In this document: positions 1 to 64,000 of the stretch, one piece after another
Layout of the letters: each line of letters begins with the position of its first letter
How positions within the stretch are numbered: the stretch's first letter is position 1
DNA from: Aurantiochytrium sp. KH105
Taxonomy: Eukaryota > Sar > Bigyra > Thraustochytrida > Thraustochytriidae
DNA: 64,000 nucleotides
Direction of reading: 5' to 3'
Assembly (NCBI GenBank): GCA_003116975.1
Contig: BGKB01000242.1
Span: 1 to 64,000, forward strand
Made by a program: the position numbers and the translations under genes
The notes under the pieces: model-generated
What the model saw: the letters and a program-made list of their open reading frames with translations, nothing else
Database searches by the model: none
Told to the model about the DNA's origin: nothing

Positions 1-100
1 CAATGCCAATGCCAATGCCAATGCCAATGCCAATGCCAATGCCAATGCCAATGCCAATGCCAATGCCAATGCCAATGCCAATGCCAATGCCAATGCCAAT
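1..100. repeat. (CAATGC)n hexanucleotide microsatellite
   Basis: About 16.7 perfect copies of CAATGC run from the window edge to base 100, so the array probably continues outside. Read on the plus strand it would encode alternating Met-Pro, but nothing suggests it is translated. The copies show no visible divergence, which points to recent slippage. Confidence 0.95.
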
Positions 101-512
101 CGAAGAGTCCATCCATGTCGCCGCATCTCGATCAAAAAACATTCCGTTTTCCGTCAATCGTTTTCACATCTCAGTCTCGTACATTCCAGTAGCGCAAGCT
201 TGGAAAAGAGGCCTACCAGCGAAGAGCATACGGCTCTCCTCTCCGTCAAGCTGAGAGTGCCAATCGCATCCCTGCTTTACAGTCTCGCACGATGACTGCG
301 ACTTGCGCACCTCGATAACTCGCTTTCGGCCAACCCTAGTCCCGGCACGAAGGGAGAAGTCGCTTGGCGTCACCACTCGGCGGCAAGAGCTCAGAGGCGC
401 TTGCTGTTTGACGAAGCTAGCGATCAAGCGAACAAGTGGTCTTTTTCGAAACTGATATGCATGGACACGGATAGAACATCTTATTGAATTAGAGATCACT
501 GCGAAGCATTGT
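101..512. other. Non-coding flank, no gene seen
   Basis: Unique sequence between the microsatellite and the 3' end of the small minus-strand gene. The frames that cross it have no recognisable domain and depend on the neighbouring gene's composition. Confidence 0.5.
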
Positions 513-728
513 TTAATGGAGCACAACGCGACGGCCAGTGGACTGGTCGACGGCCACCTGGCGCTCGTCGCAAGGGCAACAGCAGATGCAGGGGAAGATG
601 CAGAAGCCAATGACCAGCGAGATGACGCCGCAGTACTTCTCGGTTTCGTAGGTAACCTTGCTGGGGTCCATGCCAGCGGCCGCGATGCGCGGGTCGACCG
701 CGACAACCATCTGCTGCTTGTCCGCCAT
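513..728 (-). CDS. Small Cys-rich single-pass membrane protein, 71 aa
   Basis: A compact frame with ATG at 728 and TAA at 513. Residues 1-30 are polar. Residues 33-53 form a hydrophobic segment very rich in cysteine (Cys at 33, 43, 47, 49, 50, 51 and 53), followed by a charged DER and a short polar tail. A single membrane span with a cluster of juxtamembrane cysteines suggests S-acylation or membrane association. The layout recalls small hydrophobic-Cys proteins such as the LITAF/BRI3 type, but the paired CxxC zinc knuckles of that family are absent, so I do not assign it there. Longer overlapping frames (164-904, 496-894) look like compositional shadows. Function unknown. Confidence 0.6.
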   Translation of the reverse strand: MADKQQMVVAVDPRIAAAGMDPSKVTYETEKYCGVISLVIGFCIFPCICCCPCDERQVAVDQSTGRRVVLH

Positions 729-810
729 CTTTCTGTTGCTTTGTGCTCTGTGGCTCTTCTGCTTTCTCTTGAAGTGCTGTTTGGGCTTTGGAGTTGCGGG
801 TTTGCTGCCG

Positions 811-841
811 TCCGTCCGTCGGCCGGCCGGTCGGCCGGCCG
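811..841. repeat. GTCC/GGCC tetranucleotide tract
   Basis: A run of GTCC units passing into GGCC units, about 85 to 110 bp upstream of the start codon of the small minus-strand gene, so probably in its 5' leader or promoter. A similar tract lies at 8669-8709. Confidence 0.8.
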
Positions 842-1440
842 TGTTGCACGTTCGGCCATCTTGATTGACTGTGAATCATCGGGTATACTCGCACTCTCAG
901 TCAAGGGATAGGTGCTGGCCGGGTGTGCGCGCGCTGTGCCGCGTTCATGCTGGGAAGGTATTATACTGGTATACGCAGGGTACGCGCGCGTGCCGGCTTC
1001 TGCAACTGCACGCGCGCAGGCACGAATGGGTCGCAGCAGCAGAGAAAAGCGATGCGAGAGGTATAGAGAGCTCGATGCCGCGCGTGGCGACAGCGACCGC
1101 CGGCCAGGCTTCGAGTTCTTCTGGCTGGCTGCTTGCTGCTCGGGCTGGCATGATCGAACGGACGGCAGCAGCGACGGCGCGATGCGTACCCCTGCCTGGC
1201 TGCGCAGAGGCAGCTAGCGCGAGATCCACTCCGTGCACGAGTGGGAGCTGCCTTAGGAAAAAAATTTCCAGCACAGAGAGCGCACTGCGGTTGGTCGTTG
1301 TTAGTCAGCCCAGCCCAGCCCAGCCCAGTTCTGGGCGAAGAGCTCGCTCGACGCGACGGCGAGGGGGGGAAGGAAGGCGGGGGAGCGGAGGGACGGAGGC
1401 GCGCAGGCCGCGATGAGCGGGCTGCAGTGTGCGCGAGAGC

Positions 1441-1494
1441 TTGCGTTGCTTGCTCGCGTTGCTTGCTTGCTTGCATGCTTGTTTGCTTGCTTTT
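1441..1494. repeat. (TTGC)n imperfect tetranucleotide repeat
   Basis: Interrupted TTGC units across about 54 bases. The same unit recurs at 18713-18744. Confidence 0.75.
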
Positions 1495-1658
1495 TTGTAA
1501 AGGTCTCTATTGCTGCTGCGTTTCAAAAATTTCAAACAAAGAGCTCGAAGCGACTCGCTCCCGTCCTCGCGCGCGGCAAGACGGCAGGCGCGTGTCCCGC
1601 GACACGCTCGTCTCGCCCCCAACCGCCCGCCCACGCCCGCCCGCCCGCGCACGCAGGC

Positions 1659-1712
1659 GCGTCGCGTCGCGTCGCGTCGCATCGCATCGCGTCGCATCGC
1701 ACTGCATCGTCT
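1659..1712. repeat. (GTCGC/ATCGC)n pentanucleotide repeat
   Basis: About ten pentamers alternating between GTCGC and ATCGC. A shorter GTCGC run recurs just upstream of the coiled-coil gene, near 9721-9740. Confidence 0.85.
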
Positions 1713-2642
1713 CACGCATCGCTCGCTCGCCGCGCGAGGCAGAAGCGCGAGGCCCCACGAGCCAGCTCGCGCGTGGCAGCGGCCGCGTCTCCGGGCCAGC
1801 GGCGCCGCCTGGCAGCGCGGCCGCGCGCGCACGTGCTGCGCCTGCCCTCTGCAGCGCGGCGCCACGAGCCAGTTCCGCGAGGAGAACCCTTTCGAACGTT
1901 GCGGGACTGGCCGCGATCTTGCACTTGAGGGACGCAGGAAGCAGGTGTGGGGGGAGGTAGGGTGTGCGTGCGAGATACTTCGGGTCTTGTGCAGTTCGTT
2001 TTGGCAACAAACGACATTGTCGTCACGAATAAACAGCTTGGCGTATAGACCTATAGGCCCGAGTGAAAGAGGGAGGCGTGGAAAGGGCGTGGCTGGTGGA
2101 CGCGTTGCGAGGGAGGGAAAGCAGTTGCAGGTGGGTGGCCTTGGTCGGCGCGTTCGCGTGCGTGTGCGTCATGCACGCCTGGAAGAGTGCGTGCAGGACA
2201 CGGCGCTGGAAGATTTTAACACACATAAAAAAAGCAAACATCGGCGGCCAGTGAAAGAGCGATCGGTTCTCGACACATGGGCTCCTCAACCATCGCTACG
2301 CCGCTATCGCTGCCAAACAAAACCAACCCTCTTCTGCATCTCGACATGCGAGCAGTTCCTAAGGCGTCTCATTCCGCCAGTGATCAGATCCGGTTGCACA
2401 TAAACCAAAATTATTGCCCGGGGGCTCCACGGCGATCAGCACCATCGAGAAGATCTGCGCGACCGGCGGCATGGTGAGAGCCTTTTTCAGTCACATCACA
2501 TGTCAGTAAAATGTAAACAGGGGCAGCCTAAGGCCGGCCCATCTGTCGGTTGATAGGGTTACGCGAAACCGCGATGGCGTCGGTTTCGTCTGAGCCTCGG
2601 GCCAGGACTCCGAAGGAATCAATCGCGTGATCGAAGAAGATC

Positions 2643-5600
2643 ATGGCGCGCGAGACCGAGGCGCGCGGCGCGGAGGAGGAGCACCGCGGCGCGGAGGAGG
2701 AGGAGAAGGCGGCGGAGGCGGCGGCAGAGAGCGGAGGCCTCGAGCCCCCCCGCGATCAGACCGAGACCGGCGAGGCGGAAGGTACGAACGACGACGACGA
2801 CGGCGACATGGCCAACGACGGTGAGGTCCAGGCCAACTCCGACGCCAGCACCAACGCCGAAGTGCTTGCCGATGCCGACGTCGATGCCAATGTAGATGCC
2901 GGAGACGGCTTGCCGAACGAGGACGGCGATGGGGAACGCGAAAGTCGCGGCCATGAGCGTGCAGAAACGATTGACGAAAGTGCTCACGGCGACGACGACC
3001 GCGACAACGAGGACAACGAGGCCAAAAGCCAGGTCGAGGACGAAGACGAAGACGAGGACGAGGACGAGGACGAAGAAAATGACACCTACGCCGGCGCAGA
3101 CGAGACGCCCGCCAAGCCAGAGTCCACCGTGCCGCCCCAAGAACAGCGAAGCTACGGCATGGGACTCTGGATGAAGCGGACATTGAGCACGGCCGTAAAA
3201 GCACAGAGTCAGATTGGTGAACTTTTGGCGAGACCCGGCAGGCTCTACAAGGAGATGAGCCAGGAAAGCGCAGAGCTGCGTCGTCGCGCCGCCGAGCTCA
3301 TGGACGCTCTTGCGGGAAATCACATTTTCCTCGATGGCGAACGCACGACCGGATCCGTACTCGCGCTCAAAGATCGCGTATCTGGTGCCGCCGTCGGCGT
3401 GCAGCAGGACGTCAAGCTTCTCGAGGTCTCTTGGTCACGTTGCATCCCTTCCAAGGAAGACGACACGGACGCGAACGCGGGAGACGAAGCCTGGGAAACA
3501 ATCGCAGACGCTCCCAATATTGGCTACTATCGACTCACAATCGATGATGCCGATCACTTGGTGCGCGCAGAGGTGCGTATGACCGAGCTCTTTTGGCGCC
3601 TCGTGCCCGGTGCGGAACCTGCAACTGCAGAGTCTGAACCTGTCGCGGCTGCGACGACAGCACCCTCCGCCGCGTCACCCTCGTCGGTCGCTTCCAAGTC
3701 AGCCGCCGCAAGCCATCCTGCCGCGAGCAGCCCCGCCGCGGGACCCATCACCACGGCTCCAGCTGCAGAGAGCGCCGAGAAAACCATGCTCCCGCCTTCC
3801 ATGTCATCTGTGAGCCTGGCTTCAATGGCGTCTTTTGCATCCATGAGCTCGACAACGTCTCAAAAGGATCTCGTTTGGCATTTTACCTCCGGTTCTCAGG
3901 GCGCTGGCCAGGAGACCTCTACGGACGAGGACGAGGCCTCGGAACTGCCCGTCGTGCAACTTTCATCTGCCGTGTCTGACTTAGTCAAGGACCTCATGAA
4001 GCGCTCCAAGGTCTTGCAATTTGACAACTTTAAAAACCGCGCTGATCCTGCCAACGAAGCGCAGCTCGTAGTGGACGCAAAGGCAAAAGACAAACTCTGC
4101 GTCACAGTGCGGCGGGCGCAAGTCTCGAAAAAGGGCGGCGCAACCGACACAGATGACCCCGATGATGCCGGGGCAGCTCCCGTGACATCGCGTTTCCCCG
4201 AGGATCGTCTGCAGGTGTACGCGGGTAGCACCCACGCGCGTGCCATGCACCTTGTCTTGGGCGACCAGAGCATCATGCTGCACGCGCGTGCCAACGCGGA
4301 GCGCGATGCCCTGATTGTGCTGCTGCGTCGCCGGCGCGATGACGTGCAAGCAAAGCCACGCGGCTACGACTTTGAGCCGCTTGAGCAAGCTGTCGAGACG
4401 CGACCCGAGTCCACGTCTGTCTCCGTATCGGGTACCATTTCACTTCCGGGCGGTAATGGCGCAGGACTCGCCGACGATGAGGGCCTCGAGGCGGCAGACT
4501 GTGCCTATAGCGAGGTCTGGAAGCTCCTTGACTATGACGACCTCGCGCAAACGGCGCGCAAGACCCAGCCGCTGCGATCGCGCGCGCCGTCCACCTCAAC
4601 GACCGGGGCAACCTTTTCCGCCTTTGCACGACGCTTTTCCGCACGCTCGCTTCCATTGCAGTCCTTTTTGGGCGTCGGCAAGTCGTCATCGTCGGCAGCG
4701 GCACCAGCAGGAGCGTCGTCTTCAAGCGTGGCGTCCTCGTCGCCGTCTGGCTCCGCACAAGGTAAACAGAGCCAAGGTGAAAAGGCCCCGCCTCCGGTCC
4801 CTCCCGAAGAAATGCCAGCAGAGTTTGACCTCTATAAAGTGGGCGGCTTCGGCGACCGCTACGATGTAGAGCTAGACATGATCGACGGCGAAGGCCTTGG
4901 CGTCACGCTGACGCTCTTTGACGTTGTACGCAGATCCTCTGACGAGAACTTTCCCGAAAAGGGCGCGACCTGCGTATGCATTAGTGGTTTCTGTCCTACC
5001 GTTGTGGCCGGCGAGGAAAGTCCTGGGCAGCTCGAAAAATCCCGCATCGTGCGTGTCGGCGATGCACTCGTGGCCGTGAATGGGATCCCCATCGAACCCT
5101 CGCCGCCGGTGCGCAAGCGCAAAGACCTCAAAACATACGAAAGGTGTACGCTACGGCGCGTGGCTACGCTCGTGGAAAAGGAACGCGCAGCAGGTCGCGA
5201 GGATGTGGATGTGGATCGGGTCCCCAATCCCGCAGCCCGCATGACGTTTACTTTTGCGCAGAGTCAGACTGGCGTAGCGCTCAAAATCAACTCGCATCTC
5301 AAAATCAGAGAGGAACTCGAGGAATACAAGACCAAGCTCTACGAGGCCAATGCACGCGCCAGCGCTGTAGTGACGCAGTGCGAGCAGCGTCTCGAAAAAC
5401 AGGGAAGCCGCACGCGACGATTGTGCGATGTTGTTGACGAAGCGCGTGCCGAGGCCGAGCGGGCTGTTACGGAGCGAACCCTCGTGCAGGAAGAGTGCAA
5501 TACGCTCAAGGCTCACCTTGAGGAGGCCGCGGCCTCTGCCAAGAGCGCAGAGGAAAAGCACGAGGAGCAGGCCGGGTCTTTGGCCGCTGAAATTTCCCGC

Positions 5601-6698
5601 CTCAAGCAACAAAAGGAGGAGCAGACGCGCCGGGTCAAGCAGCTCGAGGCAAGCATGGAAGCGCTGGCGAATGAAGGTGAGGCCTGGGTCAACACGATTG
5701 GAACCAAGGAAGATGCTCTCCGTGCGCTGGAAAAGGAGTTGCGGGCCATGCAGATCAAGTACGAGAACTCGCAAAACCTCTTGGACAATGCCGTCGAAGA
5801 ACGCGAGCGTCTTCGGGGAGACTTGGCGGCGCGCCAGGAAGAAATGAAGACACTGCGCGCTGAGGTTGCTGATGCGCACGCAAGTCTGGAACAGGCCCAC
5901 GATGAAGCCGACAAGCTCACCGCACGACTGCGCATGGAGGCTGACGAGGCGCAGAATGAGATCCAGCGCGAGAAACATGGGCAAGCGAAGCTGGCGAGCG
6001 AGCTGGAGACTGTCCGTGAACAGCTTGCCGTCTCGCAGTCGCACGCCCGCGCGCTCAAGGAGGCCAATACCAGCTCTGAGGAGCGTGCGGAGGAGGCCAG
6101 CGCCGCACGCCAGCGCGCGGAGATGGCCTTGAACGAGCAAAAGGACCTGCTCGCCCTTGCACACAAAAAGATTGCTCATCTCGAGGAGCAGCTGAGCAAT
6201 GAGCGCACTGTGCACGAGCGTATGCGCCGTGATCGCACGCCGCGACGCGCCTCCGCTTCGTCGGTGACCGAGGATGCCGCTGGTGCCTCGGGTGCCTCGG
6301 GGGATGGCGACGAGGATGCGATTCGTAGAGAGGAGGACCTCAAGCGTCGCAACCGTGAAATGGAGGCGGCAAATGAGTTACTGCGCTCGCAGGTCAAGTC
6401 GCTCAAGTCGCGCGTTCAAGGTCTCTCCGCCGAGGTTACCAAGGTGACCCAAATGGATGCCGTCGTGGCAGAAAAGAATGAGCTCATTGTCCAAGTCAAG
6501 CTCGAAGAGGCGAAGCGCCTTGAGGCAGAGGATGAGCTCACCGCCTACAAAGGCGCTCTGCTCAAGTACGCGCGTCAAGCACAAAAGGATGAAAAGGAGG
6601 GAAATGGTGAGCCATGGACGAACCGTCCCAAGATCTTTGACCACTTGTACAGGACGCTTCTTGCCGAGGAGGACGGAAGTAAGACGCACTCGCGCTAG
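2643..6698 (+). CDS. Acidic PDZ-domain coiled-coil scaffold protein, 1351 aa
   Basis: A single uninterrupted frame, ATG 2643 to TAG 6696-6698. Residues 1-165 are very acidic, ending in an Asp/Glu run near 120-150. A short basic-amphipathic segment follows near 172-200. Residues about 472-566 show a beta-rich PH-like pattern (inference). Low-complexity Ser/Ala/Pro linkers lie near 325-405 and 680-712. Residues about 740-825 read as a PDZ domain: GLGVTL-type carboxylate loop, CVCISGF strand, and the RIVRVGDALVAVNG strand typical of PDZ folds. From about 886 to 1310 the protein is a long heptad coiled coil with KLEE-, LRAL- and EELRAM-like blocks. The architecture suggests a peptide-binding scaffold, perhaps cytoskeletal or vesicular. 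It cannot be assigned to a named family. The opposite-strand frame at 5151-6215 is the mirror of the coiled coil. Confidence 0.9.
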   Translation: MARETEARGAEEEHRGAEEEEKAAEAAAESGGLEPPRDQTETGEAEGTNDDDDGDMANDGEVQANSDASTNAEVLADADVDANVDAGDGLPNEDGDGERESRGHERAETIDESAHGDDDRDNEDNEAKSQVEDEDEDEDEDEDEENDTYAGADETPAKPESTVPPQEQRSYGMGLWMKRTLSTAVKAQSQIGELLARPGRLYKEMSQESAELRRRAAELMDALAGNHIFLDGERTTGSVLALKDRVSGAAVGVQQDVKLLEVSWSRCIPSKEDDTDANAGDEAWETIADAPNIGYYRLTIDDADHLVRAEVRMTELFWRLVPGAEPATAESEPVAAATTAPSAASPSSVASKSAAASHPAASSPAAGPITTAPAAESAEKTMLPPSMSSVSLASMASFASMSSTTSQKDLVWHFTSGSQGAGQETSTDEDEASELPVVQLSSAVSDLVKDLMKRSKVLQFDNFKNRADPANEAQLVVDAKAKDKLCVTVRRAQVSKKGGATDTDDPDDAGAAPVTSRFPEDRLQVYAGSTHARAMHLVLGDQSIMLHARANAERDALIVLLRRRRDDVQAKPRGYDFEPLEQAVETRPESTSVSVSGTISLPGGNGAGLADDEGLEAADCAYSEVWKLLDYDDLAQTARKTQPLRSRAPSTSTTGATFSAFARRFSARSLPLQSFLGVGKSSSSAAAPAGASSSSVASSSPSGSAQGKQSQGEKAPPPVPPEEMPAEFDLYKVGGFGDRYDVELDMIDGEGLGVTLTLFDVVRRSSDENFPEKGATCVCISGFCPTVVAGEESPGQLEKSRIVRVGDALVAVNGIPIEPSPPVRKRKDLKTYERCTLRRVATLVEKERAAGREDVDVDRVPNPAARMTFTFAQSQTGVALKINSHLKIREELEEYKTKLYEANARASAVVTQCEQRLEKQGSRTRRLCDVVDEARAEAERAVTERTLVQEECNTLKAHLEEAAASAKSAEEKHEEQAGSLAAEISRLKQQKEEQTRRVKQLEASMEALANEGEAWVNTIGTKEDALRALEKELRAMQIKYENSQNLLDNAVEERERLRGDLAARQEEMKTLRAEVADAHASLEQAHDEADKLTARLRMEADEAQNEIQREKHGQAKLASELETVREQLAVSQSHARALKEANTSSEERAEEASAARQRAEMALNEQKDLLALAHKKIAHLEEQLSNERTVHERMRRDRTPRRASASSVTEDAAGASGASGDGDEDAIRREEDLKRRNREMEAANELLRSQVKSLKSRVQGLSAEVTKVTQMDAVVAEKNELIVQVKLEEAKRLEAEDELTAYKGALLKYARQAQKDEKEGNGEPWTNRPKIFDHLYRTLLAEEDGSKTHSR

Positions 6699-7222
6699 AC
6701 ATTTCCAAAAGTTTTTAAAAAAGGAAAGAGAACGAAAGACCACACGGGAAGAAATCTGTCGAGCTCAAACTTTCACGCCACTCCACGCTCGTCCGAGCTT
6801 TGGCCAGGATGCGCAAGGTCTGAGCTGGTGCAATACACTCTATAAAATGGCGCTGTGTCGCCTTTGGACAACAACAATAACAACAAAAGCTATCAAATTG
6901 TAATTGTGAGTGAGCATTCTCTTGACTTGTGAATGTGTGACAGGTCGTAGCGAAAGGCGCTCTGCTAACAAGTTTGAACTGAAACACCGCACGTTCGCAA
7001 GCAAAGGCAAGCAAAAATACTCATTTGCTTTCTCCTAAATACTTGGTTGTACCTCTGGTAAACTCTTGTTTGTTTGTGTTTCGTAGAAATCTAACTCGTG
7101 CACATGATTCTGGAGACAAACGATAGGCCTAGTTTGTCCAACAGGAGAGGCAAGTGATGTTTGTCTAACAGGAGGCAATCTCTTTTCTGCAAAAGGAAAT
7201 AAAGGTAAATGATGCAGGCAAG

Positions 7223-7254
<32 letters not shown>

Positions 7255-7352
7255 TTGGCAGGCAGGCAGACAGACGACCAGCCAGCCCGCCAGTAAGTCA
7301 GTCAGTCGATCCAGGCTAGCCACGGCGAAGCCTTCGTCTCCATCTCTGACAC
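6699..7352. other. Convergent 3' spacer, AT-richer, with GCAG repeat
   Basis: It separates the scaffold gene from the convergent mitochondrial L34 gene and must carry both 3' ends. It is clearly more AT-rich than the 5' spacers. Visible elements: the 13-mer AACAACAATAACA at 6870-6882, a TATAAAA-like string near 6840, and a GCAG tract at 7213-7268. No gene seen. Confidence 0.6.
7213..7268. repeat. (GCAG)n tetranucleotide repeat
   Basis: About a dozen GCAG units with one or two interruptions, decaying into GACA/CAGT-like units. It lies about 85 bases beyond the stop codon of the mitochondrial L34 gene, so possibly in its 3' UTR. Confidence 0.9.
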
Positions 7353-7880
7353 TTATGCCGACAGGCGTGCCCGACCCTTGAGCTTCCTGCGGAGGAGCGT
7401 CCGGCGACCATTCTTGTTGACGAGGCGGCTGCGAAAGCCGTGTTTCCGCTTGCGCTTGAGCACACTGGGCTGGTACTGGCGCTTGATCATCTCAAAGATG
7501 AACGCCCGCGCGCCCTCCGCGGTGGCGTCCTCCACGGGCGCCAGCTGCTCCGCGGGCACCGTGTGCAGCAGCGTGGACGTCCACGGCGTCTGGGTCGCCG
7601 TGGCCACCGCCTGCTGCTCGAGCAGCGCGCGGGCGACGAGCGCCAGCGCGGGCGCCACGTCGTGGGCGGCGGCGGCGGCGGCGGGCGTCGCGGCCGGCCG
7701 CAGGGCAGCAGCGGCGGCGGAGCCCGAGAGCGAGCGCGCCGTCGGCGTCGCCACGCGCGCCGTCTGCAGCGCCATCATGCCGCGCGGCGCGGCTCCCGCC
7801 AGCTGCTGCTGCGTCTGCTGCGGCGCAGGGGCCAGCGGCCGCGCGGCCTGGCGCGCGACGCGGGCACCAAGACGAAGCAT
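7353..7880 (-). CDS. Mitochondrial large-subunit ribosomal protein bL34m, 175 aa
   Basis: The last 44 residues match the L34 family closely: [19 protein letters not shown], then [18 protein letters not shown], the universal basic L34 signature. Bacterial L34 is only about 45 residues long; here it carries a long N-terminal extension. I chose ATG 7880 because it begins [16 protein letters not shown], a typical Arg-rich mitochondrial presequence. In-frame ATGs at 7964 and 8036 exist but give a poorer targeting signal. Residues about 15-110 are Ala/Gln/Pro-rich and probably unstructured. The protein sits near the peptidyl-transferase region of the large subunit. A nuclear gene with a presequence marks the organism as a mitochondriate eukaryote. 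Confidence 0.93.
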
Positions 7881-9811
7881 CGCGCAGGCGAAGGAAGGGC
7901 AGCTCTCCTCGGCGCGCAAGGGTCCTCGTGCAGTGAAGCAGCTTTTGCAAGCAAGCGCTGCCATGCTGCGGAAAAACACTGGCCCGAAGAGCCGCAGAAT
8001 ATCCTCGTTCTGGAAGTTCAAGGATTTAACGAACATTCAAGTTTCTCGGCCGCCGGCGGCCTCCGTCTCTTTCCTCACCAGAAGGCGAACCTCATCTTCA
8101 TCGCTCTTTGCGCTCCTTGCGCCGACGGTGGAGACGATTGAGCGCTCCTCCCGGGACGCGCGGCCGGCTCGTATCCCGGCTGTGTACACCTTGCTTTCCT
8201 TTTCTTCGCGCTGGTCACGCAGGTCCGCGCACAGGCGAAGTTGCGGCCACGGAGCGGAAAACTCTACGACGCCAACGGCGATCTTACTTGGGCTGCTTGA
8301 TCTGAGGAAGGCTGCCGCTGCTGATTTTGCTGCTCATCTCTGTGCGCCACGAAACGGGAAAGAGGGGGATGACGGTTCAGGTTGTAGCCTGGGAAAGGCA
8401 GGATCGTCGCTTTCGTTCGGACCTAGCGAGCGATTTTCTGGGACTTTTTGGGCTGGCCTGCATCGCTCGACATTGTCCGCTGCTTGCTTGTGACAAGAGT
8501 CTTCCTTCCGGGTTCATCGATTTCCCAACAAACGAACGAATACGTGTCGTGGGACCGAATCCAGTGCGCCTTGGCAGGTCTTTGAGAAAAATGGTTCAAG
8601 CAAGGGGACATTGTCTTGCCTCCTCGTGGGCGGGCATCTTTGGGAACACGATAGCGGTGTGCCAAAGTTGACCGACCGACCGACCGGCCGGCCGGCCGGC
8701 CGGCCCGGCCAATCGATAGCTTTTATTCGAACAGAAGATCCAAGTACGAACCCCATCACGATCACATCGCACTTCAACCAAGACCGCGGCCGGCACATTT
8801 TGGCTCCTGGCCAGAAAACCATCTCCCCTTTTCCACTTCCTCACTCTTCCCTTTTTACCACTTTCCCCCCTCTCCGAGCACGCCACGAAGCCTGCCACAA
8901 AGCCAGCCGCAACGCCATAAAAAGCATCCCCGCTCCTCTCCTCTCTCGCACGCCTCCAATGCTCCCTGCCCCATCGTCTCCGCGTCGCCCCCGCACATTT
9001 CTTCCCTGCGAGCATTCGGTGATCAGGCCTAAGCCGCGCGGATAGGCCTCTAACAGTGGCTGGCGTTTCATGCCCCTTTCCGCCGAGCCTCCACATCCGT
9101 GCACAGTCAGTCAGTCATCATCCTTATCTCTCCCCTCGTTCTCTTCCTCCTCGGCGTCGCGCATTGACCGCGGCGAGCGACTGCGAGGTGCGTGCAGCAT
9201 CGCTGCTGCCTGCGCTGAGCTCGTGCAAGTTGTGCACGAGCCAATAGCAGCACAATAAGCAGGCAGGGCAGCCGCAGCGACGCAGCCGCACAAGACACGC
9301 CAAGCCAAGCCGAGACCGCGCCAAACCCGTCCAGCGCGGCGTCGAGCGCAGCCGCGACGCGCAGCCGCGCGAGGCGACCCGGCGAGGCAAGGCGCGGCGG
9401 GAGCGCGGGCCGCGGCCGACGCGGGGCCGGCTGCCGTGCGTGCGAGCGCGCGAGCGAGCGTGCGAGCTTTGGAGGCGGTCGAGGCTCGCGATTTATTTGC
9501 AAAAGCAGGCGCACGAGACGCGCGAGACGCGCGTGCAGCAGCTGCACGCGACCGAGGCGAGGCGGAGGCGGAGGCGGAGTGCGCCGCCGCGGGGTGCGGC
9601 AGATTGGGCCGGAGCAGACTGTGGCGAGGCCTTGCGAGGCGTGCGTCTGCGGTGTCTCTGCACTACGGAAAGCGAGCCGCGAGAGAGAGCGAGCGAGCTT
9701 GCGTGTGCCAAGACCGACTGGCGTCGCGTCGCGTCGCGTCCGCTCTGCTGTCCTTCGCCTCGAGAGAAAATCTAAAGCAGATTGACCGGAAGCGAACGAC
9801 AAAGCAACACC
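7881..9811. other. GC-rich divergent spacer with repeats, no gene
   Basis: A 1.9 kb spacer between the divergent bL34m and coiled-coil genes. It contains a GACC/GGCC tract (8669-8709), degenerate GCGAG/GCCGC repeats (about 9250-9600) and a short GTCGC run near 9721-9740. Open frames occur on both strands but have no domains and are broken by composition changes. It presumably carries both promoters. Confidence 0.6.
8669..8709. repeat. (GACC)n then (GGCC)n tetranucleotide tract
   Basis: Four GACC units followed by five GGCC-type units. The tract is closely related in unit and order to 811-841 and to the GACC block at 16953-16991. Confidence 0.9.
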
Positions 9812-11851
9812 ATGGGCGAACGACGCGGCCCCGGGACCTTTCAGCTTGGGCGCGCCGCCGGCGATCCCCTGGGAGACGGCAAGGTGAAGACCGTCCCTGT
9901 AAATTTGCTCAACAGGCACACGAAGCGCGTGCTGGGCAAGCCTGAAGGCTGGGACACCAGCGAGGTGGGGCGAATTCGCAACCTCGATCAGGGACGAGCG
10001 TCCATGTACAATGCTCGCAGAGATCAACGCCAGGAAACCTCGGACTTTGAGCTGCCGCCCGGATCACTTTTGCTCAAATCGCCGTACAAGCCGAGCATCT
10101 CAACTCGCAGCGGTGGAGCAGGACAGAGAGCTGGTGTCGGTCCTGGAAGCGTCACGGGGAGCTCTTCTCTTGGTTTTGGGCGCGGTGAGGACGAAGACGC
10201 CGAGGGCGGGCTAGGACTCGAGACCGACCAGAGTAGTAGGCTTCCGGGTCGACGTGCCATCACTCAACATTATCGAGCGCTTCTTCTCGGCGAGGACTTT
10301 GACGATTGGTCCAGTGGACCGCTTGACAATGCTCGCCCCGGAACGGCAGACTCGCGGCCGACTTTTGCGGCCGGCCAGTCTTCGCGCCGGACCCGCGCCG
10401 AGGATTTCCTTCGCCCCGCGAAACCATCAAAGAACGAGAACAAGTTGCTGAGCAAGTACAAGGCCAACATTGTTCCTCGCGGGATGAAGCGGCCTCCTCA
10501 CACTTATTTTACAGAGCTTGGTCCACCGCAGCAGCAGCAGTCGCAGCAGCAGCAGCAGCAGCAGAACATGCCACCACACCACGGGCAGAATCAAGAGCAG
10601 TATGCCCAAGATGGCCAATATGGAGATCGCACGATGGATGCCGCGCAAAATGCAGCCAACAAAGAGTGGGAGTCGCACCTCCGCGCGCCACGGACCGCAG
10701 ACTACACAGCGCGGTACTTTCAGTATGGCGACGAGGACAAGCCGACGAACGCCTCAAGCAAGGCCTCTGTTCCGAATGGGTCTTCGTCTTCTACCAGGAC
10801 AACTTCTCGCAATACGCATGGCTCTACACAACCACAAGCGGCGCGGCGTCCGAGCGAGGACGTCTTACCGCCGCCTTATCACGAGCAACATCGCTCGCGC
10901 GCCCCTGTCAATGACCCAAACCCTGACAACGAAAGCTCAGGGACAGGCATGCCATCTCGTGGAGGATCCTTTGAGGCGTCTCACGGTCAAAGTGACATGC
11001 CGGCGCGCCCTTTCGAAGAAAAGGAAAAAGACTTTACCAACCATGCTAATCCTGCACACGTTCCTGGAGAACATGGTTTCGGAGAGGACGCGCCAGAGAA
11101 TGAAGAGCAAACGCAAAGATACGCCGCGGGAGACAACGCTCACTTCGATCGATCTGCTAGCGGCGATGATGAGGAAGAAGCCGAAGACGAAGAAGAAGAA
11201 GAAGAAGAGGAAGACGATGATGAGGAAGAGAGTGAGGACGAGGAGGACGAGGACGAGGAAGATCACGTAGAAGACATGCAGGACAGCGCGACACCAAGCC
11301 ATCAGCCAGGACGAGGCTCGGGCGACGCTCATCTCGCTGCCAAGTATGTGGACATCATATCGCAGCTCACCAGCGAGCTTGAGCGCGCACAAAACCGCAT
11401 TGCCGACATGGAAAGGGAGCGCGAAGAAGAACAAGAGGAACTGGAGTCAGAGTTAGAAGAGTTAGACAAGGGCAACCTCGATCTCAAGGGACAGACGGTG
11501 GCGTTGCAGCGCCAGGTGCTGCGACTCACGGCAGAGCGGCAAGAGAATCTCGAGTCCATTCGTGAGCAACAAGAAGCAAACGACAAGTTGCGTGCCGACT
11601 ACCAAAAGATGGAAGAAATCGCCAAAGTTTTGCATCAAAAGGCAACGGTGCTGCAAAAGAAGCTTGCTCAAAAGGATGATCGCATCGTGGAGCGCGCTGC
11701 TGAACGTAAAGTACGCGGGCTGGCAGGGGGTAGCTCGTTTCCTGTGGAGACGCTCGAGGATGCCATGGATCGCATCGCCGAGCTCGAAACGCTCAACGAG
11801 GCTTTGCGGACAGGACTTGCGCAGAGCCGCGCGCCGCCTCGCTCCAGCTAG
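9812..11851 (+). CDS. Disordered, acidic, coiled-coil protein of unknown function, 679 aa
   Basis: ATG 9812 has a strong eukaryotic context (A at -3, G at +4). The open frame extends upstream only through non-ATG codons. Residues 1-70 are the most sequence-specific part (basic, with a VPVNLLNRHTKRVLGKPEGW segment). A polyGln tract lies near 238-252, encoded by mixed CAG/CAA. An Asp/Glu-rich block occupies about 451-488. A coiled coil runs from about 509 to 627, with a second short helix near the C terminus. I recognise no family. A structural or adaptor role is likely from layout only. The convergent PX gene ends 317 bases downstream. Confidence 0.85.
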   Translation: MGERRGPGTFQLGRAAGDPLGDGKVKTVPVNLLNRHTKRVLGKPEGWDTSEVGRIRNLDQGRASMYNARRDQRQETSDFELPPGSLLLKSPYKPSISTRSGGAGQRAGVGPGSVTGSSSLGFGRGEDEDAEGGLGLETDQSSRLPGRRAITQHYRALLLGEDFDDWSSGPLDNARPGTADSRPTFAAGQSSRRTRAEDFLRPAKPSKNENKLLSKYKANIVPRGMKRPPHTYFTELGPPQQQQSQQQQQQQNMPPHHGQNQEQYAQDGQYGDRTMDAAQNAANKEWESHLRAPRTADYTARYFQYGDEDKPTNASSKASVPNGSSSSTRTTSRNTHGSTQPQAARRPSEDVLPPPYHEQHRSRAPVNDPNPDNESSGTGMPSRGGSFEASHGQSDMPARPFEEKEKDFTNHANPAHVPGEHGFGEDAPENEEQTQRYAAGDNAHFDRSASGDDEEEAEDEEEEEEEEDDDEEESEDEEDEDEEDHVEDMQDSATPSHQPGRGSGDAHLAAKYVDIISQLTSELERAQNRIADMEREREEEQEELESELEELDKGNLDLKGQTVALQRQVLRLTAERQENLESIREQQEANDKLRADYQKMEEIAKVLHQKATVLQKKLAQKDDRIVERAAERKVRGLAGGSSFPVETLEDAMDRIAELETLNEALRTGLAQSRAPPRSS

Positions 11852-12168
11852 GAGCATGGACTTGATCGCCCCTGATAGAATTCGGGAAAGAGTCAGAACA
11901 ACAATAACAGAAAAGGTATACAGAGCAAAAAATTGGGTAGTTAACTTCTATTTGAGACAGCATTCCAAACTTGGGGACGACTACAATGCGAGTTCAGGCT
12001 TTTTGAGATTTTCTCCTCGATGTCGTCGTCAACCCATTTTCATGTGAAAAAAGAGGAAATAGATCAAACCTAAGTCACTTACGTTCCATTGGCCACACAT
12101 CTTTACACGGTCCCTATTTTTCTTTTGTCGTGGCGAGTGGGAACATAATCCTTTTGAAATGCCTTGGT
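11852..12168. other. Short convergent 3' spacer
   Basis: AT-richer than its surroundings and shared by the 3' ends of two convergent genes. It holds a second exact copy of AACAACAATAACA at 11897-11909, 46 bases after the stop codon of the upstream gene. No gene seen. Confidence 0.55.
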
Positions 12169-13935
12169 TTAGCGTTTGGCCGCAAGTTTTCCTTTTTTCT
12201 GTAAACTCGTACGTGCCGAGGTAGATTGAGCTTGGGCTTGCGTATTTTCAGCCACTATACTTGGTTTGCGACGGAAAAGCCGCTGCGACTCGGTACGAGC
12301 CAAAGACTCGCTGCCAGAGACGGATGGAGAGAGGCCAAGAAAGCGCTGCACGCGAACATCCGCAAGGGCCTTAAAGCGAACATCAGGATCCGCCTCTGGG
12401 CCAAGTACGCGAACGAGAAACTCATCGAGACCAGCCATGCGACGCTGTAGCAGATCTTCTTGTTTGCGACGAGAACGCGTCACACTTAGTAGACTTGCAC
12501 CACTCTGCTGCGGTATTGGGGGCACAATGCGCGTGAAAATGGAGTGGCGCGTATTTTCATTCTCCAAGAGGTCTCCGAGAAGGTTGTGGAAATCCAAAAT
12601 CGAAGAGTACTTGTGCCAGACCGTCCATTGCGATCGCTGCGAGCAGTCGCCCTGCGTGTCGCTGAAAGGGATATTTCCATTGGTGCTCAAAGATCCGAGT
12701 CTGCGAACTAACAGTTCGAATTCGCAGTACGAAGAGAGCGACCGTTTCCGTCTGCGCAGCTGCGAAATGCTCACGACAACGTTTGCGACGCCATGGGCTT
12801 TGAAGTGCGCTGCAACTTCGGGACGCGACGCCAAAAGGGCGGTATCTGAGGAGGAGCCGGGAGCGGCTGCGGCGGCTGCAATGGCCGCAGCTGCAGTACG
12901 CGCTCGTGCGCTCTCTGAAGCCTGGAGCCGCGGTTGCCGAACGCGGCCGCCTACAGCCGACACCAGAATCGGCGCGGAGCTCGCGCTAGAAATAGAGCTC
13001 GTTGTCGAGATGAGAGACCTGGATCGCACGTGCGATCTCGGGGACTCCTTGGTGCCGTCAGACGATATCGACGATTTATCGGGGTTTACGAGCGTGGACG
13101 GCATTGAGTCAGATGACGATGCCATTGACGACGACGACGACGACGACGACGACGATGAGGTTTTGGAAGTCGCAATGGTGGTCAACTCTGGCTTGGCAGA
13201 CGTGGTGGCGCTTGTCGCGAGGGCTCCCTTGACACGAGAGACAGGGGACCAAAAGACGACAAGGAAGAGCGCAACTGTGTGAAAGGCGCAGAGAAAAGAG
13301 CCCCACACGCGCGAAGGCACCACAAGCATGAGCGGAATTTGCGAGAGGAGCAGATACCCAAGGAGACGGAGTTTTTGTTGGCTGGGAAGCACCGCGCGCG
13401 CAACATTCGTCCCGGACTTGCGCTTAAAGTATCGTTTCTCGAGGACTGCTTCCGCCGTGGTCTCTGCGCCTTGACACGAGGGGTCTGTTTTGGCGACGAT
13501 GGACAGCTTTTGTTCGAGTCGTGTGCCGTTGCGGAAAACTCTGCGCTCATCGATGACACGGCCTCGCGGCGTCTCGTACTCGAAGCGGACGGGCGCTTCG
13601 GCCCCATTGTCCAGGGCCGAAAGATTACACGTGATGCTCGCGGAACTGGCAGATCTGCTTTGGTGGCGACTGACCTCGGAAGGGACCTGAACTTCGATCT
13701 TTTGGGTGCCGTCTTGGGATGCGAAGACCAGTCTGTCTTGATCAAACCGAATGTCCTGGACGCTGGCGGAGAGGAGTTCGTGTGGCGAGTCCTTGGCGAC
13801 GATGGGGCTCGCGTCATGGCGTTCGCTGGCGACCGAGTACATTTGCCACACACCGCGAAGGCTTCGCACGCGTTCGCGCGAGCGGCCTTCGGCGACCGCA
13901 ACAGCATCGGTGGCGTCGTCTTCGCAGGCCGCCAT
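12169..13935 (-). CDS. PX-domain membrane protein, 588 aa
   Basis: ATG 13935 has A at -3 and G at +4. An in-frame ATG at 13995 would add 20 residues. Residues about 22-170 start with an LRGVWQMYS motif and are predicted beta-rich, loosely like a calycin or lipid-binding barrel (weak inference). Residues about 189-229 form a hydrophobic span or hairpin (GYLLLSQIPLMLVV, then FHTVALFLVVFW). A Ser-rich linker follows, with a run of TCG-coded serines near 259-270. Residues about 378-535 are a Phox-homology (PX) domain: basic RRRKR strand, WTVWHKYSSILDFHNLL, the proline-rich PPIPQQ region, then the RRMAGLDEFLVRVL and VQRFLGL helices. PX domains bind phosphoinositides, so this is probably an endomembrane protein that both anchors in and reads a membrane. 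Confidence 0.87.
   Translation of the reverse strand: MAACEDDATDAVAVAEGRSRERVRSLRGVWQMYSVASERHDASPIVAKDSPHELLSASVQDIRFDQDRLVFASQDGTQKIEVQVPSEVSRHQSRSASSASITCNLSALDNGAEAPVRFEYETPRGRVIDERRVFRNGTRLEQKLSIVAKTDPSCQGAETTAEAVLEKRYFKRKSGTNVARAVLPSQQKLRLLGYLLLSQIPLMLVVPSRVWGSFLCAFHTVALFLVVFWSPVSRVKGALATSATTSAKPELTTIATSKTSSSSSSSSSSSMASSSDSMPSTLVNPDKSSISSDGTKESPRSHVRSRSLISTTSSISSASSAPILVSAVGGRVRQPRLQASESARARTAAAAIAAAAAAPGSSSDTALLASRPEVAAHFKAHGVANVVVSISQLRRRKRSLSSYCEFELLVRRLGSLSTNGNIPFSDTQGDCSQRSQWTVWHKYSSILDFHNLLGDLLENENTRHSIFTRIVPPIPQQSGASLLSVTRSRRKQEDLLQRRMAGLDEFLVRVLGPEADPDVRFKALADVRVQRFLGLSPSVSGSESLARTESQRLFRRKPSIVAENTQAQAQSTSARTSLQKKGKLAAKR
13128..13160. repeat. (GAC)n trinucleotide repeat inside the PX gene
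   Basis: About ten GAC units; on the coding strand they read TCG and give a polyserine stretch between the membrane segment and the PX domain. Confidence 0.9.
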
Positions 13936-13997
13936 CTTTGTATGGTCGCGGCGGCCAGCTGCGAGTCTGCCTGCAGCAGGCCACCGCAAGGGCATTT

Positions 13998-14025
13998 CTG
14001 CTGCTGCTGCTGCTGCTGCTGCTGC
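13998..14025. repeat. (CTG)n trinucleotide repeat
   Basis: About nine CTG units. On the sense strand of the PX gene this is a CAG run just upstream of the start codon, hence in its 5' UTR or promoter. Confidence 0.9.
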
Positions 14026-15549
14026 GGCTATTTCTTCTGGTGCCGGTTCGATCGATGCTGCGCGGCAAAGCTCTCACCAGACGGCGAGCGAGCGATGTCC
14101 GCCCGGCGCGGGCGCAGTCGATCGCTGCGCGCTCCGTCGCGCGCCTTGCGCCGCGGTACGCGGGCTGGGAATCAGGCCAAGTCCCGGGACTCGGCGAGCT
14201 TTGCACGCGCCGGCTGACCGCGGTCCCCTCGCGGCCGGGGAGCGACGAGGGCGCCCGGGCGCGGCGATGCCGAAGCCTCCGCCGGCCGCCTCCGCCGCCC
14301 TGCTCGAAGGCGACGGAGACCACGCCGAAGACGAGGTCGAGGTTGCTCGCGAAGTTGAGATCCCTCAAGATGAAACTCTGCGCTTCCGCCGCCGCCGCCG
14401 CCGCCGTGAGAGCGAGGCCGGCGGGCGCGCGCGCGGGCAGCGGGGGCGCGGAGGGAGGCCTGGGCGTGGCGGCGAGCGCGGGCGCGGGCTCCGGCCCGGC
14501 TCGGGCCGCGTGCGAGTCTGCCTGCCTCCGTGTAGTATGTCTGTCTGTCTGTCTGTCACGGCAGTCAGCCAGGCTGCTTGGCCCAGCGTGCGCGTGGTGT
14601 CGCCGTTTCCGGGGTTATCGGGGCTTCCGGCGGGGGTGTAGGGAGGGAGATATGGGGGGTCGTAGGAGGCCCGCCCGCCTTGACCGTCGGTCGCGCGGAG
14701 AAATTAACTGCCCGAAACGTGCAGGATGTTCGCCCGGTGCCGGGACTTTCGGTGTGAAGCGCGAGAACCAGCGCGCTTGTGTAAGATTCTGCCACGCGCA
14801 GAATCCAAAGCTCAGTTGTGTTATCGTCTCCGGGCTCCTTTGGCTCGTGGTCCGTGGCGCGATGCTCTCGATGCGCACGACGACGTTGACACGTCACCAA
14901 ACGATCGATCGAGCTCAGAGAACTCTGCTCGCAGTCGACCGCGCAGGCAGGCGACGGTATGTCTGTGGTGGTTGGTATTCTATACCACGATAGCACGCCA
15001 CGAGGAGGATGACCTAAATGGCGCGTCGACGTGCGTCAAGGTGAGATCGCTCGCGAGATGCATGCCACTCGTTGTACAACAGACGCCACCGGAAAACGAC
15101 AGAGCACGTCGGACACGTCGCGGTGGCGCAGCCTGACGTTTTGATCTGCCACGAATACTAATGGTTGACCGAGCGTTAATTGGCGCGTGGGGTGTGAGAG
15201 CGCTATGGGCTATACGATAGAAAAGCCAAGACTCGCAGACTGCTATGGGCAAGCGCTCCTCTTGCAGCTAGCTGCCACGGCAAGGCAAACCATTCTCACC
15301 ATAGCCTACGTAGGCGACGAGCCAAGGCTAGAACGATATCCGAGAAAGTTTGCAAGACATGCTCACTGATGAGCAAGAGAGGTCTTGCAATGACTCTACG
15401 GCTGGGCGCCGTCCGGCATGGTCCTAATCTCACTGTCAGTCACAGTCCACAGCAGTGGCAGCTGCAGCTGTAGCAGACATTCGCCGCGTCCGTCTGGATG
15501 AATCAACCTCAGACGGATCTTCACGGCGCAGGCAGGGAGTCACGGCACT

Positions 15550-15590
15550 GTCAGCGTCAGCGTCAGCTGCAGCCGCACGCTGACGCTGTC
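15550..15590. repeat. Imperfect inverted repeat, 14-bp arms, 13-bp loop
   Basis: Left arm GTCAGCGTCAGCGT (15550-15563) pairs with right arm ACGCTGACGCTGTC (15577-15590), 13 of 14 positions complementary. It could form a hairpin in DNA or RNA. There is no T-run typical of a terminator and no gene next to it. Confidence 0.75.
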
Positions 15591-16432
15591 GGCAGCACCA
15601 GCACAGCGCGAGTCTTTGCTTGATCGCCTTTTTTAGCCTACCCGTCTCTTGCTACTGCAATGCGCACATAATGACAATGTCCTTCTCCAAGACGGAGATG
15701 ATCTGCGTCCACCGACTCGGATCAGCAGCAGCAGGTGATCGCAGTTGCATCGGCAACGAAGCTTTGCCACTAGGCTATCCTAACCCAAAATACCTTCCTC
15801 GCACTGTTGCATACTACTACACCTAAACCCACTGCCTCTGCCACTTGCACCTCCAGTTTGTCGTGTCGCTCGCTCGTCGCAGCGCAACGCAAAAAAGATC
15901 TCTCCTCTCCCTGGCCATTATGATCACGATAGTGGCTGCGGCGGGCAGCTAGCTGTCTCTGTTGCCTGCCCCAGCGGCGGCGGCGGCGAAAGCCACGACT
16001 TTGCATCACAGGCGCGGAACGGGAGCGGCTGCGCTGTGACCGTGGTCTCACAGCGACGGCGCCGGTTGGCGACCCGAGGCGTCTGCGCCACGGCGCGGCG
16101 ATCGAGGAACCGAGTGACCGCCGCTCTGGCGTGGGCTGCGCCTGCTCGAGATTGGGGGCCACAGCTGCCCCGCAGCCACCGTCTGCCCTACCTGCCGACG
16201 TTGCAGCCGCCACAAGACCTAGGTTTGAAATCTGTTACTAGAACCTAGAAATGTCTCGGGGTCGGGTGTAAGATCGAGGTGCCGCTGCGGCGGGTTGAAT
16301 GCAGCACAGTGTAGAACGCACGGCGGGGGGGCACCGGTCCAAGGTTCGCCTGGGCGGCGCATTCTTGACCGTCGAGGCGGAGCCGATCCAGGCGTGGCGC
16401 GCGTGCGGGCCGATCCGTGCGGCAGCACAGTG

Positions 16433-16509
16433 CAAGGCAAAGCAAGGCAAGGCAAGGCAAGGCACGGCAAGGCAACACCAGAAAACGCAAGACAAGGCAA
16501 GGCAAGACA
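16433..16509. repeat. (GGCAA)n pentanucleotide repeat
   Basis: Two blocks of GGCAA/GGCAC units separated by about 25 bases of related A-rich sequence. Confidence 0.85.
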
Positions 16510-16952
16510 ACACCAGCAGCAGCGGCAGAAAACACAATATATTGGCGGCGACCACTGGCATTCAAGTAGGCATATGCGTGGTGGCATTGACATTGACGGT
16601 GAGGCCAGCGCGGATAGCGACGCTGCGGACGGCTTCGAGGCCGGTGGGGCTGGCCGGGTGAACATCATGACCGGCGATCGATCGATTGATCTTCGACAGC
16701 ACGCAAGGCTTGTTTTGAACAGAATGCAGGTCGGCCCGGGCTGCCGCTGGCTACTTTCTGGCCATGAGTCGAAGCATAAAGCCAATTTTATTTCTGCAAG
16801 GCATGGCGGCACTGTCTGCGGTGCTGACGGATGGTCACAGCTGCACTGGCTGCAGTGAGCTGCATGCATTTGCATGCACGCCTGCCCTCGTCTGTATAAC
16901 ACTGTAAAGTCAACTTGACTGTGAAGTCCAGCCAAGGCGAGTCAAAGAACGA

Positions 16953-16991
16953 TCGATCGACCGACCGACCGACCGACCGACCGACCGACCA
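16953..16991. repeat. (GACC)n tetranucleotide repeat
   Basis: About eight GACC units flanked by GATC and GAAC/GACC variants. Same unit as at 8669. Confidence 0.9.
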
Positions 16992-17219
16992 ATCGATCGA
17001 TTCATCGAACGACCGAACGACCGAACGACCAACCCCCACCAGCACCGCGCGTCTTCCTTCGAATTGGCTCCCTGCGGTGGTGATCGAGCGAGCGTGCTTG
17101 CGTGCGTGCGTTTGGCCGAGCCGCGGTTCCTCGCCCGCTTCTTCACTAGTGCATGCACATACCACCGTTTCGGAGTGGCCGCCGCTGGTCCTCGCACGGC
17201 GTTCAGGATTTGACCTGTT

Positions 17220-17297
17220 CTGCACTGCTCTGCCCTGCTCTGCGCTGCTCTGCTCTGCTCTGCTGCGCTGCTCTGCTGCGCTGCTCTGCTGCTCTGC
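17220..17297. repeat. CTGCT-type repeat tract
   Basis: CTGCTCTG and CTGCG units repeated imperfectly over nearly 80 bases. It gives open frames in several registers that should not be read as genes. Confidence 0.85.
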
Positions 17298-17559
17298 CCC
17301 GATTTATCAATCAACGTGATTAGACACGCCAGTACAAGTTAGCCTAGATTGTCAAAGAGCGCGGGGTCCAACTCAAGTTGCTGCGTTGAGTTTGGCGGCA
17401 GCGTCTTGGCGGCAGGCGGCCAGCTCCGCGCGGCCCCAAAGAACCGGGCGGGCCGCCGGGGAATCTGCATGAGATTCTGCCGGTTTCCAGCCACAGCCAG
17501 CTGCAGCTGCAGCTGCCTGCTTGGACTGCGATCAGTTTGGAACGGGCGAACGAGGGTTT

Positions 17560-17602
17560 TCGTTCGTTCGTTCGATCGATCGATCGATCGCTCGTTCGTT
17601 GA
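17560..17602. repeat. TTCG/CGAT tetranucleotide palindromic tract
   Basis: GTTC units pass into self-complementary CGAT units and back into CGTTC, so the tract is nearly palindromic and could fold on itself. Confidence 0.85.
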
Positions 17603-18398
17603 TTCACGGTTAGATCGACCTCGCCTCGCAGGGACGCAAGCAGCGCAGCGGCTCGAAGGCAGCGGGCGGACGGACGGAGGATAGCAGCGACTGGTCGTTG
17701 GGCGGGTGGTTGCTGCGGCCATGGCTGCCTGCCAGGCTGGTACTATGGTTGGTTGTAGCTGGAACTAAAAGTATACAAGGAAACAAGAGGATACTACTCC
17801 GAAATAGCCGCAGCCGGAGCCGGAGCCGGCCTGCGCACGGCGGCCGCGAGCTTCGACGCTTCGCAGGCGGTCCGGGACGCGGCGGCCACCCTAGCGAGCA
17901 AGCGAGAGAGAAAGGTCGGCTCCGCGACCGCGGCGCAGGATTCACTGTGAAGAGCGTGCAGGCGCACGCTGGTGGTTCGAGGGCGCGAGGAGGAGTGGAA
18001 GCAGGGAAAGAAAAGAAAGCGGGCTGCGGCTGCGCTATGTTTTGCTGGTCTTTCATTCCCGCAGCGGGGCGCAAGGGGAGGTAGGCTCCTCCCATCCCGC
18101 AGCGGGTCCAAGTGACCGCGTCTGACCGAAGAAGCTAGACGCGGAAGCTAGCAGGTTCCCGCAGCGTTACGGCCTGCGCATGCACAGCTCTGGAAGCGGC
18201 CGGAACCCGCCCGCAGCTGCCCCGCAGCCCTCGCGCCGCCATCGCAGCCGCCATCGCTTCACAGTCAAGCCAAGCTCGAAGCCGCAAGTCGCAAGCCGCG
18301 ACTCGCGACCCGCGCCGCGCGAGGCGAGGCGAAGCGAGGCGAAACGAGCCCGTCCCGGCCGCGCCGTGCCGCCTCGGGGCGTGCTGCGCATTCCAGGC

Positions 18399-18432
18399 CC
18401 GGGCGGGCGGGCGGGCGGGCGGGCGGGCGGGC
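18399..18432. repeat. (GGGC)n array, G-quadruplex-prone
   Basis: Eight consecutive GGGC units on the plus strand: eight G-triplets with single-base loops, well over the four needed for an intramolecular quadruplex. Confidence 0.9.
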
Positions 18433-18712
18433 CGAGCCCCGGCTGTCCACTCACTCACAGTCAGAGGGTCACTGGCAGCCAGCCAGTGGCCGCGGCGAGA
18501 ATTTCAGGCCGTCGTGATGGTTTTTCTTGTCGCCCTCCTCACGCCGCCATCCAGAGCGAGAGATTCCCTTCTCCTCCTACGTGGCCGAGCTCCAGGTCGA
18601 TGCCGGTCGCATCTACAGCTGCTGCGAATGACGGAGCGGTGCGGCGCGGAGCGGGTGGTCGCGGAGAGAGAGAGTCCGGGTTTGGTCGCAGCCTGTGCGG
18701 CGCGCCTGGGCT

Positions 18713-18744
18713 TGCGTGCTTGCTTGCGTGCTTGCTTGCTTGCA
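18713..18744. repeat. (TTGC)n tetranucleotide repeat
   Basis: Second array of the unit seen at 1441-1494, with two GCG interruptions. Confidence 0.8.
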
Positions 18745-18847
18745 TTTTCTGGTGGTTTCGCGATTCTGTCTCGTCTTTGCAAGGCTGCAAAAGGCCAGAG
18801 TCGCGCGCTCTTCTCGTCGCCTTGGACCGAGTTTGGTCCTGGAGTTC

Positions 18848-18888
18848 GAGTTCAAGCTCAAGCTCAAGCTCAAGCTCAAGCTCAAGTC
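18848..18888. repeat. (CAAGCT)n hexanucleotide repeat
   Basis: About six near-perfect CAAGCT units flanked by decayed copies. Confidence 0.85.
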
Positions 18889-18924
18889 GAAGTCTCGAGT
18901 CGCACTCGCTTGCTCTCTCGCGCG

Positions 18925-18965
18925 AGTCCAGGCAGGCAGGCAGGCACGCAGGCAAGCAAGCCAGC
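18925..18965. repeat. (GGCA)n / GCAA tetranucleotide repeat
   Basis: GGCA units passing into AAGC/AGCC units. Confidence 0.8.
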
Positions 18966-19136
18966 CAGCAAACCCAGAATCCAGACGCGGCTCCGGGCGC
19001 GAGAGGCGCGGCGGGCACCCGCGCGAGGCAGAGCAGGCGCAGCGGCAGGCGGGAGCAGGAGCGGAGGCGCGGCCGTGCCGAGAAACGGAAGGAAGGGAAG
19101 CGGAGCTGATTGATCGAAACAGGCAGGTCGAAAAAA

Positions 19137-19167
19137 GAAAGCAAAGCAGAGCAAAGCAAAGCAAAGC
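19137..19167. repeat. (GCAAA)n pentanucleotide repeat
   Basis: Five GCAAA/GCAGA units upstream of the acylated-protein gene. Confidence 0.8.
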
Positions 19168-19828
19168 CCGAACGGCGCGGCGCAGACGCGAGGACCAGAG
19201 CGCGGCGACGGAGAGCGCGGGCGCGAGAGCGAGCGCGGCGCGCGAGAGCGACGTGCTCGCGAAGAGCGGAGCAGGAGCGAGGAGGAGAGCAGCGAGGCGG
19301 CGGCAGGCGGGCAGGCAGGCAGCAGCTTTCAAAGAAGGCGCCGCTGCTGCTGGAACTGACCTCGAGGGCGACCGCGTCCACGACCACGACGCTCACCGGC
19401 GCGAAGCAGCACGCCGGCGAGGACTGCGCGTACGCGCGGACGCGCGAGCGCGAGCGCACCAGCGACCGCGTGCGCGAAGCAAGAGCAAGAGCTAGAGCAA
19501 GAGCAAGCAGAGGAGCGAAGGCGGAAGCGGAAAGCAGGGAGGCGGAGAGCGGGACGCGGCCCGCCATAGTAGTACTTCTGGCCGGCGACCGGGGACTGAC
19601 TGACGCAGCGGAGCGGAGAGGGCTTGGACTCTCGCGCCCGGGCGAGGGAGGCGGGGCGGGCGAGCCGCGCTGCGCTACGTCGCGCTGCGTGGTCTCGTCT
19701 CGGCGAGGCGAGGCGAGGCGAGCGCTTGAGCTCGAGCTCGAGCTCTGGCCCTGGCTAGAGCGCTCGGCCTTGGTATTGCGCAAGGCGCACGGCCGTTGAA
19801 GGCAAAGAAGAAGACGCAAAGACTGAAA

Positions 19829-19849
19829 GGAAGGAAGGAAGGAAGGGAG
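19829..19849. repeat. (GGAA)n in the 5' leader
   Basis: Five GGAA units end about 10 bases before the ATG of the next gene, so they lie in its 5' UTR. A similar GGAA run sits in the leader of the giant gene near 40096-40118. Confidence 0.85.
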
Positions 19850-19858
19850 TAGCAGAGC

Positions 19859-21220
19859 ATGGGTGGCGAACTGTCCAAGTGCTGCTCGAATCGTGCCGAT
19901 GGCGGCGACCGGCCCTTCTCCTCGTCCACCCACATAAGGATGGAAAGGTATCGCAGACCGCAGCAGCAAAGCGAACTCCTCCTCGCGAGGGAGACCGCCA
20001 TCCCCGGGGCAGAAGCGAGGTTTACGACGATCTCGAGCTCCCCACAAACCCCAGACCACCTTCCCTGGAGCGTCCAGCAAGAAACACAAAAGGTCGTGGC
20101 CAATGAGTCTCCCTATGCGTACGGAAATTCCAGCGATGGGACCCCCCCTATCTCATTGCCCCGATCCATTCCTCGACCGTCGCCGTCGAGCCTTGCTCGC
20201 TCCTGCAGTGCAAACACAGCCGTCACTGATCCACTCGGGTACGCGCGTCAACGCGTAGCAGAAAAACCAGTCGCGCCCTTTGCGCCAAATCACGCAACCT
20301 CTTCAGCCGTCGGTATCCCCGTCACCAAAAGATTGTCGCCGCGCACTGGCAACCGACAAGATTCCTCTCCAGGCACTGTGGCTACACGCGACGCTTCGTC
20401 AATCAACAAAAACACCATGCGTGACGACGAGGACCTTCCGCTGACTCCACCGGCTCTGCGCCGTCTGCGCTCCGCGGAGCCGCCAACAACCGCTTCGCTC
20501 TCTTCGACACATCCACCGAGCTACACGGCGAGCCCTGGGTCCTTTGACGATGGTATCGCTTCGCAGCGCAGAACGCCTCGTCTCGATGCCTTTGTCCGGG
20601 ACGCAACAGCCATGCACCGCACCTCGGCCATGGCCAACCTTGCCGAAGTCGATGACATGGATGACATGGAAGACGACGAGACGGGTGGTCCTCACGAAGA
20701 CGACGGATACATTGCCGCACAGTTCACGCCCGCACAGGTCCCGTCCACCGCTGGTGATGGGCTCATTCCCGTGGCGCGAAGGGACTCGACGCAAAGCCGC
20801 GCCTCCTCCATTGGAGCTGGCGAACTTGCAGACGATGAGGATGCCGGCGACAGCTTCGAGCAGGACCTGCAACCGGTACCCGTCGCAAACCCAAGGGGCC
20901 AGGGCGAACTTAGATCCGCTCTTCGTGGCGAGACCCCGGCGGTCCCTCGCGTCCAGCTTGTCAGGCCTGTCAAGCCACGTTTGACGCATGCTCGCCGCAC
21001 CAACGCGAATTCTCTCCGTGCCGCCGACGCCCGTAGCCGCCGCAAGGGCCCTAGCGGACGCCAACATCGCACGCGCACATCGCATCGCGACCGTCAGCAA
21101 CAGCAACAACAAAACACATGGGATCTCATCCCTCTTGACCCTTCGCCTGTACCGGCCTCGGTCATCGCCGCAGAGGAGTCACTTCGCCGAAAATGGAATG
21201 CTGCAACACTCATGTGCTAA
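19859..21220 (+). CDS. Predicted N-myristoylated/palmitoylated disordered protein, 453 aa
   Basis: ATG 19859 has A at -3 and G at +4. The protein begins MGGELSKCCSN: Gly2 with Ser6/Lys7 fits an N-myristoyltransferase substrate, and adjacent Cys8-Cys9 fit palmitoylation. Together they are the classic dual-acyl signal for stable plasma-membrane or flagellar-membrane attachment. The rest is low complexity and probably disordered: Ser/Pro/Thr-rich to about 260, an acidic DDMDDMEDDE patch near 265, another acidic stretch near 325, a strongly basic region about 375-410, a polyGln run near 412-417, and a short conserved-looking C terminus (SLRRKWNAATLMC). No enzymatic domain seen. A membrane-bound adaptor or signalling substrate is the likeliest role (inference). 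The large opposite-strand frame at 18539-20089 is a shadow. Confidence 0.82.
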   Translation: MGGELSKCCSNRADGGDRPFSSSTHIRMERYRRPQQQSELLLARETAIPGAEARFTTISSSPQTPDHLPWSVQQETQKVVANESPYAYGNSSDGTPPISLPRSIPRPSPSSLARSCSANTAVTDPLGYARQRVAEKPVAPFAPNHATSSAVGIPVTKRLSPRTGNRQDSSPGTVATRDASSINKNTMRDDEDLPLTPPALRRLRSAEPPTTASLSSTHPPSYTASPGSFDDGIASQRRTPRLDAFVRDATAMHRTSAMANLAEVDDMDDMEDDETGGPHEDDGYIAAQFTPAQVPSTAGDGLIPVARRDSTQSRASSIGAGELADDEDAGDSFEQDLQPVPVANPRGQGELRSALRGETPAVPRVQLVRPVKPRLTHARRTNANSLRAADARSRRKGPSGRQHRTRTSHRDRQQQQQQNTWDLIPLDPSPVPASVIAAEESLRRKWNAATLMC

Positions 21221-21290
21221 GTGAACAAATATCCGCACCACGCACCCACAAACATACTTTTATTTCCCTCCGCCCCTGAAACTAAATCTA

Positions 21291-21322
21291 AAATCGAATC
21301 GAATCGAATCGAATCGAATCGA
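21291..21322. repeat. (AATCG)n pentanucleotide repeat
   Basis: Six copies of AATCG about 70 bases past the stop codon of the acylated-protein gene, so probably in its 3' UTR. Confidence 0.9.
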
Positions 21323-22164
21323 CTCACAAACGTAAGCTATTATTTATTCTGCTCTGACAGTGAATGCCTGCCACGCAACGATACATTCGCGAATATGATC
21401 CGAAGCCCGCACAGAAAAAGCGAAAATTTTAAAGAGGTGGCCCAGACGAGTCACACGAGCTATTGCTCAAAAAATTACCCGACATTTTGCTCTTTCGACC
21501 CGTCCAAGCACCATCGAAACCTTTCACGCGCGACTCCAAATTTCTCTTTGCAGGCTTCCCTCCGAGAGGACAGTCTTTCCAGAGTTTGAACCCCTGCGGA
21601 GTCGATTTGGTCGAAATTTGGGAGGGAATCGGTGTGGCGCTTGCAGCCAGGATTTTTTTATAGAAAAAATGAGAGCGTAAAAACTCGAGCACAAAAGATG
21701 AAGCGCGGTCGAGCGACCAGGTCGAGAGCGAGGCGAGAGCGGGAGCGAGGCGAGAGCGAGAGCGAGAGCGCGGAGCTGGAGCGGAGCCGGAGCTGAGAAG
21801 GGGGAGAAACGCGCGATGCCGAGGCGCCGGGCTCGCGGGGTCGGTCGGCCGATCGAGAAGGTGGTTGATCTCCGCGCGAAGATGCCTCGCTGCCTGTGCG
21901 GCCTTCGTGACACGAAAGAGAGGACCGCGGGACTCGCTGCACGCGCGCGGTGCGCAGTGACACGGAAAGGATGAGCGACTCGCAGGCGGTGACATGGAAA
22001 GCACACAGGGCATGGGTTAACTCTCCTTCAGCTTTTCCCCCTTCAGCAAGTCGAGAACGCTACGCGGAGTGGAAAAGGCAGGTAGGCACCAGCGCCAGCA
22101 GCAGCGGGCACCAGCGCTCGGGAAGCAAAATCGAAACCCTGAAAAGCAAAAATCCTCGGGGCGA

Positions 22165-22222
22165 AAGCAGACGAGCAAGACAAGCAAGACAAGCAAGACG
22201 AGCACGACAAGCAAGACGAGCA
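22165..22222. repeat. AGACAAGC/AGACGAGC tandem array
   Basis: Imperfect 8-9 bp units ending about 27 bases before ATG 22249. The array is in frame with the gene but preceded only by non-ATG starts, so it is probably 5' UTR. Confidence 0.75.
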
Positions 22223-22248
22223 CGCGAAGCGTGACGTCCAAGCTGAAG

Positions 22249-23799
22249 ATGTTGAGCAGGGTGAACATGGTCGCCCTCTGCAAGAGCGTAAGAGCAGTGT
22301 GCGCCAGCTACGTGCATAAGGTGCCAGCCATTGTGCAAGCGGGCTTGGAGGCGATGAAGAAAACGGAGAGTATGGCCCTCGCTGAGCTCCAGAAGATCAT
22401 CGAGGACGCCCCCAACGTCGTCGCTGGCAAAGCAGAGGAGTATCGTGCCATGCTGGCGGAGAACTTTGACTTCGTGGCAGACAAAATTGTTGCCTTTGTG
22501 GAAGCCTGCAACAGTGCCGATCACGCTACCATGGGAATCGCCGGCGCAGCTCTCATCACCACGGTGATCCTCCTTGGCATGTCGCGCCGTCGTGGTCGCA
22601 AGCGCGCTTCATCCAACATTGCCGGCCTCGTCGAGGACGTCAAGGACGTCACCATGGAGACCGAGGTGCAAGAGATCGAAATCCCGGCGGAGAACTCGGC
22701 TGCGGGCCAGGCTAAGGAGGAGGGTCAGGCCAATGGCGAAAATGCTGCGGACAATACCGAGGACAAAATGGTGGATGACGACAAGGCTGAGGCCCAGGAC
22801 AAGGCCCAGGACAAGGACGACAAGGCTGAGGTTAAGCCTGAGAACAAGGTTGCGGACCAGGCGAAGGCCCAGGACAAGGACGACAAGGCTGAGGTTAAGC
22901 CTGAGAACAAGGTTGCGGACCAGGCCAAGGACGAGGCCAAGGACGACAAGGCTGAGATCAAGCCTGAGAACAAGGTTGCGGACCAGGCCAAGGACGAGGC
23001 CAAGGACGCGGAGAAGACGTTGGACTCGGCTGCGAACCAGGCCGAGGACGACAAGGCCGAGGACGACAAGGCCGAGGACGACAAGGCCGAGGACGACAAG
23101 GCCGAGGACGACAAGGCCGAGGACGACAAGGCCGAGGACGACAAGGCCGAGGACGACAAGGCCGAGGACAAGGTTGAGGACCAGGCCAAGGCTCAGGCCA
23201 AGGATGACAAGGCTGAGGACTCGGCTGCGGACCAGGCCAAGGACGAGTACAAGGATGAGGACAAGACCGTGGAGGAGGACAAGGAGATGAAGGAGTACGC
23301 GATCATGGGCCACCACACGGGCGAGCTGGACGATTCCCAGTCGACTGGGGCTGATGTTCCGAACGAAATGGCTTCCATCTCCCCGGCTGACAAGAAGAAG
23401 AAGAAATCCGAGACGACGTGGAAGAGCCATGGCACCGACCGCGAGGTTCCGGTTCAGCAGGCTGTGCAGCCTTCGCGCTCAAACAAGACCAATACCTCCC
23501 GCCGCGATGTTCCGGCGTGTCGACCCTCGAAGTCGACCAAGCATGGCCGCACGGGTTCGAAGCCGAAGCGCGCCAAGTATGAAAGTCTTTCGGAGCGCAA
23601 GTCGCAGCCTTTCACCACGCGCAGCTCTCAGAGGACTTCTGACCGTTACGGCAGTAACAAGGAGATCCCTCATGATTACGTCAAGCGCTCCCGCGAGCCG
23701 GAGAGCAAGACCCCCGAGGACATCCTTGAGGACACCCAAACGCAGCGCCGTTGCGCGAGCAAGAACGAGAACGAGACCGACGTTATCGAGCTCGATTAA
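22249..23799 (+). CDS. Membrane-anchored protein with charged tandem-repeat tail, 516 aa
   Basis: ATG 22249 (A at -3) is the first ATG; the frame is open upstream only from a GTG at 22069. Residues 1-94 are helical and amphipathic. Residues 95-111 (MGIAGAALITTVILLGM) form one hydrophobic span, followed at once by RRRGRKR, a stop-transfer or positive-inside flank. The tail is extremely charged. It contains three copies of a 21-residue unit (63 bp period, starting 22816, 22879 and 22942) with core DDKAEVKPENKVADQAK, then eight DNA-identical 15-bp units (23041-23160) giving AEDDK repeats. The last 130 residues are basic and Ser/Arg-rich. No known family recognised. The amphipathic helix plus single anchor would fit an organelle or lipid-droplet surface protein, but this is speculative. 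Confidence 0.8.
   Translation: MLSRVNMVALCKSVRAVCASYVHKVPAIVQAGLEAMKKTESMALAELQKIIEDAPNVVAGKAEEYRAMLAENFDFVADKIVAFVEACNSADHATMGIAGAALITTVILLGMSRRRGRKRASSNIAGLVEDVKDVTMETEVQEIEIPAENSAAGQAKEEGQANGENAADNTEDKMVDDDKAEAQDKAQDKDDKAEVKPENKVADQAKAQDKDDKAEVKPENKVADQAKDEAKDDKAEIKPENKVADQAKDEAKDAEKTLDSAANQAEDDKAEDDKAEDDKAEDDKAEDDKAEDDKAEDDKAEDDKAEDKVEDQAKAQAKDDKAEDSAADQAKDEYKDEDKTVEEDKEMKEYAIMGHHTGELDDSQSTGADVPNEMASISPADKKKKKSETTWKSHGTDREVPVQQAVQPSRSNKTNTSRRDVPACRPSKSTKHGRTGSKPKRAKYESLSERKSQPFTTRSSQRTSDRYGSNKEIPHDYVKRSREPESKTPEDILEDTQTQRRCASKNENETDVIELD
22816..23004 (+). repeat. 63-bp tandem repeat, three copies, coding
   Basis: Unit starts at 22816, 22879 and 22942, spacing exactly 63 bp. The first two copies are almost identical; the third differs at a few positions. 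Confidence 0.9.
23041..23160 (+). repeat. 15-bp minisatellite, eight perfect copies, coding
   Basis: GCCGAGGACGACAAG repeated eight times without a mismatch. The absence even of synonymous change implies recent expansion or ongoing homogenisation. Confidence 0.97.
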
Positions 23800-23938
23800 T
23801 AAGTCACGCCCAAATTCTTTGACACTGGACGCACCTACAAGCACAGAGGGCTTGGTGAAGGAAAGACGGCCCCATTGTGGTTAAGTCATTCCCTTCATTG
23901 ATCCCCCGGGTGATGGGTCCCTCCAGTCGAACAAATCG

Positions 23939-23946
23939 TATATAAA
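23939..23946 (+). promoter_or_regulatory. TATA-box-like string
   Basis: TATATAAA about 240-300 bases upstream of the HECT remnant. It may be a leftover promoter of that gene or coincidence. Confidence 0.25.
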
Positions 23947-24181
23947 GAGAATGAATCAATTCATGTCACTCACAATCAACCATATCCAAGATCCCAAAGC
24001 TTGCAAATGTACAGAAAGAGCTTTGTGCTACTGTCGGCTCTCGTGACGGCGAAACGGGAGTTCTGGGCGGAGGGAGTTGCTGCCCGTGACAAAAGTCGCA
24101 AATCGCCGCCATGGGAGGACGCGAGGACGCCCCGGCAGCCACCGCAGCCGACGATGCTGCGGGGGTCGCTCATGTTGTCGC

Positions 24182-24516
24182 TACCCGGCCGCTGAGATTC
24201 GGGCCGGCTGCGTGTATTAAGGGGGATTTGACGCCAACAGCCCCGCCGTGCCCTGGTTTTGGACGCTCTTTCGCAACATGGACGCCGCCGATCAGGCGCT
24301 GCTATTGCGCTTCGCGACGGGAACTTCCTAGGTGCCATTGGACGGCTTCACGCCGTCCTTCAACCTCACGTTGAACGACCAACTCGACAGACATGCCCTC
24401 TGCAAGGCGCACGCCTGCTTCAAACAGGTCGTCCTCCCGGACTACGCGATCGAGGCCGTGCTCCGTGACAAGGTGCTTTTTGCCATTCGCAACACCGACG
24501 GCTTCTTGCTGGGCTG
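24182..24516 (+). pseudogene. HECT-type E3 ubiquitin ligase C-lobe relic
   Basis: One frame reads as the end of a HECT domain: EIRAGCVY, GGFDANSPAVPWFW, MDAADQALLLRFATGTS, VPLDGF, then KAHACFKQVVLPDYAIEAVL and FAIRNTDGFLLG before a terminal TGA. This is the conserved order of the HECT C-lobe, including the catalytic-Cys region (usually xHTCF; here AHACF). Two in-frame stops interrupt it, TAA at 24218-24220 and TAG at 24329-24331. Upstream of about 24190 no frame resembles the N-lobe. It is therefore a truncated, decayed remnant of a host ligase gene, probably a partial duplicate. The remaining similarity is high, so the loss looks fairly recent. Sequencing error at both stops is a less likely alternative, because the N-lobe is also missing. 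Confidence 0.8.
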
Positions 24517-24919
24517 ATGCACACTGACGAAAGGTCGGGCATGGGACGATGGGACCAACTTGGGTGCAGCCGCAAATCCGGACTTACATGACTAAGACCC
24601 TCTTACAGCAGTTTTTGCTAACCAACACAGAGAATGCGTTGCGCGCGGAGAATCTGTTTTGCCGGGTTCATTGTCGCAGATCCCCCATACCATGAAGGCC
24701 CGCCCGCCAAGCGCCACGACGGGCCGCGCGAACGATGAGGGTGCAGGAACAGTCACGGCACGTCCGCAAAAGGCGGGCCAGATCGCAAGAATAAAGGATT
24801 TTCGGACCGGCCCGCCGTGTCTCTCGAAAAGAGTTTCTTTCACCTTGGCTCTCTTGTGCGAAATCGGTGACAGAAAACAAACAATCTCCACACCAGTCAA
24901 TCTGTCTTCTTTTTACCAT

Positions 24920-27900
24920 TTAGTCATTCAAGTTACACAACATCGCCACGCCGCGCCAGATCCAAAAGTGAGGGTCAGCCTCGGTCGGCAGGTAAATCGG
25001 GAGCACAAAGTTCGTCGACATGCCCGTCGTCGAAAGCGCTCCCGCCCGCGTGCTCGTCTTGTACACAGGACAGGCGTACAGCGCAGGGTCCGGCTTGAAA
25101 TCTTCCACGGGCAAAAAGTGGATCGGGCGCATGGATGAGTACATTTCGCCTGGACCCGAATCCTGAATTGCATGCGACGCAACATCCCAACGCGCGCCCT
25201 CCATGTGCAAACCACTCACCACAACACCATTGCTCGGACGCTCCACAATTTCTTCCTCTTCGCATCGAAAAACGCTAAAGTCAAAGGAAAGCGAGTTGAT
25301 TGCAACCTTGTGTTTGCGCGCGTGCGTCTGCAGAATACCCGTCATAAAACCTTGAGGAAAGAAAAATGCAGGAAGTGGAAACACTACCGGTTCGCCATGA
25401 CGCAGCCACTCCCGCAAAAATGCCACGCGCGTCTGCAAATCCTCAAACCACGATGACAGCGGCCGCAAAGAAGGGTAGGCCACTTGCGCCCACAAAGCAG
25501 GCACCGCATTATTCAAAAAGCTCGTGTACATTTTGTCCAAGTCGCTTGACATCACCACAAAGCCCTTGATCGCACGCACGAGCTCCTGCATCGACGAAGA
25601 AAGCCGCTCTAGCAAATTGTTAAACTTGGCAATCTCCTGCTGCAAAAATGTCGCCAATGGATCGTACAGTCCGGTCTCCTCATTCGTCACAAAGGTCCGC
25701 GGGCCCGCCTCAGTCTCCACATCCAAGATCTCGGGCAAACTTTCTTGCATCTTTAGTGCAAGCGCCTCGACAATCTCGTCCGGTGTACTGCCCGACCCGG
25801 ACCCGCTTGCGCGCGGCTCAATCGAAATCACGGCCCCTACCATCGTCGTGCTCTCCTTCAACTCGAACGTCGTGTTCGCATTGTCGTGCATGCCAAAGAC
25901 CTCCGGATCCTCAATGTCTGGCAAACCCGTCACATACGACCGGTACCCGGCCATGTCCGTGTCTGAGGGCGCATAGTATCGCCCCGATCGCGAAAACGTA
26001 TATCCGTCTTCCAAGATCCCCGGCGTGTAGAACCGACCGAGAATGCTCAGCAAACATCGCCGGTCCCAGTCGTCCGTCACGCGACCTCCGTAGTTGATCT
26101 GACCCGTCACATATCGCAGTGCGTCCCAGGGAATCTCGTCCTGCTCGTTTAAGAAACGAGCCAACCCTTGCGTCGAACACTCGAGGTCCGAGTCATCAAA
26201 GTCGTAGCGAATGTTCCACCCGAGAGGGCCAAACTTGCGTCGCTCCTGAATGACGCCGTGGAAAAAGCAAAGCCCAAACAAAAGCTTGCGAAAGTCTTCA
26301 GGTCGAGCGGGACAGCTGTCTAGGACGTCTTCCTGAAGGACCGTGTCGAAAGAGCGGAAAATGTTGGCACGAAGACCCTTTGGCGGCTCGTTCGTCAACT
26401 TGAGTCCGTTTTGCAGCACGCTAACGGGAAAATATGGTGCCGGAAAAGACGTCAGGAATAAACGAAAGTCCTGGTGAATCATGTCGCCCGAGATGCGTCG
26501 CGGGCCACCGCCCGCGCCGCCACCGCCGCCGGTCGCGGCCATTTCACCATCCTCGCCATTAAGATTTGCCTCCGTGGCTTCTCGCTTCGCGGGCTCGTTG
26601 AAACCGGCAATGATCTCCTCCAGCGTGGGCATCCACGACTTGGCCAAATGACAATTCTGCAACAGTACCCAGTCACCTGTGCGCGTGGCGTTGGCAATCA
26701 GGGTCTCCGCCTTGGCGCCCTGGCCTTGGCCCAGCGAAATGACGTGAAGACGTTCCGTGTAGCCGCACTTGTCCGCAAAGCGAAGCAAAATACTGGTCGG
26801 GTCTGCACCCTGCGACAGCACAAAGATGCAAGGCGTCTTCTGATCCATGTCGGCGCTAATGTCTTCCATCGAGGTGCCTGGGCTGTGCACAAATGAGGCG
26901 CCGAGCTCGGCGTGCACAAAATGACGAATTGAAAACACAGTTTTCTCTTCCCGGAAACTTTTTACCACCAAAAGCTTGTGAAAACTGCTTAAGCCTCGGG
27001 GTGCCGGAGCTGCATCCGATGCTTCCGAAGAAGTCGCCTCAATCTCGTCCGACGCTACATCTTCCACGAACGTCGGGCAAAACTCGTCAAGAGGAAGATC
27101 TTCGTCTTGAGGACAATCGCTCGCTGCCCACGCAGCCCACGAGGAATCCCAGTGGTCCAAAATGTACGTGTGCAGGCCGCCAAAGATTGCAGGCTGCGCT
27201 TCACTGAGCACCGCCAAGGTTTGGTAAGCAACCAAAGGATAGCGATCGGGGAGCCCCCCCGCCGGCTCCTTTGCCACGGACGGGTTGGCACTTACCAAGG
27301 CCGCCGGGCCGCGTAGAAAGAGCGTCCACTCCAGGTCAGAAATTCGTTTTGTCTCAAAACGCATGATGCGCACCGTGATGAGAAAGGCAAAGAGCAACTT
27401 GTGCGTCTCGAAGAGCCCGCGACAAATGTTCTTAAAGACGAACTCATTCTGGTATGTCATGATATTCTTGAGACGCGTTTTCGGATCCATACTGGGCGCG
27501 CTGTCATCAATACTTCGCGAGAATAGCTTTTGAAAGTACTCGAGGCTGTATGCGTACATGGAGTCAATTTGAGCGAGGTCTGCAACCACAAAGTACAAAA
27601 TACTCCCGCGACGCGCCACTGCCCGATAGCTGTTGCGCATGCGATTAACCTCTGCGTTGGTCTTTTCCGACTCGGCAACACGCTCCGAAATTATCGCAGA
27701 CGTAGTCTTCGAATCCGCAAGCGTATTGATCAGCTCTTCATCATCGAGTATATCGCCCTTTGACTCAGAGAGCATACGCAGGATCTTACTTTCAATGTCC
27801 TTGAGCTGCTTCTGGTCCGCAGCCATGCTCATGAGCAGCCGATTCTTTCGATCCTCAATTTCGGGCTTCTCTTTGCGCACCACCAGTCCCAGCAGCTGGT

Positions 27901-30900
27901 CCTCGAGTCCATCCATCGTCACCGTAAAGTTAATAATCGTCACTTTGATGCAGACCTCTGGAAGATAGTGAGGATTCGCCAGCTTTGTCGTCATGTAAAA
28001 CTTGAAATTCGCGTCATAATCAACGTCCGCGTCGCCGATGCGCACGAGCGTGCGACCATTCTGGCGAAAGATGGCCTTTTGCAGGATAGGCTCAAGACCT
28101 GGGTCAATCTGCTCGCCCAGATCCTCCACGAGGAGGGGTCGTCCATTGCGCACAGCGCCTTCGAGCGCGCGCAAAAGGTCTGCGTCCGACATCTTGACGC
28201 ACTCAAGCCTATTCTTGGCCTCTTTTTGTTTGATCCATCGATTAGCCTGCATCTGCGGGTCAATCATGAGCGGCCAACGCTTGCCATATGTCGCCAAAAG
28301 TGCATTGTTGGTCGACACTTCGTCCGTTGGCAGACTGCACAGCTGCCATTCGCGCACAAGTACAGCGCTTCCAATCGTATCGACGAGATTGAAGCTCCCG
28401 CTGCACGGGATGTGCAGATCGCGGACGGAATTCTGCCAGAGAGCCACCAGCTTATCTCGGTAGGCTCCTGTAAAGGCTCCATAGTAGGAGACACAAGCGG
28501 CGGCCAAGAAAACGTCGCCAACGAGCTCGTCCACCTGTGCATTGATGACAACCACCGTCTCGCGCCAGCGCACGCCTTCACTGGCAAGTCCGCTGGTTAA
28601 CTTCTCGGCGCGCTCCAAACGCGCTTGGGTCTGCTCCGCCTCTTCGGCGAGACGATTCTTCTCGGCCAAGGTTGCATCGCACGTCGCTTGCAGCGCATTC
28701 ACCTTGTCCACAACTTCCTGAAGCGCTGCGCGCTTCTCGGCGAGAACCGCGTTCGCTTCGGCAAGTGTCTCATTCATTTCTTGCAAGCGCTGCCGCTTCG
28801 GCCCGACCTCTTTGGCGACTACCGAGTACACGTCCATTGCGTGCACCCACATACAGAGCGAGGTGGCTGCCTTGCTAACTTTCGCCACGTTATCCACAGC
28901 CATCATTGGGTCTTCGACGTACTTTTTCAGCTTTTTCAGCGTCGCGGCGGGAATATTGTCCTTGTCATACCCTTTGAGATTGTCCATAAACTTGGTGTCG
29001 CTCATCACTTTCTTTGCCGTGTCCCAGTCCGGCTTCTCCCCAAGAAGTACATTTACAGCCTCCATCACAGTCTGCACGGCGGCAGGCGGCTTAATAAAGT
29101 TTTTGATCTCTGTGATATCCTTTTTGTCCAAGGCGTCAAGCGCTCCAATCGCTGCCTCCAGAGCTGGCATGGCTTTGTCGAGATCGCGCTGCGCGTCTGC
29201 CTGGACTTCAGCCACCTGCGTTGCCTTTGCGTTCACTTCATTCTCCTCCGTCGCCACCTTTGCCTTGACCACGCTCGCCTCGGCTTGCTCCTGAGCGACC
29301 TGCTTCAGCAAAACCTCCGCGTCCTTGCTCTTCTCCTCGAGTACTGGCATAAGCTCGTTCAGCTCTTGCTTGAGATTTTGAACCATCTCGTTCGTCTCCT
29401 CTAGCTTGATAATACCATTACTAAGACGATCGCGCGCCAACGTGAGCTCTCCACGCTTATCGTGCAGCATCGACATGTAGAGCTCAATCAGGTCCAGGTA
29501 CGACTTGGGCGTGGTATAAACGGTGCGATTTAGTTCCTCCAGGAACCGCTCCGCGCTCGTGGCGATCGACGTGTGCACAACGGCGCACGCAGACACCAGA
29601 GCCTCGCGACATTCTTCCGAGGGAAGCTCGAGCTTGGCCAAAAACCGCTCCGCCACCGAGTTGAGCGCACTTTGCGGCCATTCCAAAAACCAGTCTATTG
29701 TGCAGCAGTTGATTAACGAAGGAAATTGCCGGCACCACACACGCAGCGCGTTGCCCACAGGCGACATGCACAAGACGACATGTAAATTGTCCCGCACACG
29801 ATTTACAAAGACCTGTTTGCAGTTATCACGGCTCTCGGGAATCCCGAGTCGCTTCACGACAGCACCCATGTCCGCCACAATGCGGTCCATTTCGTCCTGC
29901 GGAAAGAGATTGGGAACCTCTCCGGAATTTAAGATGTTGTTCACATCTTCCAAAAAGTCGTCGACGATAATCTGCGAGTCCGTGAACAAAAAGCCCACCT
30001 TGCGGCCCGCAACTCCGGCGTTGATCATCATGCGCTTGAGATCTTCGCGGAACTCAGTCGGGCCGTACCCCTTTGTAATTTCAATTTGGAAGCACTTCAT
30101 ACCGCTCATGAACATGGCCAGCCGCGACAGGCTCTGCTTGCCTGAGCCGCCCACACCTACGAGCATGGCATTGCCACGTTTTTGCCGAAGAATGCGCGCA
30201 ATCCGTGCAATGTGCTCCATGGCGTCCCGAAAGAAGACAAGGTTCATCTTTGACGGAAAGCTGATGTTGTAGTCATCAAGGGCATCTTCAAGCACCTTGG
30301 CCACCTGTGCAATGCTCTGTGCCTCCTCATACGGTCGCGGATCCACCCGATTCGCATCGTCCTCGCTTTCATCCTCCTCTTCTTCATTTTCGTCCGCGAT
30401 ACCACGAAGAAAGTCGACAAAGAGGAGAGGCGGCTTGGCAGCAGATGTGCCAGAGGTGGCCTCGTCCGAGCCAAAGACCTCCTCGGCGCTCCATTGAACT
30501 TTGAAGTTGCGTCGAAGCAGCTCCAAGGCCAGCTCTGTGAACCACAGCTTGTCGCTGCTGTTGATGAGGCGATCGTGAAAGACCCGCATGCTTTCGTGCA
30601 CCCAGAGCCGTGTGAGCGTATCTGGACCAGCGCACCGCTGCGGCTGAATCATAAGAATACCCTGAACGACCTTGCTCAAATCTCGCAAATTAAAGGTGTA
30701 ATGGCTCTTGCTCGGTGTTGGGAGCATTTCTTTGCACATGCGCTCGTACACGTCAATCGTGGATTGGACCACAACGGGGGCGAGCGCTCGTACGTCTGGC
30801 GCAAATCCATTGGCAAGATATCCGGCGAGAATGCCCGTAAACATGACCATCATGGAAGCCTCCGATGCCGGTGGCATGCACAATACCGAGAAGTGACGCA

Positions 30901-33900
30901 CAAAACGAGGTGTCACGACATTGCGTCCTCCACCCGGCGGCGCCGCAGCAACTGTGAGCACGGTATCCTCGATCTCCTTGAAGAAAAGCTTTTCGCGGTC
31001 GTAAAAACCACCAAAGTCCAGAAACTGCCGCAGCAACTCGATGGGCGGCTGCGCGCCGTACTCCTCGACGGTCGGCATATTCACATCATCGACGCAAATA
31101 ATGGCGGATTGACCTGCGGGCGCGCCGAGCAGCGTCTTGCGCTTCTTTTCCAGCTTTGACTCAATGGACATCTGCGTCACCTTGGACGCTGTCTGCGCAC
31201 TAAAGCCAAGCAGGATGGGCATCACTGGCTTGACGCGCGAAATGCCCAGACGTGAGTCACGGACCTCCTGTTCTTGCGCTGCCTTGCGTGCAGCATCGCT
31301 CATGTTGTTGGCGTTGTCATCGTTGCTTACTTGCGCAAGCTCCCGAAGCAAGCTCTGCAATAATACGGTCTTACCAGTTCCAGTGACCCCGGTGAGAAAG
31401 CAAGGCCTGCGAATTGCGAGCAGCTTCTCTGCAACGTAAGAGAAACGGACAGTGTCCATTGTCGGCACCACTAGCTGGGAAAACGGTACACGCGTACTGT
31501 ACTCGAACTGCGGCACGACCTCATCCCAGCGTCGCAATTCCTCCTCGCGAAGGTCCACAAAGTAGTCAAAAATTTGGCCCTTGGCCGAAAGGCCCATCAT
31601 GGAGAGCGCTGCTCGCTCGAAAGCCGTGCGAGACCACTCGTCAAATCCCTCGCGATCAGCAGCTTTAATGGGTCCGCCAAGAGACCATGTCACAGCAAAG
31701 GCAAAGATTTTGTCCAACAAACGCAAGATGCGTTCCTCTGTGATTGCTTGCTTTTCTTGCGCAGGCTGCTTGTCTTTGCTTTCCTTTTTCTCTTGTTGCT
31801 GACCGCTCGCCAAAGACGAGCCATCTGCGCCAAGGCTACTGAGAACGGGCGACGATCCCCAGAGGGCCTCAAAGATCTTGCAAAATGACGCAGCGGCCTG
31901 TACCCCGCAGGTGGAAATGGGTTCGGAGCAGTGTCGTTGCACATACTCGAGACCTTCCGCAAAGACGCCCGATACACAGTCAAGGAGTCGCGACGTGATT
32001 GCGTCCGCGTAGACACCAAATCGCACGCGCATGTCACGTGTGGCCCACGTTTGCACGTAGGGAAGCCAGCCGAGGTCATCAGGTGTCATGTAAAGCACAC
32101 CGAGCCGCGAAACGGTGGCAGGCGATGCAACTTCGAGGTCTTGGACCTCAAAGACGCACTTCATGACAGCTTTGAGCTTGATGCGCTCACCGTTCGCGAG
32201 ACAAAGCGTCATATTGTCGTCGAGGACCGTGTTCATATTCTCAATCCACAAAGCATCGATGGGACCGTCAAAAACGATCCATTTTGAGTCATCTGTCTCG
32301 CTAGCGACCTGGCCACGCATAATAGACGACGCGAGGCCATCGGTCCATTCTTGCGTCAGCTCATTAAACTCGCCGTAAAGTTCACCCATGGTAATGCACT
32401 TCGGATTCAGCACTTGCTGGTGCACTGTGCGATATGGAATATCATCATCCGCGATACCAGCGGCGTGTTGCTGAGCATACAAGCGCGTCAAGGCCTCTGC
32501 AAGAGTCTTGTACGCAGTAGACTTGCCTCCACCCGTTGGACCCACGATGGTTATGCCAAATCGCACATTCATCGTCTCATAGAGCTGAATGATTTTACCC
32601 ACAAAGGCGTCCACGCACTGCAGCGTTTCAGAGGCAAGAACAGAATCCACCATCTCGCGTAGGTCGCCCGTGTCCTGGTACGGGACCGTGACGCCGGGGA
32701 AGAGGTCCGCAAGAATACCGAAGAACAGAGGAACGTCCTGGCGTAGAAACTTGGGAAGATTCGAGTCGCGCATGGCTCGAATGAGCACGACATCCTCCGA
32801 GAGATGAGGATTTCCACGCTTCAAGCCGCCAGCCATGACGAGTACCGACTTTACGGCGCGCAACCCATAATCGTAATGACACTGCTGGCTGAGCTGCTCG
32901 CTGCTGAGCATGTACATTTTGGTCATTTTTCTGCTGAGTGTTTTGGCGTCACTAAAACCCTCGGCAAAGAGCATAATCTCTGCAATGAGCGAATAGTCTG
33001 GTACCATCATGGATACGGGGCGAAACAGGACCTTGAGATTATCCGGGAGCTCCGTACGTCCGGCATAGCCTGGATTCATTGTAATAATCACATGATGCTC
33101 CTGAAGTTCGATCTGTCTACCCTCAAACGCAATGGAGTCGAAACCGGCAAGCCTTCCCTGACGAAGTGTCAAGAGCTGCTGCGCCACAACAGAAAGCACC
33201 TCGATGTCGATGCGATTGAATTCATCGAGACACGTCCAGCAGCCTGCTTGCGCGAGACCGCTAAAGAGCTTGGCCATCATCTTGTAATCAATTTGGTCCG
33301 AGCAATTGTACACGATACACTGAATTCCAAGCGCCTTGGCAAGATCTTTCGAAGACTCTGTCTTGCCTGTGCCAGCCGGTCCGCTTGGAGATCCGCCGAG
33401 TTTGAGCTGCAATGCCCCGGTGAGGGTCATCCAGCATCGATCGGTCAGCGGTGTAATGACGAGCCTTGACGTGCAGCCCTCATATTCATATGCATATCGA
33501 ATGACTGAGTTGGACTGGCGCACCACGCAGTCGTCAATGTCCTCCTTTTGCCAATAGTACCGCAGCTGTTGCTGCCAGGTGAAATTATTCAGCGAGTCGA
33601 CCTGCTCGTCGCGCAAGGTCTCTACAATATCACGGGCGTGGACGTCTGTCGTGACAAGTGCAACAATGATTTTACGCTCTCGTTTGGTCAAATCGGAGCG
33701 CACGAGCATTGTGAGCCTATCGAGTTCGGCGACGTTGCGTCGATACCACGCATCAAGAGTCTGAACGTCTTCCTGAAAGTGGTTGTCAACAAAGCTCGGT
33801 TCGCGCGTCGCGGTTGCGTCTGCACCTGCTGCCGAAGCTGCTTGCGCATTGCGCAGAGTAGCCTCTGTACCAAGAACCCAGGCAATCTGGGCTACGGTAG

Positions 33901-36900
33901 CGACGATCTGGCCCGGGTGCGCCCGGACCCAGTCGATGCGCGAACGCTCAAAGTAGTCTTCTAGGCCGACCTTCATGAGTTTGTGTAAGCTGAGCTTCAT
34001 ATCCTTTTCCACAGCGGTGAGCCAATCCTCGACGTTTCCGCGGGCCTTGAGATTCTTGCCAAGCTCAATGCGTTCATCCTCGGGCGACACCATTGCCTTA
34101 ATGTCAATGGATTTTGGCTGGTCCCCGAAATCAAGCGCCACCAAGGCGTCAAAGCATTTACGAAGATGCGGCTGCACGGCTTGCGGGTCCTTTGTCTGAG
34201 CCAGAATCTCAAGGAGTTCATCGTTGGAGAGAAAGTAAAACCGAGCAAAGGCTGCACGTTTGGTTTCGAGATAGTCCTCAAGGCTCTTTTGGATCTTTTC
34301 CAAATTTGCATTGTGCTTTTGAAGCGTCTCGCGCAGACCGGGGCGAGTGCAGCTTTTAATGCAGTTTGGATCGTCGGCCGTACGGCGCATATTCTCACGA
34401 AACGAGGCGTCGATCTTGGCGAAGAGCTTTGATTCCTGAGGGAGCTGCCGCTGGATATCAGGAGCGCTGAAAATAGACTCGAGGTACATCCAATTGCGCT
34501 GACATAAGAGCCATTCCTCAAAGGTTTCCTGGAAGAGGACGAGCTTGTTGCGCCACTCGTCGACCTGCGATCGAATGGGCTTGACGTAACGAGAGCCAAG
34601 AATGGTATTGATGGTGACGAGAGAATCATCGAGGTCGACAATGACGTCATCGACGCCTCCAATGATTTTATCCTTGGTGTCCTTGTACTGGAGAATGGTA
34701 AAATCAGCCGTCTTCCACTTGTTGGTGACTTTGACAAGCATACCCACAAGAACGTCCTCTTGGACAGCTTCAACGGCAATCTGCTCGAGCACTTCGCCAT
34801 GATCCATGGCGCGACGCTCGATAAGATGACCGAGTCGGAGCCCTTCGACTCCCTGGACCTCGTAGCCAAGAACGCGGTGGATGGTATCCCAATGCCGATC
34901 CTGTAAAGCAGGACAGCGCAGCGCCGTCACAACGGGCATTGTGCGCTTAAAGTCAGAGACCCGCTCGCGCAGCGTCGGCGCCACGAGGTTGCCTGGGAGC
35001 CCGCGCTCTGCCTGCAGAGCCGTTTTCAAGTACTTTTCGACCTCAAGCAAAATGGCGGCAGCATCGACTTCCTCAAAAATAGTTCTGCACCATGACATGG
35101 AAAGCGAATCCCAGTCGCGAAAGGCGCGCCAAAGCTTGAGCTTGATTGTGAGGTCTTGCTTGACCTCGTCGAGTTCATCGTAGGTGGAAACAGCAACCCC
35201 AAGCGTCTTTTGAAACCGAGTAAACTTTTCACGCTGGGTCTGGATCTCACCATATTGCTTCTCTGCATCCTCGAGGAAGTCAATGACCTCCTTGGAAGGC
35301 GCAGCCGGATCGAAGATAATGACGTTGCTCAGTACGGCGCGCAAACTGCTGACTTTGGTATGCAAGCGGGGGATTTTCTCCTCGAGCTCCTTGGCGAATC
35401 GAGTGGTGTTCGCGCCGACTGCGCTCTCAGCCGTGTGAATGGAGCCGTGAAGTGCCTTGTTTGTTTCTTTGAGCATGTAAATGGACGTGTTATCTTCCTC
35501 TTCCATGGGCACGTGAAAGTCTTGGCAGAGAGCGTGAAGTTTGACTGCAAATCCAAAACTGGCATCCACAGCGTCAATGTTATCCCCGAGCTCCTTGAGA
35601 AAGGAGAGCTGTTCCACGAAGCCCTCCACAGAGTAGGCCTCTTGGCTAAGAATGTCATTGCGATGGCGCATCTCGGAAAGGTTCTGTTGCGTCTTGGCGC
35701 GCAAAACTTGCGGAACGAGCTCGCGAATCTTGCGTAAGCACCGCACAGGACTCGGCACGAAGCGAGTCTTGAGTGCTTCCGAATCCACGCATACGATTCC
35801 CACATTGCTCGAGGTTGGCATAACTTCAAAAGCTGATTGCTGCGCAGTGTACTTTGACAACATTCCCTGGAATACCTCGAGCGGCTCATTCTGGTAATGC
35901 TCGAGGGAAAGACGCGCGTAGAGCTGCTCGTTCTCCACAAAGGCCTTGGCAAAGGGTACAAACGTCTTGCAAAAGGTGTCAGCCTCGTCAAAGGCTTTGC
36001 GCAGGCATTCTCCAATGTCTTCAACCATGGTCTGAAACTGCGCGCCTTCGACGATCATCATTTCGAGATCGAGACTGTCGCCGGCCGTGCCCGATTCGTC
36101 CATGGAGGGCTGGGCATATAGTGCCAAGTCGGGGTGAGTCAAGAGTCGTTCAGGATCTGTCACCACCTTGAGCGTGTCGAAGATGATGCTCTCTGTCTCG
36201 GCTCGGAATTCCTCGGCAGTGGGAAAGAAAGCCACCCCAGATTTTGCGAGCGTGTCGCCCTCCTCTTGCAGCGTCAAACGAACTTCAAGCTCCTCGATCG
36301 GAACGCTCGCGTCCATGCGCACGATGAAAATGGGTCTTGGACCCTGGGTCGTGGTCAACGACGAAGGTTGCTTTGCGTGCAAGGCCAAGGTCTCGGCATG
36401 CGTGGTTGCGTCATCCTCAAGAAGCGGCTTGTCCGCGGACGGTTTGGCGCGGCTCACGGCACCTGCGTCTTGCGAGCGCTGCTTGTCGGATATGAGCGAG
36501 AGAAGTTCTGCTGTCGAAGTGATTGCCAGGGTCAAGAACGTGTCAATGACAAGAAAATCGACGAGTCGAATATACTTGGTGAGCTTGCGGCATTGCGTCC
36601 GCATAGCTGCGCGCTCCGTAAATGTGATAGCCCGAATGCGTCGACCCGAGTCCGCGGCGGCAGCTGCAGCCGCTGCAGCGGCTGCCTTCTCCTCTGCCGA
36701 AGCAGTGGAGGAGAATTGTCTTGCAAATCCACTCTCCTCCAGAAAATTGCGCAAGGCGCTGTCGCAAGTGGCGACCACAAGCTGTCGGACCTCGTCGGAA
36801 AATCTCTCGAGCTGTTCGCGCGCAAGCTCGCGCTGCAAATGCTGCGTCTCGGTAAACTCTTCGAGAGCATAGGTGCGGGTTGAATCGATGATGAAGAGGC

Positions 36901-37882
36901 GCGATGAGGCTGTGTTGACGCACATGGTGCGCAGACACAAAAGCGCGGTACGCAACAGAGGATGTAAGATGAAGAGATTCTCAGTGAGGCTTGCCTTTGC
37001 AGCGTTCGTTTTGCGAGCGCGAACGTTACGTTTCCAGTCCTTGAAGGATTTCCAGATGCGGTATTTACGAAAAAAGTCGATGCGATTGATCTGCGAAAAA
37101 AGATAGAACTCACGTTCAAACTGATGCATCGAGACGAAGTCGGTGCTGCCATTGGGGTAGTGCACGGTGACGCCGTTGCTCGAGACAATAAAGAATTCTT
37201 GACCCGAGCCTCCGAGATCTCCTTTGGTCTTGGACAAGGTCAGGTCATACGCCGTTCCGCCTGGCTTGCGTACCAGGTACAAGAATGACTTTTCGTCTAA
37301 GAGTGCAGCACACTGGGGCTCTTGCGCAATCATGCGCTCCGTAAAGCTTTCGTGATGTATTCTGTACCTCCGCTGTCGCGCGAGCTCGCTTGTGAGCATG
37401 GCGACGCTTTGTGCCTCTCCCCGACGATGAATCTCCTCGTCATCGAGCTCTTCTTGCGTATTTGAAGTAGCTGGCGGGTCTACTGGCGCCTCGATTCGTG
37501 TTGCGTCAGACGATTCCCTTAGCGCACGGTTTCGGAAAGGAAATACGGGGCTTTTTGTACCTACGAATGCTTGCGACTTTTCGTGCGCTGGAGGACGCGG
37601 GGAGAGCTGACCCTGGAGCGAAGCGTCCCGAGAGGTCACACCTCGACGCATTCCGCCCAGACCTGCATACAGACGTCGCTCGAGTCCTGCGCGTTTTGGT
37701 GACGCCGCAACTTTGGCTGCAAGGTCCTCAGGTCGTGGACTCGCCTTGACGTCGTCGTCCAAAGCACGCGTCGTCGACGCTGGCAGCCTGATGCCATCTT
37801 CTTTCGCTTTATCGGCCTTCTTTTGCAGGCTTGCGAGCAGGTTCGTCTTTCTGGACGTCTTTTGCTCTTCCTGAGCGTCCAT
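24920..37882 (-). CDS. Axonemal inner-arm dynein heavy chain (DNAH6-like), 4320 aa
   Basis: An intronless frame from ATG 37882 to TAA 24920. Only a GTG lies further upstream in frame, at 37939. The N-terminal tail (1 to about 1000) contains the FFRKYRIWKSFKDWKRNVR segment seen in single-headed axonemal dyneins. The linker (about 1000-1480) has DEWRNKLVLFQETFEEWLLCQRNW-type sequence and the FYFLSNDELLEILAQTKDP block. AAA1 P-loop GPAGTGKT is near residue 1500 with Walker B CLDEFNR; AAA2 GPTGGGKS near 1780; AAA3 GVTGTGKT near 2165; AAA4 GVGGSGKQ near 2575. The stalk coiled coil and microtubule-binding domain span about 2815-3100. AAA5, AAA6 and the C-terminal domain ending FWIWRGVAMLCNLND complete it. 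All four P-loops are intact, so the motor looks functional. Best family match from memory is DNAH6, though DNAH1/3/7/12 are relatives. It implies motile flagella. Confidence 0.97.
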   Translation of the reverse strand: MDAQEEQKTSRKTNLLASLQKKADKAKEDGIRLPASTTRALDDDVKASPRPEDLAAKVAASPKRAGLERRLYAGLGGMRRGVTSRDASLQGQLSPRPPAHEKSQAFVGTKSPVFPFRNRALRESSDATRIEAPVDPPATSNTQEELDDEEIHRRGEAQSVAMLTSELARQRRYRIHHESFTERMIAQEPQCAALLDEKSFLYLVRKPGGTAYDLTLSKTKGDLGGSGQEFFIVSSNGVTVHYPNGSTDFVSMHQFEREFYLFSQINRIDFFRKYRIWKSFKDWKRNVRARKTNAAKASLTENLFILHPLLRTALLCLRTMCVNTASSRLFIIDSTRTYALEEFTETQHLQRELAREQLERFSDEVRQLVVATCDSALRNFLEESGFARQFSSTASAEEKAAAAAAAAAAADSGRRIRAITFTERAAMRTQCRKLTKYIRLVDFLVIDTFLTLAITSTAELLSLISDKQRSQDAGAVSRAKPSADKPLLEDDATTHAETLALHAKQPSSLTTTQGPRPIFIVRMDASVPIEELEVRLTLQEEGDTLAKSGVAFFPTAEEFRAETESIIFDTLKVVTDPERLLTHPDLALYAQPSMDESGTAGDSLDLEMMIVEGAQFQTMVEDIGECLRKAFDEADTFCKTFVPFAKAFVENEQLYARLSLEHYQNEPLEVFQGMLSKYTAQQSAFEVMPTSSNVGIVCVDSEALKTRFVPSPVRCLRKIRELVPQVLRAKTQQNLSEMRHRNDILSQEAYSVEGFVEQLSFLKELGDNIDAVDASFGFAVKLHALCQDFHVPMEEEDNTSIYMLKETNKALHGSIHTAESAVGANTTRFAKELEEKIPRLHTKVSSLRAVLSNVIIFDPAAPSKEVIDFLEDAEKQYGEIQTQREKFTRFQKTLGVAVSTYDELDEVKQDLTIKLKLWRAFRDWDSLSMSWCRTIFEEVDAAAILLEVEKYLKTALQAERGLPGNLVAPTLRERVSDFKRTMPVVTALRCPALQDRHWDTIHRVLGYEVQGVEGLRLGHLIERRAMDHGEVLEQIAVEAVQEDVLVGMLVKVTNKWKTADFTILQYKDTKDKIIGGVDDVIVDLDDSLVTINTILGSRYVKPIRSQVDEWRNKLVLFQETFEEWLLCQRNWMYLESIFSAPDIQRQLPQESKLFAKIDASFRENMRRTADDPNCIKSCTRPGLRETLQKHNANLEKIQKSLEDYLETKRAAFARFYFLSNDELLEILAQTKDPQAVQPHLRKCFDALVALDFGDQPKSIDIKAMVSPEDERIELGKNLKARGNVEDWLTAVEKDMKLSLHKLMKVGLEDYFERSRIDWVRAHPGQIVATVAQIAWVLGTEATLRNAQAASAAGADATATREPSFVDNHFQEDVQTLDAWYRRNVAELDRLTMLVRSDLTKRERKIIVALVTTDVHARDIVETLRDEQVDSLNNFTWQQQLRYYWQKEDIDDCVVRQSNSVIRYAYEYEGCTSRLVITPLTDRCWMTLTGALQLKLGGSPSGPAGTGKTESSKDLAKALGIQCIVYNCSDQIDYKMMAKLFSGLAQAGCWTCLDEFNRIDIEVLSVVAQQLLTLRQGRLAGFDSIAFEGRQIELQEHHVIITMNPGYAGRTELPDNLKVLFRPVSMMVPDYSLIAEIMLFAEGFSDAKTLSRKMTKMYMLSSEQLSQQCHYDYGLRAVKSVLVMAGGLKRGNPHLSEDVVLIRAMRDSNLPKFLRQDVPLFFGILADLFPGVTVPYQDTGDLREMVDSVLASETLQCVDAFVGKIIQLYETMNVRFGITIVGPTGGGKSTAYKTLAEALTRLYAQQHAAGIADDDIPYRTVHQQVLNPKCITMGELYGEFNELTQEWTDGLASSIMRGQVASETDDSKWIVFDGPIDALWIENMNTVLDDNMTLCLANGERIKLKAVMKCVFEVQDLEVASPATVSRLGVLYMTPDDLGWLPYVQTWATRDMRVRFGVYADAITSRLLDCVSGVFAEGLEYVQRHCSEPISTCGVQAAASFCKIFEALWGSSPVLSSLGADGSSLASGQQQEKKESKDKQPAQEKQAITEERILRLLDKIFAFAVTWSLGGPIKAADREGFDEWSRTAFERAALSMMGLSAKGQIFDYFVDLREEELRRWDEVVPQFEYSTRVPFSQLVVPTMDTVRFSYVAEKLLAIRRPCFLTGVTGTGKTVLLQSLLRELAQVSNDDNANNMSDAARKAAQEQEVRDSRLGISRVKPVMPILLGFSAQTASKVTQMSIESKLEKKRKTLLGAPAGQSAIICVDDVNMPTVEEYGAQPPIELLRQFLDFGGFYDREKLFFKEIEDTVLTVAAAPPGGGRNVVTPRFVRHFSVLCMPPASEASMMVMFTGILAGYLANGFAPDVRALAPVVVQSTIDVYERMCKEMLPTPSKSHYTFNLRDLSKVVQGILMIQPQRCAGPDTLTRLWVHESMRVFHDRLINSSDKLWFTELALELLRRNFKVQWSAEEVFGSDEATSGTSAAKPPLLFVDFLRGIADENEEEEDESEDDANRVDPRPYEEAQSIAQVAKVLEDALDDYNISFPSKMNLVFFRDAMEHIARIARILRQKRGNAMLVGVGGSGKQSLSRLAMFMSGMKCFQIEITKGYGPTEFREDLKRMMINAGVAGRKVGFLFTDSQIIVDDFLEDVNNILNSGEVPNLFPQDEMDRIVADMGAVVKRLGIPESRDNCKQVFVNRVRDNLHVVLCMSPVGNALRVWCRQFPSLINCCTIDWFLEWPQSALNSVAERFLAKLELPSEECREALVSACAVVHTSIATSAERFLEELNRTVYTTPKSYLDLIELYMSMLHDKRGELTLARDRLSNGIIKLEETNEMVQNLKQELNELMPVLEEKSKDAEVLLKQVAQEQAEASVVKAKVATEENEVNAKATQVAEVQADAQRDLDKAMPALEAAIGALDALDKKDITEIKNFIKPPAAVQTVMEAVNVLLGEKPDWDTAKKVMSDTKFMDNLKGYDKDNIPAATLKKLKKYVEDPMMAVDNVAKVSKAATSLCMWVHAMDVYSVVAKEVGPKRQRLQEMNETLAEANAVLAEKRAALQEVVDKVNALQATCDATLAEKNRLAEEAEQTQARLERAEKLTSGLASEGVRWRETVVVINAQVDELVGDVFLAAACVSYYGAFTGAYRDKLVALWQNSVRDLHIPCSGSFNLVDTIGSAVLVREWQLCSLPTDEVSTNNALLATYGKRWPLMIDPQMQANRWIKQKEAKNRLECVKMSDADLLRALEGAVRNGRPLLVEDLGEQIDPGLEPILQKAIFRQNGRTLVRIGDADVDYDANFKFYMTTKLANPHYLPEVCIKVTIINFTVTMDGLEDQLLGLVVRKEKPEIEDRKNRLLMSMAADQKQLKDIESKILRMLSESKGDILDDEELINTLADSKTTSAIISERVAESEKTNAEVNRMRNSYRAVARRGSILYFVVADLAQIDSMYAYSLEYFQKLFSRSIDDSAPSMDPKTRLKNIMTYQNEFVFKNICRGLFETHKLLFAFLITVRIMRFETKRISDLEWTLFLRGPAALVSANPSVAKEPAGGLPDRYPLVAYQTLAVLSEAQPAIFGGLHTYILDHWDSSWAAWAASDCPQDEDLPLDEFCPTFVEDVASDEIEATSSEASDAAPAPRGLSSFHKLLVVKSFREEKTVFSIRHFVHAELGASFVHSPGTSMEDISADMDQKTPCIFVLSQGADPTSILLRFADKCGYTERLHVISLGQGQGAKAETLIANATRTGDWVLLQNCHLAKSWMPTLEEIIAGFNEPAKREATEANLNGEDGEMAATGGGGGAGGGPRRISGDMIHQDFRLFLTSFPAPYFPVSVLQNGLKLTNEPPKGLRANIFRSFDTVLQEDVLDSCPARPEDFRKLLFGLCFFHGVIQERRKFGPLGWNIRYDFDDSDLECSTQGLARFLNEQDEIPWDALRYVTGQINYGGRVTDDWDRRCLLSILGRFYTPGILEDGYTFSRSGRYYAPSDTDMAGYRSYVTGLPDIEDPEVFGMHDNANTTFELKESTTMVGAVISIEPRASGSGSGSTPDEIVEALALKMQESLPEILDVETEAGPRTFVTNEETGLYDPLATFLQQEIAKFNNLLERLSSSMQELVRAIKGFVVMSSDLDKMYTSFLNNAVPALWAQVAYPSLRPLSSWFEDLQTRVAFLREWLRHGEPVVFPLPAFFFPQGFMTGILQTHARKHKVAINSLSFDFSVFRCEEEEIVERPSNGVVVSGLHMEGARWDVASHAIQDSGPGEMYSSMRPIHFLPVEDFKPDPALYACPVYKTSTRAGALSTTGMSTNFVLPIYLPTEADPHFWIWRGVAMLCNLND

Positions 37883-38840
37883 GCTGCGCGCGCAGCAACA
37901 ACCACGGCGACGACAACGACGACGAGGGCAAGCCGCCACTGCGCTCGCGCTGCACGCGTCCCGGTCCGTGAGACCTGCTGAGGTTTTTGCGCGCGCCTCT
38001 CGCGTGTCTTTTCCTCTCCCCTCGTTTCACTTTCTTACGAGCCGTGTGCGTGTGTGAGTGTGCGAAAGCTAGGCCCCGCCGTTCGCTTGTTGCTTGCTCG
38101 CCTGCCAGACTTGATGCCTTGCCAGATATCAACTGTCTTATAGAGATCAATCACAAGCCAAATGGCACGCGTGTCGCTTCCCCTTTGTTCCTACCGGTGG
38201 CCGCTAGCTAGCGGTCGATTAGCCGGCCAGGCCAGCCAGCAGGCCATACCAGGCAGTCCAAGTCAGGCGCCAATCACCCATCCTTCCTTTCCCTGGCGAG
38301 CCTGATACCCAGCAACACAACCCACGCGCTCCACGGGTGAAACCCGTAACGGCCATCTTGTGCCCCGCATTCCCCGGTCGCGGGAGACCTTGATCCCGGC
38401 AGAGACGCTCCGCGTCGCAGCCGCAGCCGAGACCAAGCGCAGACCATCCCGAGCCGCGGCGCCCGAGGGCGAGGATACGCGAGGCGGGAGCGGCCACGCC
38501 TCTGCGCGAAGCCTTGGCGGGCTCGGCGCCCAGCCGGATCGCGACAGGCATGTCGGCAGCGGCTCGGCGCTCGCTTGCTGCGCGAAAGCTGAAACGAGAT
38601 AAAGTGCTTGTTATACATTGCAGATGGTGAAGACCATGGACGCGGAAGATGACGAGCTGGCGCCGAAGGGCGAGGCTTCTGGCGCAGCGGGCGCAGCAGA
38701 ACCTCATCGGCGGAGTGGTCGAAGGACGCAAGGCGAAACGCGTGTCGGCGACAGCGGGCACCACGCCGTTGAGACGTAGAGCAAGCACTGCACGCAGCCG
38801 AGGCGAAGGCCGGGAGCGTGCTGGCCCGTGCGAGTCTGTG
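37883..38840. other. Divergent dynein/MDR spacer
   Basis: A 0.96 kb spacer shared by the dynein gene and the MDR oxidoreductase gene. It contains a possible upstream reading frame (ATG 38624 to TAG 38777-38779, 51 codons) overlapping the region before the MDR start. No independent gene supported. Confidence 0.5.
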
Positions 38841-39938
38841 ATGCAACACGCGCTCGCGAGGTGGAGAAGCAGCGTCGCGACGAGCGTACGCGCGGAAAGC
38901 ACCTGGTCGAGGAGAGGATTGGGGACGATGGCGAAGGGCACGGCCTCGCGCCTTGTCAAGTTCGATGAGGACCCGAAGAAGGCGGTCCAGTTTGATGAGA
39001 ATGTAGAGTGGGACGCCCCGAGAGAAGATGAGGTGCTCATCAAGGTCGTTGCCGCAGGCATCAACATGGCAGATGTGAAGCAGGCCGGCGGACTCATGCC
39101 CTTCGTCAAGACGCCGATCATTACCGGCCGTGACTATTGCGGCGTGGTCGAGGAGGGACCGAGCGACCTGATTGGCAAGCATGTTTTCGGCACGGGCGGC
39201 CCGCTTGGATACCTTTGCGACGGTTCGCACGCGCAATACCTCAAGATCCCCGTCGCCGATGTGGCGCTCAAGCCTGACGCGCTGACACCGGAACAAGCCG
39301 GGACACTTGGCGTACCTTTTTTCACTGCGTACCTGGCAGTGGTCACGCAGGGTCGTGTCAAAGAAGGAGACGTCGTGGCTGTGCCCGGCGCCACTGGCTT
39401 TGTGGGCCGCTCTGCGCTTATGATTGCGAAAGCGATGGGCGCGACCACGATTGCCATGACGCGTCGTGACATTGGCGACTCTCTGCCATACGCTGATCAC
39501 GTCCTTTGCACCAAAGATCTCGAAGAAGATGATATTTTGGCCAAGCTTCGGGAGCTTGGTCGCCCCGGTCAGATGGGCGTTGATCTTTTTGTCGACACGG
39601 TGGGCGGTGACATGTGTTCACGCGGGATTGCCGCCATCGGCAAGTTTGGTCGTGTCTGCACAATGGCGGCCCCGAGTCCAGCTGCAATGTCCTCGTTCTC
39701 CACCTTTGAGTTCTACCGCAAGCAGGGCACCATTTCGGGCGTTAATACCTTGATGGTTGCGGACGGCATTTGTGGCACGATCATGCGCGATCTTTCAGCT
39801 CTCTTTGATCAGGGTAAGCTCGAACCTCTTCCTGTCGCCGATCAAACGTTTGCTCTCAAGGACTATGCCGAGGCGCTCGCACTCGTCGGCAGCGGCAAGA
39901 TCCGCGACCGCGTTGCCTTGCTCCCATGGAAGGAGTAG
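38841..39938 (+). CDS. MDR-family NAD(P)H:quinone-oxidoreductase-like protein, 365 aa
   Basis: A zinc-independent medium-chain dehydrogenase/reductase. After the leader come the GroES-like catalytic domain (DEVLIKVVAAGINMADVKQAGG, then GRDYCGVVEEG) and a Rossmann domain with the nucleotide loop VAVPGATGFVGRSALMIAKAMGA near residue 182. The DLFVDTVGGDM segment and the C-terminal DYAEALALVGSGKIRDRV are typical of quinone oxidoreductases. The catalytic-zinc ligands of alcohol dehydrogenases are not seen. The start is uncertain: ATG 38841 gives MQHALARWRSSVATSVRAES, a plausible mitochondrial presequence; ATG 38928 (good context) would give a cytosolic form; ATG 38649 is also in frame. Substrate unknown; probably a reactive enone or quinone. 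The long antisense frame at 38274-39500 is a shadow. Confidence 0.92.
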   Translation: MQHALARWRSSVATSVRAESTWSRRGLGTMAKGTASRLVKFDEDPKKAVQFDENVEWDAPREDEVLIKVVAAGINMADVKQAGGLMPFVKTPIITGRDYCGVVEEGPSDLIGKHVFGTGGPLGYLCDGSHAQYLKIPVADVALKPDALTPEQAGTLGVPFFTAYLAVVTQGRVKEGDVVAVPGATGFVGRSALMIAKAMGATTIAMTRRDIGDSLPYADHVLCTKDLEEDDILAKLRELGRPGQMGVDLFVDTVGGDMCSRGIAAIGKFGRVCTMAAPSPAAMSSFSTFEFYRKQGTISGVNTLMVADGICGTIMRDLSALFDQGKLEPLPVADQTFALKDYAEALALVGSGKIRDRVALLPWKE

Positions 39939-40368
39939 ATCATCCAAAAAGTAAATAACGGAATATCATCTCATCACATTACATCGCATCGTCTTCATCC
40001 AGTTCGTTCCTGTCTTGCGCCACCGATGCGAACTGCAGCTGCTCTGAGGAATTTTGACAACCATGCGATGCATACCAGCCTAGGCCTAGTAAGGATGGAT
40101 GGAAGGAAGGAAGGAAGGTGTGCACTCCTCGGAGTGGGACGCCCGTCCGTTGAGCGGCCTCGTAAAACAACAAAGTTTGGGACTCGCGACCCAGGGCCAG
40201 CTAGCTTTCTGCCGCGGCGCGCGGGGGGCGCGTGGCCTGGCCTTGCGCTGACCGCTTGCCCGTCTGTCTGGTCGTCGGCCGATCTGCCTCCTCCTGCTTC
40301 GTCGCTGCTCGCGCGAGGCTGATTGTTTTCCAAGCTGCGAGCAAGCGCGAGCGAGCGAGCGAGCGAGC
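39939..40368. other. Spacer upstream of the giant gene
   Basis: 430 bases between two same-strand genes. It has GGAA repeats (about 40096-40118) and a GCGA run just before the start codon. In-frame stops at 40081-40092 bound the giant frame. An in-frame ATG at 40099 exists but has T at -3 and would place about 90 extra residues before the anchor. Confidence 0.55.
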
Positions 40369-43300
40369 ATGGCCCAGAAGACAACAACGAAGATGGCAGA
40401 GGAGTCGTCGCCGCCGCTGCCACCTCGGCAGACGGCGACGAGGACGCGAATGAGGACACGCACGTCGCTGCGCGAGCAAAAGAATGCCCACGAGCAGTCG
40501 ATCCGAAAGACTGATCGAGCCAAAACGCAGGGTATCCGCATCTTCTCATTCCCGACGGTTGGCCTCATCATCGCTGTCCTGGCAGTCATTGCGACGTCTG
40601 CCTCGGGCCTCAGCGTACGGATTCCAGGGCAGGATAACGCATTGCAGACCAATACAAACACGGAGCTCTTGATGACCGACATTGCCATCGAGCGGCACAT
40701 TGAAGACGAGGCAGCACCGTGGGAGCCCCTTGCAAAGGTGCAGTTATCCTCCGAAAATGGTGGGAGCTTTCTTCTACGGTGCCGCGATCACATCATCCCT
40801 ACCACAAACATTTCTACCTTTGCCGCGCTTGCGAAGTGGAATCGCAACATTTCTTTTGCCGGAAAGGTTGACAACATTAACGCAGCGTTGCATTGTCTAT
40901 TTTATCGCTCTGCAAACGACTTTAGCGGTAACGAGACGGTTCACATTGCTGTTGAGCTCGCTGATGCGCAGCACACTGCTCACGTCCCTATTCGAGTAGC
41001 GCCTGCAGACGATCTGTCTCGCCCACACCTCAATCTGGCCATTGCAAGGCTCTCGGCAGGAATCACAGAGGATTCTAGTGACGCCTTTCCTCTGGGAGAG
41101 CGCCTCGGCTCGCGTATTGTCGATCCCCTGCAAGCCAGCTTGGGAATTGAGATTTCGTCCATCGCAAATGCCGTGCTGGAGATGCCAGGCTACGCTCGTA
41201 CTGGTCTCACTGCAGCACAAGCCCAAGCTGCCCTTGATGCATTGACATATTTGCCGCCGGTCAACTTTTTTGGACAGGATGTGGTGTCGATTCGAGTTGT
41301 GAACGAAGATACGAATGCATCAGACGCCAAACATCTCATTGTGGACGTTCGCGCTGAAAATGATGCGCCAACACTCTCCCTTGGCGATGCAATACGGAAC
41401 ATGACGCTTCGGGCTGGCGTCGCAACGCCTTTACGCACTCTACCAGATAACCAGGCCGGTGTGGTGATTGCGGATATTGATGCAACACCGGGCGAGCGTT
41501 TTCGTTGCGGTATTCGCGCTCCTCCGGGGGTTCTGCACATTGCCCGCCATGCGGGAGTCCACGTGTCTACCACAGCAAACGTTATGGGCACTTCAGATGT
41601 AGAGACTATCCTTCAAGGGACCCTTCCTGCACTTCATGCAGCCCTTCGGAACATTGTGCTTGCGCCCTCATCTGACGCAGAGTTAACAATGTGGTTCTGG
41701 GTCATGGATGCATCCGACTTACGTTCTGAGATTCACAAACTCACTCTCCAGGTACAGTCTGCACCATTGCAGGCCCTCTTCGAGCGCCCTGCGCAAGCAC
41801 CAATCACCTTTGACATCTCGCAAGGGACGAGCTTTAATCTTTCCGCCCTTGAGGTCGTTCTTTCGGACAACAGTGATTCGGTTCATGCCGAGCGTGATAT
41901 CACCACAGTAATCTCGCTCGCTCTTACGATTGATCCCGCCGCAGGTTTCATCGATACCATTTCTGGCGAGCAACTTCCTTACTGGGTAGCTCGGCAAGGG
42001 CTTGGGACGGCCCAAATTCATCTCCAGGGATCGCCTGCAGAACTTTCTACTGCATTGACACGCCTTGAGCTCAAGGTGGACGATGCATGGGAAAGCTCGA
42101 CACAAATGAGGGCGGTCACGCTTACCTTGCACGCCTCTGCTACAAGCGAGGACCTAGCGTCCTTCTCCTCTTCCTCCTCCTCTTTGTTGTCATCAGCATC
42201 ATCATCAAGTGTCCTCATCGTTCAGCTTTTTGTGATTCCTCGGCAAACACTGCCCGTGCTCGAATTTGCAGAGTCCTCGGGACAAGATCGCACAGCCCGA
42301 CTTGATGGACCACCCGTGTCTCTTCCATTTCGTGCATCGTTTTCCACATATGCAAGCTCCCCGACCACAGAGGCCCACATTCGCACATTGTCACAAAACA
42401 GCATTTGTGGGTCATCTCAGCTCGCCATTGAACCCAGAGGCTTGCATGTTGAAAGTTTGGGGAATGATCTTTTCCTCCGCGGCGAGGCAGAAAGGGTTTC
42501 AAAGGCTCTTCTTCATCTCGTCTTTGTCCCAAGCACTTCAAAAGAATGCTCGAATGAAATCTTGCCTCAGCAGATTGCTGTCGTGGTTCATCTCGTGCAG
42601 CAACCTTTCGAGTCTTCACGCGTGACAATTCCTGTGCGTGTCAACTCTGCAGACTTTGCGCTAGGATTTGTGCTGGGCTCAACGAGTCCTCTAAAGGTTC
42701 GCACCGCTGATGAGTCTGGAGAGCAGTCGGCGTTACGCTTCACACCTGATGTGCTGCGTCTCGAGAATCTTGTTCCACAGGCAGAGACCCCTTCGATTGG
42801 ATCCCAGGCGTACACGCTCTGGGTTCAAGCACGAATTGGGTCGTTCACTTTGGCAGAACAAGTTCACAGGGACGTTACCGCAATCTTTAGCGACCAAGGC
42901 CGCTCGCTCGTTCTAAAAAGCGTTGACCTGAGTAAGCTCCGCACCACACTCTCTCAGGTAATTTACACGCCATTTCCGGTCACACAAGGTCTTGAGGTCA
43001 TTCTCGTGGAACTCCACGTTGTTCAAAGTGGAAGGACAACGAGCTCACGCGCGTGCGAGGCATTCATTAATATTGAGGTGGGGCGTGGGGATACTACTTT
43101 TGAAATCGGATGGATTCCATCCAACCCGCAAGAGCTGAGTCTTTTGGCGCGCGAGTCTCCCGAGGCCCCAAGAGTCTATGAAGCTAGCCTGCAGGGCATT
43201 GATTTCCGCACGTCGAAATCGCATGCAGACCCTTTGCTTATCGAGATCTCTCCAGCTAGCGAGAGCATCCTTTTGGCGAATTTTCATATCCAGCCAGACG

Positions 43301-46300
43301 CTCAGCTCGGGCTCTCCTTGTTATCTCCCAGCATTGTGCATGGTCCTCTCGACGAATTTTTGCTGGCCGTGCGCCGTGGGCTGCTACGCACACGCATGAC
43401 TGTCGCTGCGGAAAGCACGGCCGCACAGTCACAGCTGCTCGGAATCCTGCTAACGGTTGGCGACCTCTCAGGATCCGAGCTTTCTCTGCGCAATGCAAGC
43501 ATCGAGGATGTGAAAAGTTTGATTGAGAACAATCGCCTGGCGGAGCCGTATTCGCTTTCGTTTACGACTCAGGGTGCACCGCAATCAGATGCGCTGCTGC
43601 GAGAGGTGGAGCTTCTCGTCGGTGGCTCAGCGTATCCCTTTCCGAATCTTTTAGCAAACCCCGTGTTGGCCAACGATGAACATGTTGCACAAGGTTTAGA
43701 GCTTCCAAGCTTCAAAATTCAGTCATGGTCTGCAAGTGAGGTCTTGAGTCTGCAGCTTCAGACCGCTCATGGCCTTCTTCGCGTTGGTGGAGACCAAAGC
43801 GCGCAAGAAGTGGAGTCCTTCGAAACTGTTGCTTCATTAAACGCTTGGCTTGCCCAGGGACTGCGTTACTTTCCAACGAGAGGCATTGCGGGTGTTGATC
43901 ATGTGTCCTGCGCGATCCACGGAAAGGATAGACGTTTGCTGTATTCGACTCAAATTGCCATCTTCGTCGGTGATGGTCCACGCGGGCTTTCGCCAGAACA
44001 ATCGCCACTTGCTGATTCAGCAACCCTAGAAGTTGCAAGGGATACCCTCGTCGTCGTGGATGCAGCACTGAACGATGCTCAGCCGATCATCCTCGACCTG
44101 CAAACTCACATCGCTCAAGGCACACCTCGCGCTCTGTATGAACTCGAAGTGCGACCAACTGCAGGAATGGTCATATTCGCGGAAACGCAGGGACTTGCCA
44201 TGTCCGCAGGCGGAGCGATACTGCAAGGGCAACGGGACAAACTCAATGCTGCACTTGCATCAGCAACCTTTGCGCCAGATCATGGTCTGGATAAAATGGT
44301 GTGCAACCTCGAGATTCTTCTCCGGAGACCAGCGAACCCCACCTTTGTTGTTTCTCGCACGATTCTTCTGTCTGTACAGCGGCAAACGCAGATCGCGCGT
44401 GACAGTCAGCTCCGCGCCAACAACGCAGGAGTTGCAACGGCGCTTGGCGTTTTGCGACGCAATCCAGACCAGGATTCAACAATGCTACGGGTGGAGGAAG
44501 GGCAGCACTTTGAGATTTCAGGCCTGGGATGGACGTATACCTTTGAACAAGACATTGCGCAGCTCCCCGTCATTGTGCACGTGAGCACCTCGCAGGGTCG
44601 TTTACTTTTGCGCAATCCTCTCGACGCCTTGAAACACCAGATCCTCTCGCAAGCAGATGACGCAATTATAATGCGACAAGTTGCGCAGGACATTCCGCAT
44701 CTATTGCATCAGCTCGAGGTGCAGCTTCCAGAGCATTGGAATAGTATGTCTGCTGGTGACGCATGTCTCGTCGAGATTGCGCTCTTACAAAGCATTGATG
44801 CGCTGGATGAGGTTACGCCACTCATTGTTCCTGTCCATGTTCAACCTCCTCTTCAGCGTCCGAGTATTACGGGAATCCTTGCGCTGGAAGCTGGTGCAGC
44901 TGGCCTCTCACTCTCGCCCTTATTCTTTGAGGGATGGACCGGATTTGCATCTGCAAAAGCGGTGGATCTTGAGCTTGGTTCTGTGGATGGCGGCCAGATC
45001 CTCGTTCCTGATGGGCTCGGACTCGCCAACCTGCAAAGCGCGAATGCTGTTCACGAAGCGTTTGTCCAAATCACTGCGACCCTCGAACCCGCAAGCGGCG
45101 AACTACGTTTTCGCGTCAAGATTTACGAACACGCAACAGACAATATTCTTTGCGAGCGGTCGTTTTGGATCGCACGGCAGGAACGCGTGAAGTCGGCGCG
45201 AATTGCGTCAGAAGTACAGGTGATTCACGCCAATCAAAACCAATCGCTTAGGCTGGGGAGTTTGGCGGTGAATTTTGCTAACTTTGATCAAGAGGCATGC
45301 GAACTTTTGGCAATAGCACATCATGGCACACTTACTATTGTACCCTCGCAAGCCGCCACCTCACAGCTTCGGTGCTCGCACAATGGTACAGCTCAGGTTC
45401 ATTGCTTGGGGACTCCAGAAAGTCTGGCAAGTGTTGTCGCTTCGGGCCTGCACTACCGCTCCAAGGCGTCGTTCAACGGAATCGACACGCTTGCGCTCCA
45501 TATCAAGTTGAAAAGCGCCGATCCTGAAGACTATCTGACAGAAGTGAGTCTTCCGGTGATCGTGCATGCCACAGCCAGTCAGATCGAGCTTTCAATTGAG
45601 GCCATCTCCGCATCAACCATCCTCAGTGCCCTTGAAATCAGTGCGAGTAATAATCTGGACTTCTCGCCAGCAATTAGCGTGCCGATTCTGTTGCAAGGTT
45701 TGAATGCTAGATCTCACGATGCGCACATTCGATTGCGAAGCGACGGTGGTCTTCGGGGCTCTTGGCAAATCACGCACCCCGCTTTTCAGACTCTCCAGGT
45801 CAAGACAGATGGAGACGATCGAGTGCTTGAATTGAGAGGCGCTCTCCGGAAGCTTCAAAAAGCGCTCGAGCATCACATCCAGTTCACGCTCATGACACCC
45901 CTGGACACACGTACAACTGCACAATCGACCGAGCTCATTGTTGAAGCGTGGATTGACTCTGATGATGAAGCTCTGCAGGGGGCTTCGGCACCGCATGCGG
46001 CAGACCGGCGCGTGTTGCAGCTGCCGCTCACGAGCGAGAATGGACAACTTCAACTTCCACAAAGTGGCTGCTTTGTCCAGTTTGAGAGCGGATGTCAGAC
46101 GCTTCGCTTTCTTCGACGTGCCTCATTGTCTAGAACGGGGCTTCGGCTAGGCTGGCATGATAATTGGTTTTCGCCACCGACCCGCACAAGCGCAGTTATC
46201 AGCGTCGCGGCATCTGGCGCTGTGCGACTTACGGTTTCCAAAGACGCCGCAATAGATGCAAATGTCACATGGTCTCTCTCGTCTACCGGTCAAAAGCTTG

Positions 46301-49300
46301 ATATCATCGCAGCATCCCTGGAGAATGCCGAAAGATGGCTTCACAATGTTTTTGTCGAGGATGAACCGAGTGAGCGCCATGGACCTCGGGCCTCACTCTC
46401 TATCCAAGCTCGCCTTCAGACGGAACATCCAGGTTTATCATCGTCCGCGACATGCATGTTGCCCTCGTTGCGCGCTTCTAATGAAGTGGAGGTCAGCATT
46501 TCGGTAGAGACCGACGTTCTGATAATGTCCGCCGCACAAACGCAAGTCGTTGTGCCCCGCATCACGGTGGAAAGGAGCCTGTTCTCAGCGGCTGCCCATG
46601 GACGGCTGCCAGTCGAGGCACGCGTGTCATCCACAGAAGGACAGGCCTTGCGCATTTCCGTGCATCCATCTGTGACCGTTCGTCTTGGCATTTTTGCGAA
46701 TCAGAGTGATTCGCAAGAGATCCACATTCGGGCCAGCTCAGAGAGCGTTCTGAACGACGCCTTGGCTAACTTGGTACTTTCTAGGGGCGGAGACACCCCC
46801 TGGGACGGAGATGCTACGTTGACACTGCAGATTGACGATCAAGTTTTCGAGAATGTAGTCCACGTTCATGTTGAAGCACCTAATCCTACATTTTGGGAAG
46901 TGTCTGGATCCTACCGTCGAGGTATCCTCCACGGGCCCACGGTCGCGAGGAATGCGCGCATGTCAATGAGTTGGCAGCACGGCGAGCCTTTATCCTTTGA
47001 TGGACTTCGGATTGGATCCGCAATGTCCTCGGGCACAGCTGGCCTGCGCTCCATACGCGTGGAGGCAACGAATGGTCACGGGCTTTGGCTCGATGACGCT
47101 CTCTCGCAATTGACGACAAGTGTAATCACAAACCCTGCAGACCTCCAACGAACGACGCTCGTCATCCTCGAGCCTCAAGGGGGTGCCGATACGGGGCTTC
47201 GCGAATCCCAGCTGCTCGAGACGGTGTGCGACGCAAAACCTGAAATTCATTCCATTTCCATTGTTGATAGCGCAACGTCGGATCCTATTTCGGGGTCTTT
47301 TCGCGTGTCCTGGCGTGGGATAACAAGCAACGATATCGCGCATAACGCATCGTCAAGCGAGATACAGGCTGAACTCGAAGCTATTGTTGACGTTGGGGCG
47401 CTCACTGTGACAAGAGAAGTGAATAGCAACTCCTCGGCGTCCGAGGCATACACTTGGCTCGTCACCTTTTCGGAGCTGTCAAGTGAGCCAACGGGAGTTG
47501 TCTTTGGGATCGAAGATGCGATGTTCAGTAGCGCGTCAACCGCTGTCTTTTCGCAGCTCGAACGAGCTGGCAATGTGATTGGCGGCGCCTTTCGACTCGG
47601 TTTCTTCGGACGCTGGACATCACTTCTGTCGTGGAACGTGGACCCAAGCGAACTTGAACACTCCTTGATCGGTCTCGCACCTACGCTTTTGGAGTCTGGC
47701 GTTCACGTAACGCTAGAGTCCGAGGGAAGCTGGAGCACCCGATCGTATCGCGTCACGTTTGATATGATGGGTCAGTTCCCGCTCATTGAGCCAGACACGA
47801 CTATGCTAACGGGAGACGGAGCGTCAATGACGGTGACGAGAGACACGGCTGGCGTGAATGCTTCGTGGGCCATCTTCCGCTTCCATCATCAAGGACTATC
47901 CTCACGCCTCGTAAGCTCGCGAAGTGCGCTCACTCACGTATCGAGAGCCTTGCAAGACGTTGGTCTCGTTCTTGAACCTCAAGTGAGTGAAAATCTTTGG
48001 GTCGGCCGCCATCCCGACGGCGACTCTGGTGATGGCTTTCTTTGGGTTATCTCCGCAACAATCGCTTCGGGTCTGCGTGTGGAAGCAGTCGAAACAACGG
48101 GCACCCTCTGGGCGTCTTCTACAACCCGGGCGATGACGTTGCAGGCTCGATCGGATACATCCATGGACAATATACTCAGCGCACTCCGATTGTACCCCAA
48201 TGTGGCTCGTGTTCCCGGGCGCTCGCAACTCTCCTTCACAGTGTTGAAAGCTGTCAATACCTTGCTGCAATCAGAGACCGATAGTCTTCGCATTGATTTT
48301 CTATCCTCGTCCACCACCGGAGATCAAGCTGCAAGCTCGGCGGGGCAATGTACCCTTGACGTTGCCGCTTCAACGGTTGCCGTAGATGGTTTCACGCGAA
48401 CGCATGGTCAACTTTTTCAGGCCGCAGTACCGCGTATCGATTGTTTGGGCCCGGTGCAACAACTCGAGCTTCGTATGGTAGCGTACCAGGGTTTGCTTTC
48501 TCTTTCCGCAAAGGCACCAGTGGTCGCGGTGAAAGGTGCAAGGGGCCTCGTTCAGGAGAAAAGGTGGTCTTCCGACGAGACAGCTGGTATTGGCGTGTCA
48601 GAGATTATTGTTCGTGGTTCACAGGATGCCATTCAGGAAGCTATGAATAGTGCGGCATATGTTTTTGGCTCTTGGAAAGAATTGCATCTTGATCAAGCGC
48701 AGGCACAAATTACTTCGTTGCGTATTTCTCGACATTTGCGTCACCCAACTCCGTCCGTTTTTGTGGTTGAAACCAGGTGCAACGTGGGCGTAATTTCCGG
48801 AAGCTTCGTCTTGGCCATTGAAATCGCTCAAGTTGATTCCGAAGGTCGAGTTACTTCCCATACAACGAATGTGACTGCCTCAATCGACGTTCAAGCTTCT
48901 TTTGAAGACATGGAAAACCGTCTTCTTGCTGTTAGCACTTGGCCTGAGGGCGAGGCCATTCAAGTAAAGCGGTCGTCCGAGACTAACGCGCAACTGACTT
49001 ACACGTGGGAGGTCACTGTCGTACACTCCATCGCTTCACAAGGCCACGTTCTAAGTATTGCCGTGGACTCTTCATCGCTCTCTTCGTCGAGCGTGCAGGC
49101 AAGCACCTCGGTCGCTGCGGAGACCATCACGTCTGCCTTTTCGGCAGACCTCAGCTCGGTCACAATCAGCTGCTTGAACGGGGATGCAGTCTTTACTGCT
49201 GACGCATCGGCGGAAGAAGTGCAGGCAGCTTTTGCGTCTCCGATCATTGTCAGCAGGGGAAGCGATGGGTCACTTTTGCTCGGATCATCGCTCATTGGCG

Positions 49301-52300
49301 GGGCGCTTCCTCCAATGAATTGTGAAAGCAACGATCCGCACGTCTGGATCTGGGAAAGCATCGCGCAAGCAAGCGAGCCCACCTTCACCGATGCAGTTGT
49401 GCTCGAGATTCGCAATCCGCTCACCAATGAGACCAGAGCATCCAATATGATCTCGGTCCGGGGTGAAGCAACTGTGGAACAAGTCTTGAGGAGAACCATG
49501 CATTTAGCACGACCAAGCAAAGTCTTGCACTGCATCGCTGGAGACGAAGCGGTGCAGGTCTCTGGCTTTTTCCTCGCGATTGCAACGTTGGAGCAGTCAC
49601 CGTCCCTTAATCTCCCGCTTCGATGCGCTGTGCGTGCGGAGCGAGGTACTGCTTATTTTCGTTTGCCAGAAGGAAATACGCAGGATGTTGTCTTTGACCG
49701 GGACCTCGAAAGTCTTCAGAATCTTATTCACAGCGGAATAAAGTACACGCCTCCAACAACAGGATCTGCCTCAGATAGCATCCAATTGAGCTGTCATATC
49801 GAGTGGAAGGGGATGATGAGGTCAAGCATTGTCGAGAGCGACGAGACGATCCTTTTATCAAGCGCCGAAATCATTGTTCACGATGAGAGGCGCACTTCAG
49901 CGCGTATCTCGGGCCCCGAATCCATCTCACTTCAAAGAGGCGAGCTTTGGGGTTTTGATGGACGCTTGCAACTTGAGACAGATGAGGAAAATAGCAACGT
50001 CTCTGTCGATGTTAGGCTTACGACTCAAATAGGAGCGTTCGTGGGTCTGTCCAGCGATTCTGATTCACGTATTGCACAAGATGTTCACACAGAAACGTAT
50101 GCAGACGAATCGAGCGTGAGGATTGTCGGCCTTTCGTCAGACGTTGCTGCCGTGCTATCGAGTATGAGCTACTTCGCTTCCGCAGACAGTGATGAGTCTG
50201 CCAATGTCATTGAGGTTATGATGGACGGAAGAGTACAAGCTCAGATCGCCATCACGGTGGCCTCGCAATACCTTCCACTATTGGTCGCGGAATGCTCACA
50301 GGCTAATGGTTGTCTCGTAGAAATCGAGGAGGACTCGACAGTCCTCATTGCCCAACTAGCAGGTGTCCACATCTCACCCATGGCTCTTTCACACTGCTCA
50401 AGTGAGAGTGTCTCTTTCCAGGTTGCATCAGATTCGGGGAGACTCTTTGCTGGACATGTGTCCCCCGATCTGGCTTTTAGGGGTGGATTGGACCCTCTCG
50501 AGTGGTCGACGAGGGCGGAATTGAACGCTCTCGAAACCGCTCTTTCTCGTTTACTTTACTCTTCCTCGCACAAGTGGTATGGTCACGACATTGTCTCCAT
50601 CGACTACACTTGCGGCGACTTCCGTACTCGGATCGAAATTCACGTACACGTTCAACCCGTGGACGATCGTTTGACAATTGAGGCTGCCACATCCGGCCCA
50701 CTCTATGCAGCTCTGGATGTCCCCTTGCTCGTACACCATTATCGCATCGTGGACCCCGATGAGCTTGCGGGCTCTTCTCAAGACTGCGTTCCGCTCATTT
50801 TGACGCTCATGACACAGATGGGTCACCTTCATGTCGAAGAACTTTTTGGCGCCGCGCTCGAGACAGGGAATGTATTCCTCCCGGGTTATTATGGTAATCG
50901 TGTCCTTGCTTTTCGTGCCTGTGCTTCGAAACTCAATCTGCTGCTGCAAAGCATTCAATACACGAGGATGCGCAAACATAAAGCCAACACGGCGATTGCT
51001 GATACCTTGTCCATTTACGTGCGTCGCGCGCATGAAGCAGAAGAAGCGCACGTTTCAGCGCACACGCAAATCGAGCTAGAACGGCAGCCCGGCGATGATC
51101 TTCCTGCGCTGGTGCGCAAGACCAACGCTGATCAAGATGGTGATCGTGTCGACGCGCCAGTTCCTTTACACCTGAACAAGCAAGTGCGTCTCTCGGACCT
51201 CATTTCACTTGAAGGCGGCGATTTCTCTAATGCCTCGCCAGGGTCGAGTGCGCTCCTTACCATTACAACCCAGTATGGCTCGATCCGCAGTGAAACTCTG
51301 CTCGATGAGCTAGAAACCGCGCATGTAGTCTTTCGCGCCGATCAAAGACTGGTAATTCAGGTGGAAAGCGATTCAATCAACCTGCAAAACGTACTTTCCC
51401 TCGTGTGGTATGCGTCGCTGCCTCCCGCTGATGCACTTCGATGGCATGCGCAGCTTCTTTCCACTGACCGAAAGAACGACGTCATCTCAGTGGATCTTGT
51501 GGCAACGAGCTACGCTCACGATTCCGAGGAAACGAGCGAATTTCTACCTCACGTGGATGTTCCTCTTCTCATCTCGATTCCCGAGGAGCTCATTCTCCCC
51601 GAGATCGAGCTCTTTCAGAACATCACCTCACACGCGCTCAGGCTCCGAGACGCGCGACCTATTTGGCTCTCGGACCAAGCCGATGAAGACACTCAGAGCG
51701 TGGTCATCGCTGATGCAGAACTTGTGGTGTTGGAAATATCGATCGCTCCTGTTGGCCAACTCGAGCTTGTTCGAGATGCTTGCCTTTTTGTGCAATGTCA
51801 AGTAGAAGAGGAAGGACAGAAGGTACACATTTCTGGGCGACTGCGTCATGTTTTGAACGCAGTTGGGCACGACCGTGACGCTTTGCGAGCTCGCGCGCCA
51901 GCACAAAGAAGCGGCAATGAAGTCGTCACAGTCGAGGCTACTTTGTCTCGCCAAGGATTTCCAACGCAGCGTCGATCCAGTCTTCAGATTCTACTTTCCG
52001 AAAGCTCGGCACCATGTATTCTCAGGGACATCATGCTCGAGGCGCACGTGCCGCTTACTCGTGCTCAGGTGGTTGGGCCGGTGCCCTTGGATTTCTTCCT
52101 TCGTGACCGGGTTGCCGGTCGGACTTCAACTGCAGCGATCTCATTGACGGTACAGGTTGTGGCAGGCTCTGGTGTGCTTGAGCCGCCTTCGCGCAATGAT
52201 CCAAGTATTGACGTACAGCGTCTTGCAACGGACTGGTTCATCGTACGCGGGCTCGTTGAAGACGTTGACCGCGTGCTACAGGAAACCCAAGTTTTGTCGA

Positions 52301-55300
52301 ACCGGCCCCATGAATTTGGCGCTGATCGTGCATTCGCCTTTGCTGAGGTCTATGTCAGTGTTGTTGCCAAAGCATGCGGAACGACAAAGTTGGAAGCGCG
52401 CAAGGTCTTTGTCTTCCCCGAGGAAACAAATAAGGTCGCTGGCGTCCTTGAAGCGCACATCTTCAGTTCGCAAGGCCAAGAACACTTAGAGGCCAAGGCG
52501 TCAATGATGATCACCGACAAGGTTGACGTGCGGGTAGCCTCCGGCGCCACAGATACAGAAGATCTTGAACTTGTGATCTCTTGCGAGAGCGGTCGTTTTT
52601 CAATTGAAGGTCTTTGCAGCGCGGCTGTGAACATTCAAGGCCTCAGAAGCAACCGTATCCTTCTCTCCCTTCCGGCTGGACACCCCATTCAATTGGCTCA
52701 CTGCGTTTCGAAGATAAAATACACCGCAGGCACCGACTCAGACACGATTTCAGCTTTTGTCAATGGCAAAGACGAGTCGCTATTTGCTGTCTCCGTGGAG
52801 ATCGTTAATGCGGAACCAGTGTGGTCACTTTCAGGCCTTGGCGCCGAGAGCAACGCGGCTACTCTGACAGCAGCCTCGTTGTCCTCGGGATCGATCGATC
52901 TCTCTGCGGCATTTGGTCACTTCGCACTTACCCGAGATCGCGGTGAACCAACTTCAGCGCTCATGTCCGTAACTTTCGCTGCAGCGCGGAACAGTGCCCG
53001 AGTACTTTGGAATAATCAGAGCGAGATCCACGGTGTGGTGGCGACGGAAACGATTGACGGAGGAGTCCTCATTCAAGGTTCGCAGCCTCAAGTGATCCAA
53101 GCTCTTGCAACCCATGCGCCGCTGTTCTACGAGCCGCCCCAATCGTCATGGTGTGGTCGAGAACGTATTCGCGTTAATGTAAATGGGGTTTCTGTTCGGG
53201 CACTCCAGCTCGAGATCCTTTGCGAAGGGCCGGAAAGTAGACCCACGTGGTCAGACCAGGTCTCGTTGGCGATTCAAGGCTTCGAAGATCGCAAATTGGA
53301 CTTTGGTGTTGCGTCCGGACTTCAAGTTGTTGATACAGCCTCGCAGTTACATGGATGTAACAATGAAGCGTGGCTCGTCCGTGTTCAATTGAGCACGATA
53401 GATGGACTTTCGACTCAATTCACCATGCCCAAGAGCGTTCCGGGGGTTCGTGCGGAGCTCGGTGAAAGCGCTGACTTTGTTGGCTGCGTTTCGGATGTAA
53501 ATGCTGCTCTCCGTGCTCTGGTCATTGCGCCGGAAACCGACACGTTCGGTAATGCATCGCTGCAGTGCTCTGTCTCACGACTTGCGAGTACCGATGAGGA
53601 TCGTGTGGAGTTGCGCATAGAATTCGAAGCGGTTCACGATGGTCCGCGAATTCGGCATATTCTCCCGAACCACACTCTGCAGGTAATGGAAGGTGAGACC
53701 CTGGTTCTTGGAGGTTTTTACATTCAGGATGCAGATGCAGCATCGTCCTCGCAAGATGCTTACGAGGTAACTCTTCGCGTTCCGACGGGTACAATTTATG
53801 CGGGAAGCCCTGCAGAAGAGCGAAACATTCGAATCACTCGCTCTGACAGCGGCGACGTAATCTTGCGAGGCCTTCTCTCCGAGCTTAATCTGGAGCTCAA
53901 GAGAGTCCTCTACACCGCCTCAAGCCGTTTCACCGGGACGTTCAATCTAGAGGCAAGTGTTCAGGACAAACATGAGCATCGTTCTGTGTCCACGATTTCG
54001 GTGACAGTGGCGGGAGTCGGTCCAGGCATTTCTCTCCGCCGACTGCAGGCTGATGTTCTGACTTCCGCGCCGACCCTGGTGCCAAGCTCGAGCGTCAGTC
54101 TCGCTGGCGTTGTGGCCCTCGAGGACGACCTGCGAGCTCCGGAGTTTGCGCAGCTCACCGTCACCGCCGATCCCGCAGGCGCGCAACCAGAAGTCCAACA
54201 GATTGTCGTTCGAAGACCCGTGTTCTCCGATGTCCATCTCGTTCGCTTGGCAGCGACCCAAAATGAAGCCGCCGCTCCCGCGACTTTTAAGCTCTCCTAC
54301 GATGGCGAGACGACAGGAGATATTGATCGCGCAGCCCTTGATTCAGTTTCAAAAGAACTTGGATCAAGCCTTGGGGCATCAATGGAGTCCATGCTGGCCG
54401 CGCTCGGCACGGTGGACCAGGTCGAGGTGTCGAGAACGAAGCTCGGAGCCTATGGGTTAGAGTGGGCCGTTACCTTCTTCCGAACTTCGCCTGGGCCTGC
54501 GCTTGTTTTGGAGAGCGAAAACGATCCATCGAACGCGATCGATGTGACCATCTCAAGGACTGGAGGTGTCGATGAATTGGAGCTCGAAGGCAACTTTACT
54601 CTGCAGCTGGGCTCAAGGGTCTCGACTTCACTTTCGTTCGACACGCCCGCTGTCTTCATCCAGCGCGCCTTGGAAGCACTGCCAACTGTCCATCTCGTGC
54701 ATGTTGACGAGCAAGCGCTCCTTACAAGTGAGGACGCAGAAGTTTTCAACGCATGGACCGTGACTTTTGTTCGTCCTGCTGGGGATATTCCCTTGCTCAA
54801 AGCGCTCGTGCTTAACAGCACGGTGCCTGAGGTCCGTGTAGAAATCTCGGAAATTACCAAAGGTCAAGGCGTTGCCGCGGTGCAGAGAGTGATTACGAGC
54901 GCGCGCCATCAGAACATGGTTCTTGCTTTGCGTAGCACCGCGGTCATGGGCCCAGTGGAAGGTAGCTTTAAACTCGCGCTCGACCTCCGTAGTCTCGGGG
55001 GCAGTCGCGTTGTGTCTAATGTGGTGGATCACGCAGCGGTGGCTACGATCGCGGAGGAGCGCGTGCACAGCGCGCGTGGGTCTCGCCCTGGCGACAGTAT
55101 TGAGTCCGTTGTGAACGCAATGCTTCAGAAGGCCTCGCAAGGACTTGAAGCTCACTTCGAATCCTTTGATTCCACTGCTATGCACGTTTCCGTGAGTCGA
55201 AACGACCAGATTTGCGAGCACGATTGCAAACTATTTTCCGAAGAGTATCCGGCCGGTCCCCTGTGTACTTTCGACTCTGCCTGTGACGTTTGTGTGGGAC

Positions 55301-58300
55301 TCTGTTCAGAGGCCCAAGACAAACGATGCTTTCAAGATTCGCACTGTCTCGGATCGTGCCTGCTTCCTGCAACTGGGAAAATCGGGGAATGCTTGTCCTC
55401 TGGTAATCCATGCGCAACAAATGATGACTGCTTGTCTTCGGGCGCGTGTGACGCATCGAATTGCGTAGCAAACGCGGACGGTGCCTTTACATGGTTTATC
55501 GAGTTCCACAATGCTCCGAGCTCCCTCCCACTGCTCGAGATTGAGGAAAGCCATCTCGTCGCTGTGGACACCCCTGATCTATACATTGGACTTTTGCAGG
55601 CTCGAAAGGCGTCCCCAGTCCCAGAAGTGGCAGCAAACCAAGTGTGCGGTAGTCTCGCACTCGATGGCATCACCTTTACGCACGCGGCTGACACCGACAT
55701 TACTCTTCCCCAGATATTGTCTTTCGCATCGGGCCCGGACCTCGAAGCTGGCCTCGTTCTTTATCTCATTGATCTTGGCCGTGCTGCAAGTGGTCTTCCG
55801 TTTCCCATTGACGTGAATGGCTCCCTGCTCGAGGGCCAAGCCGTGCACGTGGATTCGGCGCTCAAGTTCCCGTGGTCGCGTGTAAAGAGCGAGCCTGAAT
55901 TGCAGTTAGACGTTGAAACAACGGGTGTAAGCTGGGTCGAGTACATGGCCCGGAACGAGATTCGGTTTCAGGGCACTGTGCCAGAGCTCAATGACGTCTT
56001 GCAGCAGTCCGTGAAAGGCCTTCGTGTAAGCGGGCATCGCGGCTGGTACGGGCGTGCACTAATCAATTTTGAAGCCACAGCTCTGATGTCAGATGACGAA
56101 TTGGGTTTGCATGAGAGTGTCCTCGTCGACGTGGCGCCCAGAATCCCTGAAGTCCGACTGCAACTGGCGTCGTCAGTTCGTTCCCTGCGCGAAGACCTGG
56201 ACATCTATGTCTTTGGATCAAAACCTGGGCAAATTGAGGCGATCGTTTTTGGCGATGAGGACATCCCGCTTCGGTTGTCGGTGCAAGTCTCGGTAGGCTT
56301 TGTTTGGATTCTTCCGGAATATCGACTTCTCCACAGAAGTATTGCAGAGGCAAAAGAGCGTCCCGCTTGGTCTCAACCAGAATCTTCGCTCGTCTTCAAG
56401 GGCACCCTTACGGAAGTGCGCAGCGCTCTGGCCCACCTTCAGTACCGCAGCGCTACCTTGGGCGTTACTGAGCTGAAGCTGGATATTTCGGCCGATCTCA
56501 CGCAAGGTCTCGGGCACAACTCGTCCTTGGCAGAGATTCCAGCTATTTCGAGGACAGTGTTTCTGAACGTTCGGCCTCTCGATCAACCCTTGCTCTTTGT
56601 CAATGGCACTCTGCATCGTGATATAAGCGTCTCCGAGTCAGAAAGTGTCAACTTGCTTTCTGAGGTCCGGCTCGTCTCCGAAGAACCTTTGCGCGAGACG
56701 GTGGAGGCCACGTTCGAAGTGCAGAGAGGTAAATTGACTCTGGCGTTGCGCGACGAATGGAATGGTCAGGACGAAGTTGCTGTCAGTGAGGACGGCAAAA
56801 TGCTGCGTGTACGCTCCACTCGCGAGGGTCTCAATCAACAGATTTTCCCGTACGTCTTGTATCGTGCGGCACGCACGCATTACACGGGCGAAGATATGGG
56901 TATTCTGACGGTGACGAGCGCTGCGACGCAACGTCTGGCGAGCCTGACAGTACGGATCAGCATCACTGAAACAGACGACCCACTACAAATCGTCTCTCAA
57001 AGCCCAACGGAGCCGCTCCGCATCCTCGAAGATCAGCCGCTTCCGCTCGAGGGGCTTTTCCATATCACCGATGTTGATCAGGTCCGGCAAGGTGAGCTTC
57101 GTGACGAGAACATTACGTTGGAGCTGCGGACATTCGCCCGACACGTCGACATGCAGCAGGCCATTCGCACGACTGCAGACGGAGGCGTGCTCAACGGGCA
57201 CTTTAAGGTTTCGATTGACTTGACTCCGTGGGGCGGCACAGTCGTAGAGTCAGAGCGCATCGCCGCGAACGCAGTGCCATCGATTACGAGCGAGCGTACA
57301 ACGCACGCTACAGGTACGGGTCGAGGCGAGTCGGTCGAGGCGAAAATCAACGCATTGCTCGCTCAAGCTCAGAACGGATCAATTCTAACAGAGCAAATCA
57401 CAGTCTCCGTATCTCAGACGGATGAAGTGTGCTCCTACGAATGCAAATCCGTTCTTGCAGCGTACGATTCAAGCTCCTTGCTCTGCTCGAAAAGTGCACA
57501 TTGCGATCTTTGCGTTGGCCACTGCCAGGGTGGCACCGTTCACCGCTGTTCTTCGGACGCGGACTGTGATGAAGGCACTGGATCATGTTTGTTCAGTAGA
57601 GGCGAGTGCCTCTCTGATGGCTCTCCATGCTCATCGCACGTTTCTTGTCAAGAAGCAGGAGAATGCATCGCTTCGGGGTGCGCGGCCAACACCGTTGGCG
57701 GGAACACTTGGACTATCACCTTTTCGAAGGCACCATGGGACTTGCCCATGCTCTTCATTTCCGAGGAGAGATTCTTTGGCGCAACGAATGCTCGCGTCGC
57801 ATGCGATGTCATCATCAATCGGACTCCCGCGCGTCCTGTGCAGGAATCCAATCGGTTGGGAGGCTCATTCCGTATTAATGACAAAGTACTGTCGTACAAC
57901 GCAAGCGCAAAAGAGGTACAAACTGTCTTTGAAGAGCTCGCGGACCTTGCGTTGGTACGTAATGCGACACTACACGGGCCGCACGCCGCACCTGTGCCAG
58001 TAGGTAGGTCCTTTGTCGAAATTGTTGAGCGGGAAGGTCCATCGTTGGAAGATGGCTACGTTTGGACTATTCGCATGACAGCGGCGGCGCAAGCTTTTGC
58101 ATCAAGCCTGATTGTCGACAGTGCTCTATTAGAAGGTCTCGAACCTGAAGCTTCGCTGCGTTTCGTGGGAGAGAACGTAACACCAATAACGGGAGCACAC
58201 GTTCACATTGAGAGCAAGCACGGTGTCGTCGGTGTGCGCGGCACCGGGCGCCAAAACGCCGTGGAGAATTTCAGCGTTCAACTCGCTGATTCCTCCTTGC

Positions 58301-61300
58301 TTGAGGAATATCTGGACAGCCTGGTCTTTCTTCCTGATCAGAATTGGAACTCAGAGGCAGGTCGAGACTTTGCCTCTGTTCGAGTTGAAGTCCTGAAAGA
58401 TGACGATTTGGAAGGAAGAGCACGTGCTGCAACGCAGCTCGTCCATGTTGCTGCTGTGAATGATGGCCCAGTTCTACATGTTCCAGGGCAGGTGCTCGAC
58501 GAGAATGATCTGACTGCAGACCAAGTGAGTGGTCGTCTGCTTTCGGTGAACGATTTCTCTGTTCGCGAGGGCTCAACAGAGCGAATTGCGGGTCTATCTA
58601 TTCGTGATGTCGATGCTGGTGCAAAAGCAATTTATATCGAACTTTTAGCGACGAACGGAACGCTTTCATTGGCAGCAGAAGTGGCTTTGCAAGACTTTCA
58701 GCAAATGAACGCAAGCTCGATGTCCTGGACAGGTTCTGTAAGCGCTATCAACTACGCCTTCCAGCAGCTTTTGTTTACGAGCGAGAATATGTTCGGAAAC
58801 GGTGGAAATGCATCTATTCACATTATCGCAACGGATGGTGGCCATATTGGGGATGATGGCAGTATTGGAAGCGACAGTGTCACTGTGCCGCTTCTTGTTG
58901 TCGCCAACGACGATGCCCCCGAACTCGAACTTCCTGTGAATAGGCATGCATGGTACTGCAGAGAGGACGACAGTCTTGCGCTTCCTGGTCTTCTTATTCG
59001 CTACGATAACTACCCAGAGCATGAAAGTGTGCAACTCGAAGCCTACGCTAGCCACGGAGTTGTCCAAGTGCCAGTAGTTTTCGCAAACGTTTCGATGAGC
59101 TCACTTCCGGATCAGGGTCTTTTTCTCGAAGGTACCGTCGCTGCTGTCAACGGAGCTCTCGCAGAGGCAATTTACACCCCGAACGCGGATTACTCGTCGA
59201 CACAGACGCAGCAACCAGATGAGATTACCTTTACGTTGCGAAGCGTGCGCGGAGACATAGTCTATAACTCAGCCTCTGTATACGTGGAAGCTGTCAACGA
59301 CGAGCCATTCTTGTCTCTTCCAGGCGCCACGGTCGAGTACGATGGCGCTGGTCGTTACGTAACGACAGCTACACCGACTCTGACAACCGCAGAGGATCAT
59401 TCTCTGATGATGCCAGCCATGACTGTTATAGACGCTGACGGGGGCTTTGAGGTGATCCATCTGACCTTTTCATGCCAATATGGCTCGCTGCGCTTGGCTC
59501 ACACGGCCGCCGAGTTGAGTATTGAAGTTTCAGCCGAGTCCTCAACACTATGGGTGAGTGGACAGCTTGGACGAGTGAACAAAGCATTGGGCGAAGCGCA
59601 AGATGCTGGCGTCGTCTACACGCCAACACGTGACTGGTCGGGAATCGATGTGGTGATCATATCTGTGCAGGATGCCGCCGGTAGCACCGATATGGTGACG
59701 TTGACAATTGTGGTCGAGGCGGTCAATGACGCTCCCGTGTGGCAGCTCCCAGATCCAGCCACCTTGCGTGTCGACGAGGACGGCGCTCTTGCGCTGTTAA
59801 CAGTGCGTGTGCTCGACGTGGATGTAGATGCCGCGGATCCGTTCCTCGTTCGTATCGAGCCGGTTCACGGTATGGTATCTGTGCTTAACGAGGCAAAGTC
59901 GCGGTCAGTTGTCCTAAACTCCACGCTGTCCCTTGTAAATCAAGCACTCTCGTCGCTTTTGTTCTATCCGGCATCGCATGCCCACGCGTTGGATGACGAG
60001 GCTGAAGCAGAGGCTATTCATTTCATCGCGGACGACTTTGGTAGCGTGGGTAGCGGCGGGCCGCGTACGAAGGAGAGCGTTCTGCCGATTGTCAACATCA
60101 TTCCGTGGACAGACCCCCCGCGAATTGAGGTCCCCGGTGCAGTCTATGCAAACGAGACAACCTGTCAAAAGAGCACGCGCAGGTCCTGGCCGCGACGTGT
60201 GGAGGACGTATCACTCTTTGACATTTGCGGGGCGATCATTGACGTAGCGCCCATCGAGGCTTTAGAAGACGGGGACGTGCGCATCACGGGTATTCATGTG
60301 CAGGACAGCGATCTGGACGTTGCTTTGACTTCGCGCAGGCTTCGTGTGGAGCTTACCGTCTCGAATGGCCGTCTCCATGTGTCACCTCGCGGCGCCGCAA
60401 ATTTCGTCACGGGAAGTGATGGAAGACTAGTGGAGTTCTTTGGGTCCCCGAACGAGTGCAACCTGATTCTAGATTCAATCGTGTATCGGCCAGACCTGCA
60501 TTGGTATGGCCTGGATTACCTTCGCATCGTGGCAGAAGACTCCACCGAGATGAACAGCGGTGTAATGGGTGTCGCCTCGCTTCGTGACGAGCAGATGATT
60601 CCACTCCACATTCTGCCGGTGCAGGATGTACCCCAGTTCACAGGCGAGCTCACGCAAGCTTACAGTGGCCCAGCCATGCTGACAACGAGCGAGGATCAAC
60701 CGTTGTTCCTGGCCGGTCCGCATCGGGAGCTGAGTCTTGTGCATGCGGATGGAGACAAGGTGGAGGTAGCCTTTATCGGCATTGCACGCCATGGAACCAT
60801 GTCGCTGGATCCAGATGATTTCGTGGAGGTAAAGTATCTGGAAAACCTGACGCAAGGCGTTGGCGCGGCAGCAAAAGGTCAGGTCGAGGTACTCGCCTTT
60901 ACAGCGAGTGTGAGTACCGTTCGGGAGGCTATCAGGCACATCATTTACGTCCCGGAGGAGAACTGGTCAGGCGTTGAAGATATTACAATGATCAGTGCAA
61001 ATCTGGAAGACCTGACAACCGACCAGGTTCGCTTAGGGGACGATTTCCTTGGCATCCTCTCTTCACGCGTTGCCGAGGCCACGGGTAGCCGGGGCATCGA
61101 CGTTGTGGACGATCGGTACTCCTCAGTGGTGATTCACATCACAGTTCGTGCTACAAACGACGCGCCGAGCGTTGGTCTTCGGTCTGACGCGCACAGCGGT
61201 CATTGGATTTGTGAAGAGGACGCACAAGTCAATCTCGAGGGCATTATTGTCGACGATGTTGACGGAGACGCCGTACAAGTGACGTTGTGGGCAGAGCACG

Positions 61301-64000
61301 GCAAGCCTGACATTTCTGATCTAGATGTGACTTCCCGCAAGCTCTTTATCGCGGTCGACCGCGACGACTCGAGTCTCACCCTCTACGGACCTGTTGAAGA
61401 CGTTAACGTTCTCTTTGAGGAAGACCTTATTTCTTACAGCCCATCGTTGAACTGGTTTGGCCTCGACATAATCGAAGTGGTCATCGAAGATCAGGATGGC
61501 GCATCCGCAAGCATGACGGGGAGTGTCCTCGTCTCTGCAGTGAACGATGCCCCAGAAATTCGTTCAATGACACGTACTGGGGCCAATAGTGTCTTTACAG
61601 TGGCGGAGGGCGGTCGTCTTCACCTGTCCGGCCCGTCACGGCTCTTGGACGCTGACGCGGAGAGCGAAATCGTTGAGGAGCGTTTGGAACAACCCGCCGC
61701 AGGCATTTGGCGTTCACTCGTGGTTCGCCCGGGTCGCGTAACAGACGATGAGCCTTCCTGGCGGTACAGTCTTGCAAGCAATGCAAGCGAACCTGAGTCT
61801 CTGACGGCTCTGGACGCCGATACATTCGTCTTTAGCGCAGAGGATGGCACTCATGGAAGAGAACTGTGGCGCTCGGATGGACGCGCAGATGCAGATTTTG
61901 CCTCCACAATGCTGATCAAAGACATTCGGCCCGGCGCGCAAAGCGCAAACATTGACAATCTTCATCTGCACGATGATGGTCTCGTCTACTTTGCTGCTGA
62001 CGGCAAAGACTGGACATGGATGCTGGAGACGGACACCTGCGGTGGTTTCCTCGAAGCGGTGCCAGGCATTTGGCTTGCTGTCTCGAAGGAAACCACCTTT
62101 GATCGTTTTGGGAGCTACGATTGCCCTTCTGGCTATCACTGGGCATCAACGGCAGAATTAGCAGCTGTCGTCGGTCCGGCGACCGCGCGTGCAGAGGCGC
62201 GCAGCGGTCAGATGCACAGCTACTACGCATCTCTCTGCGGTTGGAGTTTTGACCAATGGGAAGGCGCCACGCGTCATCGATTCATGCTCGCAGATTCGTA
62301 CGAGACATCTGTCTTCCTCGACGCGAGACAGGAGGCCGGATCCCCTGGCCAGCTTGCGCCGGAGGTTCTTGCGGGCGGGGTGCTCGATGAAACCGTTTTC
62401 GCGGGAACAATTTGTATGGCCGATGCAGCTGACGGCACGCCATGCTCACGATCGCTAGGATGCTTCAAGGACGCAGGCCGCGAGCTTTGGGCGACAGACG
62501 GAACCGCAGAAGGAACGAAACGGGTCGTCGACGTCCTTCCTGGCGGTGACGGCTCGCATCCAAGCGATCTCGTCTCGTTTGACGGAGACCTCTTCTTTGC
62601 GGCCTGGACAGAGCTCTATGGTCGGGAGTTGTGGCGTTCTGACGGCACGCCACAAGGTACGCGCATGGTCCAGGACCTGTGGGCAGGAACCGGGTCTTCG
62701 GACCCTCAACTTCTAACCGTTGTCGGATCGACATTGTTTTTCACGGCCGAGGATGAATGGCACGGCACAGAGCTCTGGGTCTCGGACGGAGACCCAGCTT
62801 TTACTGGGGCTCGACCGTCTGTGGTGAGAACGGGGAGCGCGGGCACGGGAACGTATATGGTGCTGGATATACGCACAGGTGATCAGGTCGGGAGCGAGCC
62901 TGCAGACCTCGTTCGTCTCGTGGACAACTTTGTCGCCTTTGCAGCAGGCGATGGAATTCATGGACGCCAGATCTGGGTGTCTGACGGTTCGGAACTTGGT
63001 ACAGGGTACATTACGGACATTCGCAGCGATCGCAGCGAGCTCGGTTGCGACCCACAGGATCTTGTCGTCTACAACCAGCAATTGTACTTTACGGCTGTCG
63101 ATGGCGCGCACGGTCGCGAGCTTTGGCGCGTGGGAGGAACTGACGAATCTTTTACAGCCACAAGACCAGATGGAACGACTTTTGCGGTGGGCTCTGGATC
63201 TTCTCCTCTTGGCGCCACCATGGTTGCAGATCTTTTGCCTGGCAGCCAAGGCTCGATGCCCACGCACTTGCACGTTTTTTCGCCTTCGGAAGCCCTCGAT
63301 CCTGCGTTGCGGGGCGTGGACTTGCTCGTTTTCAACGCGATGGACGCGCTCTGGGTGCTCAATAGCGCCACATCGAGCGCTGTGCCACAGCGCGCCTTTG
63401 AAACGACTGCAGCGGACTTGCGCTTCACAGACACTGGCTTTGTAAATCTGCGAGGAGCATTGTTCTTTGGTGCGCGACCGCCGTACGATACACTTTATCA
63501 GCGCACAGGGGCCCGCCAAGTGTCCCGGAAGCAACCATTCTTCCTCGTCGACGTCGACGCCGGCAGCGACGAGCTCTTCTCCTTGAAGATCGAAACGGAG
63601 CTTGGCAGAATCGTCTTTCAGGACGGGACAGAGGCCGCCGCGGGCGTTTCCGGGACGCTTGAGGAGCTGAACGTACTCTTACAAAGCGTTTACTTTGAGG
63701 CAATCGATGGCACGAACGGGGCGGGCTTCATCATTGCAACGCTGGTGGATTCTAGCGGGGCATCTACCGTCGAAAGCTTTGACGTGCTCGTCACGCCCGT
63801 CAACAGCGTCCCTGTTTTGATACTCTCGCGCACAAGCGTGCGCGTGTCCCGTAGCGGGCCGAAGGTGGTTCCCTTGCACATCGACGTGAGTGTTAGTGAC
63901 GAGATCGAGGTTCCAACTGCAATTCTCGAAGTTGCTATCGCGAGCGACATTGGCAAGCTCCGGATCGAACCACTCGAAAACGTTGCCATTGTTTCCAAGG
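40369..64000 (+). CDS. Giant type II membrane/surface protein with CSPG-like and ELWxxDGT repeats (partial, >7,870 aa)
   Basis: ATG 40369 (A at -3, G at +4). The frame stays open to the window edge, 7,877 codons without an intron; the C terminus is missing. Residues 1-55 are strongly basic; 59-78 (FSFPTVGLIIAVLAVIATSA) form a signal anchor, so the bulk should be extracellular. Most of the protein consists of diverged beta repeats of about 100-120 residues. Their hallmarks are an ALxxLxYxP strand, a GxDxIxIxVxD strand and VNDAP/VNDGP linkers, as in CSPG4/FRAS1 and cadherin-like tandem repeats (clearest from about residue 6000 to 7100). A second type, GxFxL..NAxAxxVxxxLExL..YxWxVTF, occurs near codons 2305-2465, 4630-4800 and 5830-5905. 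Cys-rich modules start near 4947 and 5684. ELWxxDGT repeats span about 7160-7600. Many N-x-S/T sites are present, and an RGD lies near 6294. Likely a cell-surface or matrix adhesin (inference). Confidence 0.93.
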   Translation, partial: MAQKTTTKMAEESSPPLPPRQTATRTRMRTRTSLREQKNAHEQSIRKTDRAKTQGIRIFSFPTVGLIIAVLAVIATSASGLSVRIPGQDNALQTNTNTELLMTDIAIERHIEDEAAPWEPLAKVQLSSENGGSFLLRCRDHIIPTTNISTFAALAKWNRNISFAGKVDNINAALHCLFYRSANDFSGNETVHIAVELADAQHTAHVPIRVAPADDLSRPHLNLAIARLSAGITEDSSDAFPLGERLGSRIVDPLQASLGIEISSIANAVLEMPGYARTGLTAAQAQAALDALTYLPPVNFFGQDVVSIRVVNEDTNASDAKHLIVDVRAENDAPTLSLGDAIRNMTLRAGVATPLRTLPDNQAGVVIADIDATPGERFRCGIRAPPGVLHIARHAGVHVSTTANVMGTSDVETILQGTLPALHAALRNIVLAPSSDAELTMWFWVMDASDLRSEIHKLTLQVQSAPLQALFERPAQAPITFDISQGTSFNLSALEVVLSDNSDSVHAERDITTVISLALTIDPAAGFIDTISGEQLPYWVARQGLGTAQIHLQGSPAELSTALTRLELKVDDAWESSTQMRAVTLTLHASATSEDLASFSSSSSSLLSSASSSSVLIVQLFVIPRQTLPVLEFAESSGQDRTARLDGPPVSLPFRASFSTYASSPTTEAHIRTLSQNSICGSSQLAIEPRGLHVESLGNDLFLRGEAERVSKALLHLVFVPSTSKECSNEILPQQIAVVVHLVQQPFESSRVTIPVRVNSADFALGFVLGSTSPLKVRTADESGEQSALRFTPDVLRLENLVPQAETPSIGSQAYTLWVQARIGSFTLAEQVHRDVTAIFSDQGRSLVLKSVDLSKLRTTLSQVIYTPFPVTQGLEVILVELHVVQSGRTTSSRACEAFINIEVGRGDTTFEIGWIPSNPQELSLLARESPEAPRVYEASLQGIDFRTSKSHADPLLIEISPASESILLANFHIQPDAQLGLSLLSPSIVHGPLDEFLLAVRRGLLRTRMTVAAESTAAQSQLLGILLTVGDLSGSELSLRNASIEDVKSLIENNRLAEPYSLSFTTQGAPQSDALLREVELLVGGSAYPFPNLLANPVLANDEHVAQGLELPSFKIQSWSASEVLSLQLQTAHGLLRVGGDQSAQEVESFETVASLNAWLAQGLRYFPTRGIAGVDHVSCAIHGKDRRLLYSTQIAIFVGDGPRGLSPEQSPLADSATLEVARDTLVVVDAALNDAQPIILDLQTHIAQGTPRALYELEVRPTAGMVIFAETQGLAMSAGGAILQGQRDKLNAALASATFAPDHGLDKMVCNLEILLRRPANPTFVVSRTILLSVQRQTQIARDSQLRANNAGVATALGVLRRNPDQDSTMLRVEEGQHFEISGLGWTYTFEQDIAQLPVIVHVSTSQGRLLLRNPLDALKHQILSQADDAIIMRQVAQDIPHLLHQLEVQLPEHWNSMSAGDACLVEIALLQSIDALDEVTPLIVPVHVQPPLQRPSITGILALEAGAAGLSLSPLFFEGWTGFASAKAVDLELGSVDGGQILVPDGLGLANLQSANAVHEAFVQITATLEPASGELRFRVKIYEHATDNILCERSFWIARQERVKSARIASEVQVIHANQNQSLRLGSLAVNFANFDQEACELLAIAHHGTLTIVPSQAATSQLRCSHNGTAQVHCLGTPESLASVVASGLHYRSKASFNGIDTLALHIKLKSADPEDYLTEVSLPVIVHATASQIELSIEAISASTILSALEISASNNLDFSPAISVPILLQGLNARSHDAHIRLRSDGGLRGSWQITHPAFQTLQVKTDGDDRVLELRGALRKLQKALEHHIQFTLMTPLDTRTTAQSTELIVEAWIDSDDEALQGASAPHAADRRVLQLPLTSENGQLQLPQSGCFVQFESGCQTLRFLRRASLSRTGLRLGWHDNWFSPPTRTSAVISVAASGAVRLTVSKDAAIDANVTWSLSSTGQKLDIIAASLENAERWLHNVFVEDEPSERHGPRASLSIQARLQTEHPGLSSSATCMLPSLRASNEVEVSISVETDVLIMSAAQTQVVVPRITVERSLFSAAAHGRLPVEARVSSTEGQALRISVHPSVTVRLGIFANQSDSQEIHIRASSESVLNDALANLVLSRGGDTPWDGDATLTLQIDDQVFENVVHVHVEAPNPTFWEVSGSYRRGILHGPTVARNARMSMSWQHGEPLSFDGLRIGSAMSSGTAGLRSIRVEATNGHGLWLDDALSQLTTSVITNPADLQRTTLVILEPQGGADTGLRESQLLETVCDAKPEIHSISIVDSATSDPISGSFRVSWRGITSNDIAHNASSSEIQAELEAIVDVGALTVTREVNSNSSASEAYTWLVTFSELSSEPTGVVFGIEDAMFSSASTAVFSQLERAGNVIGGAFRLGFFGRWTSLLSWNVDPSELEHSLIGLAPTLLESGVHVTLESEGSWSTRSYRVTFDMMGQFPLIEPDTTMLTGDGASMTVTRDTAGVNASWAIFRFHHQGLSSRLVSSRSALTHVSRALQDVGLVLEPQVSENLWVGRHPDGDSGDGFLWVISATIASGLRVEAVETTGTLWASSTTRAMTLQARSDTSMDNILSALRLYPNVARVPGRSQLSFTVLKAVNTLLQSETDSLRIDFLSSSTTGDQAASSAGQCTLDVAASTVAVDGFTRTHGQLFQAAVPRIDCLGPVQQLELRMVAYQGLLSLSAKAPVVAVKGARGLVQEKRWSSDETAGIGVSEIIVRGSQDAIQEAMNSAAYVFGSWKELHLDQAQAQITSLRISRHLRHPTPSVFVVETRCNVGVISGSFVLAIEIAQVDSEGRVTSHTTNVTASIDVQASFEDMENRLLAVSTWPEGEAIQVKRSSETNAQLTYTWEVTVVHSIASQGHVLSIAVDSSSLSSSSVQASTSVAAETITSAFSADLSSVTISCLNGDAVFTADASAEEVQAAFASPIIVSRGSDGSLLLGSSLIGGALPPMNCESNDPHVWIWESIAQASEPTFTDAVVLEIRNPLTNETRASNMISVRGEATVEQVLRRTMHLARPSKVLHCIAGDEAVQVSGFFLAIATLEQSPSLNLPLRCAVRAERGTAYFRLPEGNTQDVVFDRDLESLQNLIHSGIKYTPPTTGSASDSIQLSCHIEWKGMMRSSIVESDETILLSSAEIIVHDERRTSARISGPESISLQRGELWGFDGRLQLETDEENSNVSVDVRLTTQIGAFVGLSSDSDSRIAQDVHTETYADESSVRIVGLSSDVAAVLSSMSYFASADSDESANVIEVMMDGRVQAQIAITVASQYLPLLVAECSQANGCLVEIEEDSTVLIAQLAGVHISPMALSHCSSESVSFQVASDSGRLFAGHVSPDLAFRGGLDPLEWSTRAELNALETALSRLLYSSSHKWYGHDIVSIDYTCGDFRTRIEIHVHVQPVDDRLTIEAATSGPLYAALDVPLLVHHYRIVDPDELAGSSQDCVPLILTLMTQMGHLHVEELFGAALETGNVFLPGYYGNRVLAFRACASKLNLLLQSIQYTRMRKHKANTAIADTLSIYVRRAHEAEEAHVSAHTQIELERQPGDDLPALVRKTNADQDGDRVDAPVPLHLNKQVRLSDLISLEGGDFSNASPGSSALLTITTQYGSIRSETLLDELETAHVVFRADQRLVIQVESDSINLQNVLSLVWYASLPPADALRWHAQLLSTDRKNDVISVDLVATSYAHDSEETSEFLPHVDVPLLISIPEELILPEIELFQNITSHALRLRDARPIWLSDQADEDTQSVVIADAELVVLEISIAPVGQLELVRDACLFVQCQVEEEGQKVHISGRLRHVLNAVGHDRDALRARAPAQRSGNEVVTVEATLSRQGFPTQRRSSLQILLSESSAPCILRDIMLEAHVPLTRAQVVGPVPLDFFLRDRVAGRTSTAAISLTVQVVAGSGVLEPPSRNDPSIDVQRLATDWFIVRGLVEDVDRVLQETQVLSNRPHEFGADRAFAFAEVYVSVVAKACGTTKLEARKVFVFPEETNKVAGVLEAHIFSSQGQEHLEAKASMMITDKVDVRVASGATDTEDLELVISCESGRFSIEGLCSAAVNIQGLRSNRILLSLPAGHPIQLAHCVSKIKYTAGTDSDTISAFVNGKDESLFAVSVEIVNAEPVWSLSGLGAESNAATLTAASLSSGSIDLSAAFGHFALTRDRGEPTSALMSVTFAAARNSARVLWNNQSEIHGVVATETIDGGVLIQGSQPQVIQALATHAPLFYEPPQSSWCGRERIRVNVNGVSVRALQLEILCEGPESRPTWSDQVSLAIQGFEDRKLDFGVASGLQVVDTASQLHGCNNEAWLVRVQLSTIDGLSTQFTMPKSVPGVRAELGESADFVGCVSDVNAALRALVIAPETDTFGNASLQCSVSRLASTDEDRVELRIEFEAVHDGPRIRHILPNHTLQVMEGETLVLGGFYIQDADAASSSQDAYEVTLRVPTGTIYAGSPAEERNIRITRSDSGDVILRGLLSELNLELKRVLYTASSRFTGTFNLEASVQDKHEHRSVSTISVTVAGVGPGISLRRLQADVLTSAPTLVPSSSVSLAGVVALEDDLRAPEFAQLTVTADPAGAQPEVQQIVVRRPVFSDVHLVRLAATQNEAAAPATFKLSYDGETTGDIDRAALDSVSKELGSSLGASMESMLAALGTVDQVEVSRTKLGAYGLEWAVTFFRTSPGPALVLESENDPSNAIDVTISRTGGVDELELEGNFTLQLGSRVSTSLSFDTPAVFIQRALEALPTVHLVHVDEQALLTSEDAEVFNAWTVTFVRPAGDIPLLKALVLNSTVPEVRVEISEITKGQGVAAVQRVITSARHQNMVLALRSTAVMGPVEGSFKLALDLRSLGGSRVVSNVVDHAAVATIAEERVHSARGSRPGDSIESVVNAMLQKASQGLEAHFESFDSTAMHVSVSRNDQICEHDCKLFSEEYPAGPLCTFDSACDVCVGLCSEAQDKRCFQDSHCLGSCLLPATGKIGECLSSGNPCATNDDCLSSGACDASNCVANADGAFTWFIEFHNAPSSLPLLEIEESHLVAVDTPDLYIGLLQARKASPVPEVAANQVCGSLALDGITFTHAADTDITLPQILSFASGPDLEAGLVLYLIDLGRAASGLPFPIDVNGSLLEGQAVHVDSALKFPWSRVKSEPELQLDVETTGVSWVEYMARNEIRFQGTVPELNDVLQQSVKGLRVSGHRGWYGRALINFEATALMSDDELGLHESVLVDVAPRIPEVRLQLASSVRSLREDLDIYVFGSKPGQIEAIVFGDEDIPLRLSVQVSVGFVWILPEYRLLHRSIAEAKERPAWSQPESSLVFKGTLTEVRSALAHLQYRSATLGVTELKLDISADLTQGLGHNSSLAEIPAISRTVFLNVRPLDQPLLFVNGTLHRDISVSESESVNLLSEVRLVSEEPLRETVEATFEVQRGKLTLALRDEWNGQDEVAVSEDGKMLRVRSTREGLNQQIFPYVLYRAARTHYTGEDMGILTVTSAATQRLASLTVRISITETDDPLQIVSQSPTEPLRILEDQPLPLEGLFHITDVDQVRQGELRDENITLELRTFARHVDMQQAIRTTADGGVLNGHFKVSIDLTPWGGTVVESERIAANAVPSITSERTTHATGTGRGESVEAKINALLAQAQNGSILTEQITVSVSQTDEVCSYECKSVLAAYDSSSLLCSKSAHCDLCVGHCQGGTVHRCSSDADCDEGTGSCLFSRGECLSDGSPCSSHVSCQEAGECIASGCAANTVGGNTWTITFSKAPWDLPMLFISEERFFGATNARVACDVIINRTPARPVQESNRLGGSFRINDKVLSYNASAKEVQTVFEELADLALVRNATLHGPHAAPVPVGRSFVEIVEREGPSLEDGYVWTIRMTAAAQAFASSLIVDSALLEGLEPEASLRFVGENVTPITGAHVHIESKHGVVGVRGTGRQNAVENFSVQLADSSLLEEYLDSLVFLPDQNWNSEAGRDFASVRVEVLKDDDLEGRARAATQLVHVAAVNDGPVLHVPGQVLDENDLTADQVSGRLLSVNDFSVREGSTERIAGLSIRDVDAGAKAIYIELLATNGTLSLAAEVALQDFQQMNASSMSWTGSVSAINYAFQQLLFTSENMFGNGGNASIHIIATDGGHIGDDGSIGSDSVTVPLLVVANDDAPELELPVNRHAWYCREDDSLALPGLLIRYDNYPEHESVQLEAYASHGVVQVPVVFANVSMSSLPDQGLFLEGTVAAVNGALAEAIYTPNADYSSTQTQQPDEITFTLRSVRGDIVYNSASVYVEAVNDEPFLSLPGATVEYDGAGRYVTTATPTLTTAEDHSLMMPAMTVIDADGGFEVIHLTFSCQYGSLRLAHTAAELSIEVSAESSTLWVSGQLGRVNKALGEAQDAGVVYTPTRDWSGIDVVIISVQDAAGSTDMVTLTIVVEAVNDAPVWQLPDPATLRVDEDGALALLTVRVLDVDVDAADPFLVRIEPVHGMVSVLNEAKSRSVVLNSTLSLVNQALSSLLFYPASHAHALDDEAEAEAIHFIADDFGSVGSGGPRTKESVLPIVNIIPWTDPPRIEVPGAVYANETTCQKSTRRSWPRRVEDVSLFDICGAIIDVAPIEALEDGDVRITGIHVQDSDLDVALTSRRLRVELTVSNGRLHVSPRGAANFVTGSDGRLVEFFGSPNECNLILDSIVYRPDLHWYGLDYLRIVAEDSTEMNSGVMGVASLRDEQMIPLHILPVQDVPQFTGELTQAYSGPAMLTTSEDQPLFLAGPHRELSLVHADGDKVEVAFIGIARHGTMSLDPDDFVEVKYLENLTQGVGAAAKGQVEVLAFTASVSTVREAIRHIIYVPEENWSGVEDITMISANLEDLTTDQVRLGDDFLGILSSRVAEATGSRGIDVVDDRYSSVVIHITVRATNDAPSVGLRSDAHSGHWICEEDAQVNLEGIIVDDVDGDAVQVTLWAEHGKPDISDLDVTSRKLFIAVDRDDSSLTLYGPVEDVNVLFEEDLISYSPSLNWFGLDIIEVVIEDQDGASASMTGSVLVSAVNDAPEIRSMTRTGANSVFTVAEGGRLHLSGPSRLLDADAESEIVEERLEQPAAGIWRSLVVRPGRVTDDEPSWRYSLASNASEPESLTALDADTFVFSAEDGTHGRELWRSDGRADADFASTMLIKDIRPGAQSANIDNLHLHDDGLVYFAADGKDWTWMLETDTCGGFLEAVPGIWLAVSKETTFDRFGSYDCPSGYHWASTAELAAVVGPATARAEARSGQMHSYYASLCGWSFDQWEGATRHRFMLADSYETSVFLDARQEAGSPGQLAPEVLAGGVLDETVFAGTICMADAADGTPCSRSLGCFKDAGRELWATDGTAEGTKRVVDVLPGGDGSHPSDLVSFDGDLFFAAWTELYGRELWRSDGTPQGTRMVQDLWAGTGSSDPQLLTVVGSTLFFTAEDEWHGTELWVSDGDPAFTGARPSVVRTGSAGTGTYMVLDIRTGDQVGSEPADLVRLVDNFVAFAAGDGIHGRQIWVSDGSELGTGYITDIRSDRSELGCDPQDLVVYNQQLYFTAVDGAHGRELWRVGGTDESFTATRPDGTTFAVGSGSSPLGATMVADLLPGSQGSMPTHLHVFSPSEALDPALRGVDLLVFNAMDALWVLNSATSSAVPQRAFETTAADLRFTDTGFVNLRGALFFGARPPYDTLYQRTGARQVSRKQPFFLVDVDAGSDELFSLKIETELGRIVFQDGTEAAAGVSGTLEELNVLLQSVYFEAIDGTNGAGFIIATLVDSSGASTVESFDVLVTPVNSVPVLILSRTSVRVSRSGPKVVPLHIDVSVSDEIEVPTAILEVAIASDIGKLRIEPLENVAIVSK
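42151..42222 (+). other. Serine-rich insert in the giant protein
   Basis: An Ser-dominated stretch (SFSSSSSSLLSS, then SASSSS) using TCC/TCA/TCG codons. It interrupts otherwise normal beta-repeat sequence and is probably a flexible linker born from codon slippage. Confidence 0.8.
55210..55480 (+). other. Cys-rich module 1 of the giant protein
   Basis: Roughly residues 4947-5038: CEHDC, CTFDSACDVCVGLC, RCFQDSHC, then ECLSSGNPCATNDDC and CDASNC, 16 or more cysteines in about 90 residues, followed by an AFTWFIEF strand. The spacing suggests a small disulfide-rich fold; no exact family recognised. Confidence 0.85.
57430..57690 (+). other. Cys-rich module 2 of the giant protein
   Basis: Residues about 5687-5774 repeat module 1: CSYEC, CSKSAHCDLCVGHC, RCSSDADC, then ECLSDGSPCSSHVSC and CIASGCAAN, followed by NTWTITFSKAPW. 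Both modules are preceded by a related G-F-K-strand and SIE/SVE-helix segment, so the duplicated unit is about 170 residues long. Confidence 0.85.
61855..63140 (+). other. ELWxxDGT repeat region in the giant protein
   Basis: Repeats occur as ELWRSDG (near codon 7164), ELWATDGT (7371), ELWRSDGT (7419), ELWVSDGD (7467), QIWVSDGS (7532) and ELWRVGGT (7582). Each is preceded by a phenylalanine-rich LFFAA/VAFAA-like strand and followed by GTxxVxDxxPG. This is the ELWxxDGT repeat, a propeller-like unit known mostly from bacterial secreted proteins. The first two repeats are split by an unrelated insert. Confidence 0.85.
62020..62320 (+). other. Cys/Trp/Tyr-rich insert domain within the ELWxxDGT region
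   Basis: Roughly residues 7218-7318. It holds SYDCPSGYHWASTAE, a region ending YYASLCGWSFDQWEG, and RHRFMLADSYET. The aromatic/Cys pattern differs from the flanking propeller repeats. I do not know a named family. It looks like a small inserted recognition domain. Confidence 0.6.

Follow-up and report, generated by a model that had tools for sequence, protein, structure and literature searches.

The last 23.6 kb of the window (the whole stretch of DNA analysed here, 64,000 nucleotides at the start of contig C242) are filled by one open frame, which begins with an ATG at 40369 on the forward strand and is still open at the window's end at 64000. When this 423-kb contig was extended by its next 30 kb, the stop was reached at 64195–64197, giving a frame of 7,942 codons and a product of 7,942 aa (855 kDa, pI 4.8). 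The first-pass annotation, which had read this frame as encoding more than 7,870 residues and had proposed extending the contig to find its stop, is thus borne out, and the frame is also kept in a second copy of the gene. The adjoining genes encode a dynein heavy chain (24920–37939, minus strand; 4,339 aa), with matches to 14 Pfam families at E ≤ 1e-10, mostly parts of the dynein motor, and a convergent MCM2 (1,040 aa). Both neighbours are likewise single frames, so that a long uninterrupted frame is nothing unusual in this genome. The features of the giant frame are as follows, with the evidence in brackets.

40369..64000, continuing to C242:64197, plus strand: giant open frame (open frame, second copy, coding tests)
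40369..40536, plus strand: basic N-terminal tail, aa 1–56 (sequence, copy comparison)
40540..40608, plus strand: hydrophobic segment, aa 58–80, signal peptide or signal anchor (hydropathy)
40642..46884, plus strand: repeat block 1, aa 92–2172, 13 Ig-like (tandem-95/cadherin-like) repeats (own model)
47284..49083, plus strand: three VTF repeats within aa 2306–2905 (VTF model)
49537..54018, plus strand: repeat block 2, aa 3057–4550, 11 Ig-like repeats (own model)
54280..54801, plus strand: two VTF repeats, aa 4638–4811 (VTF model)
54895..55689, plus strand: duplication copy 1, aa 4843–5107, with Cys module 1 (55213–55464, 14 Cys)
55915..56979, plus strand: three Ig-like repeats, aa 5183–5537 (own model)
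57130..57903, plus strand: duplication copy 2, aa 5588–5845, with Cys module 2 (57430–57681, 14 Cys)
58195..61548, plus strand: repeat block 3, aa 5943–7060, 8 Ig-like repeats (own model)
61741..63543, plus strand: ELWxxDGT domain, aa 7125–7725, propeller-like, apparently inserted in an Ig-like repeat (profile, model)
62008..62463, plus strand: insert in the ELWxxDGT domain, aa 7214–7365, about 150 residues, six Cys (sequence)
63544..64000, plus strand: last two Ig-like matches, aa 7726–7812 and 7839–7942, the end lying beyond the window (own model)

Over the stretch occupied by the frame, the five alternative frames contain 199–333 stops apiece and no open run longer than 321 aa, and the longest run in the three forward frames of 50 base shuffles was 323 aa. 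Codon usage in the giant frame correlates with that of the dynein (0.78) and MCM2 (0.71) neighbours; the correlation is weaker for its reverse strand (0.38) and absent for its +1 frame (0.07).

A Second Copy and Selection along the Chain

By searching the genome assembly (76 Mb, 367 contigs), in which matches are mostly returned as contig pairs, we identified a second copy of the giant gene on contig C48 (353795–329979, minus strand; 7,938 codons). The two copies, which are either alleles or homeologues, are 96.3% identical in nucleotide sequence over aligned codons, and their differences fall at codon positions 1, 2, and 3 in 204, 156, and 515 cases, respectively. Synonymous sites differ by 8.3% and non-synonymous sites by 2.2%, giving a dN/dS of 0.25, and the ratio stays below 0.5 in each of the 16 blocks into which the gene was divided (15 with 500 codons each, the final one with 438). 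The protein alignment contains four gap columns, at 598–600 and 1228. Of the gap columns in the 300-base flanks (20 in one, 4 in the other), eight lie at the alignment edge; the remaining flank gaps, of 10, 2, 2, 1, and 1 bases, all have lengths not divisible by three.

The extreme size of the frame invites the suspicion that it is no single gene but a set of genes, a misassembly, or a decayed region with the look of one frame, and the first-pass annotation had itself named an assembly collapse as what would undo its reading. This proved not to be so: since the divergent C48 copy retains the frame over its full length at a dN/dS of 0.25, the frame is a single constrained one and a collapse artefact is excluded. 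Moreover, both copies keep the frame in spite of their synonymous divergence, they differ in length by four codons in 23.8 kb while their short flanks carry internal gaps out of phase with codons, and purifying selection is seen in every block. A reading as several genes, misassembly, or decay is therefore largely refuted, and we give it next to no weight; the second copy and the selection acting on it also speak against a pseudogene.

Constraint is uneven along the chain. The dN/dS ratio declines from 0.33 in aa 81–2170 to 0.26 in the middle and 0.13 from about aa 5941 to the end, which makes the far (C-terminal) end the most conserved part of the protein. The replacement and synonymous counts of the C-terminal part differ from those of the N-terminal repeats (Fisher p 1.5e-5) and of the middle (p 6e-4). 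For the ELWxxDGT domain the ratio is 0.12 (10 replacement and 26 synonymous changes). Unlike the remainder of the gene, the basic tail (aa 1–56) shows five amino-acid changes and 0 synonymous changes between copies, and is thus not visibly constrained; this would mean that the tail can vary freely or that translation starts slightly inward, at Met9 or Met28.

One Family of Ig-Like Repeats

Public profiles were searched against aa 1–4000 and aa 3668–7877, that is, the whole protein except its last 65 residues, which lie beyond the window. In aa 3668–7877, tand_rpt_95 (101.9 bits, cut-off 90), Big_9 (56.1 bits, cut-off 23.6), and Cadherin_4 (33.7 bits, cut-off 25.1) were found above their cut-offs, and Cadherin_5 below its own (18.7 vs. 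26.5 bits). In aa 1–4000, tand_rpt_95 reached 27.6 bits, under its cut-off of 90. As the public models miss most of the N-terminal half, we built a repeat model from the protein itself, grown from nine seed segments. This model lists 40 matches, three of which (aa 2744, 2898, and 5550) have E > 0.05 and were discarded; the remaining 37 copies of an Ig-like repeat of about 120 residues, at E < 0.05, extend from aa 92 to aa 7942 and cover 46.6% of the residues, part of the rest of the chain being assigned to no module. The match at aa 7726–7812 is the second half of an interrupted repeat.

When each copy was left out of the model and then searched at its own place, 35 of the 37 could still be detected at E < 0.01 and all of them at E < 1, the lowest score being 7.7 bits. 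The best score among 12 controls (the dynein, ten local shuffles, and the reversed protein) was 1.7 bits; matches under E 0.05 were obtained with the dynein, at that score, and with one shuffle of the ten (0.9 bits), and none with the reversed protein. The model also finds three repeats (67.6, 45.0, and 29.6 bits) in an independent giant frame, L023. As expected of a tandem-95-type protein, a unit of about 100–120 residues is repeated in tandem, in 37 copies. What the first-pass annotation described as "thousands of residues of beta repeats" is thus present, with the correction that these repeats belong largely to one family, which from sequence comparison we class as Ig-like, of the tandem-95/Big_9/cadherin-like kind. 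A DxD motif occurs in 20 of the 37 repeats, so that cadherin-like calcium sites are not general.

An AlphaFold2 model of one repeat (aa 6326–6462; 59344–59754), computed from an alignment of 37 rows of which the last ends at the window's edge, predicts a beta-rich fold that includes a single helix (pLDDT 92.4). In a Foldseek search with this model, part of human B4GALNT1 came first (E 2.3e-6, rmsd 5.3, TM 0.64 by query). Behind it came cohesins as well as a fibrillar-adhesin domain, and Ig domains ranked lower; matches in BFVD were scattered, and several of them are named Ig-like. We also observed that the repeat profile, run against PDB sequences, finds B4GALNT1 (residues 119–211 of the chain, E 1.6e-4), beyond which that search returned weak matches alone. 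We know of no link between this kind of tandem repeat and B4GALNT1.

VTF Repeats and Duplicated Cysteine Modules

Five copies of a second repeat, for which we coin the name VTF, lie at aa 2306–2372, 2404–2482, 2809–2905, 4638–4719, and 4739–4811. All five are already recovered by a first version of the model built from two loci elsewhere in the genome alone (L029 and L037), and the controls of the VTF model gave one match (E 0.044, 3.2 bits). The VTF repeat is common to frames on C18 (16,357 aa, with fn3), C17 (12,336 aa, with TIG), and C15 (1,633 aa).

The duplicated Cys modules of the first-pass annotation were found as described, with 14 cysteines in each. They lie within an internal duplication (aa 4843–5107 and 5588–5845) whose BLAST segments are 36–43% identical. 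Behind each module lies a stretch that resembles the tail half of a VTF repeat; because these stretches score −0.9 and 4.7 bits, nesting of the modules in VTF repeats is a reading of the pattern and not a result.

A Bacterial-Type ELWxxDGT Domain

The bacterial-type ELWxxDGT repeats noted at first pass are confirmed by TIGR04534, which matches eight stretches of the protein with 251.3 bits (cut-off 65). Genome-wide, this profile gives 12 matches, confined to the giant gene and its second copy. On its N-terminal side lies an apparent first part of an Ig-like repeat, up to about aa 7095, and on its C-terminal side, from aa 7726, a stretch matching the latter portion of the repeat model; judged from this layout, it apparently sits inserted within a repeat. 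It is itself interrupted by the six-Cys insert, for which we found no Pfam match at E ≤ 5 and no further copy in the genome.

The region was modelled using 34 bacterial rows out of 44 eligible. The model has a mean pLDDT of 61.7, with 325 of 756 residues below 50; it is mostly confident at about aa 7138–7213 and 7368–7707, where short strands succeed one another like propeller blades, and fails on the six-Cys insert and the flanking half-repeats. The best Foldseek match is the PLL5 lectin, with an E-value of 9.2e-7 but TM-scores of 0.25 (query) and 0.45 (target). PLL/PHL lectins and sortilin make up the top matches, all with low TM-scores, and since prolyl oligopeptidases, LGI1, LRP6, and megalin also figure in the top 50, the matches indicate propellers generally rather than lectins. 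Judged from this model, the bacterial-type domain is probably ring-shaped (propeller-like).

With the entire ELWxxDGT region as query, a scan of bacterial genomes yielded no relative; we would attribute this to search patterns that stem for the most part from the insert and further atypical stretches. When the scan was made with an alignment of the ELWxxDGT repeats, 322 of 397 stretches were relatives; in the 80 loci kept of these 322, which belong to many phyla, identity to the giant protein's repeats reaches up to 56% in the best segment. A scan of IMG/VR with about aa 5845–7877 found nothing. Lateral transfer of the domain is only a possibility. Our literature search found nothing on ELWxxDGT, and TIGR04534 is not named in the papers found.

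Termini and Membrane Topology

The peak hydropathy of the whole protein is at aa 58–76, with a mean of 2.37 over 19 residues (2.44 in the second copy). In the C242 copy, a mean above 1.6 is reached elsewhere in three 19-residue windows, at aa 605 (1.70), 3778 (1.80), and 6614 (1.65), which would be beta strands, given their placement among or between beta repeats. The hydropathy scan of the 7,942-aa protein found no hydrophobic C-terminus. We also considered an anchor encoded by a hidden, spliced C-terminal exon; with 301 bases between the giant-frame stop and the end of the convergent MCM2 frame, there is little room for such an exon, which is therefore unlikely. With the strongest hydrophobic segment at the N-terminus and a C-terminal anchor unlikely, the chain would be either secreted or N-terminally anchored with more than 7,850 residues outside, as far as sequence can indicate. 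The basic tail and signal anchor of the first-pass annotation hence stand as a tail and a hydrophobic segment, and the anchor may instead be a cleaved signal peptide.

A freely secreted structural component of a wall, scale, or gel matrix would also fit several observations. In such a component the propeller-like domain would be a node for assembly or cross-linking and not an adhesin head. A plausible signal-peptidase site can be read just after the hydrophobic segment, the protein has no other strong membrane anchor, and giant frames on C18 (in L127) and C128 of the same genome also begin with signal-peptide-like stretches. On the other hand, the segment is preceded by a long basic tail, which is unusual in a simple signal peptide, and free secretion as a structural component leaves the greatest conservation of the C-terminal end unexplained by itself. 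We hold this alternative, which overlaps in part with the explanation preferred below, to be a real possibility, though a tentative one.

Comparison with Known Systems

The whole architecture of the giant protein was matched to nothing. The first-pass annotation, which could not match it to a described protein, was right in this respect; it is not so for the parts, as two bacterial proteins combine tandem-95 repeats with ELWxxDGT. These are L093 (Planctomycetota) and L048 (Acidimicrobiia), with 475 and 472 bits for ELWxxDGT and 468 and 378 bits for tandem-95, respectively, all over the cut-offs. They join the two elements as the giant protein does, though not at its length. Run against the 80 bacterial ELWxxDGT ORFs, our repeat model gave 3 matches at E < 0.01 (L093, L048, and L055), the best with 16.1 bits; the NCBIfam scan covered L093 and L048, and on these two the model gives at most 13.3 bits. 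As the model reaches no more than 16.1 bits there, the repeats of the giant protein are distant from bacterial tandem-95.

More generally, tandem-95/Big_9/Cadherin_4 proteins, which are large, mostly bacterial, and adhesin-like, have a repeat like that of the C-terminal part of the giant protein; unlike them, the latter is eukaryotic, has 7,942 aa, and contains VTF repeats and Cys modules in addition. Similarly, its eight ELWxxDGT stretches place it with TIGR04534 proteins, from which it is set apart by the insert of about 150 residues and by the position of the domain within one of the tandem repeats of a giant rod. Animal CSPG/FRAS1-FREM proteins and cadherins also form long extracellular rods of cadherin-like Ig-fold repeats. 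Nevertheless, no Pfam CSPG or classical cadherin model matched aa 1–4000 or aa 3668–7877 at E ≤ 1, and the sole match to an animal rod or cadherin was that of aa 3668–7877 to Neural-cadherin among PDB sequences (E 0.036). We rejected assignment to the classical cadherins, there being no match to a classical model, no hydrophobic C-terminus, and a DxD motif in little more than half of the repeats.

A Candidate Adhesion or Matrix Rod

Taken together, our data are best explained by one gene that encodes a giant extracellular rod, likely serving in long-reach adhesion or in building a cell coat or matrix, a reading to which we assign a probability of about 0.7. The Ig-like repeats, the Cys modules, the ELWxxDGT domain, and the signal or anchor segment at the N-terminus all support the surface or secreted location proposed at first pass. 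In this rod, the N-terminal hydrophobic segment would route the chain to the secretory pathway and then be either cleaved or retained to hold it in the membrane. The approximately 37 Ig-like repeats, whose fold is predicted for one of them, would string into a long fibre, measuring some 0.15–0.2 micrometre if each repeat spans about 4 nm, and the disulphide-rich modules, to judge from their cysteine pattern, may form internal nodes. The propeller-like ELWxxDGT domain, inside one repeat near the far end, would be the most likely binding head, perhaps for glycans; we infer that the strongest constraint, found in the C-terminal part, fits such a binding end.

The adjoining dynein heavy chain gene raises the idea that the protein belongs to the flagellar hairs (mastigonemes) or flagellar coat of zoospores and not to the adhesion apparatus of settled cells. 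Gene neighbourhood is weak evidence in eukaryotes, however, and the other neighbour is MCM2; we consider this improbable. Returning to the adhesion or coat rod, the ectoplasmic net would be one plausible place for it to act. A more specific scenario, in which an ELWxxDGT propeller of bacterial type that binds glycans was acquired by a thraustochytrid and placed in a tandem repeat of its own rod, yielding an adhesin of about 0.2 micrometre that is one of several single-frame giants (up to 16,357 aa) building the ectoplasmic net or attaching it to surfaces, is speculative and rather unlikely to hold in full.

To our knowledge, the proteins of the ectoplasmic net are largely unknown. Our literature search found no paper on huge proteins in labyrinthulomycetes. 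A survey of huge proteins lists Big_9, Cadherin_5, and Cadherin_4 among the domains of the extracellular ones, to which Planctomycetota contribute most (PMC11573180). A 2025 study of the settlement proteome of Aurantiochytrium limacinum gives a short list of candidates, including a microneme-like adhesin, and the words "cadherin", "giant", and "beta-propeller" are absent from its main text (PMC12221091). The gene described here adds a eukaryotic huge extracellular protein of Big_9/cadherin-like make, selected along its length and with a nested head of bacterial type, that shares its genome with larger companion giants. Should the host prove to be a thraustochytrid, these giant proteins can be put to the test as candidates for a part in adhesion and in the ectoplasmic net.

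Other Giant Frames and a PfaA-Like Synthase

More giant single frames, each in two copies, were observed in the same genome: C18/C89 (16,357/16,284 aa), C17/C36 (12,336/12,341 aa), C53/C179 (10,224/10,212 aa), and C128/C134 (4,432/4,427 aa), all measured from stop to stop. Sampled stretches contain fn3 (C18), TIG (C17 and C53), and Ig-like tandem repeats (C53), and the start of the C128 frame is C-type-lectin-like by eye. The TIG and fn3 giants (C17/C36 and C18/C89), whose samples include TIG in L029 and fn3 in L037, have the VTF repeat in common with the giant protein; unlike it, they show no Ig-like tandem repeat above 2.3 bits in L029, L030, L032, and L037. In the C128/C134 frame, tand_rpt_95 scores 28.2 and 27.8 bits, under its cut-off, and a search of 3,632 aa of C128 with our repeat model gave no significant match.

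The genome also encodes a PfaA-like synthase, which matches its family over positions 6–1035 with 930 bits, short of the cut-off of 1,010. Because the family also matches 11 of 14 control genomes (0 of them over the cut-off), a match alone is not specific. The PfaA-like pieces lie on separate contigs (C72:311448–314912, C61:32–2791, and C290:39390–42377), and the piece starting at base 32 of C61, inside the carrier-protein part, perhaps marks an assembly break at a repeat. The host is likely a thraustochytrid or a relative of one: in match strength and eukaryotic setting, the enzyme resembles the PUFA synthase of thraustochytrids.
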